Origin: an uncultured Prevotellaceae bacterium
GTDB taxonomy: Bacteria; Bacteroidota; Bacteroidia; Bacteroidales; Bacteroidaceae
Assembly: GCA_900318775.1 (NCBI GenBank)
Contig: ONLY01000003.1
Span: 186,001-250,000, forward strand
Direction of reading: 5' to 3'
DNA length: 64,000 nt
The notes under the pieces were generated by a model. The model saw only the letters and a list, made by a program, of their open reading frames with translations. It had not been told where the DNA came from and searched no databases. Position 1 is the stretch's first letter. Every line of letters begins with the position of its first letter. This document shows positions 1 through 64,000 of the stretch, one piece after another. The translations under genes and the position numbers were made by a program.

Positions 1-136
1 ACCTAAATCTAATACCTTTACCAAAACCTATATGATAGAAAAACTAACCTATGTTCTTATTACCTATGCTCTGTTATGATGTCTCAGGAACTTCTCAGTC
101 ACTCTCTTGCGACCACCTTGTTTCCTTTTGACGATG

Positions 137-169
137 CAAAGGTACGGCCTTTTTCACACCCAAAACAAA
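137..169 (-). promoter_or_regulatory. Leftward Bacteroidota-type promoter
   Basis: Read on the minus strand, TTTG (169-166) is followed after 21 bases by TACCTTTG (144-137), which fits the Bacteroidota -33/-7 consensus. It points out of the window, so it probably serves a minus-strand gene that begins left of position 1. Confidence 0.5.
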
Positions 170-255
170 TAAAGCAATAGATTTCAACAAAAAAATACGA
201 TTTTATTGACACATATCAATGTTTGTGCACGCACACACAACAAAACACACTCAAA

Positions 256-271
256 TTGTGTGCGCACACAA
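256..271. repeat. 16-bp perfect palindrome TTGTGTGCGCACACAA
   Basis: TTGTGTGCGCACACAA is a perfect palindrome. A partly similar sequence, TTGTGCACGCACAC, lies about 30 bases upstream near 223-236. Both lie upstream of the leftward promoter at 137-169, so they could be operator sites for it; this is inferred from position only. Confidence 0.4.
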
Positions 272-457
272 CCCTTGACTCAAGATAGGGAAATAAGCCC
301 AAAAGCCCCAATACAAAGCAAAAACAATAGCATTACATTATTTAATAGCCCGTGGGCGGGATAAAAACAGCATGCAGAAGGACGAACAAGCAGTGAGGGC
401 CTTCAACAAGATGGCGCTGGCAGCGCTGGCAACAAAAGAAACAATGTAGCGGCATCT

Positions 458-827
458 GAGCAACTCAAACCGACCGACCTGCGTGATGGAGTGAAGCCAG
501 ATAGTGCAGAGTTGGATGCAGATGAGGCAAAAGCAAAAGCACAGGGTAAGTTTGGAACGATTTATCTCCAGTTCAAAGGCAAGGCAAAGGAGGCTGGCAA
601 TTACAAGATGGGGCATGTCAAGATTGATGGCTATGATGTCACCATCGAGAATCCAAAAGGCTCAACTCGCAGCGGCAAGGATGCAAGGCGTATTTATAGC
701 AGCCACAGATGGATATGACCGTAAGGACAATGTTTATGACACCGTATGGGCGCGCGTGCATCGCAGTACACGTACAATAAATATCACCACAAGCATATAC
801 ACGACGCTTCCTGGCAGCACCCTATAG
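458..827 (+). pseudogene. Decayed fragment of a mobile-element polyvalent protein
   Basis: One frame reads through about 85 residues to a stop at 718 and contains GTIYLQFKGKAKEA followed by KMGHVKIDGYDVTIENPKG. From memory, these segments resemble the junction between a methyltransferase-type region and the pyrophosphatase-like domain in large polyvalent proteins of Bacteroidota phages and conjugative elements, which normally run to well over a thousand residues. After about 690 plausible coding shifts to another frame (reading ATDGYDRKDNVYDTVWARV) and stops at 827. No start, no long ORF and no mobile partner genes are present. I read this as a relic of an integrated element; the family assignment is tentative. 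Confidence 0.4.
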
Positions 828-940
828 GACACTTACCCAAGTCTGTTGACAGGTTTTAGCAATAAACGGAGCAATTGGAGGGCGAAGCGGCTTGCAACCA
901 AGAAAAATGAAGCGCTCGTAACAACATTTTCCTCAAAAGA

Positions 941-972
941 CTTGGGAGTTTCGGGAAATAAGGGTATTTTTG
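941..972 (+). promoter_or_regulatory. Probable frdCAB promoter
   Basis: CTTG (941-944), 20 bases, then TATTTTTG (965-972), about 60 bases before the frdC ATG. It differs from the TTTG/TAnnTTTG consensus by one base in the -33 box. Confidence 0.5.
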
Positions 973-1033
973 CAGTTATTCATTCACGAAAAACAATATA
1001 AACATATTAATAACTTTAATTCTTTAACATTTT

Positions 1034-1741
1034 ATGTGGTTATGTAACTCTTCAATCGGAAGAAAGGTCGTCATGTCTGTAACAGGTCTGGCACTGATCC
1101 TCTTCCTGACGTTTCATGGATGCATGAACGTAGTGGCACTCTTCAGTGCAGAGGCGTACAACCAGATTTGCCAACTGCTCGGCTCTAACTGGTATGCCAT
1201 TGTGGCTACCTGCGGCTTGGCAGCCCTGATGGCAATTCACATCATCTACGCCTTCATCCTCACTTTCCAGAACCGTAAGGCACGCGGCAACAACAAGTAT
1301 GCCATCACAGACAAGCCCAAAGCAGTGGAGTGGGCAAGCCAGAACATGCTGGTGCTCGGCATCATCGTATGCCTCGGCCTTATTCTCCACCTGAAAGATT
1401 TCTGGGCCAACATGATGTGGGCTGAAATCATCGGCGCGGAAGGCGCTTACTCTCCAACAGACGGTTTCGGCTGGATTAAGTACACCTTCTCCAACCCCAT
1501 CTTCACCGGCATTTACCTCGTTTGGATTGTAGCCATCTGGTTCCACCTCACTCACGGCTTCTGGTCAGCCCTGCAGACACTCGGCATGAGCGGCCACACT
1601 TGGTTCCTCCGCTGGAAGTACATCGGCTACATTTGGTCAACTTTGGTGATGGCACTCTTCGCCATCGTAGCCATTGCCTTCACTGTATGCCCAGACTCTC
1701 TTGGTGGCATGGACGGCAAGGTTGTTCCTTTCTGGATGTAA
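1034..1741 (+). CDS. frdC: Fumarate reductase / succinate dehydrogenase cytochrome b subunit
   Basis: A 235-residue membrane anchor that binds heme b and menaquinone for the fumarate reductase complex and sits in the inner membrane. About five hydrophobic segments are visible, near residues 12-35, 53-78, 98-122, 155-180 and 195-222. Candidate heme-ligand histidines lie inside or at the edges of these (H28, the AIHIIY segment, the LHLKD segment and FHLTHGFW). Length and layout match the Bacteroides-type single-subunit diheme cytochrome b558 family. It is the first gene of a three-gene set, with frdA after a 109-base gap. In this group the complex normally runs in the fumarate-reducing direction and yields succinate; the sequence alone cannot separate that from succinate oxidation. 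Confidence 0.93.
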   Translation: MWLCNSSIGRKVVMSVTGLALILFLTFHGCMNVVALFSAEAYNQICQLLGSNWYAIVATCGLAALMAIHIIYAFILTFQNRKARGNNKYAITDKPKAVEWASQNMLVLGIIVCLGLILHLKDFWANMMWAEIIGAEGAYSPTDGFGWIKYTFSNPIFTGIYLVWIVAIWFHLTHGFWSALQTLGMSGHTWFLRWKYIGYIWSTLVMALFAIVAIAFTVCPDSLGGMDGKVVPFWM

Positions 1742-1850
1742 ATCCATGCACAATTGGGTTCTATTTACAATGCACCGTCTGCCATATGGCAAGGAATGAC
1801 ATTGCAAATAAAAAATGTAAATTGCAAATCACAAAATTGTAGATCAAATT

Positions 1851-3833
1851 ATGGCAATCAATATAGATTCTAAAATACCAGAGGGACCAGTTGCTGAGAA
1901 GTGGTCGAACTACAAAGCACACCAGCGCTTGGTGAACCCAAAGAATAAGCTGAAGCTCGATGTCATCGTCGTTGGTACAGGCCTGGCAGGCGCTTCGGCT
2001 GCTGCATCTCTTGGCGAGATGGGCTTCAACGTGCTCAACTTCTGCATTCAGGATTCTCCCCGTCGTGCGCACTCTATCGCTGCACAGGGCGGTATCAATG
2101 CAGCCAAGAATTATCAGAACGATGGTGACTCAGTTTACCGTCTGTTCTACGACACCGTGAAGGGTGGTGACTACCGCGCTCGCGAAGCCAACGTGTATCG
2201 TCTGGCCGAGGTGTCTAACTCCATCATCGACCAGTGCGTAGCTCAGGGCGTTCCTTTCGCTCGCGAGTATGGCGGCACATTGGCTAACCGTTCATTCGGC
2301 GGTGCGCAGGTGTCTCGTACCTTCTACGCTAAGGGCCAGACTGGCCAGCAGCTCCTGCTCGGCGCTTACTCTGCACTCTCTGCACAAGTAAACGCAGGCA
2401 AGGTGAAACTCTACACCCGCTACGAGATGCTCGACGTGGTCATCATCGACGGCAAGGCTCGCGGCATCATCGCCAAGAACCTCGTGACAGGTAAGCTGGA
2501 ACGCTTCTCTGCCAATGCTGTGGTCATCGCTACAGGCGGTTACGGCAACACATACTTCCTCTCCACCAACGCAATGGGCTGTAACGTGACAGCTGCCATG
2601 TCTTGCTACCGCAAGGGCGCTTACTTCGCAAACCCATGCTACGTGCAGATTCACCCAACATGTATCCCTGTGCACGGCGACAAGCAGTCAAAGCTCACCT
2701 TGATGTCTGAGTCACTGCGTAACGACGGCCGCATCTGGGTGCCCAAGAAGCTTGAAGACGCTAAGGCTCTGCAGGCTGGCACCAAGGAAGGTTGGGAGAT
2801 TCCAGAGGAAGACCGCGACTACTATTTGGAACGCCGCTATCCAGCCTTTGGTAACCTCGTTCCCCGCGACGTAGCTTCACGTGCTGCCAAGGAGCGTTGC
2901 GACAAGGGTTTCGGCGTGAACAACACAGGTCTTGCTGTATATCTCGACTTCTCAGAGTCTATTCAGCGTCTCGGCATCGACGTGATTCGTCAGCGTTACG
3001 GCAACCTCTTCGACATGTATGAGGAAATCACCGACGTGAACCCTGGCGAAAAGCGTGCCACCGTGAATGGCATGGACTACTATAACCCAATGATGATCTT
3101 CCCAGCCATCCACTACACCATGGGCGGTATTTGGGTGGACTACGAGCTCCAGACTTCTATCCCTGGCCTCTTCGCCATTGGTGAATGTAACTTCTCCGAC
3201 CACGGCGCTAACCGCCTCGGTGCATCAGCCCTCATGCAGGGTCTTGCCGATGGTTACTTCGTGCTGCCTTACACCATCCAGAATTATCTGGCCGACCAGT
3301 CTATCTGGCCACGTATCTCTACTGATGCACCAGAGTTCGCTGAGGTGGAGAAGGCAACAGAGGAGCGTATCCAGAAGCTCATGAACATCAAGGGTAAGCG
3401 TTCTGTGGACTCTATCCACAAGGAACTCGGCCATATCTGCTGGGAGTACATCGGCATGGGTCGTACCAAGGAAGGCCTCGAAAAGGGCATCAAGCTCATC
3501 GACGAACTTCGCAAGGAATTCGACACCAACCTCTTCATCCCTGGCACTCGCGAAGGTCTCAACGTGGAGCTCGATAAGGCTATCCATCTCGACGACTTCA
3601 TCACTATGGGTAAACTCATCGCCTACGACGCACTCTCTCGTGAGGAGTCTTGCGGTGGTCACTTCCGCGAGGAACACCAGACCGAAGAAGGCGAAGCCAA
3701 GCGCGACGACAAGAACTTCTTCTATGTGGGCTGCTGGAAGTATCAGGGCAACGACGCTACTGCACCAGAGCTCATCAAGGAGCCTCTCGAATACGAAGCA
3801 ATCAAAGTACAAACCCGTAACTACAAGAACTAA
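1851..3833 (+). CDS. frdA: Fumarate reductase / succinate dehydrogenase flavoprotein subunit
   Basis: A 660-residue catalytic subunit on the cytoplasmic face that reduces fumarate or oxidises succinate with FAD. The Rossmann motif GTGLAG is at residues 42-47. The segment [14 protein letters not shown] (71-84) contains His74, expected to carry covalent FAD. The substrate-binding segments HPTCIPVHG and [14 protein letters not shown] follow. Length fits the long Bacteroidota/epsilon-type FrdA. It ends 6 bases before frdB, so the two are surely co-transcribed. Confidence 0.96.
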
Positions 3834-3839
3834 GGAACT

Positions 3840-4604
3840 ATGGCTGAAAAAGTATTAAAATCATTCACAGTAAAATACTGGAAGCAGAATGGTCCGAAAG
3901 ATGCGGGTCATTTTGAAGAGAAGGTAATGAAGGACATCCCTGGAGACACTTCATTCCTGGAAATGCTCGATATCCTCAACGAGCAGTTGATTGAGGAAGG
4001 CAAGGAGCCTTTCGTGTTTGACCACGACTGCCGCGAGGGCATCTGCGGCATGTGCTCACTCTACATCAACGGTACGCCTCACGGCAAGACCGAGCGTGGA
4101 GCCACCACTTGCCAGCTCTACATGCGTAAGTTCAACGAAGGCGACGTCATCACTATCGAACCTTGGCGTTCTGCCGGTTTCCCAGTCATCAAGGACTGCA
4201 TGGTGGACCGTACCGCCTTCGACAAGATTATCCAGGCTGGTGGCTACACCACTGTACGCACAGGCGCTCCACAGGATGCCAACGCCATCCTCATCCCTAA
4301 GGAGGATGCCGACGAGGCTATGGACTGCGCTTCTTGCATCGGTTGCGGTGCCTGCGTAGCAGCTTGTAAGAACGGCTCTGCCATGCTCTTCGTCAGCTCG
4401 AAGGTATCGCAGCTCGCTCTCCTTCCACAAGGCCGCATCGAGGCAGCTCGCCGTGCCAAGGCTATGGTAGCCAAGATGGACGAACTCGGCTTTGGTAACT
4501 GCACCAACACACGTGCCTGCGAGGCCGTATGTCCTAAGTGCGAGACCATTGCCAACATCGCCCGTCTCAACCGCGAGTTCATCAAGGCAAAGCTGGCTGA
4601 CTAA
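3840..4604 (+). CDS. frdB: Fumarate reductase / succinate dehydrogenase iron-sulfur subunit
   Basis: A 254-residue electron-transfer subunit linking the cytochrome to the flavoprotein. Plant-type [2Fe-2S] ligands are Cys64, Cys69, Cys72 and Cys91 (CREGICGMC motif). The C-terminal half holds [10 protein letters not shown] (Cys163, 166, 169, 172) with Cys176, and then CEAVCPKC, giving the [4Fe-4S] and [3Fe-4S] centres. It closes the frdCAB operon and is followed by a strong terminator. Confidence 0.96.
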
Positions 4605-4625
4605 TACATATTATATATATAGAAG

Positions 4626-4658
4626 AAGTGCCGCAGAGAAAATCTGCGGCACTTTTTT
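4626..4658 (+). terminator. Intrinsic terminator after frdB
   Basis: A 12-bp perfect stem, AAGTGCCGCAGA / TCTGCGGCACTT, with a 5-base loop and a run of six T. Confidence 0.9.
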
Positions 4659-4715
4659 GTTGGTATCAGAAACATGTAGTACCTTTGCTCTGAAACAGAA
4701 TAAAACCATGACAAT

Positions 4716-5190
4716 ATGAACATTGGAGACAAGGCGCCCGAGGTGCTGGGCAAAGACGAGAACGGGAAAGAGGTACGTCTGAGTGACTACAAGGGCAGAA
4801 AGCTGGTGCTATACTTCTATCCGAAGGACAACACGAGCGGATGCACGGCTGAGGCTTGCAGCTTGAGAGACCATTACGGTGAGTTGCAGGGCAAAGGCTA
4901 TGAGGTAGTGGGAGTGAGCAAGGACTCGGCTGCCTCACACGTGAAGTTCAAGGAGAAACACGAGTTGCCCTTCCCCCTGATTGCCGATGTGGACCACACG
5001 CTGCTGGAAGCGATGGGCGCATGGGGAGAGAAGAACATGTACGGCAAGAAGACGATGGGGCACCATCCGCACCACCTTCATCATCAACGAAGAGGGCATC
5101 ATCGAGCAGATTTATGCAGGCAAGCAGGTGAAGACCAAGGAGCATGCCCAGCAGATTCTGGAACACCACCTTGCCAACAATAAAAAATAA
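4716..5190 (+). pseudogene. bcp: Thioredoxin-dependent peroxiredoxin (Bcp type), frameshifted
   Basis: Bcp/PrxQ enzymes reduce hydroperoxides in the cytoplasm with thioredoxin. Residues 1-115 are a normal Bcp start, with peroxidatic Cys43 in NTSGCTAEAC and the likely resolving Cys48. At the G-run 5057-5060 the reading frame is lost: a GGGG run stands where GGG would restore the conserved KKTMGTIRTTFIINEEG. Beyond it, the correct C-terminus continues in the next frame to the stop at 5188-5190 (157 residues if repaired). Read as it stands, the protein ends at 5183 with an unrelated His- and Arg-rich tail. Because the downstream frame is undamaged, this is either a very recent inactivating insertion or a homopolymer sequencing or assembly error; I favour the error. 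Confidence 0.88.
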
Positions 5191-5209
5191 TCATCACCCT
5201 AACTACAAC

Positions 5210-6325
5210 ATGAAACGGATATACATTCTCAACCTTTGGTTGATTGTTCTGTCCGTCTTTGGACAGACACTTTTCACCTCCTGCACAGAAGATGAGTTTG
5301 GGGCAGATACAGGAGCTGCCTTCCGCGCCAAACTCAAGTCGCTCGATTGGGGCACAGACACCTGCTACGTCTATGGCCACAAGACACCCGATGTGGATGC
5401 CGTCACCTCAGCTCTCTCTTACGCCAAACTGATGAAGTCCTTGGGCTACAACTGCAAGGCAAAGGTGTCGAGCAAGACCAACCGCGAGACCGAGTACATC
5501 GCCAAACTGTTCCAGTTCAAATTGCCCGAACTGAAACCCTCCGCCGACCCCCAGACACGCCTCATCCTCACCGACCACACCGACTATGCACAATGTGTGG
5601 ACGGAGCCAACGAAGCCATCATCCTGCAGAAGATAGACCACCACGTCGAAGGCGACATCCTCGACGCCAACATTCCCTACGTGCGCCGCGAAATGGTGGG
5701 CTCCACCAACACCATCATCTTCCGCTGCTACCGCGAGCTGGCCGTGCCCATCGACCGTGAAGCCGCCTGCATCATGCTGGCAGGCATCATCAGCGACACG
5801 CGCAACCTCACCAAAAGCACCACCTGCCGCGCCGACACAGCCGCATGGCAAGCCCTCATCACCCAACTCGCCATCTCCGTCGACTCCGTCGCCAGAATCA
5901 ACCTCGCGATGGAAGAAGCAGCCAACAGCTACGACGGCATGAGCGACGTTGACATCCTCGAGTCCGACTACAAGGACTACGACATCAACGCCCACCGTAT
6001 CGGCATCGGCAGCCTCGCCTGCAAGCAAGCCGACATGGACGCCTTCATCGACCGCATGTTGGCCGCTATGCCCGAAGTGATGACCCGGAAGAACCGCGAC
6101 ATGCTCTTCGCCAAGATAGACAACCTCGTGCCCAATCCCGACCCCGAGACTGCAAAAGAAAAGCCCACCATCCAGCAGGGCATCTACTTCATCTATGCAG
6201 GCGAAGGCGCCAAGAACATTGCCGAAACCATCTTCGGCACATCCCTGCGCGAAGGAGTGACCTACACCACCGAAGACCTCTCGCGCAAACAGATCGTCCC
6301 CAAGATTCAAGACCTATTGAAATAA
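5210..6325 (+). CDS. Lipoprotein-type family II (DHH) inorganic pyrophosphatase
   Basis: A 371-residue DHH-DHHA2 protein that resembles manganese-dependent pyrophosphatase, which hydrolyses PPi to two phosphates. Metal motifs are GHKTPDVDA (His57, Asp61, Asp63), TDH (Asp122, His123) and the signature DHH at 143-145. The C-terminal DHHA2 domain ends with RKQIVPK, close to the usual RKKQ motif that binds PPi. The oddity is the N-terminus: MKRIYILNLWLIVLSVFG followed by a lipobox, LFTSC, with Cys25. That predicts export and lipidation, whereas family II pyrophosphatases are normally cytoplasmic. I chose the ATG at 5210 because it gives a clean signal peptide; longer in-frame starts overlap bcp. 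Confidence 0.87.
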   Translation: MKRIYILNLWLIVLSVFGQTLFTSCTEDEFGADTGAAFRAKLKSLDWGTDTCYVYGHKTPDVDAVTSALSYAKLMKSLGYNCKAKVSSKTNRETEYIAKLFQFKLPELKPSADPQTRLILTDHTDYAQCVDGANEAIILQKIDHHVEGDILDANIPYVRREMVGSTNTIIFRCYRELAVPIDREAACIMLAGIISDTRNLTKSTTCRADTAAWQALITQLAISVDSVARINLAMEEAANSYDGMSDVDILESDYKDYDINAHRIGIGSLACKQADMDAFIDRMLAAMPEVMTRKNRDMLFAKIDNLVPNPDPETAKEKPTIQQGIYFIYAGEGAKNIAETIFGTSLREGVTYTTEDLSRKQIVPKIQDLLK

Positions 6326-6337
6326 CAACAAACCAAC

Positions 6338-8140
6338 ATGAAGAAAACAACCCTTTTACACCTATTTTTCGGTTGTACGCTGCTGGCTTCAGCCCAGTTG
6401 TCCACCATCTGCCACAAAGATGGCACAGTAACATTCCAGTATAAGAACAACAATGCCAAAGAGGTGCAAGTGGACGTGCAATTTGCAGGACGCAACCCCA
6501 TGACTCGCGGTGCCGATGGCGTATGGACCGCTACTCTGGGACCTGCAGCTCCCGACATGTATCCATATAGCTTCATCGTTGACGGAGTGAGCGTGATGGA
6601 TCCTGAGAATCGCCAGTATTTCCCCAACGAGGGCTTCAAGAACAGCCTCTTGGAGATTCCAGCACAGAACGGCTCTCTGCCCCACGACATCAAGAATGTG
6701 CCCCACGGAATGGTGGAGTATATCCACTATTATTCCCAAAGCCTGAAAGGCACCAACAACGCCGTCATCTATCTGCCACCATCCTACTACAAGAAAGGAA
6801 ACGAGCAGAAAAAGTATCCTGTATTCTACCTCATCAGCGGCACTACCGACACGGAAGAAGTCTATTACAAGGTGGGCCGCGTGAACTACATCCTCGACAA
6901 CCTTTTGGCTGAAGGCAATGCAGAGGAGATGATTGTGGTGCTGCCCTACGGCAATCCCACCAAACTCCTGCCCACACCTCCACAGGGCATGATGGGCATG
7001 GGTGACGTGTTTGGCAACGACCTTATCAACGATTTGATGCCCTACGTAGAAGGGCACTACCGCACCATCAACGATGCCGACCACCGCGCCATTGGTGGCT
7101 TCTCACGGGGTGGCAACCAAGGACTTGCTTGTGGATTGACTCACTTGGACAAGTTCTCCTACCTCTGCTCCTACAGTTCGTTCACCTCCACCACACTGCC
7201 TGGTGTCTATGACCATGCTGCCGACACCAACAGCAAGCTCCATCTTTTCTGGCTGGGTGTAGGCACCGACGATTTCCTCTATGGCAATGCACGCGACTAC
7301 ATGGAGTTTCTCGACAAGCATGGCATTCGTTCTGTGAAAGAATACACCCACGACAAGTTTGGCCATACATGGATGAATGCCAAATACTTCCTCGACAAGA
7401 CTCTGCGCCTGCTCTTCCGTCCACAAGCTGCTGAAGAAGCCATGAAGAACGGCAAGCCAGCACTTGCTGCCACAGGCCAAGAACCCCAGTTCACAGCAGG
7501 CGTGATGGCCCGTCTCTTCCCCCGACCCATCCTTTCTCCCGAGTACAAGACTGATGGCATCATCTTCCGCTTCAAGGCTCCAGAGGCCAGCAAAGTAACG
7601 CTGGTGGCAGAACCATTCGCTGAGCCCCTCGACATGCAGCGTGACAGCGACGGCATCTGGCAGGTTGAAATCAAGCAGCACATACTGAACACCTTCACCT
7701 ATTACTTCTTGGTGGATGGCACTCCTGTAGCCGACCCGCAGAACATGTACCTAGCACCTTCTATAGGCTTCAAGCCCAGCATCTGCCAGCATCCAAGCGC
7801 TGCATACACTTTCGCTGCGATGGGAGCAGACATTCCTCACGGAACTGTCAAATACGACCTCAACAACGGTACTGCTACCTATACGCCTGCCATTTATACA
7901 AAGAATCTCATCATCATCCAGCTTCAGCCTGGCAAGAACGACACAGCTGAAAGCTGGTTCAAGATAGGTGGTGCCGATGCCATAGCAGACCAACTCATCG
8001 CTCAGAAGCGTGGCAAGTCCAAGTCCTTCATCCTCACTACAGCCCCTGTCAAGGGCGCTATAGTTAAAGTGCTGCGTGCCGACGATTACAACACTTGGGA
8101 AGAGCGTCGCCAAGCCCTTGAGAAACTGCTCACACGATAA
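6338..8140 (+). CDS. Secreted esterase (CE1-like) with a duplicated, degenerate second half
   Basis: A 600-residue secreted protein with a signal peptide at residues 1-19. An early-set (CBM48-like) beta domain at about 20-110 is followed by an alpha/beta-hydrolase of the esterase D/feruloyl esterase type at 120-365. The catalytic triad appears to be Ser256 (GGFSRGG), Asp311 or 312 (GTDDFLY) and His343 (GHTWMN). Such enzymes remove ferulate or acetate from plant xylan or pectin. A second early-set domain spans about 390-485, and residues 500-600 resemble only the first half of the hydrolase (PHGTVKY and WFKIGGADAIADQL parallel PHGMVEY and YYKVGRVNYILDNL). That copy ends before any nucleophile. 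It follows the pyrophosphatase by 12 bases and is followed by the DUF1593 gene after 16. Confidence 0.85.
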   Translation: MKKTTLLHLFFGCTLLASAQLSTICHKDGTVTFQYKNNNAKEVQVDVQFAGRNPMTRGADGVWTATLGPAAPDMYPYSFIVDGVSVMDPENRQYFPNEGFKNSLLEIPAQNGSLPHDIKNVPHGMVEYIHYYSQSLKGTNNAVIYLPPSYYKKGNEQKKYPVFYLISGTTDTEEVYYKVGRVNYILDNLLAEGNAEEMIVVLPYGNPTKLLPTPPQGMMGMGDVFGNDLINDLMPYVEGHYRTINDADHRAIGGFSRGGNQGLACGLTHLDKFSYLCSYSSFTSTTLPGVYDHAADTNSKLHLFWLGVGTDDFLYGNARDYMEFLDKHGIRSVKEYTHDKFGHTWMNAKYFLDKTLRLLFRPQAAEEAMKNGKPALAATGQEPQFTAGVMARLFPRPILSPEYKTDGIIFRFKAPEASKVTLVAEPFAEPLDMQRDSDGIWQVEIKQHILNTFTYYFLVDGTPVADPQNMYLAPSIGFKPSICQHPSAAYTFAAMGADIPHGTVKYDLNNGTATYTPAIYTKNLIIIQLQPGKNDTAESWFKIGGADAIADQLIAQKRGKSKSFILTTAPVKGAIVKVLRADDYNTWEERRQALEKLLTR

Positions 8141-8156
8141 AAAAGACACCACTCAC

Positions 8157-9560
8157 ATGAAACAAATAGCCGTCACCATGCTGGCATTGCTGATGATGTT
8201 CATATCATCCACCACAAGCATGGCCAAAACGAAAGAACTGAAACCACGCCTTGTGGTGTGCACCGACATTGCTCCAGCCGATGTGGAGCCCGACGATATG
8301 GAGTCGATGGTACGCCTCATGGCATACGCTGATATGTTTGAGATAGAGGCGCTCATCACGTCTGTTGGGTGGAACTGCGACCCCTATCCCCAAGAGTGGG
8401 CTGCATACCTTTTCCGCGTGATTGAAGCCTACCGCAAGGATGTGCCCAATCTGATGAAACGCTCAAGCCAAACTCAGTTCCTTCCGCTGGAAAAAGAAAA
8501 CGGAAGCCAGTATATCGGTTATTGGCCCAGCGCAGACTATGTGAAGAGCCGTGCTGTGATGGGCAGTCAGCGAGGCGGCATCAAAGCCATTGGTGAAGGC
8601 AATGACTCCCCAGGCAGCGAACTGCTCATCCGCTTGGCAGATGAAGACGACCCACGTCCCATCTATGTGGCAGCATGGGGTGGGGCCAACACCCTCTCGC
8701 AAGCCATCTGGAGAGTCAAGCAGACCCGCACCGCAGAGGAACTGAAACGCTTTGTAAGCAAGTTCCGCATCTACACTATCACCGATCAAGACATGCAGTA
8801 CAGCATGCGCATGAACCGCGCCTACAGCTCCCACCAGTGGCTCCGCAGCGAATTCAAGGACGAGTTGCCATTCATTTGGGACGAAGGCACTTGGCAGGAG
8901 CAGTGTGAACTGGGCAAGCAGAACTGGTCAAAGCACGCAGACTTCATACAAGGAAAGGGTGCATTGGGCCATGAATACCCCACCTACAAATGGGGGGTGG
9001 AGGGAGATACACCCAGCTTCCTTTATGTCATGCCTCATGGACTGAACGACCCCGAAGACCCGCAACAAGCAGGATGGGCTGGCTATCATGTGCGTGGACT
9101 TTGCCCTGATTCGCTCACAACGGCCTGGACCAGTTGGGAAGAACCCGTACGCAGCATCAGCATCAAGTATAAGAAGCGTTTCTATCCAGATGAACTTAAT
9201 GACTTCGTGGCCCGCATGCAGTGGGCACAAGAAGGAAAAGGAGGGCGGAATCCGGAGTTAGTCATCAATCGCAGCAAAGGACGGCAACCCATTCGTCTCA
9301 GTGCAAAAGCAGGCAAAACCATCCGGTTGGATGCCTCTTCCTCCACCGATTCTGATGGCGATAACCTTCATTTCCATTGGTGGCAACAACCCGAAATAGG
9401 AAAGGGACAACTAATCTTCAGCAATACCGAAGAAAACATAATAACTGTGTCTATCCCTTCGGATGCGGCAGGACAGACGTTCCATATCATCTGCGAAGTT
9501 CACGACGACAGTCCTTACGCTCTGGTAAGTTACCGTCGCATCATCATCATCGCCGAATAA
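8157..9560 (+). CDS. DUF1593 (nucleoside-hydrolase-like) secreted protein
   Basis: A 467-residue protein with a signal peptide (cleavage probably after TTSMA, residue 22). The core, from PRLVVCTDIAPADVEPDD onward, matches the DUF1593 family, which has a nucleoside-hydrolase-like fold; the Asp cluster VEPDDMES resembles that fold's metal-binding acidic motif. The C-terminal part from about 370 (IRLDASSSTDSDGDNLHFHW) is an Ig/PKD-like domain with a Ca-site-like DSDGD. Family members are common in glycan-degradation loci, but the reaction is not established. The start at 8157 gives the signal peptide. It is the last gene of the run that begins near bcp. Confidence 0.82.
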   Translation: MKQIAVTMLALLMMFISSTTSMAKTKELKPRLVVCTDIAPADVEPDDMESMVRLMAYADMFEIEALITSVGWNCDPYPQEWAAYLFRVIEAYRKDVPNLMKRSSQTQFLPLEKENGSQYIGYWPSADYVKSRAVMGSQRGGIKAIGEGNDSPGSELLIRLADEDDPRPIYVAAWGGANTLSQAIWRVKQTRTAEELKRFVSKFRIYTITDQDMQYSMRMNRAYSSHQWLRSEFKDELPFIWDEGTWQEQCELGKQNWSKHADFIQGKGALGHEYPTYKWGVEGDTPSFLYVMPHGLNDPEDPQQAGWAGYHVRGLCPDSLTTAWTSWEEPVRSISIKYKKRFYPDELNDFVARMQWAQEGKGGRNPELVINRSKGRQPIRLSAKAGKTIRLDASSSTDSDGDNLHFHWWQQPEIGKGQLIFSNTEENIITVSIPSDAAGQTFHIICEVHDDSPYALVSYRRIIIIAE

Positions 9561-9581
9561 AAACGGTAAGCATCAAAAGCA

Positions 9582-9625
9582 AAGCAGGGGCTACATCTAC
9601 ATGGATGCAGTCCCTGCTTCTTTTA
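9582..9625 (+). terminator. Intrinsic terminator after the DUF1593 gene
   Basis: AAGCAGGGGCT (9582-9592) pairs with AGTCCCTGCTT (9609-9619) with one mismatch, followed by CTTTTAT. Confidence 0.65.
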
Positions 9626-9648
9626 TGCCCCTTTCAGCACCTCGAAAA

Positions 9649-9713
9649 CGGTGTGAGTCACACCGGGGGTGCCGGTCTGACTCAGACCGAGGGTGTCGGT
9701 GTGACTCACACCG
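9649..9713. repeat. Three 24-bp tandem units, each a 17-bp palindrome
   Basis: Palindromes CGGTGTGAGTCACACCG (9649-9665), CGGTCTGACTCAGACCG (9673-9689) and CGGTGTGACTCACACCG (9697-9713) have centres exactly 24 bases apart. The second carries a compensatory change on both arms (GTG/CAC to CTG/CAG). The array lies between two convergent genes. Confidence 0.9.
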
Positions 9714-9768
9714 CCAGATGAGTACAAGAAGAACCTATTTTGAGGTATTGCTTGCAAGCATAAAAACG

Positions 9769-11118
9769 TTACTTCTTCTTCATCTTCACAATGGCGACAG
9801 GACGGAGAATGTCGGTGCTCTTAAAAGACCATCCAGACGAAACTTGACCAGCAGAAAACTGACCGACTCTCAACTTACCATCTGAATTAATAAACAAATA
9901 CTTGGCATCAGTATCCAGTTTAGATATTTTATTCTTATTCTGACGAACAAGTTCTATTTCTTCATCATTCATCAATCGCCAACCTTCTATACCGCTCACA
10001 GCACACTCAGGCATAGCGTTTTCAATAGCGCTCAAGGCAGTTGCTTCATTTACTCCATTTTCATAAATCGTTGCTTTTTGCTTTAAAGACAGCAACAGCA
10101 CCTCTGAAATACCTTCATTTTCGCTCACAGAGAGCACGTAACAGCCTTGATAAGTACTTCCTGCCTCTGGAATGTTATCTACCGATACGTAGTCCGTAGG
10201 AGTGGAAGGCGTATTCTTTTCAGCATTATCTCCCGATGGCTGGGTGCCCTGCTCGTTGAAATCAAACGAAATAGTCTTCTCCTCGTTCCATTTTGCACCT
10301 GTTATCGTACCCGTCAGGGTCACTCCGATAGCCTCAGTGTATTTGCCCTCGATATTGATGACATCGCCTGCCACAAATGGTTCTGAAGTGTTGTAAGTGT
10401 AGCTTGTAGTGCCTGTAGGCTTGATGATGTTGACCGTAATGGTGGCAGAATTGGCAGAAGGGGGCAACAGATAGTGTGAGCCAGAGAAACTCCATGTGCG
10501 CCCGTCTTCCTGCTTCGTCAAGGCAATCGTTTCTGTGCCTAATTCATCCTTGTAGGAAACTCCCTCTAAGTTCTTCCACAATGGCGACAAAGTGACAGAT
10601 ACCGCTGTAGCAGCAGAAGGTATGCTCTGCAAAACTACACTCTGCAAGCGCATCACCTTTCTTTCCATCGAGAGGGTCAGCACATTGGTTCCTCCGTCCA
10701 CCAGCACCACATGGCTCTTGGCCGCCATCAAGTCAGCATGGCTCTTTCCTTCGCGCAGCGTGATGCTCATAGCAGAAGTAGCGTTCGCTTCCGAGGGCAA
10801 GATGTAATTTTCGGATGTGGCACCACCGATGGCATACACATCATAGCTTCCCTCGGTCAAGGAGATGTTCAAGGTTTGGGTTTCATCAGCAATGGTTTGC
10901 AGCGAAACACATTTTTCACCATTGAACACATACACGTTGACCGGATAACTGACAGTTACCTCATCAGCAGTTGTTGATGTTCGTGTACGTACCTGAAGCA
11001 ACGAATTGGCTTCCTTCTGAATAATTGCTGCTGTGTCTTGTGTTAGTTCTGATTGCTCACATGAGAGCATAGTACATGATGCTATTAGCAGTAATAGCTT
11101 TCCATTTACTCTATTCAT
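9769..11118 (-). CDS. Fimbrial-anchor-like (Mfa2/FimB-type) lipoprotein
   Basis: A 449-residue lipoprotein with signal sequence and lipobox TMLSCEQ. The middle region has long beta-rich stretches (YPVNVYVFNGEKCVSL, LTEGSYDVYAIGG, RKVMRLQSVVLQSIP) like the fimbrillin-A-associated anchor and fimbrillin-like families that build Bacteroidota surface fimbriae. The last 100 residues (GIEGWRLMNDEEIELVRQN through ILRPVAIVKMKKK) resemble a small DUF1566-type domain, which is unusual behind a fimbrillin-like region. No other fimbrial genes are adjacent, so it may be a stand-alone surface lipoprotein. Family placement is by overall pattern. Confidence 0.6.
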   Translation of the reverse strand: MNRVNGKLLLLIASCTMLSCEQSELTQDTAAIIQKEANSLLQVRTRTSTTADEVTVSYPVNVYVFNGEKCVSLQTIADETQTLNISLTEGSYDVYAIGGATSENYILPSEANATSAMSITLREGKSHADLMAAKSHVVLVDGGTNVLTLSMERKVMRLQSVVLQSIPSAATAVSVTLSPLWKNLEGVSYKDELGTETIALTKQEDGRTWSFSGSHYLLPPSANSATITVNIIKPTGTTSYTYNTSEPFVAGDVINIEGKYTEAIGVTLTGTITGAKWNEEKTISFDFNEQGTQPSGDNAEKNTPSTPTDYVSVDNIPEAGSTYQGCYVLSVSENEGISEVLLLSLKQKATIYENGVNEATALSAIENAMPECAVSGIEGWRLMNDEEIELVRQNKNKISKLDTDAKYLFINSDGKLRVGQFSAGQVSSGWSFKSTDILRPVAIVKMKKK

Positions 11119-11247
11119 TATCCTTTATAATTTAGTACAGATCGTTATTGGGGAACAAAATTAAAACGAAGAAAGGAATAAAAAAAAACCTTCCAACCTT
11201 TTTTGAAGAAAAAAGAAAAAAAAGAACAACATAAAACAATTATTAAG

Positions 11248-11255
11248 TATCTTTG
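11248..11255 (+). promoter_or_regulatory. -7 box of the recX promoter
   Basis: TATCTTTG fits TAnnTTTG; no good -33 TTTG is seen. Transcription would begin near 11262, which rules out the upstream TTG at 11253 as the recX start. Confidence 0.45.
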
Positions 11256-11279
11256 CCTAAAAATAAAGGGATGCCCTAT

Positions 11280-11771
11280 ATGGAAAAAAGGAAACATATC
11301 TACACAGAACAAGAGGCATACTTAAGGCTTTCCACCTTATGCGCTATGGGTGAACAGTGTGAGGAGGATGTAAGGCGCAAGATGAAACGCTGGGAAATAG
11401 CTGACAGTGTGGCTGAAAAAATCGTTGAACGGCTGGTGAAGGAGCGGTTCATTGATGAAGCACGTTATGCCAAAGCTTTTGTGAGAGACAAGTTTCGCTA
11501 CAACCATTGGGGCAGAGTGCGGATTGAGCAAGAGCTGAGAATGCGGCACATAGCCCCAAAGCATATAGAGATGGGACTGGAAGAACTGAAGGAAGAAGAT
11601 TGTCTTGACACACTCAAGGAAATCATCCAAAAGAAGCGCCCCATCGTGAAAGGAAAGAGTGAATATGAAATAAAAGGCAAGCTGATTCGCTTCGCCCTGG
11701 GACGAGGATTTGTGATGGAGGACATTCTTAAAGTGGTTGGAGATCTGGACGATTCCGCCCCTACTTACTAA
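11280..11771 (+). CDS. recX: Regulatory protein RecX
   Basis: RecX binds RecA filaments and limits recombination and the SOS response. This 163-residue protein has the three-helix-repeat pattern of the family, with KMKRWEIADSVAEKIVERL, FIDEARYAKAFVRDK and the conserved WGRVRIEQELRMRHI. Two ATG codons are possible (11271 and 11280). I prefer 11280 because an AGGG stretch lies 9 bases before it, while it directly abuts the first ATG. comF follows 28 bases downstream on the same strand, suggesting co-transcription. Confidence 0.88.
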   Translation: MEKRKHIYTEQEAYLRLSTLCAMGEQCEEDVRRKMKRWEIADSVAEKIVERLVKERFIDEARYAKAFVRDKFRYNHWGRVRIEQELRMRHIAPKHIEMGLEELKEEDCLDTLKEIIQKKRPIVKGKSEYEIKGKLIRFALGRGFVMEDILKVVGDLDDSAPTY

Positions 11772-11799
11772 CAACAACTGTTACTTTACTTTAACAATC

Positions 11800-12540
11800 T
11801 TGCCTATTTTCCGTGAATCATTAGATATTGTGTTTCCACGCACATGCATGATGTGTGGAAACAGGTTGGCGGCACACGAACACTTTCTGTGCACCTCATG
11901 CGTTGTTCATCTGCCACTCACCCAATCTCATACTGTTGAGCACAATCTTATCGAAAAGAAGTTCTGGACACGTTTTCCCGTGAAGAGAGCTGTGTCAATG
12001 TTCCATCACGACGGAGAAAGCACACGCAGACTGCTCTACCAAATCAAGTATCACGCCCATCCTAAACTGGCTGTCTATCTCAGTTCCCTCTATGCCAAGG
12101 AACTGAAGGATTATGGATTCTTCGATGATGTTGATGTAATTGTTCCGCTGCCACTTCACTGGAGGCGGCAAATGAAACGAGGATATAATCAAAGCCATTA
12201 TATAGCACGCGGCATTCAGCAAGTCACCCATATTCCGGTGATGAAGAATGTAGTGAAGCGAATCAGGAATAATTCTTCACAAACTCGACTGAATGCTCGG
12301 CAACGCATAGAGAATGTGGAAGGCATCTTTCAGCTGAAGCATCCAGAACTCATAGCAGGAAAACATGTGCTGCTGGTAGATGATGTGACGACTACAGGAG
12401 CCACACTTTCTTCATGCGCAAAAGAATTGGCTAAGGCACAAGGTGTGAATATCTCTGTGCTCACGCTGGCTGTTGCTTCAAATAGCGCATTACCTTTTGT
12501 CCAAAACATGTATCCTCAACCTCTAAGCATGCCTCTTTAA
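11800..12540 (+). CDS. comF: ComF-family phosphoribosyltransferase-like protein
   Basis: A 246-residue ComF/GntX protein. An N-terminal zinc-finger-like motif, CMMCG...CTSC, is followed by the amidophosphoribosyltransferase-like domain with VPLPLHWRRQMKRGYNQ and the PRPP-loop motif LLVDDVTTTGAT. In naturally competent bacteria ComF acts in DNA uptake; its biochemical role is unknown. No ATG fits the expected N-terminus, so I place the start at TTG 11800, which gives MPIFRESLDIVFPRTCMMCG; an in-frame TTG at 11737 would overlap recX. The 3' end overlaps ribD on the other strand by 80 bases. Confidence 0.85.
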   Translation: MPIFRESLDIVFPRTCMMCGNRLAAHEHFLCTSCVVHLPLTQSHTVEHNLIEKKFWTRFPVKRAVSMFHHDGESTRRLLYQIKYHAHPKLAVYLSSLYAKELKDYGFFDDVDVIVPLPLHWRRQMKRGYNQSHYIARGIQQVTHIPVMKNVVKRIRNNSSQTRLNARQRIENVEGIFQLKHPELIAGKHVLLVDDVTTTGATLSSCAKELAKAQGVNISVLTLAVASNSALPFVQNMYPQPLSMPL

Positions 12541-13423
12541 GCCTGGGAGCTTTCACTTGTCCATGAATGTCTATAGCCCCTTTCTCCACATAACACTCAT
12601 CCCATACGCCGCTGTCAATAAATGACTGAAGCAGTTGTGCGCCTCCTTCAACCAAAAGCGTCTGGATGCCGTCTTCATACAGTTGATTAAGTATGTTATC
12701 AACACTCGTTGATTGTATCAGCTGGAAACCTTCAGGCAATGCTAATGACTGTGATGAGGCAACATATCTCTTCGGTGAATTGCCAACCCACTCACGAGTG
12801 GTCAAACTGGGCTTATCTATTTCAAATGTTTTTCTGCCTACCAAAATAGCCTGGTGTTCTGCCCTGCGCTTATGACAAAGCATCTGTGTATAAGTGTTGG
12901 AAATCTTTCCATCTATATATCCATCAGCAGACTCAGCCCACTTCAAGGTGATGTAAGGACGCTTCTTGCCATGATAAGTCATGAAGCGCTTGTTTAATGA
13001 TATGCACTCACTTTTCAACACCCCAACGACAACTTCTATTCCAGCATCTCTTAACTTCTGAATACCACGTCCTTGAACCTTAGCAAACGGATCTTGACAA
13101 CCTATCACACAACGCTTAAAACCTTTACTTATCAACAGGTCTGCACAAGGAGGTGTCTTTCCATAATGCGAACAAGGTTCCAAACTAACGTAAATAGTAC
13201 TTTCTTTCAACAGATGCTCATCTTCTTTCTTCACAGATGCACAAGCATTTACCTCAGCATGCCCCTCACCACACCGAATATGATAGCCTTCACCTATGAT
13301 TTTACCGTCATGAACAATCACAGCACCTACCATAGGATTCGGTTGTGCATTCTTTTCGCCATTCCTAGCCAACTGAATGCACCTACGCATATACTTTTCA
13401 TCAGTTGTCAACACACTATTCAT
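12461..13423 (-). CDS. ribD: Riboflavin biosynthesis bifunctional deaminase/reductase RibD
   Basis: RibD carries out the second and third steps of riboflavin synthesis: deamination of the pyrimidine from GTP, then NADPH-dependent reduction of its ribose. The 320-residue protein has the deaminase zinc site HAE (His55, Glu57) with PCSHYGKTPPC (Cys84, Cys93) at the N-terminus. The reductase domain starts near RPYITLKWAESADGYI (about 156) and includes the LLVEGGAQLLQSF motif. It is somewhat shorter than the 360-residue E. coli protein. No other rib genes are present here. Its last 80 bases overlap comF tail to tail. Confidence 0.93.
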   Translation of the reverse strand: MNSVLTTDEKYMRRCIQLARNGEKNAQPNPMVGAVIVHDGKIIGEGYHIRCGEGHAEVNACASVKKEDEHLLKESTIYVSLEPCSHYGKTPPCADLLISKGFKRCVIGCQDPFAKVQGRGIQKLRDAGIEVVVGVLKSECISLNKRFMTYHGKKRPYITLKWAESADGYIDGKISNTYTQMLCHKRRAEHQAILVGRKTFEIDKPSLTTREWVGNSPKRYVASSQSLALPEGFQLIQSTSVDNILNQLYEDGIQTLLVEGGAQLLQSFIDSGVWDECYVEKGAIDIHGQVKAPRLKEACLEVEDTCFGQKVMRYLKQQPA

Positions 13424-13554
13424 AACTTATCAACTCTTATAAACATGGGCAAAATTACACATTTAGTTTTGAAAATAAAAGAAACCAAATCAATTTAAGT
13501 ATCAAACTATTGCAATACAAAACAGAATCACTAAATTTGCAATCATAAACAGGA

Positions 13555-13599
13555 TTATCAACAGGGTTATTACAACCTTTATTCACAATATTATCAACA
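13555..13599. promoter_or_regulatory. Cluster of three DnaA-box-like 9-mers
   Basis: TTATCAACA (13555-13563), TTATTCACA (13579-13587) and TTATCAACA (13591-13599) each differ from TTATCCACA by one base and share one orientation. A further inverted match, TGTCAATAA, lies at 13902-13910, and AT-rich sequence follows. This could be part of a replication origin or a DnaA-regulated promoter; no dnaA gene is nearby. Confidence 0.35.
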
Positions 13600-13604
13600 A
13601 CAAA

Positions 13605-13796
13605 ATGAGTGACGGTAATTTCAATAGACAGCTGCTCCCAAAGACAGAACTCTCATCTGGCATCCGTGCAGGCAAAGCACAAATGCGAGTAAAGGCTGAA
13701 CACGCTTTTGAAGAAGTGGTCAACAGTTTCATTTTGAATGATAAAGAATTGAAAAAAGCTATGAAAGAACGTTTCATGGAACTGCTGAGACAGTGA
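13605..13796 (+). CDS. Small conserved Bacteroidota protein, function unknown
   Basis: A 63-residue protein with no signal peptide or membrane segment. It is charged, and its second half is probably helical (RVKAEHAFEEVVNSF and KAMKERFMELLRQ). The N-terminal phrase NFNRQLLPKTELSSGIRAGKAQMR resembles small hypothetical proteins I recall from Bacteroidales. No function is known to me. It stands alone, 5 bases after the DnaA-box-like cluster. Confidence 0.65.
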   Translation: MSDGNFNRQLLPKTELSSGIRAGKAQMRVKAEHAFEEVVNSFILNDKELKKAMKERFMELLRQ

Positions 13797-14475
13797 TCTA
13801 TCAAGCAATAATCACTATAGTTAAAAGAAGTCTGATCACTTAGTATCAATGAGAAGAAAGACTATAGAATTCTAGCCATATTCTCACGTTGTTCACAACT
13901 CTGTCAATAACTATTTCATAACTTACTAACAACTTTTAATAACTTTTCTTGCTTTTCTACATCATCTTTATACCATCCGCTTTCATCGAAGAACAAAGAA
14001 AAGTTATTATTTTTTTTCAATTATTTTTCAATACCAAAACACGTATTTCTCAACAATCTAAATAACTGAAAAACAACACACTTAAAATACTTTTCAACAG
14101 AATCAACAGCATATTAACATCATCATATAACTAGTTCTTAAATAAAAGAAACAATAATATATATTGATGATGTGTGAGAGATGAGTGGTGAAAAAATTGG
14201 TGGTAAAAGAAAAAGATTGTAAATTTGTGGCGACAAAGTAAATGCTCACCTCTAATTAAAGATGAACAGCAATGTCAACCACAGGATGGATGCGGTGAAT
14301 AAGGTGAGCGTGAAACGACCAGGGAGGAGAAGTTGTACATAGTCTTCTTTATCTCTACGTCCCTATTTCTTCTTCATCATAGATGCTTTCACTTAAGATT
14401 CTTACTATGAATTAGTGAAATAGCATGCCCATGTTTTTCAGGGAATATTTGATTCAACAATTTTATTTGCAAGAT
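13797..14475. other. AT-rich intergenic region, no gene seen
   Basis: About 680 bases with no credible ORF. It is rich in A/T runs and in CAACA-type words (TTTTCAACA near 14093, TCTCAACA near 14048). Stops occur in all frames. No RNA gene is recognised in this part. Confidence 0.5.
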
Positions 14476-14501
14476 TTGTTGTTTTGTATGTAAAAGTTTT
14501 G

Positions 14502-14509
14502 TACTTTTG
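14502..14509 (+). promoter_or_regulatory. -7 box of the leader RNA
   Basis: TACTTTTG fits TAnnTTTG. TTTG copies lie 15 and 23 bases upstream, neither at the ideal 19-21. Confidence 0.4.
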
Positions 14510-14854
14510 CAACAGAAGAAATAATTTAACCAAAGTCAAATCTTCAAACCAATTGCCAATGAAATAAACAGAAAAACGCTAACCTACCTGTCAGATGAGG
14601 CTAGCCTCACGAGGTCACAGAGTATTAATAAACAAATTTATTAACTTACAGAATAGCGTTTCTGTTCGTACTTATAACATAGATTGAGCTTTTGCTCTTG
14701 TTCTTTAATCTCGAAACCGCCAAAACTTCGAAACGGAAAGAATAAGTTGTCGGAAGTTCACGCTCAATGGGCGTGGGCTATTCGTGCTTGTTTCCGTAAT
14801 GGTTACTTGGCGGTACCAGAGATTTGATAAGCATCGAACGGTTCCGCCTTTTTT
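14510..14854 (+). ncRNA. Structured leader or small RNA with competing terminator
   Basis: This 345-base untranslated stretch is rich in inverted repeats. The 5' half has ACAGAAAAACGCTA (14568-14581) paired with TAGCGTTTCTGT (14654-14665), enclosing the palindrome GAGGCTAGCCTC (14597-14608). The 3' half is nested: ACCGCCAA (14716-14723) with TTGGCGGT (14807-14814), inside it ACGGAAA (14733-14739) with TTTCCGT (14791-14797), and inside that CACGC (14759-14763) with GCGTG (14771-14775). A terminator hairpin shares bases 14809-14814 with the outer stem, so the two exclude each other. The following lipoprotein ATG is 6 bases after the T-run. It could be a regulated leader or an independent small RNA. 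I vaguely recall similar sequences in other Bacteroidota but cannot name a family. Confidence 0.55.
14809..14854 (+). terminator. Intrinsic terminator within the lipoprotein leader
   Basis: GGCGGTACC (14809-14817) pairs with GGTTCCGCC (14840-14848) with one mismatch, followed by six T. It overlaps the 3' strand of the long-range stem at 14807-14814. Confidence 0.75.
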
Positions 14855-14860
14855 ATACCA

Positions 14861-15400
14861 ATGAAAAAAATATTATTTTCGTGCTTAATAAGTACTATTT
14901 GTTTAATCCTTCTTTCGTGTACAAACACCAATACGTCATACACTGTTACAGAAGAACCAAATTTATTTGAAGAATGGTTTGAAAAGTATCAAGAAGATAA
15001 CCCTACTTGGACACGTAGTATAGAGGGACATAACAAACTCAAAGAAGCATTTAGTAACGAAGTAAAATCTAATATTGATTTCGCAAAGTCCTTGTGCTCT
15101 GGAGAAATTTTCATATCCGAATGCATTTCGTCTTATGAAAGAAAAGATGGTGAATATGGCGGCATTTGGGCATATGTTTATAAAAAAGAAATAAAATTGA
15201 AGAATCCTTTATATAATGGTCAAAAAACCGTAGAGGTAGCATATGAGATAATTTCTATGATACCCTCGACCAAATCTCACGATAATCCTTTTATTGATAA
15301 TGCTAACTATTCGGATACTTTCAAACCATACCATTCTATGGATTATGATGGGACATTGAATTTAGGTAGCTTTATCATAACTCGTAAAGATAATGAATAG
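14861..15400 (+). CDS. Lipoprotein of unknown function
   Basis: A 179-residue protein with an AT-rich coding sequence unlike the flanking housekeeping genes. Residues 1-20 form a lipoprotein signal ending in LILLSC, so it should be anchored to a membrane on the outside. The rest is charged and soluble, and no domain is recognised. It starts 6 bases after the leader RNA terminator and overlaps the next gene by 8 bases (ATGAATAG), so the two form an operon. Base composition and isolation suggest recent acquisition. Confidence 0.75.
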   Translation: MKKILFSCLISTICLILLSCTNTNTSYTVTEEPNLFEEWFEKYQEDNPTWTRSIEGHNKLKEAFSNEVKSNIDFAKSLCSGEIFISECISSYERKDGEYGGIWAYVYKKEIKLKNPLYNGQKTVEVAYEIISMIPSTKSHDNPFIDNANYSDTFKPYHSMDYDGTLNLGSFIITRKDNE

Positions 15401-15812
15401 TAAGAAGATGGGAAACAAAAGATGGTTAGCATATGCTAATACAGACAAATGTAACCACATAAAGGCTTTGAAAACCTTAGGCTATATTAGTTGGAGTAAT
15501 GATAGTCGAATATTTGAGGTTGGCGATGTTGTTTTTCTGTATATAAGACAATATAGGAGAGTTATTTATAAAACTCGTGTTGAAAGAATAAACATTTTAA
15601 GAGAGGACACTGATTTTTGGAAAGAACAATTTCAACAGGAAGTAAAAAATCAATTAACAAGTCGATTGAGACTTGAAAAAATCTATAAAGGGGAAGAATT
15701 GAATGAAGAGAAACTATCCAATTATGGATATGATGGAAAGAGTATCCAACGCCCATCATCTAAAAATGAAAGACTCTTGTCATATATTGAACAAGTCTTT
15801 GATAGAGTTTGA
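15393..15812 (+). CDS. EVE/PUA-like domain protein
   Basis: A 139-residue protein made of one domain that I read as EVE-like: RWLAYANTDKCNHIKALKTL, then the SWSN and FEVGDVVFLYIRQYRRVIYK strand pattern, and a C-terminal region ending SKNERLLSYIEQVF. EVE domains read modified bases (such as 5-methyl- or hydroxymethylcytosine) and are usually fused to restriction nucleases or found in defence clusters. Here no nuclease domain is present. ATG 15393 overlaps the upstream stop; ATG 15408 (MGNKRW) is an alternative start. Strong A/T bias matches its partner. Pairing with a lipoprotein is unexpected, and the function is unknown. Confidence 0.6.
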   Translation: MNSKKMGNKRWLAYANTDKCNHIKALKTLGYISWSNDSRIFEVGDVVFLYIRQYRRVIYKTRVERINILREDTDFWKEQFQQEVKNQLTSRLRLEKIYKGEELNEEKLSNYGYDGKSIQRPSSKNERLLSYIEQVFDRV

Positions 15813-15848
15813 ATGATATCTTGGGACTATTTAAATAGGATAATAAGT

Positions 15849-15882
15849 AAAAGTGCAGCAGACAAAAACTGCTGCACTTTTG
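15849..15882 (+). terminator. Terminator after the EVE-like gene
   Basis: A 13-bp perfect stem, AAAAGTGCAGCAG / CTGCTGCACTTTT, with a 7-base loop. Confidence 0.75.
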
Positions 15883-15986
15883 CCAAATGCCAAATAAGTG
15901 TGAATGGGTGGTTTATATATTTTATAGTTCCTCTCCATTTACTTCTATCCCTATTAGAAATATAGAAATGCATTTTTGAAACTATA

Positions 15987-16027
15987 AAAAAGGAAAGGCG
16001 AACCGTGGGTGGTCTGCCTCCCTTTTT
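15987..16027 (+). terminator. Second terminator-like hairpin
   Basis: AAAAAGGAAAGGC pairs with GCCTCCCTTTTT with small mismatches around a loop containing CCGTGGGTGG. It lies in a gap with no gene, so it may be the end of an unrecognised transcript. Confidence 0.4.
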
Positions 16028-16491
16028 CTGCTACCCATCAACAATTGTTTGAAAAGAAATTGTATTGAAAGATGTGAAAAAGTGTTCGCTAATTTTTGAA
16101 TATGTTTAATTTGAGGTATCTCTGCAAGCAATAGCATAGCGGCACTTATGATTATTGTTTTTGAAAAGGAATATCTGCGTGACTGGTATGAGAGTTAAAA
16201 GCTGCGCAGTATCCGCAAGATTGCTCGGTTCGCTTCTTTGTTTTGTATGTCATTCTTCCACATATTTTAGGCAGGGCATAACGAGGTCACTTTTAGAGGT
16301 AAAAGAGCACGCTCTGTGCCGCAATCTCTTATGTCAAACTCACATTGAGAGTGTAGCACATTAAGTGTAGTCAATGAGGGAATGAAATGATGATGACTGG
16401 AAGAATCATTGATGGATGAGTGGGTATAACAATTATATGCGACTGGAATAAACGAAATTTTTTGAAACTTTGAAAATATTTTGGATGTGTA

Positions 16492-16583
16492 AGTCATGGT
16501 ATAATGAATACGGCACTCATCATATAATGAATACGTCAGTCATGATAAAATGGATGTGCCATACATGCAGTTGGGAAAACGGG
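16492..16583. repeat. 23-bp tandem array, three clear units and one weak
   Basis: Units begin at 16492 (AGTCATGGTATAATGAATAC...), 16515 (ACTCATCATATAATGAATAC...), 16538 (AGTCATGATAAAATGGATG...) and 16561 (ATACATGCAG..., weak). Spacing is exactly 23 bases. It lies about 200 bases upstream of groES. Confidence 0.85.
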
Positions 16584-16693
16584 TGACCTGACATGAAGGT
16601 TGCGAAACCATGAAGCATTCGGAGGACTACAAGACGGCTTCAACTTCATTTTGTCACCCATTATGCCACTTTGTCACCCTTGTCAGTCTTTTT

Positions 16694-16726
16694 CTTGCGT
16701 TGGCATCGTCTTTGTCAATAGATTTG
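16694..16726 (+). promoter_or_regulatory. Probable groESL promoter
   Basis: CTTG (16694-16697), 21 bases, TAGATTTG (16719-16726), 55 bases before groES. No CIRCE element is visible. The TTTGTCACCC pair just upstream could be a heat-shock operator, which is speculation. Confidence 0.4.
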
Positions 16727-16781
16727 GGTGGAATAAAAATTCTATACATTAATAAATAACAATTAAAAAACAAGAAAGACT

Positions 16782-17054
16782 ATGAACATTCAACCATTAG
16801 CAGACAGGGTGCTGGTACTCCCTAAACCTGCTGAAGAAAAAACAGTCGGTGGCATTATTATCCCTGATACAGCAAAGGAAAAGCCTCTGCAGGGTGAAGT
16901 TGTCGCTTGTGGTAACGGTACTAAGGATGAGGAAATGATTGTCAAGGTTGGCGATCAGGTTCTCTATGGCAAGTATTCAGGCACTGAACTCGAATATGAG
17001 GGTGTGAAGTATCTGATGATGCGCCAGAGTGATGTATTGGCAATTTTGAAATAA
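16782..17054 (+). CDS. groES: Co-chaperonin GroES
   Basis: A 90-residue protein that forms the heptameric lid of the GroEL folding chamber in the cytoplasm. The start [12 protein letters not shown] and the mobile-loop region [18 protein letters not shown] (about 18-35) are canonical, as is the end ILK. groEL follows after 150 bases, a wide gap for this operon, containing two inverted repeats. Confidence 0.98.
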
Positions 17055-17151
17055 GGAGACCATCCCCTCATCCTCTTTGTGAGGGAGGTAGTGGTTACTT
17101 TGTTCAACTTTAAAAGATAATAATAAAAAACAAATCATAAGTAGAATACAT

Positions 17152-18836
<1,685 letters not shown>

Positions 18837-18887
18837 TCAACTTATGCACTTCGCTTGGTGAAGACTACCATACGAGGATATACAATA

Positions 18888-18926
18888 AAGAAAGGCTCCA
18901 GTACCAAACGTGCTGGAGCCTTTCTT
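18888..18926 (+). terminator. Intrinsic terminator after groEL
   Basis: A 14-bp perfect stem, AAGAAAGGCTCCAG / CTGGAGCCTTTCTT, with an 11-base loop. It is symmetric enough to serve the convergent gene too. Confidence 0.85.
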
Positions 18927-18990
18927 ATTGTTTTTTCTTTTAAATATCTTTTTGTGTGTTATTAAAAATGCTTCAACGATGTGTTGCTTC

Positions 18991-20226
18991 TTATAATTTA
19001 ACCTTTAATGGTTGTCTCACCCACTGAGCTGCCTTGTTCAAGTATGCTTCCCAATCAGTAAGAGAATTGAGGTTTGTATTAGGGTTTTTATCCCATCCTG
19101 AACCGAAATAATAAGTATATGTAGTATTGGGCTTATAGAGCATGGAAGCTAAGATGTGGCCTGCGGCAATGCCGTTCTCTCGTTGCTGGTAAGACATTGA
19201 AATGGACTTTTCCGGAAACAGAAGTCCAATGTATATTTTCCCCATCTGCTTTGATAGTTCGTTTCTGTATTTTTCGTTATAGACAGAAGCATCACCAAGG
19301 TCTTCGTACCCTAAGTAGCCATTCTCGTTGGAAATGATGTAAGCTGATGGATTGCTCTTGTGCACAACGGTGCCTGCAACCATATTATAAGGTTTAGTAA
19401 GGCCTCTATAAGAGATTGCTACACGATTGAAGTGGCTTCCTGCATCAAGTGAGATGATGCGTGTCTCCACGATTTTCTCCCCATTGAAGTTCTGTTCAGG
19501 ATAGGTGAATCGAACTGTGAAACGTAGAGGACCTTGATCAAGTATTTCGAATGTTTTATAACACTTTGGCATGAATAGAGAACCATCTTCATTGAGAAGT
19601 GCATTAGCTCCGCCGCCCAGCGTAGGACCTACTGTATAGCAGTCCATACCTTTTCCGTGATCAATATGATAGCAGAACGCATTATACACTTGGTCTGCCA
19701 AGTCATGATAGCCTCTGTCGTGCAGTTGCTTGCTCACAGAGCGCATCTCTTGATTCTGTTCAGAGGCATACCAATAGTCGAGCATCAAGTCTGATGTGCT
19801 TTTATTGAAGAGATCATATCCTACAGCTCCACCATGTCCATATACACGGTAAGCTACGCAATCGTTCTCCCAGCCAAATTCATCCTGACGTTCGATGAAG
19901 AGTCGTCCTTTAACTCGTGTTTCATATTGTTTCGGTGTGCCTTGCTGCGCATAGTACACAGACTTTCCTTTACTGCCTACTCCTGCTTGGAAGATAAGTT
20001 TGCCGTCATATGTAATTTGTGAAGGAATTTCCTTGCCGTCTGCATCTATCACTACTATTCCATTATCTTGTATGCCTGTTTTCTTTTTCAACGTAGTGAT
20101 ATCCACCTCCACCATTTCCATGCGAGCTCCATGAATGGGGTTTGACACAGTAATCTTTACTTTCTCGGCTGCTTGCAAAGCCATAGCTGTGATGGCTGCC
20201 AGACACAATAAAAAGGTTTGTTTCAT
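18991..20226 (-). CDS. DUF4861 family secreted protein
   Basis: A 411-residue protein with a signal peptide at residues 1-20 (LAAITAMALQAA). The sequence VKITVSNPIHGARMEMVEV, the GWENDCVAYRVYGHG segment and DCYTVGPTLGGGANAL match my recollection of DUF4861, a family encoded in pectin and rhamnogalacturonan utilisation loci; its activity is not settled. ATG 20226 gives the signal peptide and lies 26 bases after a canonical promoter. It stands alone, not in a polysaccharide locus. Confidence 0.8.
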   Translation of the reverse strand: MKQTFLLCLAAITAMALQAAEKVKITVSNPIHGARMEMVEVDITTLKKKTGIQDNGIVVIDADGKEIPSQITYDGKLIFQAGVGSKGKSVYYAQQGTPKQYETRVKGRLFIERQDEFGWENDCVAYRVYGHGGAVGYDLFNKSTSDLMLDYWYASEQNQEMRSVSKQLHDRGYHDLADQVYNAFCYHIDHGKGMDCYTVGPTLGGGANALLNEDGSLFMPKCYKTFEILDQGPLRFTVRFTYPEQNFNGEKIVETRIISLDAGSHFNRVAISYRGLTKPYNMVAGTVVHKSNPSAYIISNENGYLGYEDLGDASVYNEKYRNELSKQMGKIYIGLLFPEKSISMSYQQRENGIAAGHILASMLYKPNTTYTYYFGSGWDKNPNTNLNSLTDWEAYLNKAAQWVRQPLKVKL

Positions 20227-20251
20227 ATTAGTTGTAGTTAGTATTTTGTTG

Positions 20252-20282
20252 CAAAGATAGTGCAAGCTGTGGGAAGTACAAA
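20252..20282 (-). promoter_or_regulatory. Promoter of the DUF4861 gene
   Basis: Minus strand: TTTG (20282-20279), 19 bases, TATCTTTG (20259-20252). A full match to the Bacteroidota consensus. Confidence 0.75.
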
Positions 20283-20516
20283 GTGAAGCCTGCTTTATTT
20301 TATAATTCTAAGGTGCATCAAGTTACTGAGCAAGTCATGATCCACCTTCACTTCTGTTGATTGTCTAATAGCGCCAATGTGTAGTGAATCTTCTTAGAAA
20401 CGTTTCTGTCAACGTTGCAAATCAGAGCACGATAGTATAAAAGAGTAGATTTGTTCGTTCGTTTTTAGTTTTTTCTCTACATTTGTGCGCCATAATATAG
20501 AAAAGAACATAAGCAC

Positions 20517-20945
20517 ATGAAAACCTATTTGGAAATAGATGGAAAGCACATCAACTTGGAAGCCAATCTTTCAAGGGCACGTACCATTATCACATTAGGA
20601 AAACTTTCTGATGAGGCATATAATGTGATTGCTTTAGAGGACAGCACCATTGACCTGTTCCAGTGCCAGTTCACACGCTCTGCTGATGAGGGGTGGAAAG
20701 TGCATAATGGGCAATGGAGAACGGAATGTCCTAAAGGTATCCGTTCGCGTCTTCAGCATGCTTGTTCCTTTTGCATGGGATGTTGTGTGAATGTCCGTCC
20801 TGCACATCCCATTTATGATTGGCGCATGCCTGAGACTGGCACATTATTGAATGGCAATAATCTCACCAATGAAGGGACAGCGCTAAAGGATGGTGATGTG
20901 ATTAGCGCAGGAAGTGTAACTGTCAAAGTATTGATAGAAGAGTAA
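20517..20945 (+). CDS. FHA-like domain protein with a cysteine cluster
   Basis: A 142-residue cytoplasmic protein. The C-terminal pattern GTLLNGNNLTNEGTALKDGD followed by VISAGSVTVKV is typical of the end of an FHA phosphothreonine-binding domain, and the N-terminal TIITLGKLSDEAYNVIALED could be its beginning. Between them lies HACSFCMGCCVNVRP, four cysteines in ten residues, which FHA domains do not normally have and which suggests a metal site or disulfides. The usual GR...SRxH phosphopeptide residues are not obvious. No kinase is adjacent. Family assignment is moderate, function unknown. Confidence 0.55.
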   Translation: MKTYLEIDGKHINLEANLSRARTIITLGKLSDEAYNVIALEDSTIDLFQCQFTRSADEGWKVHNGQWRTECPKGIRSRLQHACSFCMGCCVNVRPAHPIYDWRMPETGTLLNGNNLTNEGTALKDGDVISAGSVTVKVLIEE

Positions 20946-20959
20946 ATAAAATGAGCTCT

Positions 20960-21628
20960 TTACAGGTGTTCAAAGAGTTCATCAGGCTTGTCTATGATGG
21001 TTTCAGCTCCTTGTTCTATTAGATAATCTTTATCACGGAATCCCCAGCTGACAGCAATGCAGGGAATAGCTGAGTTTTTAGCCGTCTGAAGGTCCACTTC
21101 GCTGTCTCCAATGTAAATACACTCAGATTTATGTATCTCTGTGCCATGCAGCAGTGAAAGTTGCTGGATAGCTTCGTTTATCATGTCGGGTGCAGGCTTT
21201 CGCTTAATCGCTGGTTTCTCTCCAATTGCCACATCAATGGTGTCGCCAAAGAATGCCTTGTGCAGGTCTTTCACAGCAAGGTCGAGCTTGTTGCTCACAA
21301 TAGCGGTGAAAAATCCTTTATTCTTGCATTTCTCCAGCACTTCATTAATGCCTTTATAGGGTGCGGTCTTGTCCATGGAGTGTGCTACGTAGTAGGCACG
21401 GAAGGTAGAAAACACACGTTCCTTCAGCGCTTCGTCAGCGTCAGGATTGGAATACATTACACTTTTGTTGATCAGGTTTCTGATGCCGTTGCCAAGAAAA
21501 CGTCGTGTATCCTGCTTATCGTTAGGTTTCAGTCCTGCTTCTTTCAGGGCATACGATACGCTGTCGTGTAAATCATCAAGTGTGTTCATGAGCGTACCAT
21601 CGAGGTCAAAGATGAGAGTCGTTATCAT
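20960..21628 (-). CDS. gph: HAD phosphatase, probable phosphoglycolate phosphatase
   Basis: A 222-residue HAD hydrolase. The nucleophile motif LIFDLDGTLMNT is at residues 5-16, motif II is TAIVSNKLD, and motif III/IV is KPAPDMI...YIGDSEVDLQTAKN. The cap domain and length fit Gph/PGPase-like enzymes, which dephosphorylate 2-phosphoglycolate formed during DNA repair; close relatives act on other phosphates, so the substrate is inferred. It overlaps panE by 4 bases (ATGA), so the two are translationally coupled. Confidence 0.82.
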   Translation of the reverse strand: MITTLIFDLDGTLMNTLDDLHDSVSYALKEAGLKPNDKQDTRRFLGNGIRNLINKSVMYSNPDADEALKERVFSTFRAYYVAHSMDKTAPYKGINEVLEKCKNKGFFTAIVSNKLDLAVKDLHKAFFGDTIDVAIGEKPAIKRKPAPDMINEAIQQLSLLHGTEIHKSECIYIGDSEVDLQTAKNSAIPCIAVSWGFRDKDYLIEQGAETIIDKPDELFEHL

Positions 21629-22536
21629 TTGCGTGTTTCCTCCAAAAACTTCAATATAGCTTCCAGCATCTCCAGCTTCTTCATCGAGTATCCAGCTTTT
21701 CTTGCAATCTCGATGGGTTTAGTGTAGAGATAGTAAATCTCCATAGGCCTCTTGAAGTCATAGTCGAGTTTCATGCTGGTTGAGTAAGGCGCCATGTGCA
21801 ATGTGTTGTAGATGATATTGTCAGCATAAGCTTCATCAATATCTTTTACGCCACAGGCATGTGCCGCTTCTATTACTTCCATCATTTGGTCCTTGATCAG
21901 TTGCTTGGTGCTTGGATTTTTCAGGAGTGCGTTCGTATGAGTGTTAAGCGCTACTGTCATGCCGTTGAAAGTCATGTTAAATAGCGCTTTTTTCCAGCGT
22001 GCTTCATGATATTCCATTTCATTGGCATTCACTCCAGCCTCACGGAAGTCGCCAATCATCGCATTCACCTTTTCCTGCTGCTTGCACGAATAGTTGCCTA
22101 TATTGATATCGCCATAACGTTGATGGTTCACCTTGCCAGGCTCAGTCTTTGTGCAGCAGATGATGGCAATTCCAGCAGCCAGCTGTGTTGTTGGGAACAT
22201 CTTCTGCACGTCTTCTTCAACACCTATTCCGTTTTGGAGAAGCACTACAAGGGTGTCTTCTTTCAGCAGTGGGGGCAACAACTCTTTCAAGAGGTAGTTG
22301 TTCACTGTTTTCAGCGCCACCAGCACGACATCACACTTGGGCATATCAGTAGTGTTTCTATAGGCATTCACATGAGTCAAATGAAAGTTTCCATCGCATG
22401 AATCCACTTGCAATCCATGCTCCTTCACATCATCATAATCGCTATGGAAAAGGAAATGCACTTCCTTGCCCGTCTGTATCAACTTGGATCCGTAGTAGCC
22501 GCCAATGGCTCCTGTTCCAATCACTCCATATCTCAT
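21625..22536 (-). CDS. panE: 2-dehydropantoate 2-reductase
   Basis: A 303-residue NADPH-dependent reductase of the ketopantoate reductase family, which makes pantoate for pantothenate and coenzyme A synthesis. The nucleotide-binding motif GTGAIGGYYG is at residues 7-16. The catalytic lysine lies in RWKKALFNMTFN, and the C-terminal helical domain contains KLDYDFKRPMEIYYLYTKPI. It lies between the cytidylate-kinase-like gene (12 bases upstream) and gph (4-base overlap), in one operon. Confidence 0.88.
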   Translation of the reverse strand: MRYGVIGTGAIGGYYGSKLIQTGKEVHFLFHSDYDDVKEHGLQVDSCDGNFHLTHVNAYRNTTDMPKCDVVLVALKTVNNYLLKELLPPLLKEDTLVVLLQNGIGVEEDVQKMFPTTQLAAGIAIICCTKTEPGKVNHQRYGDINIGNYSCKQQEKVNAMIGDFREAGVNANEMEYHEARWKKALFNMTFNGMTVALNTHTNALLKNPSTKQLIKDQMMEVIEAAHACGVKDIDEAYADNIIYNTLHMAPYSTSMKLDYDFKRPMEIYYLYTKPIEIARKAGYSMKKLEMLEAILKFLEETRK

Positions 22537-22548
22537 GAATATGTGTGT

Positions 22549-23193
22549 TTATCCTAAATGAAACCTTTTCTGGATGATATGAGCTAAGAATTGGGCTACA
22601 TGATCTGTGGGTATATGGGTCACGTTGAGAACCAGATCATAATTGCGGGCATCATAGCGTGAGCATCCCGCAAATGTCTTGGTGTAGATTTCGCGTGTCT
22701 TGTCAATCTTATCCACCACAGCTTCAGCCTCTTCCTTCGTCAGTTGCTGCTTTTGCATGATGCGCTCCACACGAGCCTCTTTATTGGCAATGATGAGCAC
22801 TTTCATGACATGAGGTTCATTGCGGAAAATGTGGAAACTGGAACGTCCCACCATGATGCATGACTCTTCTTGGGCAGCCTCTTTCAGAATGGCAGATTCG
22901 GCATTATACACCTTTTGTGAAGTAATCTCTTCTTCCTGTTCAATTCTATCCGTAGTGTCAACCATTGAGCCGAATTGTCTGTAGAAATGGCAGAATTCAT
23001 CCCACCAACTCCGTTTGCTTGCCTTGATTTGCTCCAATTCCACCTCTGTGAGGTTATATTTCTTCTCGATACTCTTCAGAGCCAGTTTACTATAAACGGA
23101 AATGTCGAGTATATCGCCCAACTTGCGTGCAATCTCACCACCACCGGAACCACATTCACGGTTAATGGTAATGATAAATTTTGTATGCTCCAT
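22549..23193 (-). CDS. Cytidylate-kinase-like family protein
   Basis: A 214-residue P-loop kinase-like protein. The N-terminal FIITINRECGSGGGEIARKL contains a modified Walker A (GSGGGEIAR) typical of the cytidylate kinase-like family, not the standard Cmk. Other parts include CIMVGRSSFHIFRNEPHVM and the NYDLVLNVTHI segment near the end. Members may phosphorylate CMP or another nucleotide; the substrate is not established. It is the first gene of the minus-strand operon with panE and gph and has a canonical promoter. Confidence 0.83.
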   Translation of the reverse strand: MEHTKFIITINRECGSGGGEIARKLGDILDISVYSKLALKSIEKKYNLTEVELEQIKASKRSWWDEFCHFYRQFGSMVDTTDRIEQEEEITSQKVYNAESAILKEAAQEESCIMVGRSSFHIFRNEPHVMKVLIIANKEARVERIMQKQQLTKEEAEAVVDKIDKTREIYTKTFAGCSRYDARNYDLVLNVTHIPTDHVAQFLAHIIQKRFHLG

Positions 23194-23234
23194 GATGTTA
23201 TTTATTTTTCAGTTTCTGGCTGTTTGTTATAGGA

Positions 23235-23265
23235 CAAAGGTAGCCAAAAGTTGTTGCCACTCAAA
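23235..23265 (-). promoter_or_regulatory. Promoter of the cytidylate-kinase-like/panE/gph operon
   Basis: Minus strand: TTTG (23265-23262), 19 bases, TACCTTTG (23242-23235). Confidence 0.72.
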
Positions 23266-23447
23266 ACCAACAGCGTTAATCTATGTTAAATTCATTCTGC
23301 TCAAACTCCCCCACCTTCCCAATTCTCGTCTTTTGGTAACCATGTAGTCTGCACATTCATAAAGTTTTTCAGGAAATAGGTAGGGAGATACAAGAAGTTT
23401 TTGTACTTTTGCCAGCGATGTAAAGAAGAATAAAAATTATATCCATT

Positions 23448-23753
23448 ATGGTCAAACACATTATCCTCTGGACATTGAATCCAGAACTCTCGGAGGGAGA
23501 GAAACAACAGGTGAAACAAGGTATCAAGGAAGGTCTTGAAGGACTGGTGGGCAAGGTGCCTGGACTCATCGACGCGAAAGTGAACATCGACGGCAGGTTG
23601 GCTTCGTCCAATGCTGACGTGATGCTGGACAGCACCCTCGAATCGGAAGAGGCGCTCAAGGGGTATGCCGTGCATCCCGAACATGTGGCTGTGGCAAACG
23701 GAAAGGTGCGTCCCTACACGGTGCAGCGCAGTTGCCTCGACTTTGAGATTTAA
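23448..23753 (+). CDS. Dabb-domain (stress-responsive alpha/beta barrel) protein
   Basis: A 101-residue single-domain protein. MVKHIILWTLNP, the KEGLEGLVGKVPGLIDAKV segment and YAVHPEHVAVANGKVRPY match the Dabb family of dimeric ferredoxin-like barrels. These are small cytoplasmic proteins with varied or unknown roles. A -7-type box TACTTTTG lies at 23404-23411. The GH43 gene follows 21 bases later on the same strand, perhaps in one transcript. Confidence 0.87.
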   Translation: MVKHIILWTLNPELSEGEKQQVKQGIKEGLEGLVGKVPGLIDAKVNIDGRLASSNADVMLDSTLESEEALKGYAVHPEHVAVANGKVRPYTVQRSCLDFEI

Positions 23754-23774
23754 CCCCCTCATTACAACTTTAAT

Positions 23775-24911
23775 ATGAATACAACACGATGGATGAAGAG
23801 CCTTGCCTTGTGCTGCATCGCTCTGGTTTCATCCGCACAAACACAAGCACAGGAACATGTGAATGGTCAGCTCTGGATGGACACCGAGGGCAACCACATC
23901 AATGCCCATGGTGGCAACATCATTCAGTATGGTGACACCTACTATTGGTATGGAGAGAACCGTCCCTACCGAGGTTTCACCACCGAAGCAGGCGTAGGGG
24001 TCTATTCCTCGAAAGACTTGAAGACTTGGAAGAACGAAGGCATTGCCTTGGCGGTAAGTGAAGAAGCTGGGCACGATATTGAGCGTGGCTGCATCATGGA
24101 GCGCCCTAAGGTGCTCTACAACGCAAAAACGAACAAGTTTGTGATGCTCTTCCACCTTGAGCTGAAAGGACGAGGCTATGAAGCCGCTCGTGTGGCATTC
24201 GCTGTGAGCGATACGCCTACAGGTCCGTTCCGTTTCGTTCGCAGCACACGTGTGAACGCCAACAAATGGCCATTCGACATGAACAAGAAGGCTCAGAAGT
24301 TAGCTCAGCAGACCAATGCTGCCCAGTGGAAGGACTGGTGGAGTGCTGAATGGCGCAAAGAGGTAGAGAAGGGCATGTACTTGTGGCGTGACATGCAAGG
24401 CGGTCAAATGAGCCGTGACATGACACTCTATGTGGATAAAGATGGAAAAGCCTACCACATCACCTCCTCGCAGGAGAACCTGACGCTGTTGGTGAGCGAA
24501 CTGACTGACGACTACCTGGACTTCACAGGCAAGTACAATATGGTGGCTCCTGGTGGTCAGAATGAGGCACCTTGCATCTTCCAGCATGAAGGCACCTATT
24601 GGCTCATCTGTTCCGGTTGCACGGGGTGGGCGCCTAATGAGGCACGTATGTTCAGCGCTCCCAGCATCTGGGGCCCTTGGACACAGCATCCTTCTCCTTT
24701 TGTAGGCGTAGCTACGGGCTACAGGGATATGCCAGCCAACAAGACGTTTGGTGCACAGGGCACATACATCTATGAAATGAATGGCAAGCCTATCTTTATG
24801 GCTGATATATGGAACGAGCGCCATCTCTCCAATAGCCTTCATCTTTGGCTGCCTATTGACTTTGATGGACAAGGCGTGCCTGTCATCCGTTGGGTGGATA
24901 AAGCTTTCTAA
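23775..24911 (+). CDS. Secreted GH43 glycosidase, exo-beta-1,3-galactanase-like
   Basis: A 378-residue secreted enzyme with a signal peptide (about 1-25). It shows the five-bladed propeller pattern of GH43: NAHGGNIIQYGDTYYWYGEN near the start, GVGVYSSKDLKTWKNEG, ERPKVLYNAKTNKFVMLFH, SRDMTLYVDKDGKAYHI, and EAPCIFQHEGTYWLICSGCT, with likely catalytic residues among the D of SRDMTLYVD and the E of NEAPCIF. The sequence is closest in pattern to the subfamily that removes galactose from beta-1,3-galactan side chains of arabinogalactan proteins. Subfamily and substrate are from memory of the pattern, not a search. There is no extra binding module. Confidence 0.78.
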   Translation: MNTTRWMKSLALCCIALVSSAQTQAQEHVNGQLWMDTEGNHINAHGGNIIQYGDTYYWYGENRPYRGFTTEAGVGVYSSKDLKTWKNEGIALAVSEEAGHDIERGCIMERPKVLYNAKTNKFVMLFHLELKGRGYEAARVAFAVSDTPTGPFRFVRSTRVNANKWPFDMNKKAQKLAQQTNAAQWKDWWSAEWRKEVEKGMYLWRDMQGGQMSRDMTLYVDKDGKAYHITSSQENLTLLVSELTDDYLDFTGKYNMVAPGGQNEAPCIFQHEGTYWLICSGCTGWAPNEARMFSAPSIWGPWTQHPSPFVGVATGYRDMPANKTFGAQGTYIYEMNGKPIFMADIWNERHLSNSLHLWLPIDFDGQGVPVIRWVDKAF

Positions 24912-24943
24912 TAAGAAAACGGTAAAGCTATCTAAATATCTAA

Positions 24944-24986
24944 AGCAAACGGCCTTCGCAATCGTTGCGGAGGCCGTTTGCTGTTT
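24944..24986. terminator. Bidirectional terminator between GH43 and YitT genes
   Basis: AGCAAACGGCCTTCGCAA (24944-24961) pairs with TTGCGGAGGCCGTTTGCT (24965-24982) with one mismatch and a 3-base loop, followed by TTTT. The convergent gene stops at 24986. Confidence 0.85.
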
Positions 24987-26236
24987 TATTTCTTTTTCTT
25001 CTTGCTTTGCTCCAGATACTCGCGCAAAGCTTTCAGGCTTTCATGTTCGGTAATGTCGTATTCTGCTTGGTCGTAGTTGCCTTGTACAAGAGTGACGGTT
25101 CCGTCCTTCGCCATGTAGAAGGCATCAAATCCAAAGAATTTCTTGATAAAGGAGACACGCTTGCGCGGCTCTTGGCCAAGAATGACAGAGTAAAACTCCT
25201 TGCGGGTGTCGCAGCCCACTTGAAGGAGGGAGCGCACATCGTAATAGTCACCAAGTACTTGTTGAGCAGTGTCTATCTTGGTGGTGTTGTTAGTGACGCA
25301 CACCAGGATAGTGTTTTTCTTGTCCTTCTCACGGTTTTCCCTCACTTTGAACTTATCGAAACTTTCGCCCCACACACCGCTGGCATCCGTCATGGAGACG
25401 AAGGCATAGGGGTCAATGCGCTTGATGATGCGCTGCATGAGGGCTTGGTCACGGCGGCGAATGATGCTGACGATGACTTTGCGGTCTGTATGGGTGTACC
25501 AGCCCTCACCGTCAAGGATAGTCACGCCATGATGGGTCTCGATGATAGCGTCGGCAATAGCGTTAGGGTTGCGTGAGAAAATCATGAACTGCACAGACTG
25601 CTGGCGGCGGCGCATCCAGTAATCGATAGTCGTAGAGCAGATGAACAGCATGACGAAACCGTAGATGACGCGGAACCAGTCGTGGAAGATGAAGTAGCAT
25701 GAAGAGATGATAACTACATCGCACGACATGATGACTGAGCCGAGTGACATGTTCCGGTGCTTGTTCACGATGGCTGCAATGATGTCGGTACCTCCTGTCG
25801 AACCGTTGTTCTCAAAGCACAGTGCTACGCCAGAGCCACAGAGGATGGCTCCCAGCACACAGGCCATGAACGACTCTTCGCCGATGAATTTGGGCAGCAT
25901 CATGGCTCCAGTTTGATTAGGGTCAGGTATCTCGATGATACGCTGGAAGAGCCACAGCACAAAAGTCATGAAGAACACGGCATAGATGGTCTTGAAGCAG
26001 AAGCGGATGCCAAGTTCCTTGATGGCAATGATGAGCAGGATGATGTTGACAATCACGTAAGTGACTTGCACCTCGATACCAGTAGCATAATAGATGATAG
26101 AGGCTACACCAGCCACTCCGCCCGTTGTCAGGCTGTAGGGCAGCATGAACACTGTCACGCCCATAGCATAAAGGATTACGCCCACAGAGATGAGGGCATA
26201 ATCCTTTAGTTCATGGAATATGTTTGACTTTGTCAT
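24986..26236 (-). CDS. YitT family membrane protein (DUF161-DUF2179), long form
   Basis: A 416-residue inner-membrane protein. About five to six hydrophobic segments occur in residues 12-215, with the family pattern [19 protein letters not shown] and [26 protein letters not shown] soluble DUF2179 domain follows (about 220-310; [20 protein letters not shown]). The C-terminal 100 residues add a further cytoplasmic region ending in lysines, beyond the usual length of about 290. Function is unknown. The ATG overlaps the leuS stop by 4 bases, showing coupling to leuS. Confidence 0.85.
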
Positions 26237-29091
26237 TTCTTCAGCACGATGTTGATCATCTTGCCTGGCACCACGATGACTTTTGCCACGGTGAAGCCTT
26301 CCATCCACTTTGCAGATTGTGGATTGGCAAGAGCTGTTTTCTCAGCATCCTCTTTTGTCACGTCGGCAGGGAATTCCAACTGGAAGCGTGCCTTACCGTT
26401 GAAGGCCACCATCATCTTCACAGAGTCCTCCTTCAGGTAGTCCTCGTTGAAGGCTGGCCAAGGAGCGTCGCATACGGTGGTGTTCTTGCCCAGCAGGTGC
26501 CAGAGTTCTTCGGCAAGGTGAGGACAGAATGGAGCCAGCAGGATGGTGAGTGCTTCCTTCACCTCACGGCTGGTGCTCTTGAGCTTGGTGAGTTCGTTGA
26601 GGCACACCATGAAGGCGGCGATAGATGTATTGTAAGAGAACACCTCGATGTCTGCTGTCACTTTCTTGATGAGGGTGTGCAGTGCTTTGAGTTCCTCTTT
26701 CGATGCCGCGCCGTCTGTAGCGTTGATTGTGCCGTCCTCGTTGGTCATGAATTTCCACAACTTCTTCAGGAAGCGGTGGCAACCGTCAATGCCGTTGGTG
26801 TCCCAAGGCTTGCTCTGCTCCACAGGACCGAGGAACATTTCGTAGAGACGCAAGGTGTCAGCGCCAAACTTCTCCACAATCATGTCGGGGTTCACCACGT
26901 TGAACATAGACTTAGACATCTTCTCCACAGCCCATCCGCATACGTACTTGCCCTCGTCGTTGAGAACAAACTCAGCGTTGTTGTACTCTGGACGCCAAGC
27001 CTTGAAGGCCTCCACATCTAGCACGTCGGCGCTCACGATGTTCACGTCCACGTGGATAGGAGTGACGTCATACTGGTCTTTCTTCTCCAGCGTCACAAAC
27101 GTGTTCGTGTCCTTGATGCGATAGACGAAGTTGCTTCGTCCCTGAATCATGCCCTGGTTGATGAGTTTCTGGAAGGGCTCTTCCTTGCAGGAAATGCCGA
27201 GGTCGAAAAGGAACTTGTTCCAGAAGCGGCTGTAAATCAAGTGGCCTGTAGCGTGCTCGCTGCCGCCTACGTAGAGGTCCACATTCTGCCAGTACTTGTC
27301 AGCTTCTTCGCTTACGAGTGCCTGGTTGTTGTGTGGGTCCATGTAGCGCAAGTAGTAGGCCGAACTGCCTGCAAAGCCAGGCATGGTATAGAGTTCGATG
27401 GGGAACACAGTCTTGTTGTCAATCTTTGTGTTCTCCACAATCTTCTTGTTGGCCTCGTCCCAAGCCCATACGGTAGCGTTGCCCAGTGGGGGCTCGCCTG
27501 TCTCGGTAGGCAGGAACTTGTCCACTTCTGGCAGTTCGATAGGCAGGCACTCCTCTGGAATCATGGTTGGGATGCCGTTTTTGTAATATACGGGGAATGG
27601 CTCGCCCCAATAGCGCTGGCGAGAGAAGATGGCATCGCGCAGACGGTAGTTCACCTTTACGCGGCCAATGCCTGCTTCCTTCACATACTTCTTTGTGGCA
27701 GCGATAGCCTCCTTCACCGTGAGTCCGTTGAGGCTGAAGTCGATGTATGGCTTCACATCCTTGCGTGGTGAGTTGGTCACAATGCCTTCCTTGGCGTCGT
27801 AGCTCTCCTCGCTCACGTCAGCCCCCTCGATGAGTGGGATGATAGGCAGGTTGAAGTGCTTCGCAAAGGCATAGTCGCGGCTGTCGTGAGCAGGCACAGC
27901 CATGATGGCGCCTGTTCCGTAGCCTGCCAGCACGTATTCTGAAATCCAGATAGGATTCTTTTCGCCTGTGAAAGGATTGATGGCATATGAGCCAGAGAAC
28001 ACACCTGTCACCTTGTGGTCAATCATGCGCTCACGCTCTGTGCGGCCCTTCACATATTTGATATAGTCTTCTACAGCTGCTTTCTGCTCGGCTGTAGTCA
28101 CTTTCTCCACCAGTTCGCTCTCTGGAGCCAGCACCATGAAGGTCACGCCGAACATGGTGTCGGCACGAGTGGTGAAGATGGTGAAGCTTTCGTCTGAGTC
28201 AGCAATCTTGAATTGCACTTCTGTGCCTTCTGAGCGTCCAATCCAGTTCTTCTGGGTCTCCTTGATGGAGTCGCTCCACTGGATGGTCTCCAGACCGTCG
28301 AGAAGTCGCTGAGCATAAGCGCTCACGCGCAGGCACCACTGGCGCATTTTCTTCTGCTCCACAGGGAAGCCGCCGCGCACACTCACGCCATCCACTACCT
28401 CGTCATTCGCCAGCACTGTGCCCAGTCCTGCACACCAGTTCACCATCGTCTCGCCCATGAAGGCAATGCGGTAGTTCATCAGCACGTCGCTCTTCTTTTT
28501 CTCGTCCCAAGAGTTCCACTCCTCGGCAGTGAAGTGCAGTTCTTCCGTGCAGGCCACCTGCACCGTGCCGCCATCGTCGCTCAGCGTTCCCTTGGTCTCG
28601 AAACGCTGGATGAGCTTCTCGATAGGCAAAGCCTTCTGCTCTTTCAGGCAGAAGAACGAGTTGAACATCTTCTGGAAAGCCCACTGTGTCCAATGGTAAT
28701 ACTCAGGAGCACAAGTGCGCACCTCTCTGTCCCAGTCGAAGCAGAAACCGATCTTGTCCAGCTGCTCGCGGTAGCGGTCAATGTTCTGGAAGGTTGTCTT
28801 CTCAGGGTGCTGACCTGTCTGGATAGCGTATTGCTCGGCTGGCAGGCCGTAAGCGTCATAGCCCATAGGGTTCAGCACATTGAAGCCCTGCAGACGCTTG
28901 TAGCGTGCGTAGATGTCGCTGGCGATATAGCCCAATGGGTGTCCCACGTGCAGACCTGCTCCGCTTGGGTAAGGGAACATGTTCAGCACATAAAACTTTG
29001 GCTTGTTCTTGTCCTCGACAACCTTGTAGGTCTGCTCCTCTACCCACTTCTGCTGCCACTTCTTTTCGATGTCTCTAAAGTTGTATTCCAT
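26233..29091 (-). CDS. leuS: Leucine--tRNA ligase
   Basis: A 952-residue class I synthetase that charges tRNA-Leu. The HIGH signature appears as [16 protein letters not shown] (about 38-53) and the KMSKS loop as [11 protein letters not shown]. The editing (CP1) domain is present, with [17 protein letters not shown] and a [19 protein letters not shown] motif. Length is greater than the 860 residues of E. coli because of insertions around residues 575-710, as in other Bacteroidota. It has its own canonical promoter and is coupled to the YitT gene. Confidence 0.97.
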
Positions 29092-29149
29092 TGTTGTTCT
29101 GTAAAAGAAAGTTCTTGGGAAGCTTACTCCCCATTATGCGATTTGGATG

Positions 29150-29181
29150 CAAAGGTACATCTTTTTTCTATTACGACCAAA
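29150..29181 (-). promoter_or_regulatory. leuS promoter
   Basis: Minus strand: TTTG (29181-29178), 20 bases, TACCTTTG (29157-29150). Confidence 0.78.
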
Positions 29182-29303
29182 TCTACTTCCTTTCACTTTC
29201 TACATCCCGCCTCATTGATAACCCATTATGCCTGAGGACACTATTCTCCATGCCTTCATGGGGCACGCCCTAAGCGGCATTCTTCACGCCGTCAAGGCTG
29301 CTT

Positions 29304-29462
29304 TTTGCGCTCCTTCGGGGGAACATTTGCGCTCCTTCGAGGGAACATTTGTGACACCCTCGAGGTAATACTTGTAACACACCCTATGTAACACTTGCAA
29401 CACACCGTATGTTACACCTGTAACACACCGTATGTTACACTTGTAACACAATCGCTGCGAAG
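29304..29462. repeat. Seven-unit tandem array, 22-23 bp period
   Basis: Units begin at 29304, 29326, 29348, 29371, 29394, 29417 and 29440. The first two read TTTGCGCTCCTTCG..., the third is intermediate (TTTGTGACACC...), and the last four read C[TC]TG[TC]AACACA.... Some units are palindromic (TGTAACA-7-TGTTACA). An inverted relative, GTGTTACAA, follows at about 29465. A direct repeat CATTTGTGGCGC occurs at 29480 and 29564. The array occupies the divergent gap between leuS and the GH43 gene. Confidence 0.88.
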
Positions 29463-29618
29463 AAGTGTTACAAATGGGGCATTTGTGGCGCAGACAGGCG
29501 CTTCGTTACATAATCGAAAGGAAGTGTTTCGTTGCTGTAAGGCAAAATGAGGCAGATGCTGTACATTTGTGGCGCGAACAGGATACGCAATCATAAGAAC
29601 AATCAACTTAACCGTAAA

Positions 29619-32126
29619 ATGAAGAGAAGATTACCTATTTTACTAGCCATAGCGTTGTGCTGGTATTCAGAGAGTGCGATGGCTCAAACGCAGAGTTACA
29701 GGATGGTGTGGAGCGCCGACAAGGGGAATGGTACGTATGTGAACCCTGTCATCAATGGCGACTTCCCCGATATTGATGTGGTCAGAAAGGGTGACACCTA
29801 CTACATGGTGAGCACCACGATGTACCACTTTCCCGGAGCAACCATCTTGAAGTCGAAAGACCTTGTCAACTGGGAGTATTGTGCCAACCCCTTGAAACAG
29901 ATTCTTGACAACGATGCCTACAGCCTGATGAACGGCAAGCATCACTATTCGCAGGGCATGTGGGCCTCGTCACTCACATACCATGATGGAAAGTTCTATC
30001 TTTACTTCCCTTGCTCCACGTGGTCGGAGGACTCGCAGAGCATCCTTCTCACAGCAGAAGACCCCGAGGGCGACTGGAAGGTGACCCGGCTGCCTGAGGC
30101 CTATCATGACCCAGGATGGCTCTTCGATGATGGCGAGAATGGTGACGGCTACCTGTATGTGGCATGCGGCATCAACGACATCTATGTGAACAAGTTTAAC
30201 GCTAAGACTCTGCAGAAGATTTCTAGCGCAAAGGCCATCAGCGTGCAGGGAGGATGTGAAGGCAGCCACATGTACCATATTGGCGAATACTACTACATTT
30301 ACGCTACTTACAACACGGAGGCTTCGCAGACCATCTTCCGCTCCAAGAACCCTATGGGGCCTTATGAAGAATGCAGCCAGCGCCTCTTCCGCTATAACCG
30401 CATCCACCAGGGAGCGCTGATTGAGACCCAGACAGGCGAGTGGTGGACGCTGATTTTCAGAGATGCCGGAGCCATCGGGCGCATTCCGTATCTGGAGCCG
30501 GTGAAGTGGGAGAACGGCTGGCCCATCATCGGCAACAACGGTGTGGACGTGTCGAAAAATGGAGCCACCTACAAGAAGCCTGATGTAGGCGCTACCTACG
30601 AAAAGACTTATCTGCCCACCAACGATGCCTTCACCGACACGAAACTGGGCATGCAGTGGGAGTGGAACCACAATCCCGTCCAGTCAGCATGGTCGCTCAC
30701 CGAGCGTCGAGGATGGCTGCGACTGCACACTGCCAATGTGGCCAGCGAACTCCATTGGGCACGCAACTCGCTCTCACAGCGCATCTTGGGCTATTCACCC
30801 AACGACACGCCTGCCAATCAGTACAGACCCTCTTACGGCACCGTGAAGCTCGACCTCTCCGGCATGCAGGAAGGCGATGTGGCCGGTCTGGCTGTGTTCC
30901 AAAACCCCTATTCCTTCATCGGCGTGAAAATGGTGAACGGGCAAAAAGTGCTCTATGCCGAGCGTTGTACCTTCAACAGCCAAAAACTGAAGAAAGAGGA
31001 GACGAAGACAGGTCCCGCACTTACCTCAGACGTGATTTATCTGCGGGCTACAGTCAATCTGGGCACTAACACATGCCAATACTCCTACAGCTACAACAAC
31101 TCCTCATGGACGAAATGGGGCGTGACCATGAATATGGGCTACACGCTCGACTACTTTGTGGGTCAGCGCTTCTACCTCTTCAATTATGCCACCAAGCACT
31201 TGGGCGGCTATGTGGACATCGACTGGTTCTCCACAGAGACGAAGTTCTCAGAGGAAACGTTCGGCATTGTTGACCCCAACACGCTGCTGACCGACGAGGA
31301 GAAGACGATGACTGCCTTGAATATCCCTGAAGCATTCCAGAGCTTGAGTGTGAATGCCGGAAGTGTGACACCGCTGGAGGTGATGTGCACACTGCAGACG
31401 GGAGATGAAGAGAATGTGGCCAGCCGCTGTGAATACAAGATTGACAGGAGCGATATCGCTATCGTGAAGGCAGGGCGTCTCATCGGACTGAAGGACGGAA
31501 CAACAGGCATTACGGCAACTTATACTGACCTGATGGGCAACACGAAGCAAGTGAAATTTCAGGTTGCTGTAGCCACCTTCCCTTTGAAAGGTGGAGGCTT
31601 CAATCCTTCTCTTGTGGGTAATGGAACCTATATGGAACGAGTATATTCATTCACGGCTGCAGCCAACGGGCTAGGTGGCTGGCGCTTCCCTGCAGGTGTG
31701 GACATCTCGGACTACAAGTACCTTGTTGTTCGCCTCCTGAAGACATCAACTGCATCGCCTTCATTCCGCTTCTATGATGAGGACAACACAAAGGCTACAC
31801 CTTATATTTATGAGATAGGTAAGGACAAGGAGGCTGTTATTGACCTGCATAACATGAAGAACGCGGAAGGCCGCGCTATCGACCCCAGTACCATCTATCT
31901 GGCAGGCTTCAGCACAAACGGAAGCCAAAGCATCTACATCAAAGAGGTCTTCCTCTCAAACGATGGCTCGACACCTGCCACAGGCATCTCTTCTGTAGAG
32001 AACAATCCAGCAGAGGGCGCCTCGGTGCACTATGCCATTGATGGCAGCAAGGTGAATGCTGCCGAGCCTGGCATCCATGTAGTGCGTAAAGGCAAGACCG
32101 CCCGCAAGGTGTTGGTGCGCCATTAA
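29619..32126 (+). CDS. Secreted GH43 beta-xylosidase/arabinofuranosidase with accessory modules
   Basis: An 835-residue secreted enzyme; signal peptide 1-22. The catalytic propeller (about 40-330) has general base Asp51 (NGDFPD), pKa-modulating Asp164 (YHDPGW) and acid Glu214 (GGCEGSHMY). A beta-sandwich typical of GH43 C-terminal domains follows (about 350-560), then a short Big/BACON-like stretch (about 575-650). A shared module begins at FPLKGGGFNPSLVG and contains GLGGWRFPAGVDISDY, and the protein ends in a tail with YAIDGSKV...GIHVVRKGK. It should release xylose or arabinose from hemicellulose; the exact specificity cannot be read. ATG 29619 is chosen for the signal peptide. It heads the run GH43, GH5, CE1-CE6. 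Confidence 0.85.
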   Translation: MKRRLPILLAIALCWYSESAMAQTQSYRMVWSADKGNGTYVNPVINGDFPDIDVVRKGDTYYMVSTTMYHFPGATILKSKDLVNWEYCANPLKQILDNDAYSLMNGKHHYSQGMWASSLTYHDGKFYLYFPCSTWSEDSQSILLTAEDPEGDWKVTRLPEAYHDPGWLFDDGENGDGYLYVACGINDIYVNKFNAKTLQKISSAKAISVQGGCEGSHMYHIGEYYYIYATYNTEASQTIFRSKNPMGPYEECSQRLFRYNRIHQGALIETQTGEWWTLIFRDAGAIGRIPYLEPVKWENGWPIIGNNGVDVSKNGATYKKPDVGATYEKTYLPTNDAFTDTKLGMQWEWNHNPVQSAWSLTERRGWLRLHTANVASELHWARNSLSQRILGYSPNDTPANQYRPSYGTVKLDLSGMQEGDVAGLAVFQNPYSFIGVKMVNGQKVLYAERCTFNSQKLKKEETKTGPALTSDVIYLRATVNLGTNTCQYSYSYNNSSWTKWGVTMNMGYTLDYFVGQRFYLFNYATKHLGGYVDIDWFSTETKFSEETFGIVDPNTLLTDEEKTMTALNIPEAFQSLSVNAGSVTPLEVMCTLQTGDEENVASRCEYKIDRSDIAIVKAGRLIGLKDGTTGITATYTDLMGNTKQVKFQVAVATFPLKGGGFNPSLVGNGTYMERVYSFTAAANGLGGWRFPAGVDISDYKYLVVRLLKTSTASPSFRFYDEDNTKATPYIYEIGKDKEAVIDLHNMKNAEGRAIDPSTIYLAGFSTNGSQSIYIKEVFLSNDGSTPATGISSVENNPAEGASVHYAIDGSKVNAAEPGIHVVRKGKTARKVLVRH

Positions 32127-32280
32127 GACCCCCCTCAGTTCTCCTGTTTAGGGCGGGGGAAATGGAAAAGAAGAATGAAGCGAACGACTTAACTATCGTT
32201 CTGCGCGTAGCACTTAACTTCCTCAATACTTAGATGAAGAAGTCAATAGGGTTACATAATTGAAAACTTGTGTTTCGTGG

Positions 32281-32316
32281 GCAAAAGTACGGGTGAAGGA
32301 AAGCCCGTACTTTTGC
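32281..32316. repeat. 13-bp perfect inverted repeat upstream of the GH5 gene
   Basis: GCAAAAGTACGGG (32281-32293) and CCCGTACTTTTGC (32304-32316). Each arm contains a TACTTTTG -7-type box, pointing rightward at 32308-32315 and leftward in the other arm. It may be an operator, a terminator for the GH43 gene or a pair of divergent promoters. Confidence 0.55.
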
Positions 32317-32373
32317 ATACGGCAAATAAAAAACAGACTTGTTGCAAATAAAGAATCATTTAAACCAAACTAT

Positions 32374-34275
32374 ATGAGATTAAAAACTACGCTTTTGGCC
32401 ATTGTGGCAATGATGGCCTCGATGACATCCATGGCGCAGATAGTGGCTTATGGCAAACTGCAGCCCCTGCATGTGGATGGCAACCAGTTAAAAGACCCGT
32501 ACGGCAACAAAGTGGTGTTGCACGGTGTGATGGACACTCCAAGCCCGTACTTCAACAGCTACCGCTGGGGCGGATCGGCTACTGACAATAACTTGGCCAG
32601 CTGTGTCAACTACTTCAACAAGCTCTTCACAGCCATTACTGACCATGAGCAGGGTGCTTACTGCAACATCTTCCGCTTGCACCTTGACCCTTGCTGGACA
32701 AACGGCAACAAGGGTGCATGGCCTATGGATGAGAGAGAGATTCCTTACAATGACAAGGGAGAGATTGACGGAGGTGAAGCGAACTTCGGCAGTTACACAG
32801 GTTCCAGACTGACCAAGTACATGAGATCCCTTTACTGGAAGATTGCACAGGCTGGACTGAAAAAAGGGCTTTACATCATCATGCGCCCGCCAGGCGTATG
32901 CCCTCGCAACATCTATGTAGGCGGCAGCTACCAAAAGTTCTTGCTGGACGTGTGGGACCGTGTGAGCCAGAACGACTCCGTGAAGAAGTACTGTGGTCAG
33001 GTGGGCATTGAGCTGGCCAACGAGCCGATTAATGTAAAGATGGCTGATGGCACAGATTCAGACCATGCGCTCCATGACTTCTTCCAGCCTATTGTAGATA
33101 AGATTCGTGCCAATGGCTTCAAGGGCATCATCTGGGTGCCTGGCACTGGTTATCAGTCTAACTACCGCAGCTATGCCAAGTATGGCATCACGGGTGACAA
33201 CATCGGCTATGCGGTGCACAACTATGCAGGCTGGTATGGTAATAGCGACAGCCACTGCGTTCCTTCTGAGGCAATTGCAGAGTTTGGCCGTTCTGTGCCG
33301 ATTATCCGCACGAACCCTATCGTCATCACGGAGGTGGACTGGAGTCCTCAGAACTCTGACAATATCAAGAACTACAACGAGATGGGACAGCCTGTCTATG
33401 GCAACTTTGGCACATGGGCTACTGCTTCTACTTCTAAGTGGGGCAAGGCATACAAGGCTATCCTTGACCACTTCGGCAATATTTCTATGACGTTGACCGG
33501 TACGAGTGACTACATTGACATAGACGACTATGTGAAGGACAATAAGAGAAAAGTGACACCTGCTTTCAAGGTTAAGATGGAAGCACAAGGTCTTGACCCT
33601 TATGAGGCTTGTGGTGTGGCTTGCTTTGACTGGTATGAGAAATACTATCAGGTGGACTATCCTTCCACAGAGCGTTATCAGCCTGTGCAGGAGGTGCCTG
33701 AGAACCCCTTCGAACTGAGCGATGAATGGTTTAACCCAACTATTCTTCTGGAGGGTTCTGCCAGCCACAAATCATTGGTGAGCACACTTACTTTGAAACA
33801 GGGTGGATGCTCTGGCTGGCGTTTCGAAGAAGAAGAAGGTGTGGACCTCTCCAAGTATAACTACCTGGTCATTAAATTGGCTAAAAATGCAGTTAGGAAC
33901 ACTTTCTTCCGCATTTACGACACAGCGAATTATTGGGACGCGCCTTATAAGCTTAATATGGCTGGCAATAAGGTATTTGCGATTGACTTGCACAACATGA
34001 CGAATGAGGAAGGTCGCGCCATTGACCCCAGCCATATCCGTATTGCAGGCTTTAACTCGGGGGGCGCTGACCAGACACTCTATGTGTCAGAGGTTTACTT
34101 GAGCTACGATGGTGTGAACCCTGCCACAGCTATTGAGTCACCTGAGGCAGAACCTGAAATCGCTACCCTCAAGCACTATTCTCTTGATGGTCGCCAAATC
34201 AGCACCAAGGAGCCTGGCATCCATATTATAAAGTACTCTACCGGACAGGTGAAGAAAGTATTTGTTAATAAATAA
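32374..34275 (+). CDS. Secreted GH5 endo-glycanase with C-terminal binding-like module
   Basis: A 633-residue secreted enzyme; signal peptide 1-21 (MASMTSMAQ). The TIM-barrel GH5 domain covers about 25-440, with acid/base Glu217 in ELANEPI and nucleophile Glu320 in VITEVDW. The barrel contains long insertions, and the NYAGWYGNSDSHC segment probably lines the active site. The substrate (xylan, glucan or mannan) cannot be told from sequence alone; neighbours with xylosidase and acetyl/feruloyl esterase patterns favour xylan. The C-terminal half carries the shared module (FNPTILLEG..., GCSGWRFEEEEGVDLSKY) and a tail with YSLDGRQI...GIHIIKY. ATG 32374 gives the signal peptide. Confidence 0.85.
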   Translation: MRLKTTLLAIVAMMASMTSMAQIVAYGKLQPLHVDGNQLKDPYGNKVVLHGVMDTPSPYFNSYRWGGSATDNNLASCVNYFNKLFTAITDHEQGAYCNIFRLHLDPCWTNGNKGAWPMDEREIPYNDKGEIDGGEANFGSYTGSRLTKYMRSLYWKIAQAGLKKGLYIIMRPPGVCPRNIYVGGSYQKFLLDVWDRVSQNDSVKKYCGQVGIELANEPINVKMADGTDSDHALHDFFQPIVDKIRANGFKGIIWVPGTGYQSNYRSYAKYGITGDNIGYAVHNYAGWYGNSDSHCVPSEAIAEFGRSVPIIRTNPIVITEVDWSPQNSDNIKNYNEMGQPVYGNFGTWATASTSKWGKAYKAILDHFGNISMTLTGTSDYIDIDDYVKDNKRKVTPAFKVKMEAQGLDPYEACGVACFDWYEKYYQVDYPSTERYQPVQEVPENPFELSDEWFNPTILLEGSASHKSLVSTLTLKQGGCSGWRFEEEEGVDLSKYNYLVIKLAKNAVRNTFFRIYDTANYWDAPYKLNMAGNKVFAIDLHNMTNEEGRAIDPSHIRIAGFNSGGADQTLYVSEVYLSYDGVNPATAIESPEAEPEIATLKHYSLDGRQISTKEPGIHIIKYSTGQVKKVFVNK

Positions 34276-34294
34276 CTCTTTAACCCGCTTGGGG

Positions 34295-34353
34295 TACAAT
34301 GCTCTACTGTTGAGAGGCATAGAATAAAGCCATACCTACAGTAGAGCATTGTA
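34295..34353 (+). promoter_or_regulatory. Long-looped 16-bp inverted repeat between GH5 and esterase genes
   Basis: TACAATGCTCTACTGT (34295-34310) pairs perfectly with ACAGTAGAGCATTGTA (34338-34353) around a 27-base loop, extended by weak CCCGC/GCGGG pairing. No T-run follows. It could be an mRNA processing or stability element in the GH5-esterase transcript. Confidence 0.5.
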
Positions 34354-34456
34354 TGAAGGCGGGTGCATCGTGGGGAAAGTGAAAGCCAGCAACGCAGGCT
34401 TTACCCCGTTAAACATTATTTTTACTCCTAAAGCTTAATCTATTTTGTATCGAAAT

Positions 34457-36859
34457 ATGAGACGTCTATCTATTTTCCTTTCTTTCATGCTCTTCTTTGC
34501 TGCTATGGCGCTTCATGCCTTTCAGAAGGATAGTATCTTTGTCTCTGTGAATGGAAAGCAGAGGAACATAATTGTGTTTACTCCTAAGTCTGTGACTACA
34601 ACTTCTAATATGCCTTTGATGATTGTCACTCACGGCATGGGCCAAGACCCCTATTATCAATACGTCAACGACAGGTATTGGGAGCTGATTGATGCGGAGA
34701 AGTTTATCGTGGCCTATTTGCGTAGCGATGGCACCACGTGGGACATTGGTGGTACCAACGACCAGGATTTTGTGCTGAAAACTATTGATGAGATGGTTTC
34801 CCGTTATGGCATTAACACGAATCGTGTCTATTGGTCTGGTTTCTCTATGGGCTCCATGCTGATGTATCATTGTATGGCAAATGTGCAGGACAAGATAGCC
34901 GCCTTTGGCCCGATGAGTGGCGTGCAGTTTAGCGAGGAGCCATGGAAAGCGTGCAAGAAGCCTGTCAACTTGTGCCACTGTCATGGCACAGGTGATGATG
35001 TGTTTGGATATGAGCAGTTCGGTATCCATTCCTACGTGGAAAATATGGCGAAGGAAGTGAACGGCAATACGGAGCACGCAATTAAGGCAACGAACGTGTC
35101 TAATAGCTGGTATGGTGGCGACAGGGAAGTGTGGAGCGGTGGCCCTAAAGGTGGTGAGGTGGAACTCTTCCTTAATAATGGCGGGCACTGGCCTACGCAT
35201 GAGAATGCGAAGGAAATATGGAACTTCTGTAAGCGTTTCAGCCTGCAGACACCAGAGCAAGAGCTTGCATACACTCTGAAGGTGGCAGAAGACTTGTTGA
35301 TTGAGTGGAAGGACACTCCCGAGATGACATCGAAAGGCATTTATTCCAACTTGAAGAAAGCATTAGATACCTATTCACTTGAGAATATGGATACGGATAC
35401 GAAGCGCAAAGGCGCTGTCACGAAGTTGAATGCATACATGGATGTGTTTAATAAGTCGGCAGCCACCGTTACCAAGAAGACGAATGGTGGACAGATGGAA
35501 CAGCCTACGGAATTTGACCCGAACTTTCACATCTACCTCTGCTTCGGGCAGTCGAACATGGAGGGCAATGCGAAGATTGAGGCGCAGGACCGCGAGTATG
35601 TTGACCCACGCTTCAGAATGATGGCAGCGGTGGATATGCCTTCGTGCGACCGCGTAAAGGGCAACTGGTATGTGGCTTATCCTCCACTCTGCCGCGACTG
35701 GACTGGCCTGACTCCTGCTGACTACTTTGGACGGACTATGGTGGAAAAGCTTCCAGAGGATATCAAGGTAGGCATCATCAATGTGGCTGTGGGTGGCTGT
35801 GCTATCGAGCTGTTTGACGAGGACCAGTGTGCGAATCAGATTAAGAACTCTGAACAGTGGTTCAAAAATTACTGCGCAGAATACAATAATAACCCTTACC
35901 GCACTCTTATCGACTTGGCCAAGAAGGCCCAGAAAGTCGGTGTCATCAAAGGCATTCTCTTGCATCAAGGATGTTCTAACAACACCCAGAAGGATTGGCC
36001 ACAGAAAGTGAAGCGAATCTATCTGCGCATGCTTAAGGAGCTGAACCTTACAGAGGAGGAGACTCCCCTGCTGGTGGGAGAACTGCTCTCACAGGCAAAG
36101 GGTGGTGTATGTTGGGGACACAACGCTGTCATTGCTAACACTCCATCTGTCATTCCTAATGCCCATGTCATTTCCTCTGCCAATTGCCCAGGCGCATCCG
36201 ATGGACTGCACTTTACGGCTGAAGGCTATCGCATGATAGGCAAGCGCTATGGACAGGCCATGTATAATCTTCTGGGCACGACGAAGCAGATTGATTTTGA
36301 TACCAGCGCAACCCCTTTTCCTTTAACGGTTGATGCTTTCAACCCTTCGTTGTTCCTTCAGGGAACCTTCAAGAAGATTTCAACCATCGGTAGCTTCTCA
36401 ACAGAGAAAGACGGTTTCGGTGGATGGCGCTACAGCAAGGGCATTGACCTCTCGGACGGTAACTACATGGTGGTGCAGCTCCAGAAGAAGACCACCTGCA
36501 AGCCTGTGCTGAAGATTTTCGATACAGACGACTACTTGATGCCTTGCTACAGCTATGAGATTGGCACTCAATCGCAGGTTGTCGTTGACCTGAACCAAAT
36601 GACAACTCCTGAAGGAAAGAAGGTGGATCCTTCACATATATATATGGTGGGACTGCAGACTGACGGCTCACAGACAATGTACCTGAAGAACGTGTTCCTC
36701 AGCATGGATGGCAATACACCAATCACAGCGGTAGAGGACCTTCAGGCAGACGCGCCAGCGCAGCAAGATGCTATCTACTATGACCTGACAGGCAGAAGGG
36801 TCGTTCGTCCCACACGCGGCTATTACATCACTGCAGGACGGGCTGTCTATGCGAAGTGA
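34457..36859 (+). CDS. Two-domain secreted esterase (CE1-like plus CE6/SGNH-like)
   Basis: An 800-residue secreted protein; signal peptide 1-21. The first catalytic domain (about 25-260) is a feruloyl-esterase/PHB-depolymerase-type hydrolase with Ser130 (SGFSMGS), Asp180 or 181 (GTGDD) and His244 (NGGHWP). After a helical linker, the second (about 355-615) is SGNH-like, as in CE6 acetylxylan esterases and sialate O-acetylesterases, with Ser366 (FGQSNMEGN), VAVGGCAIE and the DGLHFTAEG block supplying Asp and His. The shared module follows (FNPSLFLQG...GFGGWRYSKGIDLSD), then a tail with YYDLTGRRV. The pairing suits removal of ferulate and acetate from xylan. Start ATG 34457 is preferred over a TTG 12 bases earlier. 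Confidence 0.84.
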   Translation: MRRLSIFLSFMLFFAAMALHAFQKDSIFVSVNGKQRNIIVFTPKSVTTTSNMPLMIVTHGMGQDPYYQYVNDRYWELIDAEKFIVAYLRSDGTTWDIGGTNDQDFVLKTIDEMVSRYGINTNRVYWSGFSMGSMLMYHCMANVQDKIAAFGPMSGVQFSEEPWKACKKPVNLCHCHGTGDDVFGYEQFGIHSYVENMAKEVNGNTEHAIKATNVSNSWYGGDREVWSGGPKGGEVELFLNNGGHWPTHENAKEIWNFCKRFSLQTPEQELAYTLKVAEDLLIEWKDTPEMTSKGIYSNLKKALDTYSLENMDTDTKRKGAVTKLNAYMDVFNKSAATVTKKTNGGQMEQPTEFDPNFHIYLCFGQSNMEGNAKIEAQDREYVDPRFRMMAAVDMPSCDRVKGNWYVAYPPLCRDWTGLTPADYFGRTMVEKLPEDIKVGIINVAVGGCAIELFDEDQCANQIKNSEQWFKNYCAEYNNNPYRTLIDLAKKAQKVGVIKGILLHQGCSNNTQKDWPQKVKRIYLRMLKELNLTEEETPLLVGELLSQAKGGVCWGHNAVIANTPSVIPNAHVISSANCPGASDGLHFTAEGYRMIGKRYGQAMYNLLGTTKQIDFDTSATPFPLTVDAFNPSLFLQGTFKKISTIGSFSTEKDGFGGWRYSKGIDLSDGNYMVVQLQKKTTCKPVLKIFDTDDYLMPCYSYEIGTQSQVVVDLNQMTTPEGKKVDPSHIYMVGLQTDGSQTMYLKNVFLSMDGNTPITAVEDLQADAPAQQDAIYYDLTGRRVVRPTRGYYITAGRAVYAK

Positions 36860-36905
36860 GCGTTGATGCCTGCTTCTGAACGGTATCAGTCTATTCAATA
36901 AGCAT

Positions 36906-36960
36906 ATAGATAAGCAGGAGGCGAGTTCTCATCAGAACTCGCCTCCTGCTTATCTATGCT
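36906..36960. terminator. Strong terminator after the esterase gene
   Basis: A 24-bp perfect stem (36906-36929 with 36934-36957; core GCAGGAGGCGAGTTCT) with a 4-base loop, then GCTTTT. Confidence 0.85.
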
Positions 36961-37067
36961 TTTATCTTTATCCTATTTTTTTATGCTTTCTTTTGAAGGA
37001 TGTTCAAGCGGAACGGAATAGTACTTTTAATATGGTATGAACGGCTTGTTGGCTCAATGCACGAGAG

Positions 37068-37136
37068 TTGTCGAGCAAGCCACCATTCGGTTATCGAGCA
37101 AGCCGCTCTTGTAAGACCGAGCAAATCATTCCTGCA
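37068..37136. repeat. Three 23-bp tandem units
   Basis: The word TCGAGCAAGC begins at 37071 and 37094, and its variant CCGAGCAAAT at 37117, exactly 23 bases apart. Units are TTGTCGAGCAAGCC..., TTATCGAGCAAGCC... and AGACCGAGCAAATC.... The array lies between convergent genes, just past the regulator's stop. Confidence 0.85.
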
Positions 37137-37174
37137 AGGTTGGAAATGATTTATCCAATGCGTTTCCGCCTGTC

Positions 37175-40100
37175 TTATTCCAGCAGCTTTTGGAGGGCTT
37201 CGGCATTTTCCTCAGCGGAATAGAATGCAACGAACTCCTTAGGCGACATGCCAAAGTATTCATGGAACGAAGTGGTGAAGTAAGAGTGGCTTGAGAAGCC
37301 TACCTTATAGGCCACCTCACTTATGTTCACACGGTTATAGGCCAGCAGATAGGCTGCTTGTTTGAGGCGGAATGACTTGATGAAGACGTTTGGCGAGATG
37401 CCATAGTGCTCTTTCATCTTGCGGTTCAGGTGCACGCGGCTGATACCGACCTCTTCGCTCAGTTGCTGCACCGAGAACTCCGAGTCGTCAAGGTGTTTCT
37501 TGATGATGTCGTTCACGCGGCTGAAGAGTTTGTCGTCAGCGTTCTCCATCACGGGCTTTGGCATCTCGTCCACCACTTCGGCGCGGCGTGCCTTGTTACG
37601 CATGTTTTCACGCACGCGCAGCACCTGTTGAAGGGCGGAGCGGAGCATCACGATGTTGACAGGCTTCTCGAGGTAGTGGTCCACCTGCACGTTCAAGCTA
37701 TGCAGCTGCAGGGTCTCGTCGCCTTCGCCTGTGAGCATGATGACAGGGATATTGTCCGTGTCAGGATTGCCTTTGATGCGTTGGCAGAGCTCCATGCCAT
37801 TGCCGTTCGGCATGCGGTAGTCTGTCACCACAGCGCTTGGACGTTGTGATAGCACCTGCTTCCAACCGTTTTCGCCCGAGAAGGCTGTGATGATATTGTA
37901 GTCTTTCTCCAGTTGGCTGCTCATGTAGTGCACCAGTTCTGTATCGTCGTCCACCAGCAGGAGTGTAGCCTTGCTGCTGCTCTCTGTTGCTGCTGGGCTT
38001 GGTGTGGCGAAGTAAGGGAAATGGAGGGTGAACTCCACACCTTGCTCGTTCTCGTTGCCTTCGAGGTTTTTCACCTTGATGTTTCCGTGGTGCATCTTCA
38101 CCAGTTCATATACTAGGTTGAGACCGATGCCCGACCCCGTGGCGTCTGTGCCTGCACTGCCTTGGTAGAAGCGTTCCCATAGGTGCGCCAGGTCTTCGTC
38201 GTTGAAGCGTGAGCCGCTATTGAAGAACGTGAGTTCCACCTCGTTGCCTGCGATGCCGCTTGTGACAGCCACACGGCCTCCTTCGGGTGTGAACTTGAAG
38301 GCATTTGAGAGCAGGTTGGTGATAATCTTCTCGAAGTGGGTCATGTCCAGCATCATGGGAAGCGTCTCTTCCTTATGCGTTACCTCGAAGCTGATGTTCT
38401 TCACGCTGGCGACCCCCTTGAACTGTTCGAACACGCGGTTGCTGTATGTCACGTAGTCGCATTCCACCAGCTTCAGTTCTAGCTGTCCAGAGTCAATCTT
38501 GCGGATATCGGTGATTTGCTTCACGATGCCCAGCAGACGGTCGCAGTTGCGGCGCATGACGGCGTAGAGCGACTGGTGGTCAGGGTTGCGGTCCTCTTCC
38601 ATCAGTTGCTTCAGGGGCGACTCAATCATGGTGAGTGGCGAGCGCAGTTCGTGGGTGATGGAAGTGAAGAGACGCAGTTTCGCCTCCTTCATGCGAGCGC
38701 TTTCAGCCGACTGGCGCAAGAGTTCCCGCTGGCGCTTGCGTGCCTTGATTTGCTGATAGAGCACATAAGCGATGGCCAGCAAGAGGGCAGCGTAAACGAG
38801 GTAGGCCCAGATAGTGGCATACCAAGGTGACTCTACGTGGATGGAGATGGTGTTCTCCGTGCAAGCTGCAGGATTGTCCTCGGGATAGGCACGTACGCGG
38901 AGCTTGTAGTTGCCTGGAGGCAGGGAAGAGTAGTGCGCCGATGGTGTAGGAGTGTCCGTGTGCCATTGGCTCTCGTGTCCCTCCAGTATGTAGTCATAGC
39001 GGATGCGTTCAGGGTCGCCCAGCTCTGCCGACGAGAAGTTGATGGTGAACGAGCTGTTGTCGTGCTCCAGGCACACCTTCTTGGCATAGAAGATGTTGGC
39101 ATCCATCTCCTCCGTGTGCAGAGGTGTGGTGAAGTTGGTGAAGTAGATGTGCTTAATCTCTGTGGGGCGGTTGCTGATCAGTTTCGGCGTGAAGCAGATG
39201 ATGCCGTTGTCGCCTCCAAAGAGGATAAAGCCCATGCCGGGCTTGATAGATGAGTTGCGGTGGAACTCACCGATTTCGTAGCCGTTGAACGATGAGAAGT
39301 TGCGCACTTCGTAGGTATCCTTGTCTATAGAAGCAATGTTTGTGCGCGTAGCCAGCCAGATGTGGTGTGTAGTGGTGGTGATGGCGCGTATGTCGCTGCA
39401 TGAGAGTCCTTCCGCCTGGGTGATATGCTTGATTTGCTCCGTCTTGACGTTGTAGATGACAAGCCCACGGTTGCAGGCAATGAGGATGAGGTTACCATCC
39501 TCGTAGATGGCCGAAGCATTGCAGATGCGCTCATCGTTGAATTTGATTTCTCCATGCTTCTTGGTCTTGGCGTTGTGGTGGAAGAGGCCCATGCTGGTAG
39601 CCATCCAGAGCGTTCCCCTACGGTCGCGCAGCACGCTGGATATCCATTGGTTGTAGACAAAAGGCAGCTCCACCTTCTCCACGGTGTGGTTGGCAGCGTT
39701 GATTTGGAAGATGCCGCTGCCGTTGGTGCCCACCAGCAGGCGGTCGTGAGCAGCGTCATAGTGCATGGTCATGGCCAGTTCCTGACGGCCCAGCGAAGAG
39801 AGGCCCTCGTCGGTCCAGCGCCCGTCCTTCAGGTATTGCACGCCTCCGCCATAGCAGGCCACCCATACGGTGCCGTGCTTGTCCACCTTCACGTCCTGCA
39901 CCAGCAGGGAGCGGAGTCCGTTGTTCACGGGACGTGCGGTGGCCAGCCTCATGCCGTTTGTGGTGAACACGCCGCAGCCGTCGGTTGCCACCCAGTAGTT
40001 CTTCTGCTCGTCGATAGCCATCGAGGTGACGCAGGTCGAGTTCTGTCCGTTGGCAAGCGGGGATATGGGGTGATAGTGGAAGCAGTCGCTCTGTGGCGGG

Positions 40101-41137
40101 ATAACCACCAGTCCCTTTTGCAGGAAGACAGCGATGACGTTGCCCTTTTTGTCTTCCTTCATGGCCATCACCTTGCCGTAGCTGAGGTCCGACTGTGCCA
40201 GCTGGCTGTAGAGCGGGCGCAGGGTGTATGCGTTTCCCTCCTTTACATATTCCCAGATGCCTCGTCCGTCGGTGCCGATGAGGATGCGTTGGTCGTGTGT
40301 GCGGATGATGGTGCGGATATTCATGCCCATAGCGGGGATGTCCGATACCTTCACCATGTTCTCCCGCTCATCGTAGGTCAGCAAGCCATGGTTTGTGCCG
40401 ATAAGCACTCCCGTCTTCGTCTCCAGCAGGCTTGTCACGGTGCATCCTTCCAGCATCGCTGCAGCATCGGCTGAGTATTGTAGTGTGCGGTTTTTGAACG
40501 TCTTCAGGTCTACACAGATAAGAGGCATTCTGTTGGTGGTGGCCCACAGGTTGGCATGCTTGTCAATCAAGGGGCGGTTGACGAATCCGTCGTGGGTTTG
40601 GCTGTTGACCTTGTTCGACAGCAGCGTGTCCACCTTCATGGTGGTGGTGTTGATGACAAAAGAATTGAAGCCGTCCGTTGTCACCAGCTTGTGATGGGGT
40701 TTGGGGTAGTCGATGATGGCATTGACGGCATAGCCATAGATGCTGTCTTCGCGTTCGTTCAGGAAGAAGCGGTGAAACTCGGCAGAGCGGGCATTCAGCA
40801 GGTAGAGTCCGTGCGACGTACATATCCAATAGTGGTTGTCCGTTGCTTCCTGCACCCGGTAAGAGTTTTGGAAGAGCTGTCGTCCTTCCTTGTTTTCAAT
40901 GGGGAAATAGTAGAAGCGCCAGCCGTCGAAGATGCCCAGCGTGTTGGCTCCCGACACCCACACGAGCCCGCGTGAGTCAATGTCCACGCTGTGGCAGTTG
41001 TTGGTCTTCAGTCCATGTCGGTTGGTATAGAGTCTGGCCACTTGCGCCAGGCTTTTTGTGGGTACGAGCAAGGCAAGCAGTAGCACAGCCAGTGCCCAGC
41101 ATCTTCTTGGTGCGGTAAAGTTAAAATTCATATTCAT
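37175..41137 (-). CDS. Hybrid two-component system regulator (HTCS)
   Basis: A 1320-residue one-protein sensor and activator in the inner membrane. A signal sequence at 1-31 leads to a periplasmic sensor of two-bladed-propeller (Reg_prop) repeats, then a Y_Y_Y domain (about 690-760). One membrane segment at about 768-788 (WAYLVYAALLLAIAYVLY) follows. Then come HisKA (about 820; phospho-His in SITHELRSPL), HATPase (NLLSNAFKFTPEGG, GSGIGLNLVYELV), a receiver (about 1058-1175; phospho-Asp in VVTDYRMP) and an AraC-type DNA-binding domain (about 1205-1300). HTCS proteins sense oligosaccharides and switch on neighbouring degradation genes. This one probably controls the convergent GH43-GH5-esterase run, the divergent gene at 41461, or both. 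Confidence 0.93.
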   Translation of the reverse strand: MNMNFNFTAPRRCWALAVLLLALLVPTKSLAQVARLYTNRHGLKTNNCHSVDIDSRGLVWVSGANTLGIFDGWRFYYFPIENKEGRQLFQNSYRVQEATDNHYWICTSHGLYLLNARSAEFHRFFLNEREDSIYGYAVNAIIDYPKPHHKLVTTDGFNSFVINTTTMKVDTLLSNKVNSQTHDGFVNRPLIDKHANLWATTNRMPLICVDLKTFKNRTLQYSADAAAMLEGCTVTSLLETKTGVLIGTNHGLLTYDERENMVKVSDIPAMGMNIRTIIRTHDQRILIGTDGRGIWEYVKEGNAYTLRPLYSQLAQSDLSYGKVMAMKEDKKGNVIAVFLQKGLVVIPPQSDCFHYHPISPLANGQNSTCVTSMAIDEQKNYWVATDGCGVFTTNGMRLATARPVNNGLRSLLVQDVKVDKHGTVWVACYGGGVQYLKDGRWTDEGLSSLGRQELAMTMHYDAAHDRLLVGTNGSGIFQINAANHTVEKVELPFVYNQWISSVLRDRRGTLWMATSMGLFHHNAKTKKHGEIKFNDERICNASAIYEDGNLILIACNRGLVIYNVKTEQIKHITQAEGLSCSDIRAITTTTHHIWLATRTNIASIDKDTYEVRNFSSFNGYEIGEFHRNSSIKPGMGFILFGGDNGIICFTPKLISNRPTEIKHIYFTNFTTPLHTEEMDANIFYAKKVCLEHDNSSFTINFSSAELGDPERIRYDYILEGHESQWHTDTPTPSAHYSSLPPGNYKLRVRAYPEDNPAACTENTISIHVESPWYATIWAYLVYAALLLAIAYVLYQQIKARKRQRELLRQSAESARMKEAKLRLFTSITHELRSPLTMIESPLKQLMEEDRNPDHQSLYAVMRRNCDRLLGIVKQITDIRKIDSGQLELKLVECDYVTYSNRVFEQFKGVASVKNISFEVTHKEETLPMMLDMTHFEKIITNLLSNAFKFTPEGGRVAVTSGIAGNEVELTFFNSGSRFNDEDLAHLWERFYQGSAGTDATGSGIGLNLVYELVKMHHGNIKVKNLEGNENEQGVEFTLHFPYFATPSPAATESSSKATLLLVDDDTELVHYMSSQLEKDYNIITAFSGENGWKQVLSQRPSAVVTDYRMPNGNGMELCQRIKGNPDTDNIPVIMLTGEGDETLQLHSLNVQVDHYLEKPVNIVMLRSALQQVLRVRENMRNKARRAEVVDEMPKPVMENADDKLFSRVNDIIKKHLDDSEFSVQQLSEEVGISRVHLNRKMKEHYGISPNVFIKSFRLKQAAYLLAYNRVNISEVAYKVGFSSHSYFTTSFHEYFGMSPKEFVAFYSAEENAEALQKLLE

Positions 41138-41183
41138 CGTTATCCAGATGGTTAATGAACACGTGTTAGTTAGACGTTATGCG

Positions 41184-41191
41184 GCAAAGTT
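41184..41191 (-). promoter_or_regulatory. -7 box of the HTCS gene
   Basis: TAACTTTG on the minus strand (41191-41184), about 47 bases before the start codon; no clear -33. Confidence 0.45.
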
Positions 41192-41367
41192 AGGCATTTC
41201 TTCGCAATGTATCATCTTTTAAATAGAAGAAAAGTAACAAAACTGCGTAAAAAGCCTTGTTTCTGTGCCCTGTTGATACATTCTCTTTCACTTATGTAAC
41301 ACGTTTTGGGCGTTTTTTGTTATTCTTTTAAGAAAACGAACAAGGTCTTTCGATGTTGAAAAAGCCG

Positions 41368-41399
41368 CTTGCTCATATTTATAATAGTATCTAATTTTG
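41368..41399 (+). promoter_or_regulatory. Promoter of the 1145-residue secreted protein
   Basis: CTTG (41368-41371), 20 bases, TAATTTTG (41392-41399), 61 bases before the ATG. The 323-base divergent gap from 41138 to 41460 otherwise holds no gene. Confidence 0.6.
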
Positions 41400-41460
41400 C
41401 GACGGATAACTTTCAAACCACATTATTATTATCTGTATATCTAATCAAAATCCTAATCGT

Positions 41461-44400
41461 ATGAAGAAGATTTTACTTTCAGCATCATTGCTCCTTGCGG
41501 GCATGATGACGTCCTACGCTCAGGTGCCAGATGCATCGCAGTGGACGAAAGGGCAGGAGATTACTGAAGCAGTTAACTTTGGTAACCCCAGCTTCGAAAA
41601 CGATCCTTTTGACTATTGGCAGTTGGAAAGTTCAAAAGGTTCTTTTACAAAAACAGGCGCTAGCCTCTTTGAAGTCTTTGATGGTGCCGATGTGGACCTC
41701 TATCAGTATGTGCAGCTTCCTGCTGGTATGTACCGTGTAGAGTGTCAGGGTTACTACCGTAACGGTGAGTCTTGGGCCTATGACCCTAACTCTTATGCCA
41801 ATCAGTTCATGAACGGAACTGGCACTGAGGAGTGGACTAACAACGCTCTGCTTTATGTGCAGAACGGTGCCTATGACATCACCAGTGAAGAATTTACTCC
41901 CGCGCGTACATTTAAGTGTCCTTTGATGCCACGTCTGTTCCCAGAACAATACGAGCAGCTTTATGAGGATATGGACTACCACATGGAAGGCGAAGAAAAG
42001 AAGTATGATGCAGGTTGGAATAGATCTGACGGTCAGTATACCCAGTGCGGTGGCCGCTGGGCTCCATGTTCTATTCCTGGCACACAGGTTTGGTTTGGTA
42101 AAGGTTTCTATATGCCTTATGTAGATGAGGATTATGAGGACACCAAGATTAAGTACAACACCACTTCTTTCTTCGTTAGCGAAGCTGGCTATGTGAAGAT
42201 TGGTGTGTCAAAGATTGCGGCAAGAGGTGCTGACTCATTCATCGTGACCAACTTCAAGCTGTACTACGATGGTGAAGTTGATCCTGAAACCGCTGAGCTC
42301 TTGGCTCTCCAGGAGGAAGTACAAGAGTACTACGACAAGGCGAAGAAGCTTGAAAGCAAGTATACTGAGGGTATGATTTACTCTCTCATCAACGATGCTA
42401 TTAGTGAATTCGAAGATGAGTATGGCACTCCATCTGATCTTGAATCTGAAGACGACTGTGCAGCTGCAAAGTTGGCTTTGATTTCTCTTATTAATGAGAT
42501 TGAAGCAGCTGAAAAAGCTTATGCTCAGCTCCAAACGTTGGTTCCTGCTGCCAAGAATCTGTATGAGACTACAGAGTATCCTGGCAAGGCTGCATATGGA
42601 ACAATTATTCAGGCCGCTGAAAATTGCCTTGATCCTAACTATGAGATGGAAGGAGGCGAAACTTTCGATTTCTTCCAGGATGCATTGGATAACCTGATTG
42701 CAGGTCGTCTCGATTACCTGATGACTCAGGAGAAAGTGAACGGTGCAATTGATTTGTCTATCATGATTGCAAACCGTTTCTTCACCAACGAGGCAAACAA
42801 CCCTGTTTGGAACCCTGAAACTAACTTCTGGGAGTACAGTCAGGACTTGAAGGATGCTAATCCTGAGTTCTTCAATGCCATGGAATTTAATGGTGAAGAT
42901 GCGACCATGAAGGCACAGAGAGCTGTCATTTCTGGCGAGGTGGTACTTTCAAGTTCAGACAACACTAAGCCATTCCAGTGGTATAAGACCGGAAGCGGTG
43001 GTCCAGGCTGGGACGTTTACTATGACCACAAGATGACCTCTTGTAAGTCATGGGCACCAACTCCAACAAGTGGCGTTTCTGTGATTGGTCAGTATCTGAA
43101 GGGTCTGCCAAACGGTTTCTACTCTCTCACAGGTATGGCTGAGGCTTGGACTAATGAAGGTGTAAATGAAAGTGACAACCACTTCATCATCAGAACTAAC
43201 GAAACATCTGCTCGTTCAGAGCGTGCAGAACCACGTGCATGGTGGAATGGTAACACAAAGGATTCTTGGAACACTCTTTCAACTGGCATGGTTGAAGTAA
43301 AGGACGGTGACCTCTGGGTTGAAGCTTCTGTCAATGGTTTCTACTCTATCACAGGCTTCCAGCTCTTCTACTATGGTGAGACTCCTGATTTCGCAGCTCT
43401 CTTGCAGCCAATGATTGACAAGGCTAAGGAGAACATCGAGGACAACCTCGTTTGGCAGGGCGATATCGCTAAGGCTAGTGCTTTACTTGATGCAATTGAT
43501 TTGACTAAAGTAACTGATGGTGATTCTTATAAGGCAGCTCAAGAGGCTATTGACGCAGCTAATGAATATGTTGCTACAGCTTCTGCTGTTGTGAAGAACT
43601 TTAAGGGTGCTGATAACTTCGCTGCACTTGGTGAGAAGTATGACGAAGGCACTCCTGAAGCAGATATTCTTGCTCTTGCTTGGATGGAGACTTTGGCAAT
43701 TGGCGACGGTGACAACGATACTTATGAGCTCGCCATTCAGAACGATAAGGACTACGCTGCTTACGCTCATTACTTCGATTTCCGCTCTGCAATGGGTAAC
43801 CTTGCATCTGATGCGGGTGTTGCTGCTGTTCTCTCTGACCAGAACACTTATCTCTCTGCAAACTTCGTTCATGATGATGAGATGGCTGATCTTGAGAAGG
43901 CTCTCGCATTGCCATACAACAAGGCTCTCCTTGAATCACTTGGCGCCGCTAATGCTTCTGAAAAGAATCCAGTTGACATCACAGCTCTCCTCATCAACCC
44001 TGCTTTCGACGAAGGCGCTAAGGGCTGGACAGGCAACCCAACTGTAACATCTGGTGAGGCTCTTCCTGAGGAACTCGGCGCAGCTGAGATGTGGAACGTA
44101 AACTTCGATGTAAATCAGATTATCTACGCTCTCCCTGCAGGTTTCTACAAGGTTGAGTGCCAGGCTCTCTACCGCGATGCTGGTGACGCAAAGGACGCAT
44201 TCACTAACTGGGAATATAATGCAGGTGGATCCTTCGAAGATTGGGAGAATAAAAATGCTAAGCTCTATGCTAACGATAATGACACTACTATTGTTTCTAT
44301 CGCATCAGAAATGTTCACAGAGCGCTCTATGACTGCTTACCAGAACAAGACGGTTAAGCTTGAGGAAGGAGATGAACAGGGTAACGACGTTTATGCTCCA

Positions 44401-44898
44401 GCTTGGAGAATTATGTGCACTGAGAAGGAAGGTGATAACTTTGTTCTTCCTGCAGTTCTTCCTGCAGATGCTCCTCAAGGTCTTGCACCAGAGCAGTATA
44501 TTGTCAGCGGTGTTACCGACTGGTGGTGGGATACCGAAATTGAAGACATGGAACAGTTCTACTACTACCCAGCTTCTCTGATGGGTGCTACTCGTCGCTT
44601 CAAGAACTCTCCTAACGCTTACAAGAACGAAGTAGTGACTAAGGTAGAAGAAGGTGGTTCACTCAAGCTTGGTATCAAGAAGGAAGTGCAGGTTACCAAT
44701 GACTGGGTTGTATTCGACAACTTCAAGCTCTACTACCTCGGCAGCGAGGCTCCTACTGGCATCAACGCAGCTGCTGCAGAAAAGGCTGCTGTTGAAGGCA
44801 TCTTCTCTCTGGACGGTGTTCAGCAGAGCGAGCTCCAGAAGGGCGTCAACATCGTGAAGAAGGCTAACGGTGAGGTGAAGAAGATCTTCAAGGATTAA
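41461..44898 (+). CDS. Large secreted multidomain protein, function unknown
   Basis: A 1145-residue protein with signal peptide 1-20 (MMTSYAQ). Three beta-sandwich-like blocks share a pattern: residues about 35-275 (NPSFENDPFDYWQ, LPAGMYRVECQGYYR, FKLYYDGE), about 480-645 (LPNGFYSLTGMAEAW, FQLFYYGE) and about 840-1095 (NPAFDEGAKGWTGN, LPAGFYKVECQALYR, FKLYYLG). Helix-rich acidic spacers separate them (about 280-470 and 650-830). The blocks look like galactose-binding/CBM-type folds. It ends with the tail motif FSLDGVQ...GVNIVKKANGE. Codon choice is strongly biased, as in groEL, which predicts high expression. No catalytic motif is recognised; a surface glycan-binding or structural role is a guess from architecture and from the divergent HTCS gene. 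Confidence 0.7.
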   Translation: MKKILLSASLLLAGMMTSYAQVPDASQWTKGQEITEAVNFGNPSFENDPFDYWQLESSKGSFTKTGASLFEVFDGADVDLYQYVQLPAGMYRVECQGYYRNGESWAYDPNSYANQFMNGTGTEEWTNNALLYVQNGAYDITSEEFTPARTFKCPLMPRLFPEQYEQLYEDMDYHMEGEEKKYDAGWNRSDGQYTQCGGRWAPCSIPGTQVWFGKGFYMPYVDEDYEDTKIKYNTTSFFVSEAGYVKIGVSKIAARGADSFIVTNFKLYYDGEVDPETAELLALQEEVQEYYDKAKKLESKYTEGMIYSLINDAISEFEDEYGTPSDLESEDDCAAAKLALISLINEIEAAEKAYAQLQTLVPAAKNLYETTEYPGKAAYGTIIQAAENCLDPNYEMEGGETFDFFQDALDNLIAGRLDYLMTQEKVNGAIDLSIMIANRFFTNEANNPVWNPETNFWEYSQDLKDANPEFFNAMEFNGEDATMKAQRAVISGEVVLSSSDNTKPFQWYKTGSGGPGWDVYYDHKMTSCKSWAPTPTSGVSVIGQYLKGLPNGFYSLTGMAEAWTNEGVNESDNHFIIRTNETSARSERAEPRAWWNGNTKDSWNTLSTGMVEVKDGDLWVEASVNGFYSITGFQLFYYGETPDFAALLQPMIDKAKENIEDNLVWQGDIAKASALLDAIDLTKVTDGDSYKAAQEAIDAANEYVATASAVVKNFKGADNFAALGEKYDEGTPEADILALAWMETLAIGDGDNDTYELAIQNDKDYAAYAHYFDFRSAMGNLASDAGVAAVLSDQNTYLSANFVHDDEMADLEKALALPYNKALLESLGAANASEKNPVDITALLINPAFDEGAKGWTGNPTVTSGEALPEELGAAEMWNVNFDVNQIIYALPAGFYKVECQALYRDAGDAKDAFTNWEYNAGGSFEDWENKNAKLYANDNDTTIVSIASEMFTERSMTAYQNKTVKLEEGDEQGNDVYAPAWRIMCTEKEGDNFVLPAVLPADAPQGLAPEQYIVSGVTDWWWDTEIEDMEQFYYYPASLMGATRRFKNSPNAYKNEVVTKVEEGGSLKLGIKKEVQVTNDWVVFDNFKLYYLGSEAPTGINAAAAEKAAVEGIFSLDGVQQSELQKGVNIVKKANGEVKKIFKD

Positions 44899-44921
44899 GC
44901 TTTAACCACTCACATACTCTT

Positions 44922-44957
44922 GGGGGCTGAACCACACGGTTCAGCCCCCTTTTTTTT
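44922..44957 (+). terminator. Intrinsic terminator
   Basis: A 12-bp perfect stem, GGGGGCTGAACC / GGTTCAGCCCCC, with a 4-base loop and eight T. Confidence 0.92.
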
Positions 44958-45007
44958 CTGTTAACTCCCGTGTGTATAGTATAACAATCTGTTTTTTTGT
45001 TTGTCTT

Positions 45008-45039
45008 TTTGTGGTTCAGCCTCTTTTTTGTTACCTTTG
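45008..45039 (+). promoter_or_regulatory. Promoter of the 401-residue secreted protein
   Basis: TTTG (45008-45011), 20 bases, TACCTTTG (45032-45039). Full consensus. Confidence 0.8.
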
Positions 45040-45105
45040 CACGAATTTTGAAAAGGATTAGCTTTTGGAAGTTGAAACACTTAATATAACTAAATACAAT
45101 TGCTT

Positions 45106-46311
45106 ATGAGGAAATCATTACTCGTTTTTCTTGCCCTGGCTCTTGCTTTGGGCGTACAGGCCAAAGAATGGCAGTGGGGGAAACCTACTTGGAATGTTGC
45201 TAATGGTAGAGTGTATGAAGATGTATTCGAAGTGAATGCTGACGGCATCATTCTCACATACCCCAACCCTGGCAAGTATATACTAACAGGCATGAACGTG
45301 CTGTCGGTCAGCTACAACCTCTATGTGGACGATGCTACAGAGCCTATTGAGCTGTATGCGTCTGCGCCTCGTCAAACGACAGAAGTGAGTTTCAACTACG
45401 ACTGGGTGGAGGGTCACTCTTACCGCATCGAGACCACGGGTGCTGCCTTGTGCCAACTGAACTTGGCTACCTTCAAGACAGACACGCTGTCGCTCAATAA
45501 GACGGACTCCTACACCCTCAGCTTCACCATCAAAGGTCCTGATGTGGTGGATGTCATCAACGTGGAGGGCACTATGGCACTGAGCATTGTGGACCAAATG
45601 GCTACTCCAACCTTCTCTCTTATCGATGTCCCCAGCATCTGCGAGAAGCTGGGCATCAACAGCATTGACGAGGCTGAGCTCTATGGCTTGAATCCTAACG
45701 GCTCTTCCAACATCTTCTTCTTCGACCCTCGCTTTGACTTCTGGCGCGATGCTGATGGAGGTCTCACAGTGTGGGGCGGTGGCGCTGGTGGCGGTGTCTA
45801 TGACGTCCTTGGCCATAATCCCTATCCTGCTGTCTATAGCATCAAGCTGAACGAGACGTGCGACTCTGTCTTCTACTATTTCTATGACTATTGGCGCGAT
45901 TATGACCCCGATGAACCTTCAGAGGTGCCAGGCTCTGGAACTGGTGCCAAGCGCCGTGCACCCGCAACCTCTTACCACAACGTGGTGTGGGACTGGGAAT
46001 GGGTGGACGAAGCAGGTCAGCCTCAGGTGACACAGCGCATGCGCAGCTATCGTGTGGACGAAGGCGAGGACTACAAGGGTGGCTTTGCTATCCGTAAAGA
46101 CAAGAAGGTGGTGTTCATCAATGCTACACTCCACTTCGTCTCTCAAGAGGCTTATGCACAGTATCAGGAAACACCCGTGGAGACTATCGAGGCTGCTCCC
46201 GTTGCTGCCGATGGCATCTACAGCCTGAGCGGTGTTCCTCAAGCTACTTTGAAGAAGGGCTTGAACATTGTCCGCAAGGGTGGTGAAGTGAAGACCGTGC
46301 TGGTGCCGTAA
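45106..46311 (+). CDS. Secreted protein, possibly DUF4859-like
   Basis: A 401-residue protein with signal peptide 1-19 (LALALALGVQA). A region around 145-180 (NVEGTMALSIVDQMATPTFS, SICEKLGIN) and the Trp/Gly-rich part (WRDADGGLTVWGGGAGGGVYD) recall DUF4859, a small extracellular domain of Bacteroidota carbohydrate loci. I am only moderately sure. It has no catalytic motif. The end carries the tail YSLSGVPQ...GLNIVRKGGEVKTVLV, like its upstream neighbour. ATG 45106 is preferred over a TTG at 45100. It has its own promoter and terminator. Confidence 0.65.
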   Translation: MRKSLLVFLALALALGVQAKEWQWGKPTWNVANGRVYEDVFEVNADGIILTYPNPGKYILTGMNVLSVSYNLYVDDATEPIELYASAPRQTTEVSFNYDWVEGHSYRIETTGAALCQLNLATFKTDTLSLNKTDSYTLSFTIKGPDVVDVINVEGTMALSIVDQMATPTFSLIDVPSICEKLGINSIDEAELYGLNPNGSSNIFFFDPRFDFWRDADGGLTVWGGGAGGGVYDVLGHNPYPAVYSIKLNETCDSVFYYFYDYWRDYDPDEPSEVPGSGTGAKRRAPATSYHNVVWDWEWVDEAGQPQVTQRMRSYRVDEGEDYKGGFAIRKDKKVVFINATLHFVSQEAYAQYQETPVETIEAAPVAADGIYSLSGVPQATLKKGLNIVRKGGEVKTVLVP

Positions 46312-46334
46312 TCACTGAGCCGCATCATTAATAT

Positions 46335-46380
46335 AACCGGAGGTCGTGTCTGTTATTATTGACACGACCTCCGGTTTTTT
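46335..46380 (+). terminator. Intrinsic terminator
   Basis: A 16-bp perfect stem, AACCGGAGGTCGTGTC / GACACGACCTCCGGTT, with a 10-base loop and six T. Confidence 0.92.
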
Positions 46381-46447
46381 GTTGGGAAGGGGAAAGCCTC
46401 CTCGGTTTCTCTGTTTAGCTTCCTTTTTTTACTCCCCTTTCTTCAAA

Positions 46448-46514
46448 ACCGACGTCGTCGAGGTCGGTTCACCGATGTCGACGATGTCGGTCAATCGATG
46501 TCGACGACATCGGT
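46448..46514. repeat. Three 23-bp tandem units, each an imperfect 21-bp palindrome
   Basis: Units begin at 46448 (ACCGACGTCGTCGAGG...), 46471 (ACCGATGTCGACGATG...) and 46494 (ATCGATGTCGACGACA...), each ending TCGGT, exactly 23 bases apart. They lie between convergent genes, like the arrays at 9649 and 37068. Confidence 0.88.
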
Positions 46515-46591
46515 TTAGAGGTGCAGGCGGTGCCGATGGAGCGGTGTCGACATTCTCCGTCTGTCGATATGCTGTGCAGGCCTCAAAGAAT

Positions 46592-46627
46592 GCCCCCCGA
46601 AAGCTGAATGGTCAACTTTCGGGGGGC
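46592..46627 (-). terminator. Terminator of the thioredoxin-like gene and operon
   Basis: A 12-bp stem, GCCCCCCGAAAG / CTTTCGGGGGGC, with a 12-base loop, 32 bases past the stop. The following T-run is weak. Confidence 0.65.
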
Positions 46628-46659
46628 ATGTTGTATATAGCCTTTGCTGTGCTCAGCGA

Positions 46660-47817
46660 TTATTTGCTGTTAGGCATCTTGCCGTCCATGGCGTTGATGA
46701 TGGTCTGCAGCAGGTCGTCTGTGGGGCGAGAGAGGCGCATGTTGCCCACGGTGCTCATGGACTGGCGCTTTCCTGCACGGATATCGTCAAGACGCTTCTG
46801 GAGGATTTTCTTCATCTCAGCCTTCTGTGCTGACTGGTCGGCTGGGTTGGAGAAGGGCTGTGCCCAGCGTGCCAACTGCATGTCGTCGGCATCGAGGTTC
46901 TTGTTCTTGAGGTACTCCTTGATGTACTTCATGTAGCTGACATAGTCCTTCTGCTTGCTGGACAGCGTGATGAGGGTCGAGAGGCGGTAGTGGTCGGCGT
47001 CGGCCAGCTTCAGCTCGTTGAGCAGGGCCACGTAGCGGTCAAACTGGGCCTGGTCGAGGTCGGCAGTGCCGTCGTGCTCGTTGATGACCTGGCGGGGGAA
47101 GTTGCCCAGCACGTTGCGAATCTTCATCTCTACGGGCATTTCGCCAAGTGTGGCCTTGAGGGCCTCTGGGTGCTTGGCTGTGTAGGTGAATGCCTTGGAG
47201 AAGGGGTTGGTGATGTTGCGCATGAAGATCATGCTCAGGGCGCTGTCGGCAGCGAAGGTCTCGGCCTGTGGGTCGAGGATGGCTTCTGCCACGAGGTTGG
47301 CCTCGTCGCCCTTGTAGCTGGCGTTGAGGGTAGCCAGGTAGGTCTTCAGGAACTCAGGGTCGCGGTCGCCGCTCTGCCAGCGCTGCTGCAGGTCGGCAGA
47401 GGAGTTGTCCTTGCTCTTCTCTTCCACGTTCTTGATGAATGCTTCGGCAGCGCAGCCACCTACGAAACGGCCTATTTCCTGTGCGTCGGCATTGAAGATG
47501 ACGAAGGTGGGGTAGGCCTGAATCTGGAGTTTCTTGGCCAGAGGGGCGCCATAGGCGCTTTCCATGTCAATCTTGATGTTGATGTAACGTGGGTTCATGA
47601 AGGCGCCCACGGTTTCCTGTGGGAAGACATCGCGTGCCATCTTCTTGCAGGGGCCGCACCACTGGGTGAAGCAGTCGAGGAAGATGAGCTTGTTTTCGGC
47701 CTTTGCCTTGGCTGCGGCTTGTTCGAGGGTGGTGCCTTCGGGCTCGAAGGCCATGCCTTGTGCCATCATAGCCACCGTGGCGATGAGGGCGATGAGTGTT
47801 AACGTGATTTTTTTCAT
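46660..47817 (-). CDS. Exported thioredoxin-fold protein
   Basis: A 385-residue protein with signal peptide 1-22. A thioredoxin domain at about 25-135 has the active site TQWCGPCKK (Cys54, Cys57) and a cis-proline in QAYPTFVIF. The remaining 250 residues are helix-rich with no recognised domain. It probably keeps exported or lipid-anchored proteins in the right redox state. It is the last gene of the GH127-SusC-SusD operon, 120 bases after the PKD-like gene; a 9-bp repeat lies in the gap. Confidence 0.85.
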   Translation of the reverse strand: MKKITLTLIALIATVAMMAQGMAFEPEGTTLEQAAAKAKAENKLIFLDCFTQWCGPCKKMARDVFPQETVGAFMNPRYINIKIDMESAYGAPLAKKLQIQAYPTFVIFNADAQEIGRFVGGCAAEAFIKNVEEKSKDNSSADLQQRWQSGDRDPEFLKTYLATLNASYKGDEANLVAEAILDPQAETFAADSALSMIFMRNITNPFSKAFTYTAKHPEALKATLGEMPVEMKIRNVLGNFPRQVINEHDGTADLDQAQFDRYVALLNELKLADADHYRLSTLITLSSKQKDYVSYMKYIKEYLKNKNLDADDMQLARWAQPFSNPADQSAQKAEMKKILQKRLDDIRAGKRQSMSTVGNMRLSRPTDDLLQTIINAMDGKMPNSK

Positions 47818-47872
47818 ATTTGAGTTGATTATTTAGAGTTTTTGTTTCTTTTTTTGGGGGGAAAATAGACGA

Positions 47873-47917
47873 GATATTCTAGATGTTCTAGTTCTTCTAG
47901 ATATTCTAGTTTAACTA
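47873..47917. repeat. Five 9-bp tandem units
   Basis: GATATTCTA, GATGTTCTA, GTTCTTCTA, GATATTCTA and GTTTAACTA are directly joined. They sit between the PKD-like and thioredoxin-like genes and could tune transcription or translation of the last gene. Confidence 0.85.
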
Positions 47918-47937
47918 GTCTTTTTAGCCTTTATAGG

Positions 47938-49560
47938 TTATTGCATGGAGAATTTCCAGGCCATGTCCTTCACCTTGCCAGGGATGGGGTAGTCGAAGCA
48001 CTCGTCGGTGTCGAGGATGCCGCTGGCGGGGTTGATGAGGTATTCGTACACGTGGCCTTCCTTTGTGTTGGGGTTCCATGTGGCGATGTGGACAAGGTTG
48101 TCGGAATAAGGCACCATGCCATAGCCGTAGATGGTGCCGTGGTAGTACTTCATGATGCGCACGCAGGTGAGTTCCTCGCCTTCGGGGGCTGTCCATGCCA
48201 CAGAGGCTGGCTGGCGGCTGTCGTAGGCGAAGTTGTAAAGGTGGTTGCCTGCTGCGTAGTAGATGAAATTGCCGACGTGGCTGGAGGCCATGGAGGTGGC
48301 ACTGGCAATGTCGGGGCAGAGGTCGTCCATGGGGTAGAGGCCTATGCCGATGTTGCTGTCATCGGGATTGGTTGTGGCAAAGTTGGCCACGGCGAGATAG
48401 CGGCTGGTGCCTTTGCCCATGATGAGATAGTCGTAGGGGCGGAGTCCGGCTCCTGCGCTGCTGCCCTTGCCCCAGTCGCCCATGATGAGGGTCATGCCGG
48501 TGTTGTTGACGTCGAAGGCTGCTTCTTCGAGGTTTTGCTCGCCGAAGTGCTCGAGCTGTGCGGAGTTGTAGGCGGCGTAGCGGAAGCACTGGTTGGTCTG
48601 GTCATATACCACGATGCCGTAGTTGAGCGTGTTGGGTACCTCAGAGTTCCACGGAGCGAGCTCGCCGAGCCCTGCAGCGAACTTGGGCACACCGAACTTG
48701 GTGGTGCGTCCCTCGGTGGCGCTGAAGGAGTAGGTGTTGGTGTAGATGCTGTTGTTGTTGAAGAGCACCTCTGAGTTTTGTCCTGACATGACGCCAGAGC
48801 CGTGTTGCCCGTACCAGGTGGGGCGCATGGTGCCTGGGGCTTCGTGGAAGAACTCGTTGAACTCCAACGCTTTCTCAATGCCGTTTTCACTCACACCGAC
48901 GAGGGTGTAGTCTGTGCAGAGACCTACGTAGTTGTTGCCCGAGGCGAGCGACACAGCGATGTCGAAGCAGCGGATGGGGTGTCCCTTCAGCGGCTCGCCG
49001 TTGGTGGTCTCGTAGAGGTTGGTGTAGTAGCGGTTGTAGTTGACGTTGAGCTTGGTCCACTCGTTGTATATAAGAGCGACGTCGGAGTAGCCAGGCTGGT
49101 CGGCACGTTCGTAGAAGACCATCCAGCCTCCGTCGAAGACTTCGCTCACAGCCACAGGGATGCGGAAGAATTGGCGGATGCCGTCGTGACGGTTGGTGAC
49201 GACGAGCTGCACGTAGTAGTTGCCGCCTGTGCGGGTGATGGGCGTGTTGAGGATGCGCTCGTGGCCGATGGTGTCGATGACAACGCTGGCACCTACGCCT
49301 GAGTTGGCGCTGAAGATGGTCCACAGGTAGTCGAGGGGTGCTTTGCTGTCGTCGGTCACTTGCTTGCCCTCGAAGAAGATGTTGGGCTCGAGGTTGAGCA
49401 CGTCAAAGCGCATGATGGAGTATTGGGGCTGAAGACCAGCGCCGACGGTGTCGATGCGCACGGCCTCAAGCTCGTGGTAGTCGTAGTTGCCTTTGTCGTC
49501 GTAGCAGGAGGTGACGAGGGTCAAGGCGAGACTTATGAGGAGATAATAGAATCGTTTCAT
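47938..49560 (-). CDS. PKD-like family lipoprotein
   Basis: A 540-residue lipoprotein with lipobox LVTSC (Cys19) and the family start YDDKGNYDYHELEAV. The N-terminal third is Ig/PKD-like (LEPNIFFEGKQV, LDYLWTIFS). The rest (from about 140, FDGGWMVFYERAD) looks like a beta-propeller, with repeated GDWGKG-, YLAVANFA- and NFIYYAAGNHLYNF-type strands. Such proteins are commonly encoded after SusC-SusD-DUF4843 and are thought to sit on the cell surface with the transporter. The ligand is unknown. Confidence 0.82.
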   Translation of the reverse strand: MKRFYYLLISLALTLVTSCYDDKGNYDYHELEAVRIDTVGAGLQPQYSIMRFDVLNLEPNIFFEGKQVTDDSKAPLDYLWTIFSANSGVGASVVIDTIGHERILNTPITRTGGNYYVQLVVTNRHDGIRQFFRIPVAVSEVFDGGWMVFYERADQPGYSDVALIYNEWTKLNVNYNRYYTNLYETTNGEPLKGHPIRCFDIAVSLASGNNYVGLCTDYTLVGVSENGIEKALEFNEFFHEAPGTMRPTWYGQHGSGVMSGQNSEVLFNNNSIYTNTYSFSATEGRTTKFGVPKFAAGLGELAPWNSEVPNTLNYGIVVYDQTNQCFRYAAYNSAQLEHFGEQNLEEAAFDVNNTGMTLIMGDWGKGSSAGAGLRPYDYLIMGKGTSRYLAVANFATTNPDDSNIGIGLYPMDDLCPDIASATSMASSHVGNFIYYAAGNHLYNFAYDSRQPASVAWTAPEGEELTCVRIMKYYHGTIYGYGMVPYSDNLVHIATWNPNTKEGHVYEYLINPASGILDTDECFDYPIPGKVKDMAWKFSMQ

Positions 49561-49592
49561 TGGTGAAATATTTTATGTCCGATGTTGATGGG

Positions 49593-50357
49593 TTAGAAAT
49601 CGACGGGATTGCCGAACTCGTCGGTGAGTGGCACGTCGTGGGTCTCGTTATACTCGTTGAGCGCACGCTGCATGACCTGCTGCAGATAGGTGGCATAGGC
49701 GTAGGAGACGGTGTTGAGCTCTTCGTCGTAGGATGTCTGCGAGTTGTAGTTGATCTCGAAGTCGATGAGATGGAGGTGCTCTATCATGAATTGGTACTTC
49801 ACGCGGCTGTAGGTGCCAAAGAATTTGGAGAGGGCTACGCGTGGGAAGTTGGCCTTGTCCCAGTTGTCGGGCTTGGCTAGGTAGTTCTTCAGCACGACGG
49901 TGAAGGACTGGTGACCTTCGGTGCCGATGGTGAAGTCATCGTTGCTGACCATGCGGAAGCTGATGTGTCCATCTTCAGCGGTGAAGAGGTTGGGGTCGGA
50001 GAGGAGCTGGGTGTTGAAGTGCACCTGATAGGTGCCGCCGATTTGCCCTGCCGGAATGACGTATTCCTCGGTGCGGATGGTGTTGCCCATCTTCTCCAGG
50101 TCGTCGCCGTAGGCCTCAAGGCGGAAGGTGCGGTCGTGGCTGGATGGCATGCCGCTGATTTGCGCGTAGAAGGTGACGTCGCCCTCTTCGTAAGCGTAGG
50201 AGTAGTTGTATGTGGCGGTCTCATAGACGGCACCTGCCTGTGTGCCCACCCAGAGGTTGAGGCAGCACCGTGAGGTGTCGTAGGTGGAAACCTCTTCTTT
50301 GGAGCAGCCGGCTGCCAGAAGCAGCAGGGCTGAGAGTAGTATGCTATAGTATTTCAT
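49593..50357 (-). CDS. DUF4843 lipoprotein
   Basis: A 254-residue lipoprotein with lipobox LLAAGCS (Cys19). The order of features (CCLNLWVG early, VTFYAQISGMPSSHDRTFRLEA, GGTYQVHFNTQLL, ISFRMVSNDDFTIG) matches DUF4843, which nearly always follows susD. It is 15 bases after susD and 32 before the PKD-like gene. It is probably a surface accessory of the SusCD transporter. Confidence 0.85.
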   Translation of the reverse strand: MKYYSILLSALLLLAAGCSKEEVSTYDTSRCCLNLWVGTQAGAVYETATYNYSYAYEEGDVTFYAQISGMPSSHDRTFRLEAYGDDLEKMGNTIRTEEYVIPAGQIGGTYQVHFNTQLLSDPNLFTAEDGHISFRMVSNDDFTIGTEGHQSFTVVLKNYLAKPDNWDKANFPRVALSKFFGTYSRVKYQFMIEHLHLIDFEINYNSQTSYDEELNTVSYAYATYLQQVMQRALNEYNETHDVPLTDEFGNPVDF

Positions 50358-50372
50358 GTGTGTGTCGGAGGT

Positions 50373-51803
50373 TTATTTGTTGGCGTTGCGTTGTGCAGCT
50401 TCTGTTTCTGTGATAGGCAGCGGGAAGGTATAGACTTTCTCGGCTACGGCATCGACAGTGGAATAGAGGATGTTGGCGCGGTTGAGGCGCTTGTAGAGGA
50501 AGAAGAGCTGGCCTTCGCCCAAGAACTCGCGGCGGTACTCGCGGATGAGCTCGAGGTCGAAGTCGGCGGGCAGCTCGTCGATGCCTGGCAGGTTGCGTGC
50601 CTTGCGCAGCTTGTTGAGCGTGGCCTTGGCTGCATCGGCATCGCCCTGGCGGTATTCTACTTCGCTCTTGATGAGGTACATCTCGGAGAGACGGATGAGC
50701 GGCATCTTGTACTTATAGTAGGTGCTGGTGCCGCTGGATTCGTCGTACTTCGTGATGTAGCGGTTGTTGGCGTGTGTGGCCGAACCGGACTTGAAGAGGA
50801 AGGTGTAGCGGTAGTCTTGTGTGGCGTTTTCGAAGTAGTCGAGCAGACGGTCGCGGGTGACGGCAAAGCTGTATTGTGAGCCGTCGGCGAAGAACTTGTC
50901 AGCGATGTCGGCTGTAAGGGTGAGGTTGTTAAGGGCGAAGAGGTGCTCGTCGGCGAAACAACGGTCGTAGCCTGCCTGCATGTTGGCGACGGTGGACCAG
51001 GTGAACTTGCCTGACTCAATCACTTCCTCTGCGGCGTCGAGCGCCTTGTCGTTCTCGCCCATCCAGAGGTAGGCTCTTGCCTCGAGTGCCTTGACGGCGT
51101 AGTAGTTGAGGTGCATCTGGCGGTTGATCAGGTAGCCGTTGTCGACGGTCTCGTCGATTTTGCGGTCTGTGATGATGGGGTCGGATGTTTTCAGCAGCGC
51201 CTCAGCTGCGAGAAGGTCGGCGATGACTTTCTCTGCCACCTCGTGGACAGGAAGCTGAGGGAACACACGATAGGAGAGTGCTGTGCTGTAGGGAATGGCT
51301 GGCTGGTTGGGATTGACTGCATAGCTGACGCCGAAGCAGCGGAGCAGGTCGAAGTGCAAGAAGGCACGCAGTGCGAGCGCCTCGCCCTTGATGACGCCAT
51401 AGTTGTCTTTGGAGAAGAGTCCTGGATGGCTGTCAATGTGGCGCAGGAGGTTGTTCACGTTGGCAATGCTGCTGTAGGAGTTGGCCCAAAGCTCACGGAT
51501 GTAGCCGGTAGGCATGGCTGCGTCGTAGTTGTAAGCGGCAGCGTCGTCATATTGTGCGGAGTAGTAGAAGTCCCACTCCTGACCTAACACGCCGATGAAG
51601 CCGTAGGTAGCTTCCTTAGCGTAGGTCTTGGTGGACACCATGGAGGAATAGACACCTGCGAGGGCTTCCTTGTAGCCACTCTCGGTCTCAAAGAGTTCGG
51701 TGTCTTCCACTTGCGAACGGGGCTGGACATCGAGCCAGTCGTTGCAACTGCTCATGAGGAGTGCGATGCCCACGTATAATATATATATGTATGTTGCTTT
51801 CAT
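50373..51803 (-). CDS. susD: SusD/RagB family substrate-binding lipoprotein
   Basis: A 476-residue surface lipoprotein with lipobox LMSSC (Cys20) and the canonical start NDWLDVQPRSQVEDTELF. TPR-like helices (ALALRAFLHFDLLRCFG, ALEARAYLWMGENDKALDAA) and the C-terminal YRREFLGEGQLFFLYKRLNR segment are all present. It closes the lid of the SusC pore and binds the nutrient. Relatively short for a glycan SusD, closer in length to RagB-type proteins. The symbol is a family name. Confidence 0.93.
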   Translation of the reverse strand: MKATYIYILYVGIALLMSSCNDWLDVQPRSQVEDTELFETESGYKEALAGVYSSMVSTKTYAKEATYGFIGVLGQEWDFYYSAQYDDAAAYNYDAAMPTGYIRELWANSYSSIANVNNLLRHIDSHPGLFSKDNYGVIKGEALALRAFLHFDLLRCFGVSYAVNPNQPAIPYSTALSYRVFPQLPVHEVAEKVIADLLAAEALLKTSDPIITDRKIDETVDNGYLINRQMHLNYYAVKALEARAYLWMGENDKALDAAEEVIESGKFTWSTVANMQAGYDRCFADEHLFALNNLTLTADIADKFFADGSQYSFAVTRDRLLDYFENATQDYRYTFLFKSGSATHANNRYITKYDESSGTSTYYKYKMPLIRLSEMYLIKSEVEYRQGDADAAKATLNKLRKARNLPGIDELPADFDLELIREYRREFLGEGQLFFLYKRLNRANILYSTVDAVAEKVYTFPLPITETEAAQRNANK

Positions 51804-51847
51804 GTTGAATGTCGTTTGTTTTATATGCTCTCTTTGCTGTCAGTGGT

Positions 51848-54800
51848 TTAGAATGTGGCTGTCAGCGAGAACGAGAACGTGTGTGCGTATGGATAGTTGA
51901 GTCCTCGCTCTGCCTTGACAGTGGAGAGGTGGAAGACATCGTTCATGTAGAAGGTGAGGCGCAGGCGCTCGAGCTTGATGCGCTGCAGCCATGAGCAATA
52001 CTTGAAGTCGTAGTAGGCCGAGAGGCTGGTGAGGTCAAGCATGTTGTTGCGCTGGACGAAGCGCGTGGACGCGTAGGTGGTGGTAGGCGTGCTGGAGATG
52101 TGCTTGTAGAGCGCATGGTCGCCAGGCGCATTCCATGTGTCGCTGAACACACGGCGGTCTACATTGTTGGCAATGTTGACGTTCTCCACGCGGTCCACGA
52201 GGGTCTGGTTGTAATAGTCGCCACCGAGCTGATAGCTGAAGAGAAGGCTCAGGCCAATGCCTTTGTATTCGCCATTGAAACCGAAGGTGCCGTGCACTTT
52301 AGGATTGGAGTCGCCGGCTATGATGTAGTCATCGGTGGTGTAGTCGTAGGTAGTGGTGCCGTCTTTCTTGAGGAACATCTCGCGTCCGGTGGCTGGGTCG
52401 ATGCCTAATGAGCGTACGGCCCAGATAGCGGTCATGGACTGGCCTTCTTCGTAGCGGAGGATGGGCGAGGTGGTGTTCTCGGAGTCTTGCTCGCGGTTGA
52501 AGGAGCTGAGGGCGTCGCTAATCTTGGTGACTTTGTTCTCGTTGTGGGCAATGCTGCCGGTGAGGCTCATGAAAGACTGCCCCTTCTGGAAGAAGCGCCA
52601 GTTGAATGTGGCCTCAATGCCTCGGTTCTGCACGTTGCCAAGGTTCTCCATGTAGGAAGTGAAGCCTGTGGACGTGGGGATGGACATGGCAATGAGAGCA
52701 TCGCGCGTGCGGCTGTCATAGTAGTCGAAGCGCAGGTTGAGCCGATGCCAGAGGGAGAGGTCGAGGCCGACGGTGAAGTCGCCTGTCTGCTGCCACTTGA
52801 GATTGGGGTTTGGCATGCCCATGAGGTAAGCGCCTGAGATATTGTCGTAGATGATGTTGTCGTAGAATTTGTAGGTGGCTTTTGACTGGTAAGGCGAGAA
52901 GTTCTGGTTGCCGGTCAAGCCGTAGGTGATGCGGAACTTGCAGAGGGTGAGCCAGTCGGCCCATTCCATGAAGGACTCTTTGTGCAGGTTCCAACCAGCA
53001 CCCGCACTCCAGAAGGTTCCCCAACGGTTGTCGCTGCCGAAGACGGAGGAACCGTTGAAGCGGAGGCTGGCATCGAAGAGGTAGCGCTCGTCGTAGGAGT
53101 AGTTGGCTGCTCCAGTGATACCTAATGAACGGGTGGTGCTTTCTGAACCAGAGGGCTTGCCTCCTTCTGCATATTGCTTGGCGAAGGTGATGTAGTCGAC
53201 ATGGTTGTTGAGGAAGCCCCACGCGGTCATGCCTTCAGCATTGGTGTTGGACGACTGGAGGGAGTAGGCCGCGTTGGTGAGCAGGAGGTGCTTGCCCCAT
53301 GTGTGGGAGTAATGGCCTGTGACATCGACCGAGAGGTTGTTGCTCTCTCCGTTGTTGATGTAGTAGCTGCCTCGCTGGAAGTAGCGGTCGCCGGTCCAGT
53401 CGTGGAAACGGGTGTGGTCGCCAGGGTAGAAGTCCTCGCGCTTGTTGTTCTGATGGGTGTAGCCCAAACGTGCAGTGAAGCGAAGGTCTTCGGTGGGACG
53501 GTATTCGATGTAGAAGTTCTCCACCACTTCGGTGTACTTGGAGAAGTTCTTGGTGCCAATGGAGGCGTTGTAAAGTGGGTTGTAGTAGGTAGTGGTGCTA
53601 CCGTTGGCGCCTGGCGATGTGTAGGTGCCCAGCACCTTGAGGATGTTCCCGTTGTTGTCACGCGGAGAGAAATAAGGGTTCACGGTGACATAGTCGGAGA
53701 AAGAGCCGTAGGGGCTGTCGTCAGCTTTATTGCCGGTGACGGAGAGTGAGTTTCGGAACATCCATTGCTTGTAACGGTAGGAGAGGTTGATGTTGCCAGA
53801 GATGGTGCGGCGGCCAGACTTCTTCATCACACCTGCCACATCGTTGTACATGACGCTGGCGGAGTAGCGCATCTCTTGTGTGCCGCCTTCAAGATAGGCA
53901 GTGTGCTTTTGTCCTACTCCTGTGCGCAGGGGCTGAGAGAGCCAATATGTGTTCACACCTCGTGCGATGTTGGCGGCGATGTTGTTGTACTGCTCGTCAA
54001 GCAGCGCTTGGTAGTAGGGGGAGCTGGATGTGTAGCGTCCGGCGTTCTTCTCCACCTGCAGCTTCTCTGTGGCGTTGCAGAGGTCGTAGGACGTAAGGTC
54101 GGGGGTCTCGATGTTGAGGTCGCCTGTATAAGTGATTCGCAGGCGGCCTGCCTCAGGCAGGATGGTCTCGACGACGATGACACCGTTGCTGGCCTTGGAG
54201 CCATAGATGGCTTTGGCTGCACCGTCTTTCAGGATGGTGACGGACTTGATGCGGTTCATGTCGAGGTCGAAGATTTGCTGTTGGCTGGCTTCGAAGCCAT
54301 CGAGGATGAAAAGAGGGGCATTGGGGTTGCCGCTGTATTCGCCCTGCAGGCCACCGAAGGAGGCCTTACCGCGGATGGTGATGTCGGACATGTGGTTCGG
54401 GTCGGAACCGTTGATGTTGTTCATGTCAACGACGAAAGAAGGGTCGAGTGACTGGATGACTTTCAGCACGTTGCTGTTGCCGACGGTCTTGAGCTCTTCC
54501 TGCGTGTAGGAGGAGGTTGAACCGGTGAATGTGGATGACTTGTAGTCGAAGAGGCCGGTTACCACCACGTCGTTGAGCATGCCGTCTTCTTGCAGCACAA
54601 TGACTTGGTTGACGTAGTTCCGTTTGCCGTCATAACTTTTGGTTTGTGACTTCATGCCGACGAAGGAGTAATCGACTGTGGCTTTCTTGCCTCGAGGAAT
54701 GGAGAGGGTGAACTTACCGTCTGCATCGGCTACGGCTCCTGTTTTAGTCTCACGTACATAGATGTTGGCACCAGGAAGGGTCTCTCCCTGAGCATCTTTG

Positions 54801-54976
54801 ATAGTGCCTTGCAGCAGTACGACATTAGTTTGTGGCCCGTTTTGTGCCTTCGATACCTGCATGGTCTGCATGGGTACCGAAGTGGGCTTGTTGTCTTGGG
54901 CGTACAAAGGAACACTCGTCAGGAGACTGAGCGCCAATGCCGCCATCGTCTTTGTTTGTGTGTGTTGATTTAACAT
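51848..54976 (-). CDS. susC: SusC/RagA family TonB-dependent outer-membrane transporter
   Basis: A 1042-residue outer-membrane beta-barrel that imports substrate captured by SusD. Signal peptide 1-27, then a CarboxypepD-reg domain (LQGTIKDAQGETLPGANIYV), a TonB-box region near DVVVTG, a plug with SDITIRGKASFGG and DGFEASQQQIFDLD, and the barrel ending in TFSFSLTATF. No STN domain, so it probably does not signal to an anti-sigma factor. ATG 54976 gives the signal peptide; an in-frame ATG 57 bases upstream lacks one. It starts 78 bases after GH127. The symbol is a family name. Confidence 0.93.
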   Translation of the reverse strand: MLNQHTQTKTMAALALSLLTSVPLYAQDNKPTSVPMQTMQVSKAQNGPQTNVVLLQGTIKDAQGETLPGANIYVRETKTGAVADADGKFTLSIPRGKKATVDYSFVGMKSQTKSYDGKRNYVNQVIVLQEDGMLNDVVVTGLFDYKSSTFTGSTSSYTQEELKTVGNSNVLKVIQSLDPSFVVDMNNINGSDPNHMSDITIRGKASFGGLQGEYSGNPNAPLFILDGFEASQQQIFDLDMNRIKSVTILKDGAAKAIYGSKASNGVIVVETILPEAGRLRITYTGDLNIETPDLTSYDLCNATEKLQVEKNAGRYTSSSPYYQALLDEQYNNIAANIARGVNTYWLSQPLRTGVGQKHTAYLEGGTQEMRYSASVMYNDVAGVMKKSGRRTISGNINLSYRYKQWMFRNSLSVTGNKADDSPYGSFSDYVTVNPYFSPRDNNGNILKVLGTYTSPGANGSTTTYYNPLYNASIGTKNFSKYTEVVENFYIEYRPTEDLRFTARLGYTHQNNKREDFYPGDHTRFHDWTGDRYFQRGSYYINNGESNNLSVDVTGHYSHTWGKHLLLTNAAYSLQSSNTNAEGMTAWGFLNNHVDYITFAKQYAEGGKPSGSESTTRSLGITGAANYSYDERYLFDASLRFNGSSVFGSDNRWGTFWSAGAGWNLHKESFMEWADWLTLCKFRITYGLTGNQNFSPYQSKATYKFYDNIIYDNISGAYLMGMPNPNLKWQQTGDFTVGLDLSLWHRLNLRFDYYDSRTRDALIAMSIPTSTGFTSYMENLGNVQNRGIEATFNWRFFQKGQSFMSLTGSIAHNENKVTKISDALSSFNREQDSENTTSPILRYEEGQSMTAIWAVRSLGIDPATGREMFLKKDGTTTYDYTTDDYIIAGDSNPKVHGTFGFNGEYKGIGLSLLFSYQLGGDYYNQTLVDRVENVNIANNVDRRVFSDTWNAPGDHALYKHISSTPTTTYASTRFVQRNNMLDLTSLSAYYDFKYCSWLQRIKLERLRLTFYMNDVFHLSTVKAERGLNYPYAHTFSFSLTATF

Positions 54977-55054
54977 ATGATAGAATTTGTTCTTTGGCAA
55001 AACAGAAGGACTCTTGCCACACGCTTGTAGCAAGAGCCTGTATGATAGATGTGC

Positions 55055-57541
55055 TTACTTCACTGACCACTCGAAAACGCCTGCGCTGTAATCGCCTTGC
55101 ACGATTTCCAGCTTCATGGCAGAGGTTTTCACAGGGTCGAAGTTGACGATGTTGGCAGCACCCTTCACGGTGCCGTATGCTGTGGGGTTCTTCACTTCAG
55201 CCCAATCGCCAGTGGCGGTCTTGTAGTAGAGCTTCCAGCTGTCGGGAACGCGGCAACCGCCCCATGGACCGTCGTCGAACCAGTAGACGGTGGAGGTGCT
55301 GACGGTCTCTGCTTGCTTGAAATCGTACTGCAACCACTCGGTAGAGTTCTTGGCAGGCCACCAGTGGGTATAAGGCACAGAGCGGTCGTTGCCATCGGCT
55401 GGTACAAGGCGGTCGTTGATGGCTGAGAGGGCTGGAAGGTTGCGTTTTGAGCCTGTCACTTTACTCTCCGATGCAATGGAAGCAGGAAGGGCTGGGGTGG
55501 TGGCGTTGAGGTCTTGTGGAATCCATACGGTCATCTTGCCTGGACCACGATGCGCCCATGCATAGTAAGGAATGAGAACAAGGCGCTCATCTTTGGTCTG
55601 CAACTTGCCCTGCTGGTTGAAGTTGAGGGTCTGTGCATCGGTGGTGAGGGTCAGAACAGCGGTGTTCATGATTTCCTTGGTGCCAATCTGGAACTGAGGC
55701 TCTTGATTGATGAGGACAGAGAGGACATCGCACTGGTTGTCGGGATGTTCGGCGCAATAGACGATAGGTCCACGCTCGATGGCTACACGGCCCTTGTCGG
55801 CTGCTACCTGTCCGTTGGCCCGCACAATGCGAGGCTCCATGTCGAAGTGGATATCTACCTTGTCACCCTTCTTCCATGCGCGGTTGATGACGAAGTAGCC
55901 TTGCTTCAGCTCGCCCTGCACGGGTTGGCCGTTCACCTTGATGGTGTAGCCGAGACGTTTACCGTCGGCATAGGTGTAGAGGTTGCTGGGCACCACCTCG
56001 CCTTTCACCCATCCAGGAATGCGGATGTTGAGGGCATACTGGCCTGCACCGTTGTCAATCTTCAAAGCAACGTCTCCGTCCCAAGGATAGTTGGTCTTCT
56101 GAGTCAAGGTGACGTTCTTTTTGCCCACCTTCACGTTGACGGTGTTAGAGTTGAAGAGGTTGATGTATAGTCCGTTGTCCTTGACTGCATAGATGTACTG
56201 TGGCAACGAAGGGATGAAGCGTGCTGCATTAGAAGGACAGCATGCACAACCGAACCAAGCCTGGCGCTGGTGCTGACCCATGCTCTGGAGAGGATTAGGA
56301 TAGAAGAAGTTGCCACCGTCGATGCTGATACCGGAGATGACGCCGTTGTAGAGTGAGCGTTCCAGAGCATCGTAATATTTGGAATCTCCGTGAAGGAGGA
56401 AGAGGCGGTAGTTGAGATATACCTGTGCAATAGCTGCGCAAGTCTCGCAGTAAGCGCTCATGTTGGGTAGCTCATAGTTCTTACCAAAGGCTTCACCGCT
56501 GGCTGTAGCACCCACACCGCCTGTGATGTAGAACTTCTTGCCGACAATGTTTTCCCAGATGCGGTCGATGGCATCAATGTAGCTCTTGTCGCCCGTGAGA
56601 GCGGCCACGTCAGCCATGCCTGCGTACATGTAGCCAGCACGAACAGCATGCCCCACAGCCTCGTCTTGCTCCAGCACGGGCTTGTGGCTTTGGCTGTAAT
56701 CGCTGAGAGAGTGGTAGTAGCCGTCGTTATCGAAGAGGCCCTGGCGAGTTTGCTTCCATGCCGCATCACGCTTGCCGCGCTTGTCGAGGAAGAACTTGGC
56801 CATGTCCAGATATTTCTTGTTGCCTGTGGCGATGTACAGTTTGGCTAAGCCCATCTCTGCAATCTGATGGCCGGGAACGACGCTGGCTTGACCGGGCTTG
56901 TCGCCCACTTCGCGGCATACGCAGTCTGCATATTTGATAGCGACGTTGAGGAAATTCTTCTTGCCTGTGGCATAGTAGTGTGCTACAGCGGCTTCGCAAA
57001 GGTGACCGAGGTTGTAGAATTCATGACTGAGGTCTTCTACGCGCTCCCAACGCTTTGAGCCGGCCCATTCATGGGGCTGATTAGGGTTCTGGGTGCGAGA
57101 AGTATAGAGATAGCCGTCGGGCTCTTGGCCTGAGGCGATGACAGCAATCACACTATCAACGTACTTGTCGAGGCGCCCTCCCTTGAACTTTGCGTTAGGG
57201 TAGGTCTGTAACAGGTAGCTGGCACCCTCGATGGTCTTGTAGGGGTCTGTGTCGTCGAAGGAATAGGTGCCCTTCTTAATCTCAAAGACTTTTGAAGGGT
57301 CTTTGAGGTGTTGAGCCGCATTGCTGAAGTTTGTGTAGCGCCCTGTCTCCTCGCTTTTGGAGAAGGCGAGAGGAATGGTGACATTCTGGCTTGCCTGGAG
57401 GCGTTGTCCCCAGAAAGTGTTTTGAGCCACTTTTACTTTGGTAAAGGGTACTTGAGTGATAGGGTAGCCACCGTTCTTGTCCTGGGCCACCATGCCAATA
57501 GCTGTCACTGCAGCCACGGTTAAAGTGATAAGTCGTTTCAT
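55055..57541 (-). CDS. Secreted GH127 beta-L-arabinofuranosidase
   Basis: An 828-residue enzyme with signal peptide 1-19. The (alpha/alpha)6 domain carries the GH127 zinc-cysteine site: Glu366 and Cys368 in AYCETCAA, and Cys434-Cys435 in FGCACCPSN, where the last is the likely nucleophile. Beta-sandwich domains follow (about 460-650). The last 140 residues (NSTEWLQYDFKQAETVSTS, DSWKLYYKTATGDW) look like an F5/8-type binding domain. GH127 enzymes remove beta-L-arabinofuranose from plant glycoproteins such as extensin and from some pectic side chains. It is first in the operon with SusCD, with a promoter box at 57585-57592. Confidence 0.92.
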   Translation of the reverse strand: MKRLITLTVAAVTAIGMVAQDKNGGYPITQVPFTKVKVAQNTFWGQRLQASQNVTIPLAFSKSEETGRYTNFSNAAQHLKDPSKVFEIKKGTYSFDDTDPYKTIEGASYLLQTYPNAKFKGGRLDKYVDSVIAVIASGQEPDGYLYTSRTQNPNQPHEWAGSKRWERVEDLSHEFYNLGHLCEAAVAHYYATGKKNFLNVAIKYADCVCREVGDKPGQASVVPGHQIAEMGLAKLYIATGNKKYLDMAKFFLDKRGKRDAAWKQTRQGLFDNDGYYHSLSDYSQSHKPVLEQDEAVGHAVRAGYMYAGMADVAALTGDKSYIDAIDRIWENIVGKKFYITGGVGATASGEAFGKNYELPNMSAYCETCAAIAQVYLNYRLFLLHGDSKYYDALERSLYNGVISGISIDGGNFFYPNPLQSMGQHQRQAWFGCACCPSNAARFIPSLPQYIYAVKDNGLYINLFNSNTVNVKVGKKNVTLTQKTNYPWDGDVALKIDNGAGQYALNIRIPGWVKGEVVPSNLYTYADGKRLGYTIKVNGQPVQGELKQGYFVINRAWKKGDKVDIHFDMEPRIVRANGQVAADKGRVAIERGPIVYCAEHPDNQCDVLSVLINQEPQFQIGTKEIMNTAVLTLTTDAQTLNFNQQGKLQTKDERLVLIPYYAWAHRGPGKMTVWIPQDLNATTPALPASIASESKVTGSKRNLPALSAINDRLVPADGNDRSVPYTHWWPAKNSTEWLQYDFKQAETVSTSTVYWFDDGPWGGCRVPDSWKLYYKTATGDWAEVKNPTAYGTVKGAANIVNFDPVKTSAMKLEIVQGDYSAGVFEWSVK

Positions 57542-57584
57542 TAATATAAATTAAAATAGGTTGGATTGTTAGTGGAATCGCTTG

Positions 57585-57592
57585 CAAAGATA
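57585..57592 (-). promoter_or_regulatory. -7 box of the GH127-SusCD operon
   Basis: TATCTTTG on the minus strand (57592-57585), about 44 bases before the GH127 start. No perfect -33 TTTG is present at the expected distance, which would fit an activator-dependent promoter. Confidence 0.5.
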
Positions 57593-57726
57593 GGCCTTTC
57601 TTTTCGTTCGTCATAAAAATAGGGAATAAAATTTGTTCCAAGTCGTTGATTCACGCTGTTTTTTGTACTAAGATAGTAGCTAATGACACTTTAGTTGGAC
57701 GATTTTTGTATTCTGTCTTCTTCTAA

Positions 57727-57758
57727 TTTGGTCAGATTGAAAAGAAAACGTAACTTTG
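57727..57758 (+). promoter_or_regulatory. korAB promoter
   Basis: TTTG (57727-57730), 20 bases, TAACTTTG (57751-57758), 98 bases before korA. Full consensus. Confidence 0.8.
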
Positions 57759-57856
57759 CAGTCGCAAAGTGATAGTTAGATGGCTATTTGACCGTCAAAT
57801 AGTTGTAGAAGAAAGTTTTTCAGGAGTAAAAAGAAACAACATAAACAATAAAGCTT

Positions 57857-59707
57857 ATGGCAGAAAAATTGGAAATGAAGGAACTTGCCGAAGTAGCGGT
57901 TCGCTTCTCGGGTGATTCTGGCGACGGCATGCAGTTGGCCGGAAACATCTTCTCCACAGTGTCAGCCACTGTGGGTAACAGTATCAGCACTTTTCCAGAC
58001 TATCCAGCCGACATCCGTGCCCCACAAGGTTCGCTGACAGGTGTGAGCGGTTTCCAGGTGCACATTGGCGCGGAGATGGTCTATACACCAGGTGATAAGT
58101 GCGATGTGCTGGTCGCTATGAACGCAGCTGCGCTCAAGACTCAGTACAAGTTCGCCAAGCCTGGAGCTGCCATCATTATTGATACAGACGCTTTTGGTGC
58201 TGCAGACCTGAAGAAGGCTGCTTTTGCCTCAGAGGACTATCTTGGCGAAATGGGCATCGATCCAGACCGTGTCATCGCTTGTCCTATCACGCAGATGGTG
58301 AAAGACTGTTTGGCTGACTCAGGTATGGACGTGAAAGCCATGCTGAAGTGCCGTAACATGTTTGCCCTTGGCCTTGTTTGCTGGCTCTTCGACCGCGATT
58401 TGAACATCGCCTTCAACTTCCTGAAGGAGAAGTTTGCTAAGAAGCCAGGTGTGGCAGAGGCTAACATCAAGGTGATTCAAGCTGGTTACGACTATGGTCA
58501 TAACACGCATAGCTCTGTGGCTAACGTGTATCGCATCGAGACGAAGAACAAGGTGCCTGGACGTTATATGGACATCACTGGCAACAAGGCTACTGCTTAT
58601 GGCTTCATCGCTGCTGCCGAGAAAGCAGGCTTGAAGCTTTACCTTGGTTCTTATCCCATCACTCCAGCAACGGATGTGTTGCATGAGCTTTCCAAGCATA
58701 AGTCATTAGGTGTCACCACTGTTCAGTGTGAAGATGAAATCGCGGGCTGTGCATCTGCTGTGGGTGCGTCATTCGCTGGTGCACTTGGTGTAACCTCCAC
58801 TTCTGGTCCTGGCATCTGTCTGAAGAGTGAGGCAATGAACCTTGCTGTCATCATGGAGTTGCCACTTGTGGTGCTTGACGTTCAGCGTGGTGGTCCTGCT
58901 ACAGGTCTTCCTACGAAGTCTGAGCAGACAGACCTCTTGCAGGCTCTCTTCGGCCGTAACGGTGAAAGCCCAATGCCTGTCATTGCGGCTACATCTCCTA
59001 CCGACTGCTTCGATGCCGCTTACTCTGCTGCCAAGATGGCGTTGGAGCACATGACTCCAGTCATCCTCATGACCGACGCCTATGTGGCTAACGGTTCGGC
59101 TGCATTCAAGTTGCCTAACCTTGCAGATTATCCAGCCATCAATCCACCTTATGTTCCTGAGGAACTGAAGGGTTCTTGGGCTCCTTACCTCCGCAATCCG
59201 GAAACAGGCGTTCGCTACTGGGCAGTGCCTGGTCGTGAAGGCTTCCAGCACATCCTCGGTGGTTTGGAGAAGGACAACAAGACAGGTGCCATCTCTACTG
59301 ACCCGGAAAACCATAACCTGATGACTCACTTGCGTCAGGAGAAGATAGACAAGATTCAGGTTCCTGACCTCGAAGTGCTCGGCGACAAAGATGATGCAGA
59401 CCTTCTTATTGTTGGCTTCGGTGGCACATACGGACACCTCCACGCTGCTATGGATGAGCTCCGTGCTCAAGGCAAGAAGGTGGCACTCGCTCACTTCAAG
59501 TTCATCAACCCACTGCCAAAGAATACAGCAGAGGTGTTGAAGAAGTACCCCAAGGTGGTTGTGGCAGAGCAGAATATGGGTCAGCTTGCCGGTTGGCTCC
59601 GCATGAAGGTGGACAACTTCGTGCCTGAGCAGTTCAATCAGGTAAAGGGTCAGCCCTTTGCAGTGGCCGAACTCGTTGAGGCATTTAACGCAATCATCAA
59701 CAAATAA
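57857..59707 (+). CDS. korA: 2-oxoglutarate:ferredoxin oxidoreductase, fused gamma-alpha subunit
   Basis: A 616-residue subunit of the thiamine-diphosphate enzyme that interconverts 2-oxoglutarate and succinyl-CoA with ferredoxin. The N-terminal gamma domain has VRFSGDSGDGMQLAG (residues 11-25). The alpha (pyrimidine-binding) domain follows from about 245 (YPITPATDVLHELSKHK), with ECEDEIAGCASAVGASFAGA-type sequence and GGPATGLPTKSEQTDL. The fused form and two-gene set are usual in Bacteroidota. A different 2-oxoacid substrate is possible, but the KorAB-type length argues for 2-oxoglutarate. korB follows after 17 bases. Confidence 0.9.
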   Translation: MAEKLEMKELAEVAVRFSGDSGDGMQLAGNIFSTVSATVGNSISTFPDYPADIRAPQGSLTGVSGFQVHIGAEMVYTPGDKCDVLVAMNAAALKTQYKFAKPGAAIIIDTDAFGAADLKKAAFASEDYLGEMGIDPDRVIACPITQMVKDCLADSGMDVKAMLKCRNMFALGLVCWLFDRDLNIAFNFLKEKFAKKPGVAEANIKVIQAGYDYGHNTHSSVANVYRIETKNKVPGRYMDITGNKATAYGFIAAAEKAGLKLYLGSYPITPATDVLHELSKHKSLGVTTVQCEDEIAGCASAVGASFAGALGVTSTSGPGICLKSEAMNLAVIMELPLVVLDVQRGGPATGLPTKSEQTDLLQALFGRNGESPMPVIAATSPTDCFDAAYSAAKMALEHMTPVILMTDAYVANGSAAFKLPNLADYPAINPPYVPEELKGSWAPYLRNPETGVRYWAVPGREGFQHILGGLEKDNKTGAISTDPENHNLMTHLRQEKIDKIQVPDLEVLGDKDDADLLIVGFGGTYGHLHAAMDELRAQGKKVALAHFKFINPLPKNTAEVLKKYPKVVVAEQNMGQLAGWLRMKVDNFVPEQFNQVKGQPFAVAELVEAFNAIINK

Positions 59708-59724
59708 AAGAAAGGACATTCATT

Positions 59725-60729
59725 ATGGCATATACAGCTCAAGATTTTAAGAAGGGACAGCCAAGATGGTGTCCTGGATGTGGTGACCACTTCTTCCTTG
59801 CCTCACTGCATAAGGCAATGGCAGAGATTGGTGTAGAACCTTGGAACACAGCCGTGATTTCAGGTATCGGTTGTTCGTCACGCCTGCCACACTACATGGC
59901 GACCTATGGCATGAATACCATTCACGGCCGTGCAGCAGCTATCGCAACAGGTTGCAAGGTGGCTAACCCCAACCTGACCGTATGGCAGGTGAGCGGTGAC
60001 GGCGATGGTCTTGCCATTGGCGGTAACCACTTCATCCATGCGAATCGTCGCAACATCAATCTCAACATGATTCTGCTGAACAACCGCATCTACGGTTTGA
60101 CAAAGGGTCAGTATTCACCCACTTCGCCACGTGGATTCGTATCGAAGTCCAGCCCTTACGGAACGGTGGAAGACCCATTCCGTCCTGCAGAGCTCTGCTT
60201 TGGTGCACGCGGACACTTCTTTGCACGTGCCGTTGCTACTGATGCTCCTGGCACGGTAGAGATTCTCAAAGCCGCTTACAACCATAAGGGTGCAGCCGTA
60301 TGTGAAATTCTGCAGAACTGTGTCATCTTCAACAACGGCACTCACGATGCTGTCTATAGCAAGGAAGGACGTGCCAAGAACGCCATCTACGTGCAGCACG
60401 GCAAACCCCTCATCTTTGGTGAGAACAATGAGTTTGGCTTGATGCAGGAGGGCTTTGGCCTGAAGGTGGTGAAGATTGGCGAGAATGGCATCACAGAGAA
60501 AGACATCCTAGTGCACGACGCTCACTGCGAGGACAACACGCTTCAGCTCAAGCTTGCCTTGATGGGTAACGGTGATGGTTTCCCTGTGGCGCTTGGTGTC
60601 ATCCGCGACGTAGATGCTCCAACCTACGATGATTGTGTGACAGCTCAGATTGAAGAGGTGAAGACTCAGAAGAAGTACCACAACTTCGCTGAGCTCTTGG
60701 AGACCAACGATATCTGGGAAGTAAAATAA
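59725..60729 (+). CDS. korB: 2-oxoglutarate:ferredoxin oxidoreductase, beta subunit
   Basis: A 334-residue thiamine-diphosphate-binding subunit partnering korA. The N-terminal CPGCGDHFFLASL is typical. The TPP motif GDGDGLAIGGNHF (about 92-104) continues to NRIYGLTKGQYSPTS. No fused ferredoxin domain. It closes a two-gene operon that can supply succinyl-CoA beside fumarate reductase in the reductive branch of the TCA cycle. A terminator follows at once. Confidence 0.92.
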   Translation: MAYTAQDFKKGQPRWCPGCGDHFFLASLHKAMAEIGVEPWNTAVISGIGCSSRLPHYMATYGMNTIHGRAAAIATGCKVANPNLTVWQVSGDGDGLAIGGNHFIHANRRNINLNMILLNNRIYGLTKGQYSPTSPRGFVSKSSPYGTVEDPFRPAELCFGARGHFFARAVATDAPGTVEILKAAYNHKGAAVCEILQNCVIFNNGTHDAVYSKEGRAKNAIYVQHGKPLIFGENNEFGLMQEGFGLKVVKIGENGITEKDILVHDAHCEDNTLQLKLALMGNGDGFPVALGVIRDVDAPTYDDCVTAQIEEVKTQKKYHNFAELLETNDIWEVK

Positions 60730-60741
60730 GACGATAAAAAA

Positions 60742-60773
60742 AGCGTAAGGTTGAGTATTGCTCGCCTTACGCT
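60742..60773. terminator. Bidirectional terminator overlapping the dus stop codon
   Basis: AGCGTAAGG (60742-60750) pairs with CCTTACGCT (60765-60773) around a 14-base loop. On the minus strand it includes the last codons and stop (60767-60769) of the synthase gene, an economical shared terminator. Confidence 0.7.
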
Positions 60774-61840
60774 AAGTTTAAGATGCGCTCTTTCGCCTCG
60801 TCCAACAGGCTGAAGAGCGCATCTTGTGTTTCTGCCTGCAGAATCTTTATTCGAGTTTGTCGGAAGTCGGGAATGCCCTTGAACAGAGGGCAGTTGGCCA
60901 AGTGTCTCCTCACATGGATGATGCCACCCAGTTCCGTGCGCTTGCGCTCCTTTAGTGCGTTGTCTTCACGGAGTGAGTAAGCCACGCTGGTACGCACTTG
61001 CCGTTTCAGCACATCCATCTTCCAGTCCAGGGTCATGGAGTCGTCGTGGCGCCCTGTGTCCAGATATGTTCTCACATCTTTGAAGAGCCAGGGCTGACCG
61101 AATGTGGCACGGCCAATCATCACCGCATCCACTCCATATTGCTCAAACGCATGGGCTGTTTGTTCCGCAGTGCAGATGTCTCCGTTGCCAATGATCGGGA
61201 TGTGCATGCGTGGGTTCCGTTTCACCTCTTCGATGAGGGTCCAGTCAGCCTCTCCTTGATACATTTGGCTGCGTGTTCTGCCGTGAATGGTAAGAGCCTC
61301 GATGCCGCAGTCCTGTAGCCGCTCGGCCAGTTCTACGATGAATGGTTTCCCTTCCTGAACAGCCCCCCATTCGGCAGGCATGTCGTAGAGTGAAGGCACA
61401 TCCCATCCGAGTCGTGTCTTTACGGTCACAGGGATAGACACCGCTTTCACCACCTCGCGGGTGATGTCAAGCATCAGTTGGGGAGTGCGCAGCATGCCTG
61501 CACCAGCCCCTTTCCCTGCCACCTTCTTCACGGGGCAGCCGAAGTTGATGTCGAGGATGTCGGGCTTAGCTTCGCTCTCCACGATGCGGGCAGCCTCCAC
61601 CATGCTCTCCACGTCACGTCCATAGATTTGGATAGCTACGGGACGTTCGCTGTCATCTACCCGAATCTTCTCCAGCGAGCGGTTCACGTTGCGAATCAGG
61701 GCATCGGCACTGACAAACTCCGAATACACCATGCTGGCGCCAAACTCTTTGCAGAGCAGCCGAAAAGCCTGATCTGTCACGTCCTCCATCGGCGCCAACA
61801 GAACAGGCTTCTCACCTAGATTAATGTTACGAATATTCAA
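60767..61840 (-). CDS. dusB: tRNA-dihydrouridine synthase
   Basis: A 357-residue flavoenzyme that reduces uridines in tRNA. The FMN-barrel start LLAPMEDVTDQAFRLLC, the INFGCPVKKVAGKGAGAGML block with the catalytic cysteine (GCP), the HGRTRSQMYQGEADW motif and the IPIIGNGDICT phosphate-binding segment are all present. The DusB subgroup is the usual one in Bacteroidota; the exact uridine position is inferred. Its last 45 bases contain a 12-bp perfect inverted repeat. Confidence 0.9.
   Translation of the reverse strand: MNIRNINLGEKPVLLAPMEDVTDQAFRLLCKEFGASMVYSEFVSADALIRNVNRSLEKIRVDDSERPVAIQIYGRDVESMVEAARIVESEAKPDILDINFGCPVKKVAGKGAGAGMLRTPQLMLDITREVVKAVSIPVTVKTRLGWDVPSLYDMPAEWGAVQEGKPFIVELAERLQDCGIEALTIHGRTRSQMYQGEADWTLIEEVKRNPRMHIPIIGNGDICTAEQTAHAFEQYGVDAVMIGRATFGQPWLFKDVRTYLDTGRHDDSMTLDWKMDVLKRQVRTSVAYSLREDNALKERKRTELGGIIHVRRHLANCPLFKGIPDFRQTRIKILQAETQDALFSLLDEAKERILNLA
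60781..60824. repeat. 12-bp inverted repeat inside the 3' end of dusB
   Basis: AGATGCGCTCTT (60781-60792) and AAGAGCGCATCT (60813-60824) are perfect complements 20 bases apart, within coding sequence just before the terminator. Confidence 0.7.
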
Positions 61841-61858
61841 TTATCGATGTTCAATTAG

Positions 61859-62017
61859 TTAAGCTTCTGAGAATTCGCTTTTGCCTACACCACAGAGTGG
61901 GCATTCAAAATCATCTGGAAGATCTTCAAATGCAGTGCCTGGAGCTATTCCTCCTTCTGGATAACCAACCTCTGGGTCATACTCCCAGCCGCAGGTGTCA
62001 CATACGTATTTCTTCAT
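61859..62017 (-). CDS. Rubredoxin
   Basis: A 52-residue iron protein found by direct translation of the minus strand; too short for many gene finders. It begins [18 protein letters not shown] and ends [15 protein letters not shown], giving the four iron ligands Cys6, Cys9, Cys39 and Cys42 of the classic rubredoxin fold. It passes single electrons in the cytoplasm. It lies 42 bases after the reverse rubrerythrin gene on the same strand, and the two probably work together to remove hydrogen peroxide. Confidence 0.95.
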
Positions 62018-62059
62018 AATCGTTCCTGTTTTGAATTATTGTACTAAGTGCGTGGGCTA

Positions 62060-62623
62060 TTACTTGAAATATCTGTTATACAGTCCCTGGAAGCCTGCAC
62101 CGTGACGAGCCTCGTCCTTGGCCATCTCATGCACTGTGTCGTGGATAGCGTCGAGGTCCAGCTTCTTGGCCACCTTCGCAATCTCCAGCTTGCCTGCGCA
62201 TGCGCCTTCTTCTGCCTCCATGCGCTTCTTCAGGTTGGTCTTAGTGTCCCAAACCACCTCGCCGAGCAGTTCGGCAAAGCGTGAAGCGTGGTCGGCCTCT
62301 TCATAAGCATAGCGGCGGAACGCCTCCGACACCTCGGGATAGCCCTCACGGTCGGCCTGGCGAGCCATAGCCAGATACATACCTACTTCGGTGCATTCAC
62401 CCATGAAGTGATCTTTCAATCCTTGAAGCACAAAAGCGCCTTCTTCACCTTCAGGAATGGCCTTCGCCACACCGAGTTCATGTTCGCAAGCGAAATTAAG
62501 TCCGTCAGTTTCTTCCTTCAGCTTGAACTTTGAGCCAGGAACCTTGCACTGTGGACACTTCTCTGGAGGGTTGTCACCCTCATGCACATACCCGCAAACG
62601 GGGCATACCCATTTTTTTGCCAT
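62060..62623 (-). CDS. Reverse rubrerythrin (rubredoxin domain first)
   Basis: A 187-residue peroxide-reducing protein. An N-terminal rubredoxin-like domain (Cys7, Cys10, Cys23, Cys26) is followed by a four-helix ferritin-like diiron domain with [20 protein letters not shown] and ECTEVGMY ligand segments. The order is reversed from classic rubrerythrin, a form typical of anaerobes. With the adjacent rubredoxin it forms a small oxygen-stress unit driven by a full-consensus promoter. Confidence 0.92.
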
Positions 62624-62720
62624 AATTGTTAGAGTTTTAGGGTTAGCAATCGTTTTATTTTGTTACGTAAACCCCCATGTCTCTTTCACCGAAAAAGTTC
62701 GGATTCGTTTCATGGGATTG

Positions 62721-62751
62721 CAAAGATATAGAAAAGCCGTGAACATCCAAA
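62721..62751 (-). promoter_or_regulatory. Promoter of the reverse rubrerythrin-rubredoxin genes
   Basis: Minus strand: TTTG (62751-62748), 19 bases, TATCTTTG (62728-62721). Confidence 0.78.
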
Positions 62752-62852
62752 ACTTTTTCCATTTTTTTTTGCAATCGTTGAAAAAACAGTTCTCAGCAGC
62801 AAATCGTGCCCGACCTCCTGACGTGCAGTTGGGCTATGCTGACGCTACCGCT

Positions 62853-64000
62853 TTATCGGTTCGGATAGACCACTTCGTTGCTTGGGTCGCCCAGTCCGCC
62901 GTAGTAGTTGGCGCAGCGTACTGAGAAGCAGGAGCCTTCAGCCGTTCCGCGCGGTACATTATAATAAGGCTCTGTGGTGAAAGCCACCACATCGCGGTTC
63001 TTGCATACGGCATAGAGACAGGCCTCCGGTATATCCTCCCAATAGATGTGTCCCCGGTTCTTGATATGTACCACAGGTGGGTCCACTTGGGCAGCCCGCA
63101 TGTCAGGTCTCCAGTTGCCAAACACGCGCTCCACATCATAGCGTTCCGCCTCCTCGGTTGTGAGCGTGGTGTTGTACCCCACCGTCCTCACGGCTCCTTC
63201 CTTATCCTTGAACTGCTGGCGGCGTGCCCCAGTAGGCACCAGCTGGAAGTCTTCGTCCATGCTTTCGTATTCGGCAAACAGTGTGGGCAGCGTGCCGTGC
63301 ATCTCAGTCCATCCTGCCGAGTCGGGTTTCAGTTCCATCAGCGTGCTCAGCCACACTGCCCTTGGACTGCCCTTCCAGGGGCGCCCCAGCCAGTAGCGCC
63401 CGTTTTGTTCGGGTGCGCCGTAGATGTGGCAGCCGTTGAACACATAGCCATACTCACGTCCCGCCTCTGTGGCAGGAGCGCATATCACGTCGCGCTTTCC
63501 GTCCGTGCCTCTTGTGCGCAGTTCCAGGTCGCAGCGGTTGAAGTAGATGGTGCCTCCGCCACAGATGAAATCCACCGTGCCCTTCACCACACAGTCCTCA
63601 AGATATGTGGTGCCGCCGTCGTTCGTATAGTACGTGTCTTGCGTACTCATCAGCGAAATCCGCTTGAAGATGTTCCCTCGGCAGTGCTTCTCGTTCAGCG
63701 CCACTGCACGATTCGCAAACGCGTTTAAGTCGTTGCGGTAGTTCGACCACAGTTCCAGGTCCTGCATGTAGGTGCTGTCAGCCCCGTTCAGGAACAGCGT
63801 CGAGGTGCAGCTGATACCCTCGTGCATCGGCATCGACTCAATCTGCGTGTGCTTCATCCCCTCACCGCATATGCTCGTGTTCGGTGCCGTCAGTATGGTC
63901 ATCGGGCTCGGAATTTCCAGCTCCTTGCCATTCTCCACAATCTTGATGGGATTGCCCTCGCCCTTGATGCGGTACATGCTCGACTTGATGAAGATTCTGA
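62853..64000 (-). CDS. Pectinesterase (CE8), N-terminus outside the window
   Basis: The visible 381 residues continue without a stop to the right edge (RIFIKSSMYRIKG spans the first internal ATG at 63977), so the start lies beyond position 64000. The right-handed beta-helix family pattern is clear: STQDTYYT with the stabilising Gln and Asp, GTVDFICGGGTIYFNRCDL with the nucleophilic Asp, and LGRPWKGSPRAVW with the conserved Arg and Trp. Pectinesterases remove methyl esters from homogalacturonan. The last 100 residues (EEAERYDVERVFGNWRPD, PPVVHIKNRGHIYWEDI) add a fibronectin-like extension, probably not catalytic. Its own operon must continue to the right. Confidence 0.88.
   Translation of the reverse strand, partial: RIFIKSSMYRIKGEGNPIKIVENGKELEIPSPMTILTAPNTSICGEGMKHTQIESMPMHEGISCTSTLFLNGADSTYMQDLELWSNYRNDLNAFANRAVALNEKHCRGNIFKRISLMSTQDTYYTNDGGTTYLEDCVVKGTVDFICGGGTIYFNRCDLELRTRGTDGKRDVICAPATEAGREYGYVFNGCHIYGAPEQNGRYWLGRPWKGSPRAVWLSTLMELKPDSAGWTEMHGTLPTLFAEYESMDEDFQLVPTGARRQQFKDKEGAVRTVGYNTTLTTEEAERYDVERVFGNWRPDMRAAQVDPPVVHIKNRGHIYWEDIPEACLYAVCKNRDVVAFTTEPYYNVPRGTAEGSCFSVRCANYYGGLGDPSNEVVYPNR

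Follow-up and report, generated by a model that had tools for sequence, protein, structure and literature searches.

This genome of a rumen member of the Bacteroidaceae carries, in the gaps between genes, many short stacks of mostly mirror-symmetric sites, set at a near-constant pitch of 23–24 bases irrespective of their sequence; they may be docking platforms for a putative DNA-binding factor. In the window, the whole 64,000-nucleotide stretch of DNA that was analysed, we examined five tandem arrays (Table 1), each scored against dinucleotide shuffles of its own gap (150–300 per gap). Arrays 1 (score 25.6), 5 (26.4) and 3 (58.8; its 22-bp part continues into a 23-bp part) were not matched in any of 300 shuffles, and the best segment of array 2 (24.6) in none of 150. 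Array 4 was absent from the TRF output at score 30 and scored only 13.8, yet 0 of 300 shuffles of its gap scored as high. The five arrays are real, as the initial annotation had stated, and these shuffles together with those of the genome-wide sample rule out a chance origin. It had also placed all five in gaps and three of them between convergent genes, and both statements were confirmed (5/5 in gaps; arrays 1, 4 and 5 between convergent genes). Array 2 sits between two + strand ORFs, 15393–15812 and 16782–17054, and array 3 between leuS (−) and a GH43 gene (+).

Table 1 Tandem arrays of the window, with an outer arm and neighbouring hairpins
Feature	Position	Strand	Description
Array 1, family F1	9649..9713	.	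Three CGGTSTGA-N-TCASACCG units, 7-nt spacers, period 24
Left outer arm of array 1 (CTTTCAGCACCTCGAAAA)	9631..9648	.	
Terminator-like hairpin and T-rich tail, after the left gene and before array 1	9584..9624	+	By eye
Array 2	16494..16567	.	Period 23; palindromy not significant (p 0.22)
Array 3, first part	29304..29351	.	Period 22
Array 3, second part, family F3 (TGTWACA-nn-TGTWACA)	29334..29450	.	Period 23
Array 4, family F5 (CGAGCAAGCC..)	37067..37138	.	Period 23, weak
Terminator-like hairpin before array 4	36908..36957	+	By eye
Array 5, family F2 (ACCGAYRTCGWCGAYRTCGGT, 2-nt spacers)	46448..46514	.	Three units, period 23
Left-gene terminator-like hairpin with T run, ahead of array 5	46338..46380	+	By eye
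Hairpin following the right gene (− strand), opposite side of array 5	46592..46627	−	By eye

Across 839,853 sampled bases of this genome (G000), a tandem segment was found in 58 of 333 gaps and in none of the shuffles. Its period was 23 bp in 22 gaps and 24 bp in 20, so that 42 of the 58 fall at these two lengths and the proposed excess at 22–24 bp holds genome-wide with no broad spread of periods. Arrays are enriched in convergent gaps (14/42 arrays vs 54/333 gaps, p 0.003) and not depleted in divergent ones (8/42 vs 75/333). One period in unrelated and partly non-palindromic sequences could point to a mutational mechanism by which a fixed length of 22–24 bp is duplicated in gaps free of selection against it, for example by slippage or template switching at hairpins. 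The excess is almost limited to gaps (period 23 or 24 in 2 of 2675 coding blocks), which speaks against such a process, though selection on coding sequence could account for it.

The nearest named relatives of this genome are uncultured rumen Bacteroidaceae, not Prevotella in the narrow sense. For related genomes the earlier interpretation was supported in part: loci pooled from other Bacteroidaceae favour 22 bp (20 of 61 matches, with one run of N among the 20), whereas a 200-kb sample of Segatella baroniae has no excess (3 matches in 74 gaps, one at 24). Bacteroides ilei gave 3 matches in 81 gaps, two of them at 23, and Escherichia coli K-12 had a tandem segment in 0 of 80 gaps (200 kb); other families of the order yielded no 22–24 bp array in just 64 gaps from 10 genomes. 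The possibility that leuS is a special place was rejected: of 74 loci whose gap measures at least 40 b, 8 have a period 22–23 array upstream of it, and the rate elsewhere in these loci is similar.

Arrays 1, 3, 4 and 5 do not stand alone: their units were found again elsewhere in the sampled genome, and the unit of array 1 has 108 matches in the genome. Most units consist of a quasi-palindrome followed by a short spacer, and they fall into dispersed families. In the clearest families (F1, F7, F8, and F2 when read as 17-mers), spacers of 6 or 7 nt separate 17-bp quasi-palindromes (8+1+8), and the centres are therefore 23 or 24 bp apart; the F3 unit is 16 bp plus 7. Palindromy was not significant for F4, F5 and array 2, and only 18 of the 42 arrays of this genome were significant singly (p<0.05). 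The earlier statement that different arrays have nothing in common is right when unit sequences are compared pair by pair in most cases; arrays 1 and 5, however, have a common outer-arm family consensus, GCTTCCTGCACCTC..aaaa / tttt..GAGGTGCAGGAAGC, around different cores.

Our preferred but tentative interpretation, nearly as likely as not, is that the arrays are multi-site platforms for putative dimeric factors that bind DNA sequence-specifically, and that the period reflects the spacing from one dimer to the next. The arrays are copies of several dispersed intergenic element families, and each unit would be the site of one candidate dimeric factor. Three or more dimers would then sit side by side, ~2.2 helical turns apart, with their packing setting the pitch, and families with different half-sites would for that reason keep it. 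More speculatively, the platforms may exert their effect as DNA, close to the ends of genes, with local topology, insulation of neighbouring transcription units and nucleoid anchoring as candidate roles. For the platforms we count the period peak at 23–24, the conservation of F1 arms, the F1 flavours shared within species, the reuse of sites, the convergent-gap enrichment, and the unmatched F1 halves with hairpin pairing not kept at stem position 5. Against them we count the non-palindromic F4, F5 and array 2, the absence of array 4 from a sister genome, the RNA folding of arrays 1 and 5, Segatella baroniae with no period excess, and a site-reuse control that is genome-wide only.

In five pairs of F1 arrays compared with the sister genome (G010), the arms carried 0 substitutions in 240 positions vs 11 in 85 for centres and spacers (Fisher 2.4e-7). 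Length measurement alone does not hold, because the arm sequence of F1 is far more conserved than the spacers; the initial annotation's fixed length without a fixed sequence was in this respect not supported, the arrays being copies of dispersed families. This arm conservation speaks against duplication of a set length, which is highly improbable as an explanation, even though whole units are gained or lost between sister genomes and the pooled other Bacteroidaceae favour a different length. Elements of one species have the same F1 flavour, as seen from 1–3 elements per genome: AGGT ends occur in G013, and 6-nt spacers in G007, G019 and G023. On the platform reading, half-site flavour would shift as one within each species, since it tracks the putative factor.

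At three gene-end sites, arrays of different families occupy the corresponding place in different species, again unlike what duplication of a set length would give. With G010 left aside, 29 relatives have at least 120 b of gap behind the gene, and 13 of the 29 carry a 22–24 bp array at these three sites, vs 32 of 162 comparable gaps of this genome (p 0.002; sister species included, control from genome-wide rates), and 11 of 27 after two sister pairs were collapsed (p 0.011). The array-5 site contributes 4 of 9 (one array exactly at threshold, in a 1493-b stretch), the array-1 site 2 of 8 and the third site 7 of 12. The count leaves out loci with smaller gaps, loci in which the gene could not be located, and L294, for which the end of the gene had been parsed wrongly, and takes an F8-like array of G003 (score 9.6) as a miss; the third site has 25 loci, from 28 genomes listed with the gene. 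One further site, chosen as a control, holds a dispersed repeat of its own.

A broader form of the platform reading is less probable, and we consider it rather doubtful: a fixed-pitch platform common in Bacteroidaceae, with lineage-specific putative dimeric factors and different half-sites but one centre-to-centre measure (23–24 bp in this genus, 22 favoured in the pooled others), and with gene-end sites that keep the platform while the family is exchanged. If arms are binding sites, chromosomes in this family, which is abundant in gut and rumen, would each carry dozens of ordered platforms for an undescribed DNA-binding factor. A pitch common to unrelated sequences, together with family exchange at one place, would be an architecture that outlives its sequence, which is unusual.

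It is also conceivable, if rather unlikely, that the arrays work as RNA hairpins, either as bidirectional terminators or as 3'-end stabilisers, with the flanking A and T runs making the outer hairpins intrinsic terminators both ways. A runs and T runs do border F1 (its 3' side is T-rich), the RNA folding of arrays 1 and 5 is far stronger than that of shuffles (z −7.2 and −5.8), convergent gaps are enriched, and the array at the third site begins 9 nt past the stop codon in G007 and G057. However, divergent gaps are not depleted, arrays 2, 3 and 4 show no folding advantage over shuffles, and other terminator-like hairpins, seen by eye, already precede arrays 1, 4 and 5. Moreover, F1 stem position 5 is C–C or G–G in 84 of 165 units and wobble-like in only 2, a mismatch in half of the units that is left uncompensated, and F1 halves are not matched within units. 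The outer arms are complementary as a consensus, but individual copies lack the covariation expected of one closed outer stem in G000 (0.445 vs 0.470 shuffled, 24 elements) and in G010 (0.495 vs 0.570, 10 elements). In 18 elements of other genomes the value was 0.605 vs 0.499 (0/1000 shuffles), which speaks for pairing in a set that mixes species flavours. A strict terminator finder (F1 4/20, control 60/264) misses terminators visible by eye, such as that before array 1, and its counts were therefore not used as evidence.

Half-sites within F1 follow an order. All 24 sampled three-unit F1 arrays of this genome have exactly two rarer half-sites, and in this genome and its near relatives nearly every spacer lies between one common and one rarer half-site; the rule of two rarer half-sites fails in nine more distant genomes. 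Fold energy, which the hairpin explanation would invoke, does not account for the arrangement (mean rank 0.416 among 15 arrangements, 34 arrays, P 0.06). Inversion of segments within arrays was rejected as its source, as spacers do not flip with the half-sites (read, not scripted). If the broader fixed-pitch reading were true, the pairing of one common and one rarer half-site around spacers would encode direction or stoichiometry.

The initial annotation knew of no named element of this kind, but one exists. The closest named element is BrickBuilt of Porphyromonas gingivalis, a member of the Bacteroidales, described in PMC4596501 as a minisatellite-bearing MITE with 23-nt tandem units in 19 dispersed intergenic copies, a strain-variable unit number, defined flanks, and one copy by leuS. 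By that account its units follow each other without spacer, up to 22.8 of them, between leader and tail segments of up to ~300 nt, with an IS5-type terminal repeat, GAGACCTTTGCA. The intergenic tandem periods of 23 (F2, F3, F5) and 24 (F1) are alike, and array 3 also adjoins leuS; unlike BrickBuilt as described there, F1 and F2 have 3–4 units within 18-bp outer arms. A long leader or tail was not seen in F1, the one family concerned here, where flank conservation fades after ~18 bp. With at most 2 mismatches, GAGACCTTTGCA has 8 matches in the window (6.7 expected), and not one of them lies less than 700 b from an array.

That the arrays are BrickBuilt-like minisatellites, either free or carried on a MITE, mobile, with a tandem core that grows and shrinks and no host function, is unlikely. 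The copies are dispersed, and F1 and F2 have common outer arms around different cores, comparable to the terminal repeats that, according to the same paper, BrickBuilt has in common with PgRS/464, a P. gingivalis MITE whose tandem core likewise lies inside common terminal arms and has a 41-nt unit (PMC4596501). Whole units also differ between sister genomes: G010 keeps one unit of three in one F1 array, the F3 unit number in the second part of array 3 differs there, and array 4 is missing, so not every array is maintained. On the other side, of the 11 arrays with flanks located in G010, 10 occur in that genome, one reduced; the outer arms, not the F1 arms, are what drifts between genomes; and in the sampled genome the outer arms were not accompanied by a transposase, their sole intergenic match outside the listed arrays being part of an array cut by the end of a stretch. 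If the arrays were minisatellites after all, BrickBuilt would exemplify a habit more widespread in the Bacteroidales.

REP/BIME elements, which are linked to RAYT transposases, are described in PMC3733652 as short palindromes scattered through intergenic DNA, where the neighbouring genes are often convergent or unidirectional. The arrays resemble them as short dispersed intergenic palindromes and differ in the fixed 23–24 bp pitch across different families. A REP/RAYT origin was rejected: PF01797, the profile for the Y1 tyrosine transposase, has 0 matches in this genome (91% complete) vs matches in 5 of 14 control genomes, and the GTAG/CGTC end tag is not in the F1 unit consensus, which starts CGGT and ends ACCG (F1 only). 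A CRISPR array was likewise rejected, with spacers of only 2–7 nt, not of a repeat-like length, and Rfam gave 0 matches above the gathering threshold in the window. MatP and SlmA, proteins of the nucleoid and of segregation, have conserved short operator-like palindromes spread over the chromosome, mostly as single sites; the arrays here differ in placing three sites at a fixed pitch. The array junctions also resemble tyrosine recombinase core sites, with inverted arms, a 6–7 nt centre and one asymmetric position; spacers differ within an array, which argues against recombination, and the genome holds four PF00589 genes.

The five intergenic tandem arrays of the window are genuine, as the initial annotation held: dinucleotide shuffles of its own gap never reached the score of any array (300 shuffles each, 150 for array 2), and four are listed by Tandem Repeats Finder, the remaining one, array 4, being weaker. 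A sample of 839,853 bases from the source genome (G000; 2.62 Mb in 41 contigs, 91% complete), which includes the window at C21:186001-250000, was scanned for ungapped tandem segments with periods of 12-45 in all gaps no shorter than 60 b. Genes were called with a simple hexamer model, which is imperfect and missed ORFs around array 2, leaving it in a 5010-b gap. A segment was found in 58 of 333 gaps, with period 23 in 22 and period 24 in 20. No segment passed after shuffling (three shuffles per gap), and 13 of 2675 coding blocks did, two of them at period 23 or 24. The period excess is genuine in this genome.

Applied to a 200-kb sample of E. coli K-12, the same scan passed 0/80 gaps; it passed 3/74 in Segatella baroniae (periods 14, 24 and 30), 3/81 in Bacteroides ilei (two at 23), 28/184 at the genus's leuS loci (nine with period 23, two with 22 and one with 24), 5/130 at Phocaeicola/Bacteroides loci (two with 22 and one with 23) and 61/252 at other Bacteroidaceae loci (20 at 22, including one run of N). 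The shared period originally claimed stood in the source genome, and the Segatella baroniae sample showed no excess; the favoured value varies with lineage, and only some relatives showed the excess.

Arrays and other repeats (window positions unless a sampled locus, L, or source-genome contig, C, is named)
Feature	Position	Description
Array 1 (family F1)	9649-9713	CGGTSTGA-N-TCASACCG, three units, 7-nt spacers
Array 2	16494-16567	
Array 3 (F3)	29304-29450	TGTWACA-nn-TGTWACA; a 22-bp array running into a 23-bp array
Array 4 (F5)	37067-37138	
Array 5 (F2)	46448-46514	ACCGAYRTCGWCGAYRTCGGT, 2-nt spacers; reads equally as 17-mers with 6-nt spacer GTnnAC
Short tandem repeat	47872-47918	9/18 bp (TTCTAGATATTCTAG), gap past thioredoxin-like gene
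Tyrosine recombinase-domain gene	L290:1456-2670 (G000:C25:107353-108567)	F2 array about 40 bp upstream
Further dispersed element	L015:6061-6150; G000:C25:25384-25473	long inverted repeat around AAGTGCCCCACATCGGT, in gaps; matches also in other genomes of the genus
Tandem repeat upstream of leuS	L146:6-109	35 bp, GGCGGGCACGGTGACCCGCCCCTACGGCGTGGAAT
Direct repeats	L097:9848-9877	7/14 bp, TTCTTCA kind, frequent in relatives' gaps (also L099, L105, L137, others)

An F1 unit consists of two half-site arms around a centre base. The unit of array 1 has 108 genome matches at up to two mismatches and its reversed control none; with one mismatch allowed, it was found in 9/24 other genomes of the genus and in 0/16 outside it. 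The arrays had been described as having nothing in common, which fails for arrays 1 and 5, as F1 and F2 have common outer arms. Five further intergenic positions of the sample match the 11-mer of array 4 with no more than one mismatch. In the sample's gap survey, arrays with periods of 22-24 numbered 20 for F1, 7 for F2, 6 for F3 and 9 for the rest. Copies within a family are not independent, and with that proviso their units averaged a palindromy of 6.19 versus 3.83 for column-shuffled units, 18/42 arrays being individually palindromic at p<0.05 by this test. F4, F5 and array 2 did not significantly exceed column-shuffled units.

Both flanks of 11 of 45 own arrays were located in the 728 kb used of the sister genome, G010; ten arrays were present there and the eleventh was reduced to one unit of three. 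Array 4, below the survey threshold, was missing together with about 150 bp. Array 3 differed by whole units. Across five F1 array pairs, 0/240 arm positions differed, versus 2/15 centre and 9/70 spacer positions (Fisher 2.4e-7). The array architecture is genuine, and the half-sites are selected in the main family. Elsewhere the F1 design persists with altered flavour: G013 has AGGT ends, and the spacers are 6 nt long in G007, G019 and G023, judged from 1-3 elements in each genome.

The rarer half-site (CGGTCTGA) occupied exactly two of six places in 24/24 three-unit F1 arrays of the source-genome sample (variance 0 versus 1.29 shuffled); at least one array outside the sample holds three. Pooling G000, G010, G012 and G057 gave two in 35/38 arrays and three in the others. 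In nine genomes that are more distant, 17 F1 elements gave counts of 0 to 3, like shuffles, so the rule is local. The rarer half-site stood on both sides of a spacer in 0/55 F1 elements. Fold energy does not account for the arrangement.

We compared three sites near gene ends across species. The array-5 site carries F2 in G010, F1 in G057, F7 (CGATGTCC/CGGAGTCC half-sites, period 23) in G060 and G044, and no array in G019 (also seen as L074) or G042. The array-1 site carries F1 in G010, F7 with matching outer arms in G060 and F8 (CGCACCCGACGGGTGCG) in G057, where the downstream neighbour differs; six further genomes with enough room have no array. The third site, at a conserved gene's 3' end, carries F1 flavours in G010, G060, G007 and G057, F3 in G045, G012 and G013, another 23-bp family in G047, an F8-like array below threshold in G003 and none in G022, G019, G008 and G043, the remaining genomes having short gaps. 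With G010 left out and sites pooled, 13/29 relatives with room had a 22-24 bp array, compared with 32/162 comparable gaps in G000, 24/145 in G010, 3/74 in G012 and 9/93 at genus leuS loci (p 0.002 against the highest rate; 0.011 after collapsing two sister pairs). For F1 and for F3, the families at one site could also reflect vertical descent.

RNA folding was strong for arrays 1 and 5 and not for array 2, the second part of array 3 or array 4. Across 165 F1 units, each of the seven stem positions other than 5 is paired 133 to 165 times; at position 5, 84 units show a C-C or G-G mismatch and 2 a wobble-like pair, and the two halves of a unit are not matched to one another. This pattern suits a candidate binding site that accepts G or C at position 5 more than it suits a hairpin. 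Inspected by eye, arrays 1, 4 and 5 lie past the terminator-like hairpins of their neighbours, and in both G007 and G057 an array at the third site begins 9 nt past the stop codon. Convergent gaps are over-represented (14/42 arrays versus 54/333 gaps, p 0.003); divergent gaps are not depleted (8/42 versus 75/333). Putative binding platforms are the best reading of the arrays, one we hold tentatively and at slightly less than an even chance.

The initial annotation knew of no named element of this kind; judging from the accessible part of its description, BrickBuilt (PMC4596501) is the closest, and its terminal repeat was not found at the window arrays. The accessible portion of a MITE review mentions BrickBuilt twice (PMC10969869), and REP definitions were taken from excerpts of PMC3733652. 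In the literature searched, which covered few subscription papers, we found no description of several families in Bacteroidaceae having a period of 22-24 bp in common. According to the sections available of PMC4596501, the 2003 P. gingivalis genome paper notes repeats of 41, 23 and 22 nt, and P. gingivalis BrickBuilt_12 adjoins leuS. Upstream of leuS in several genera, 22-23 bp arrays were seen in 8/74 loci (L067, L073, L077, L106, L119, L131, L133 and L143), and their window counterpart is array 3.
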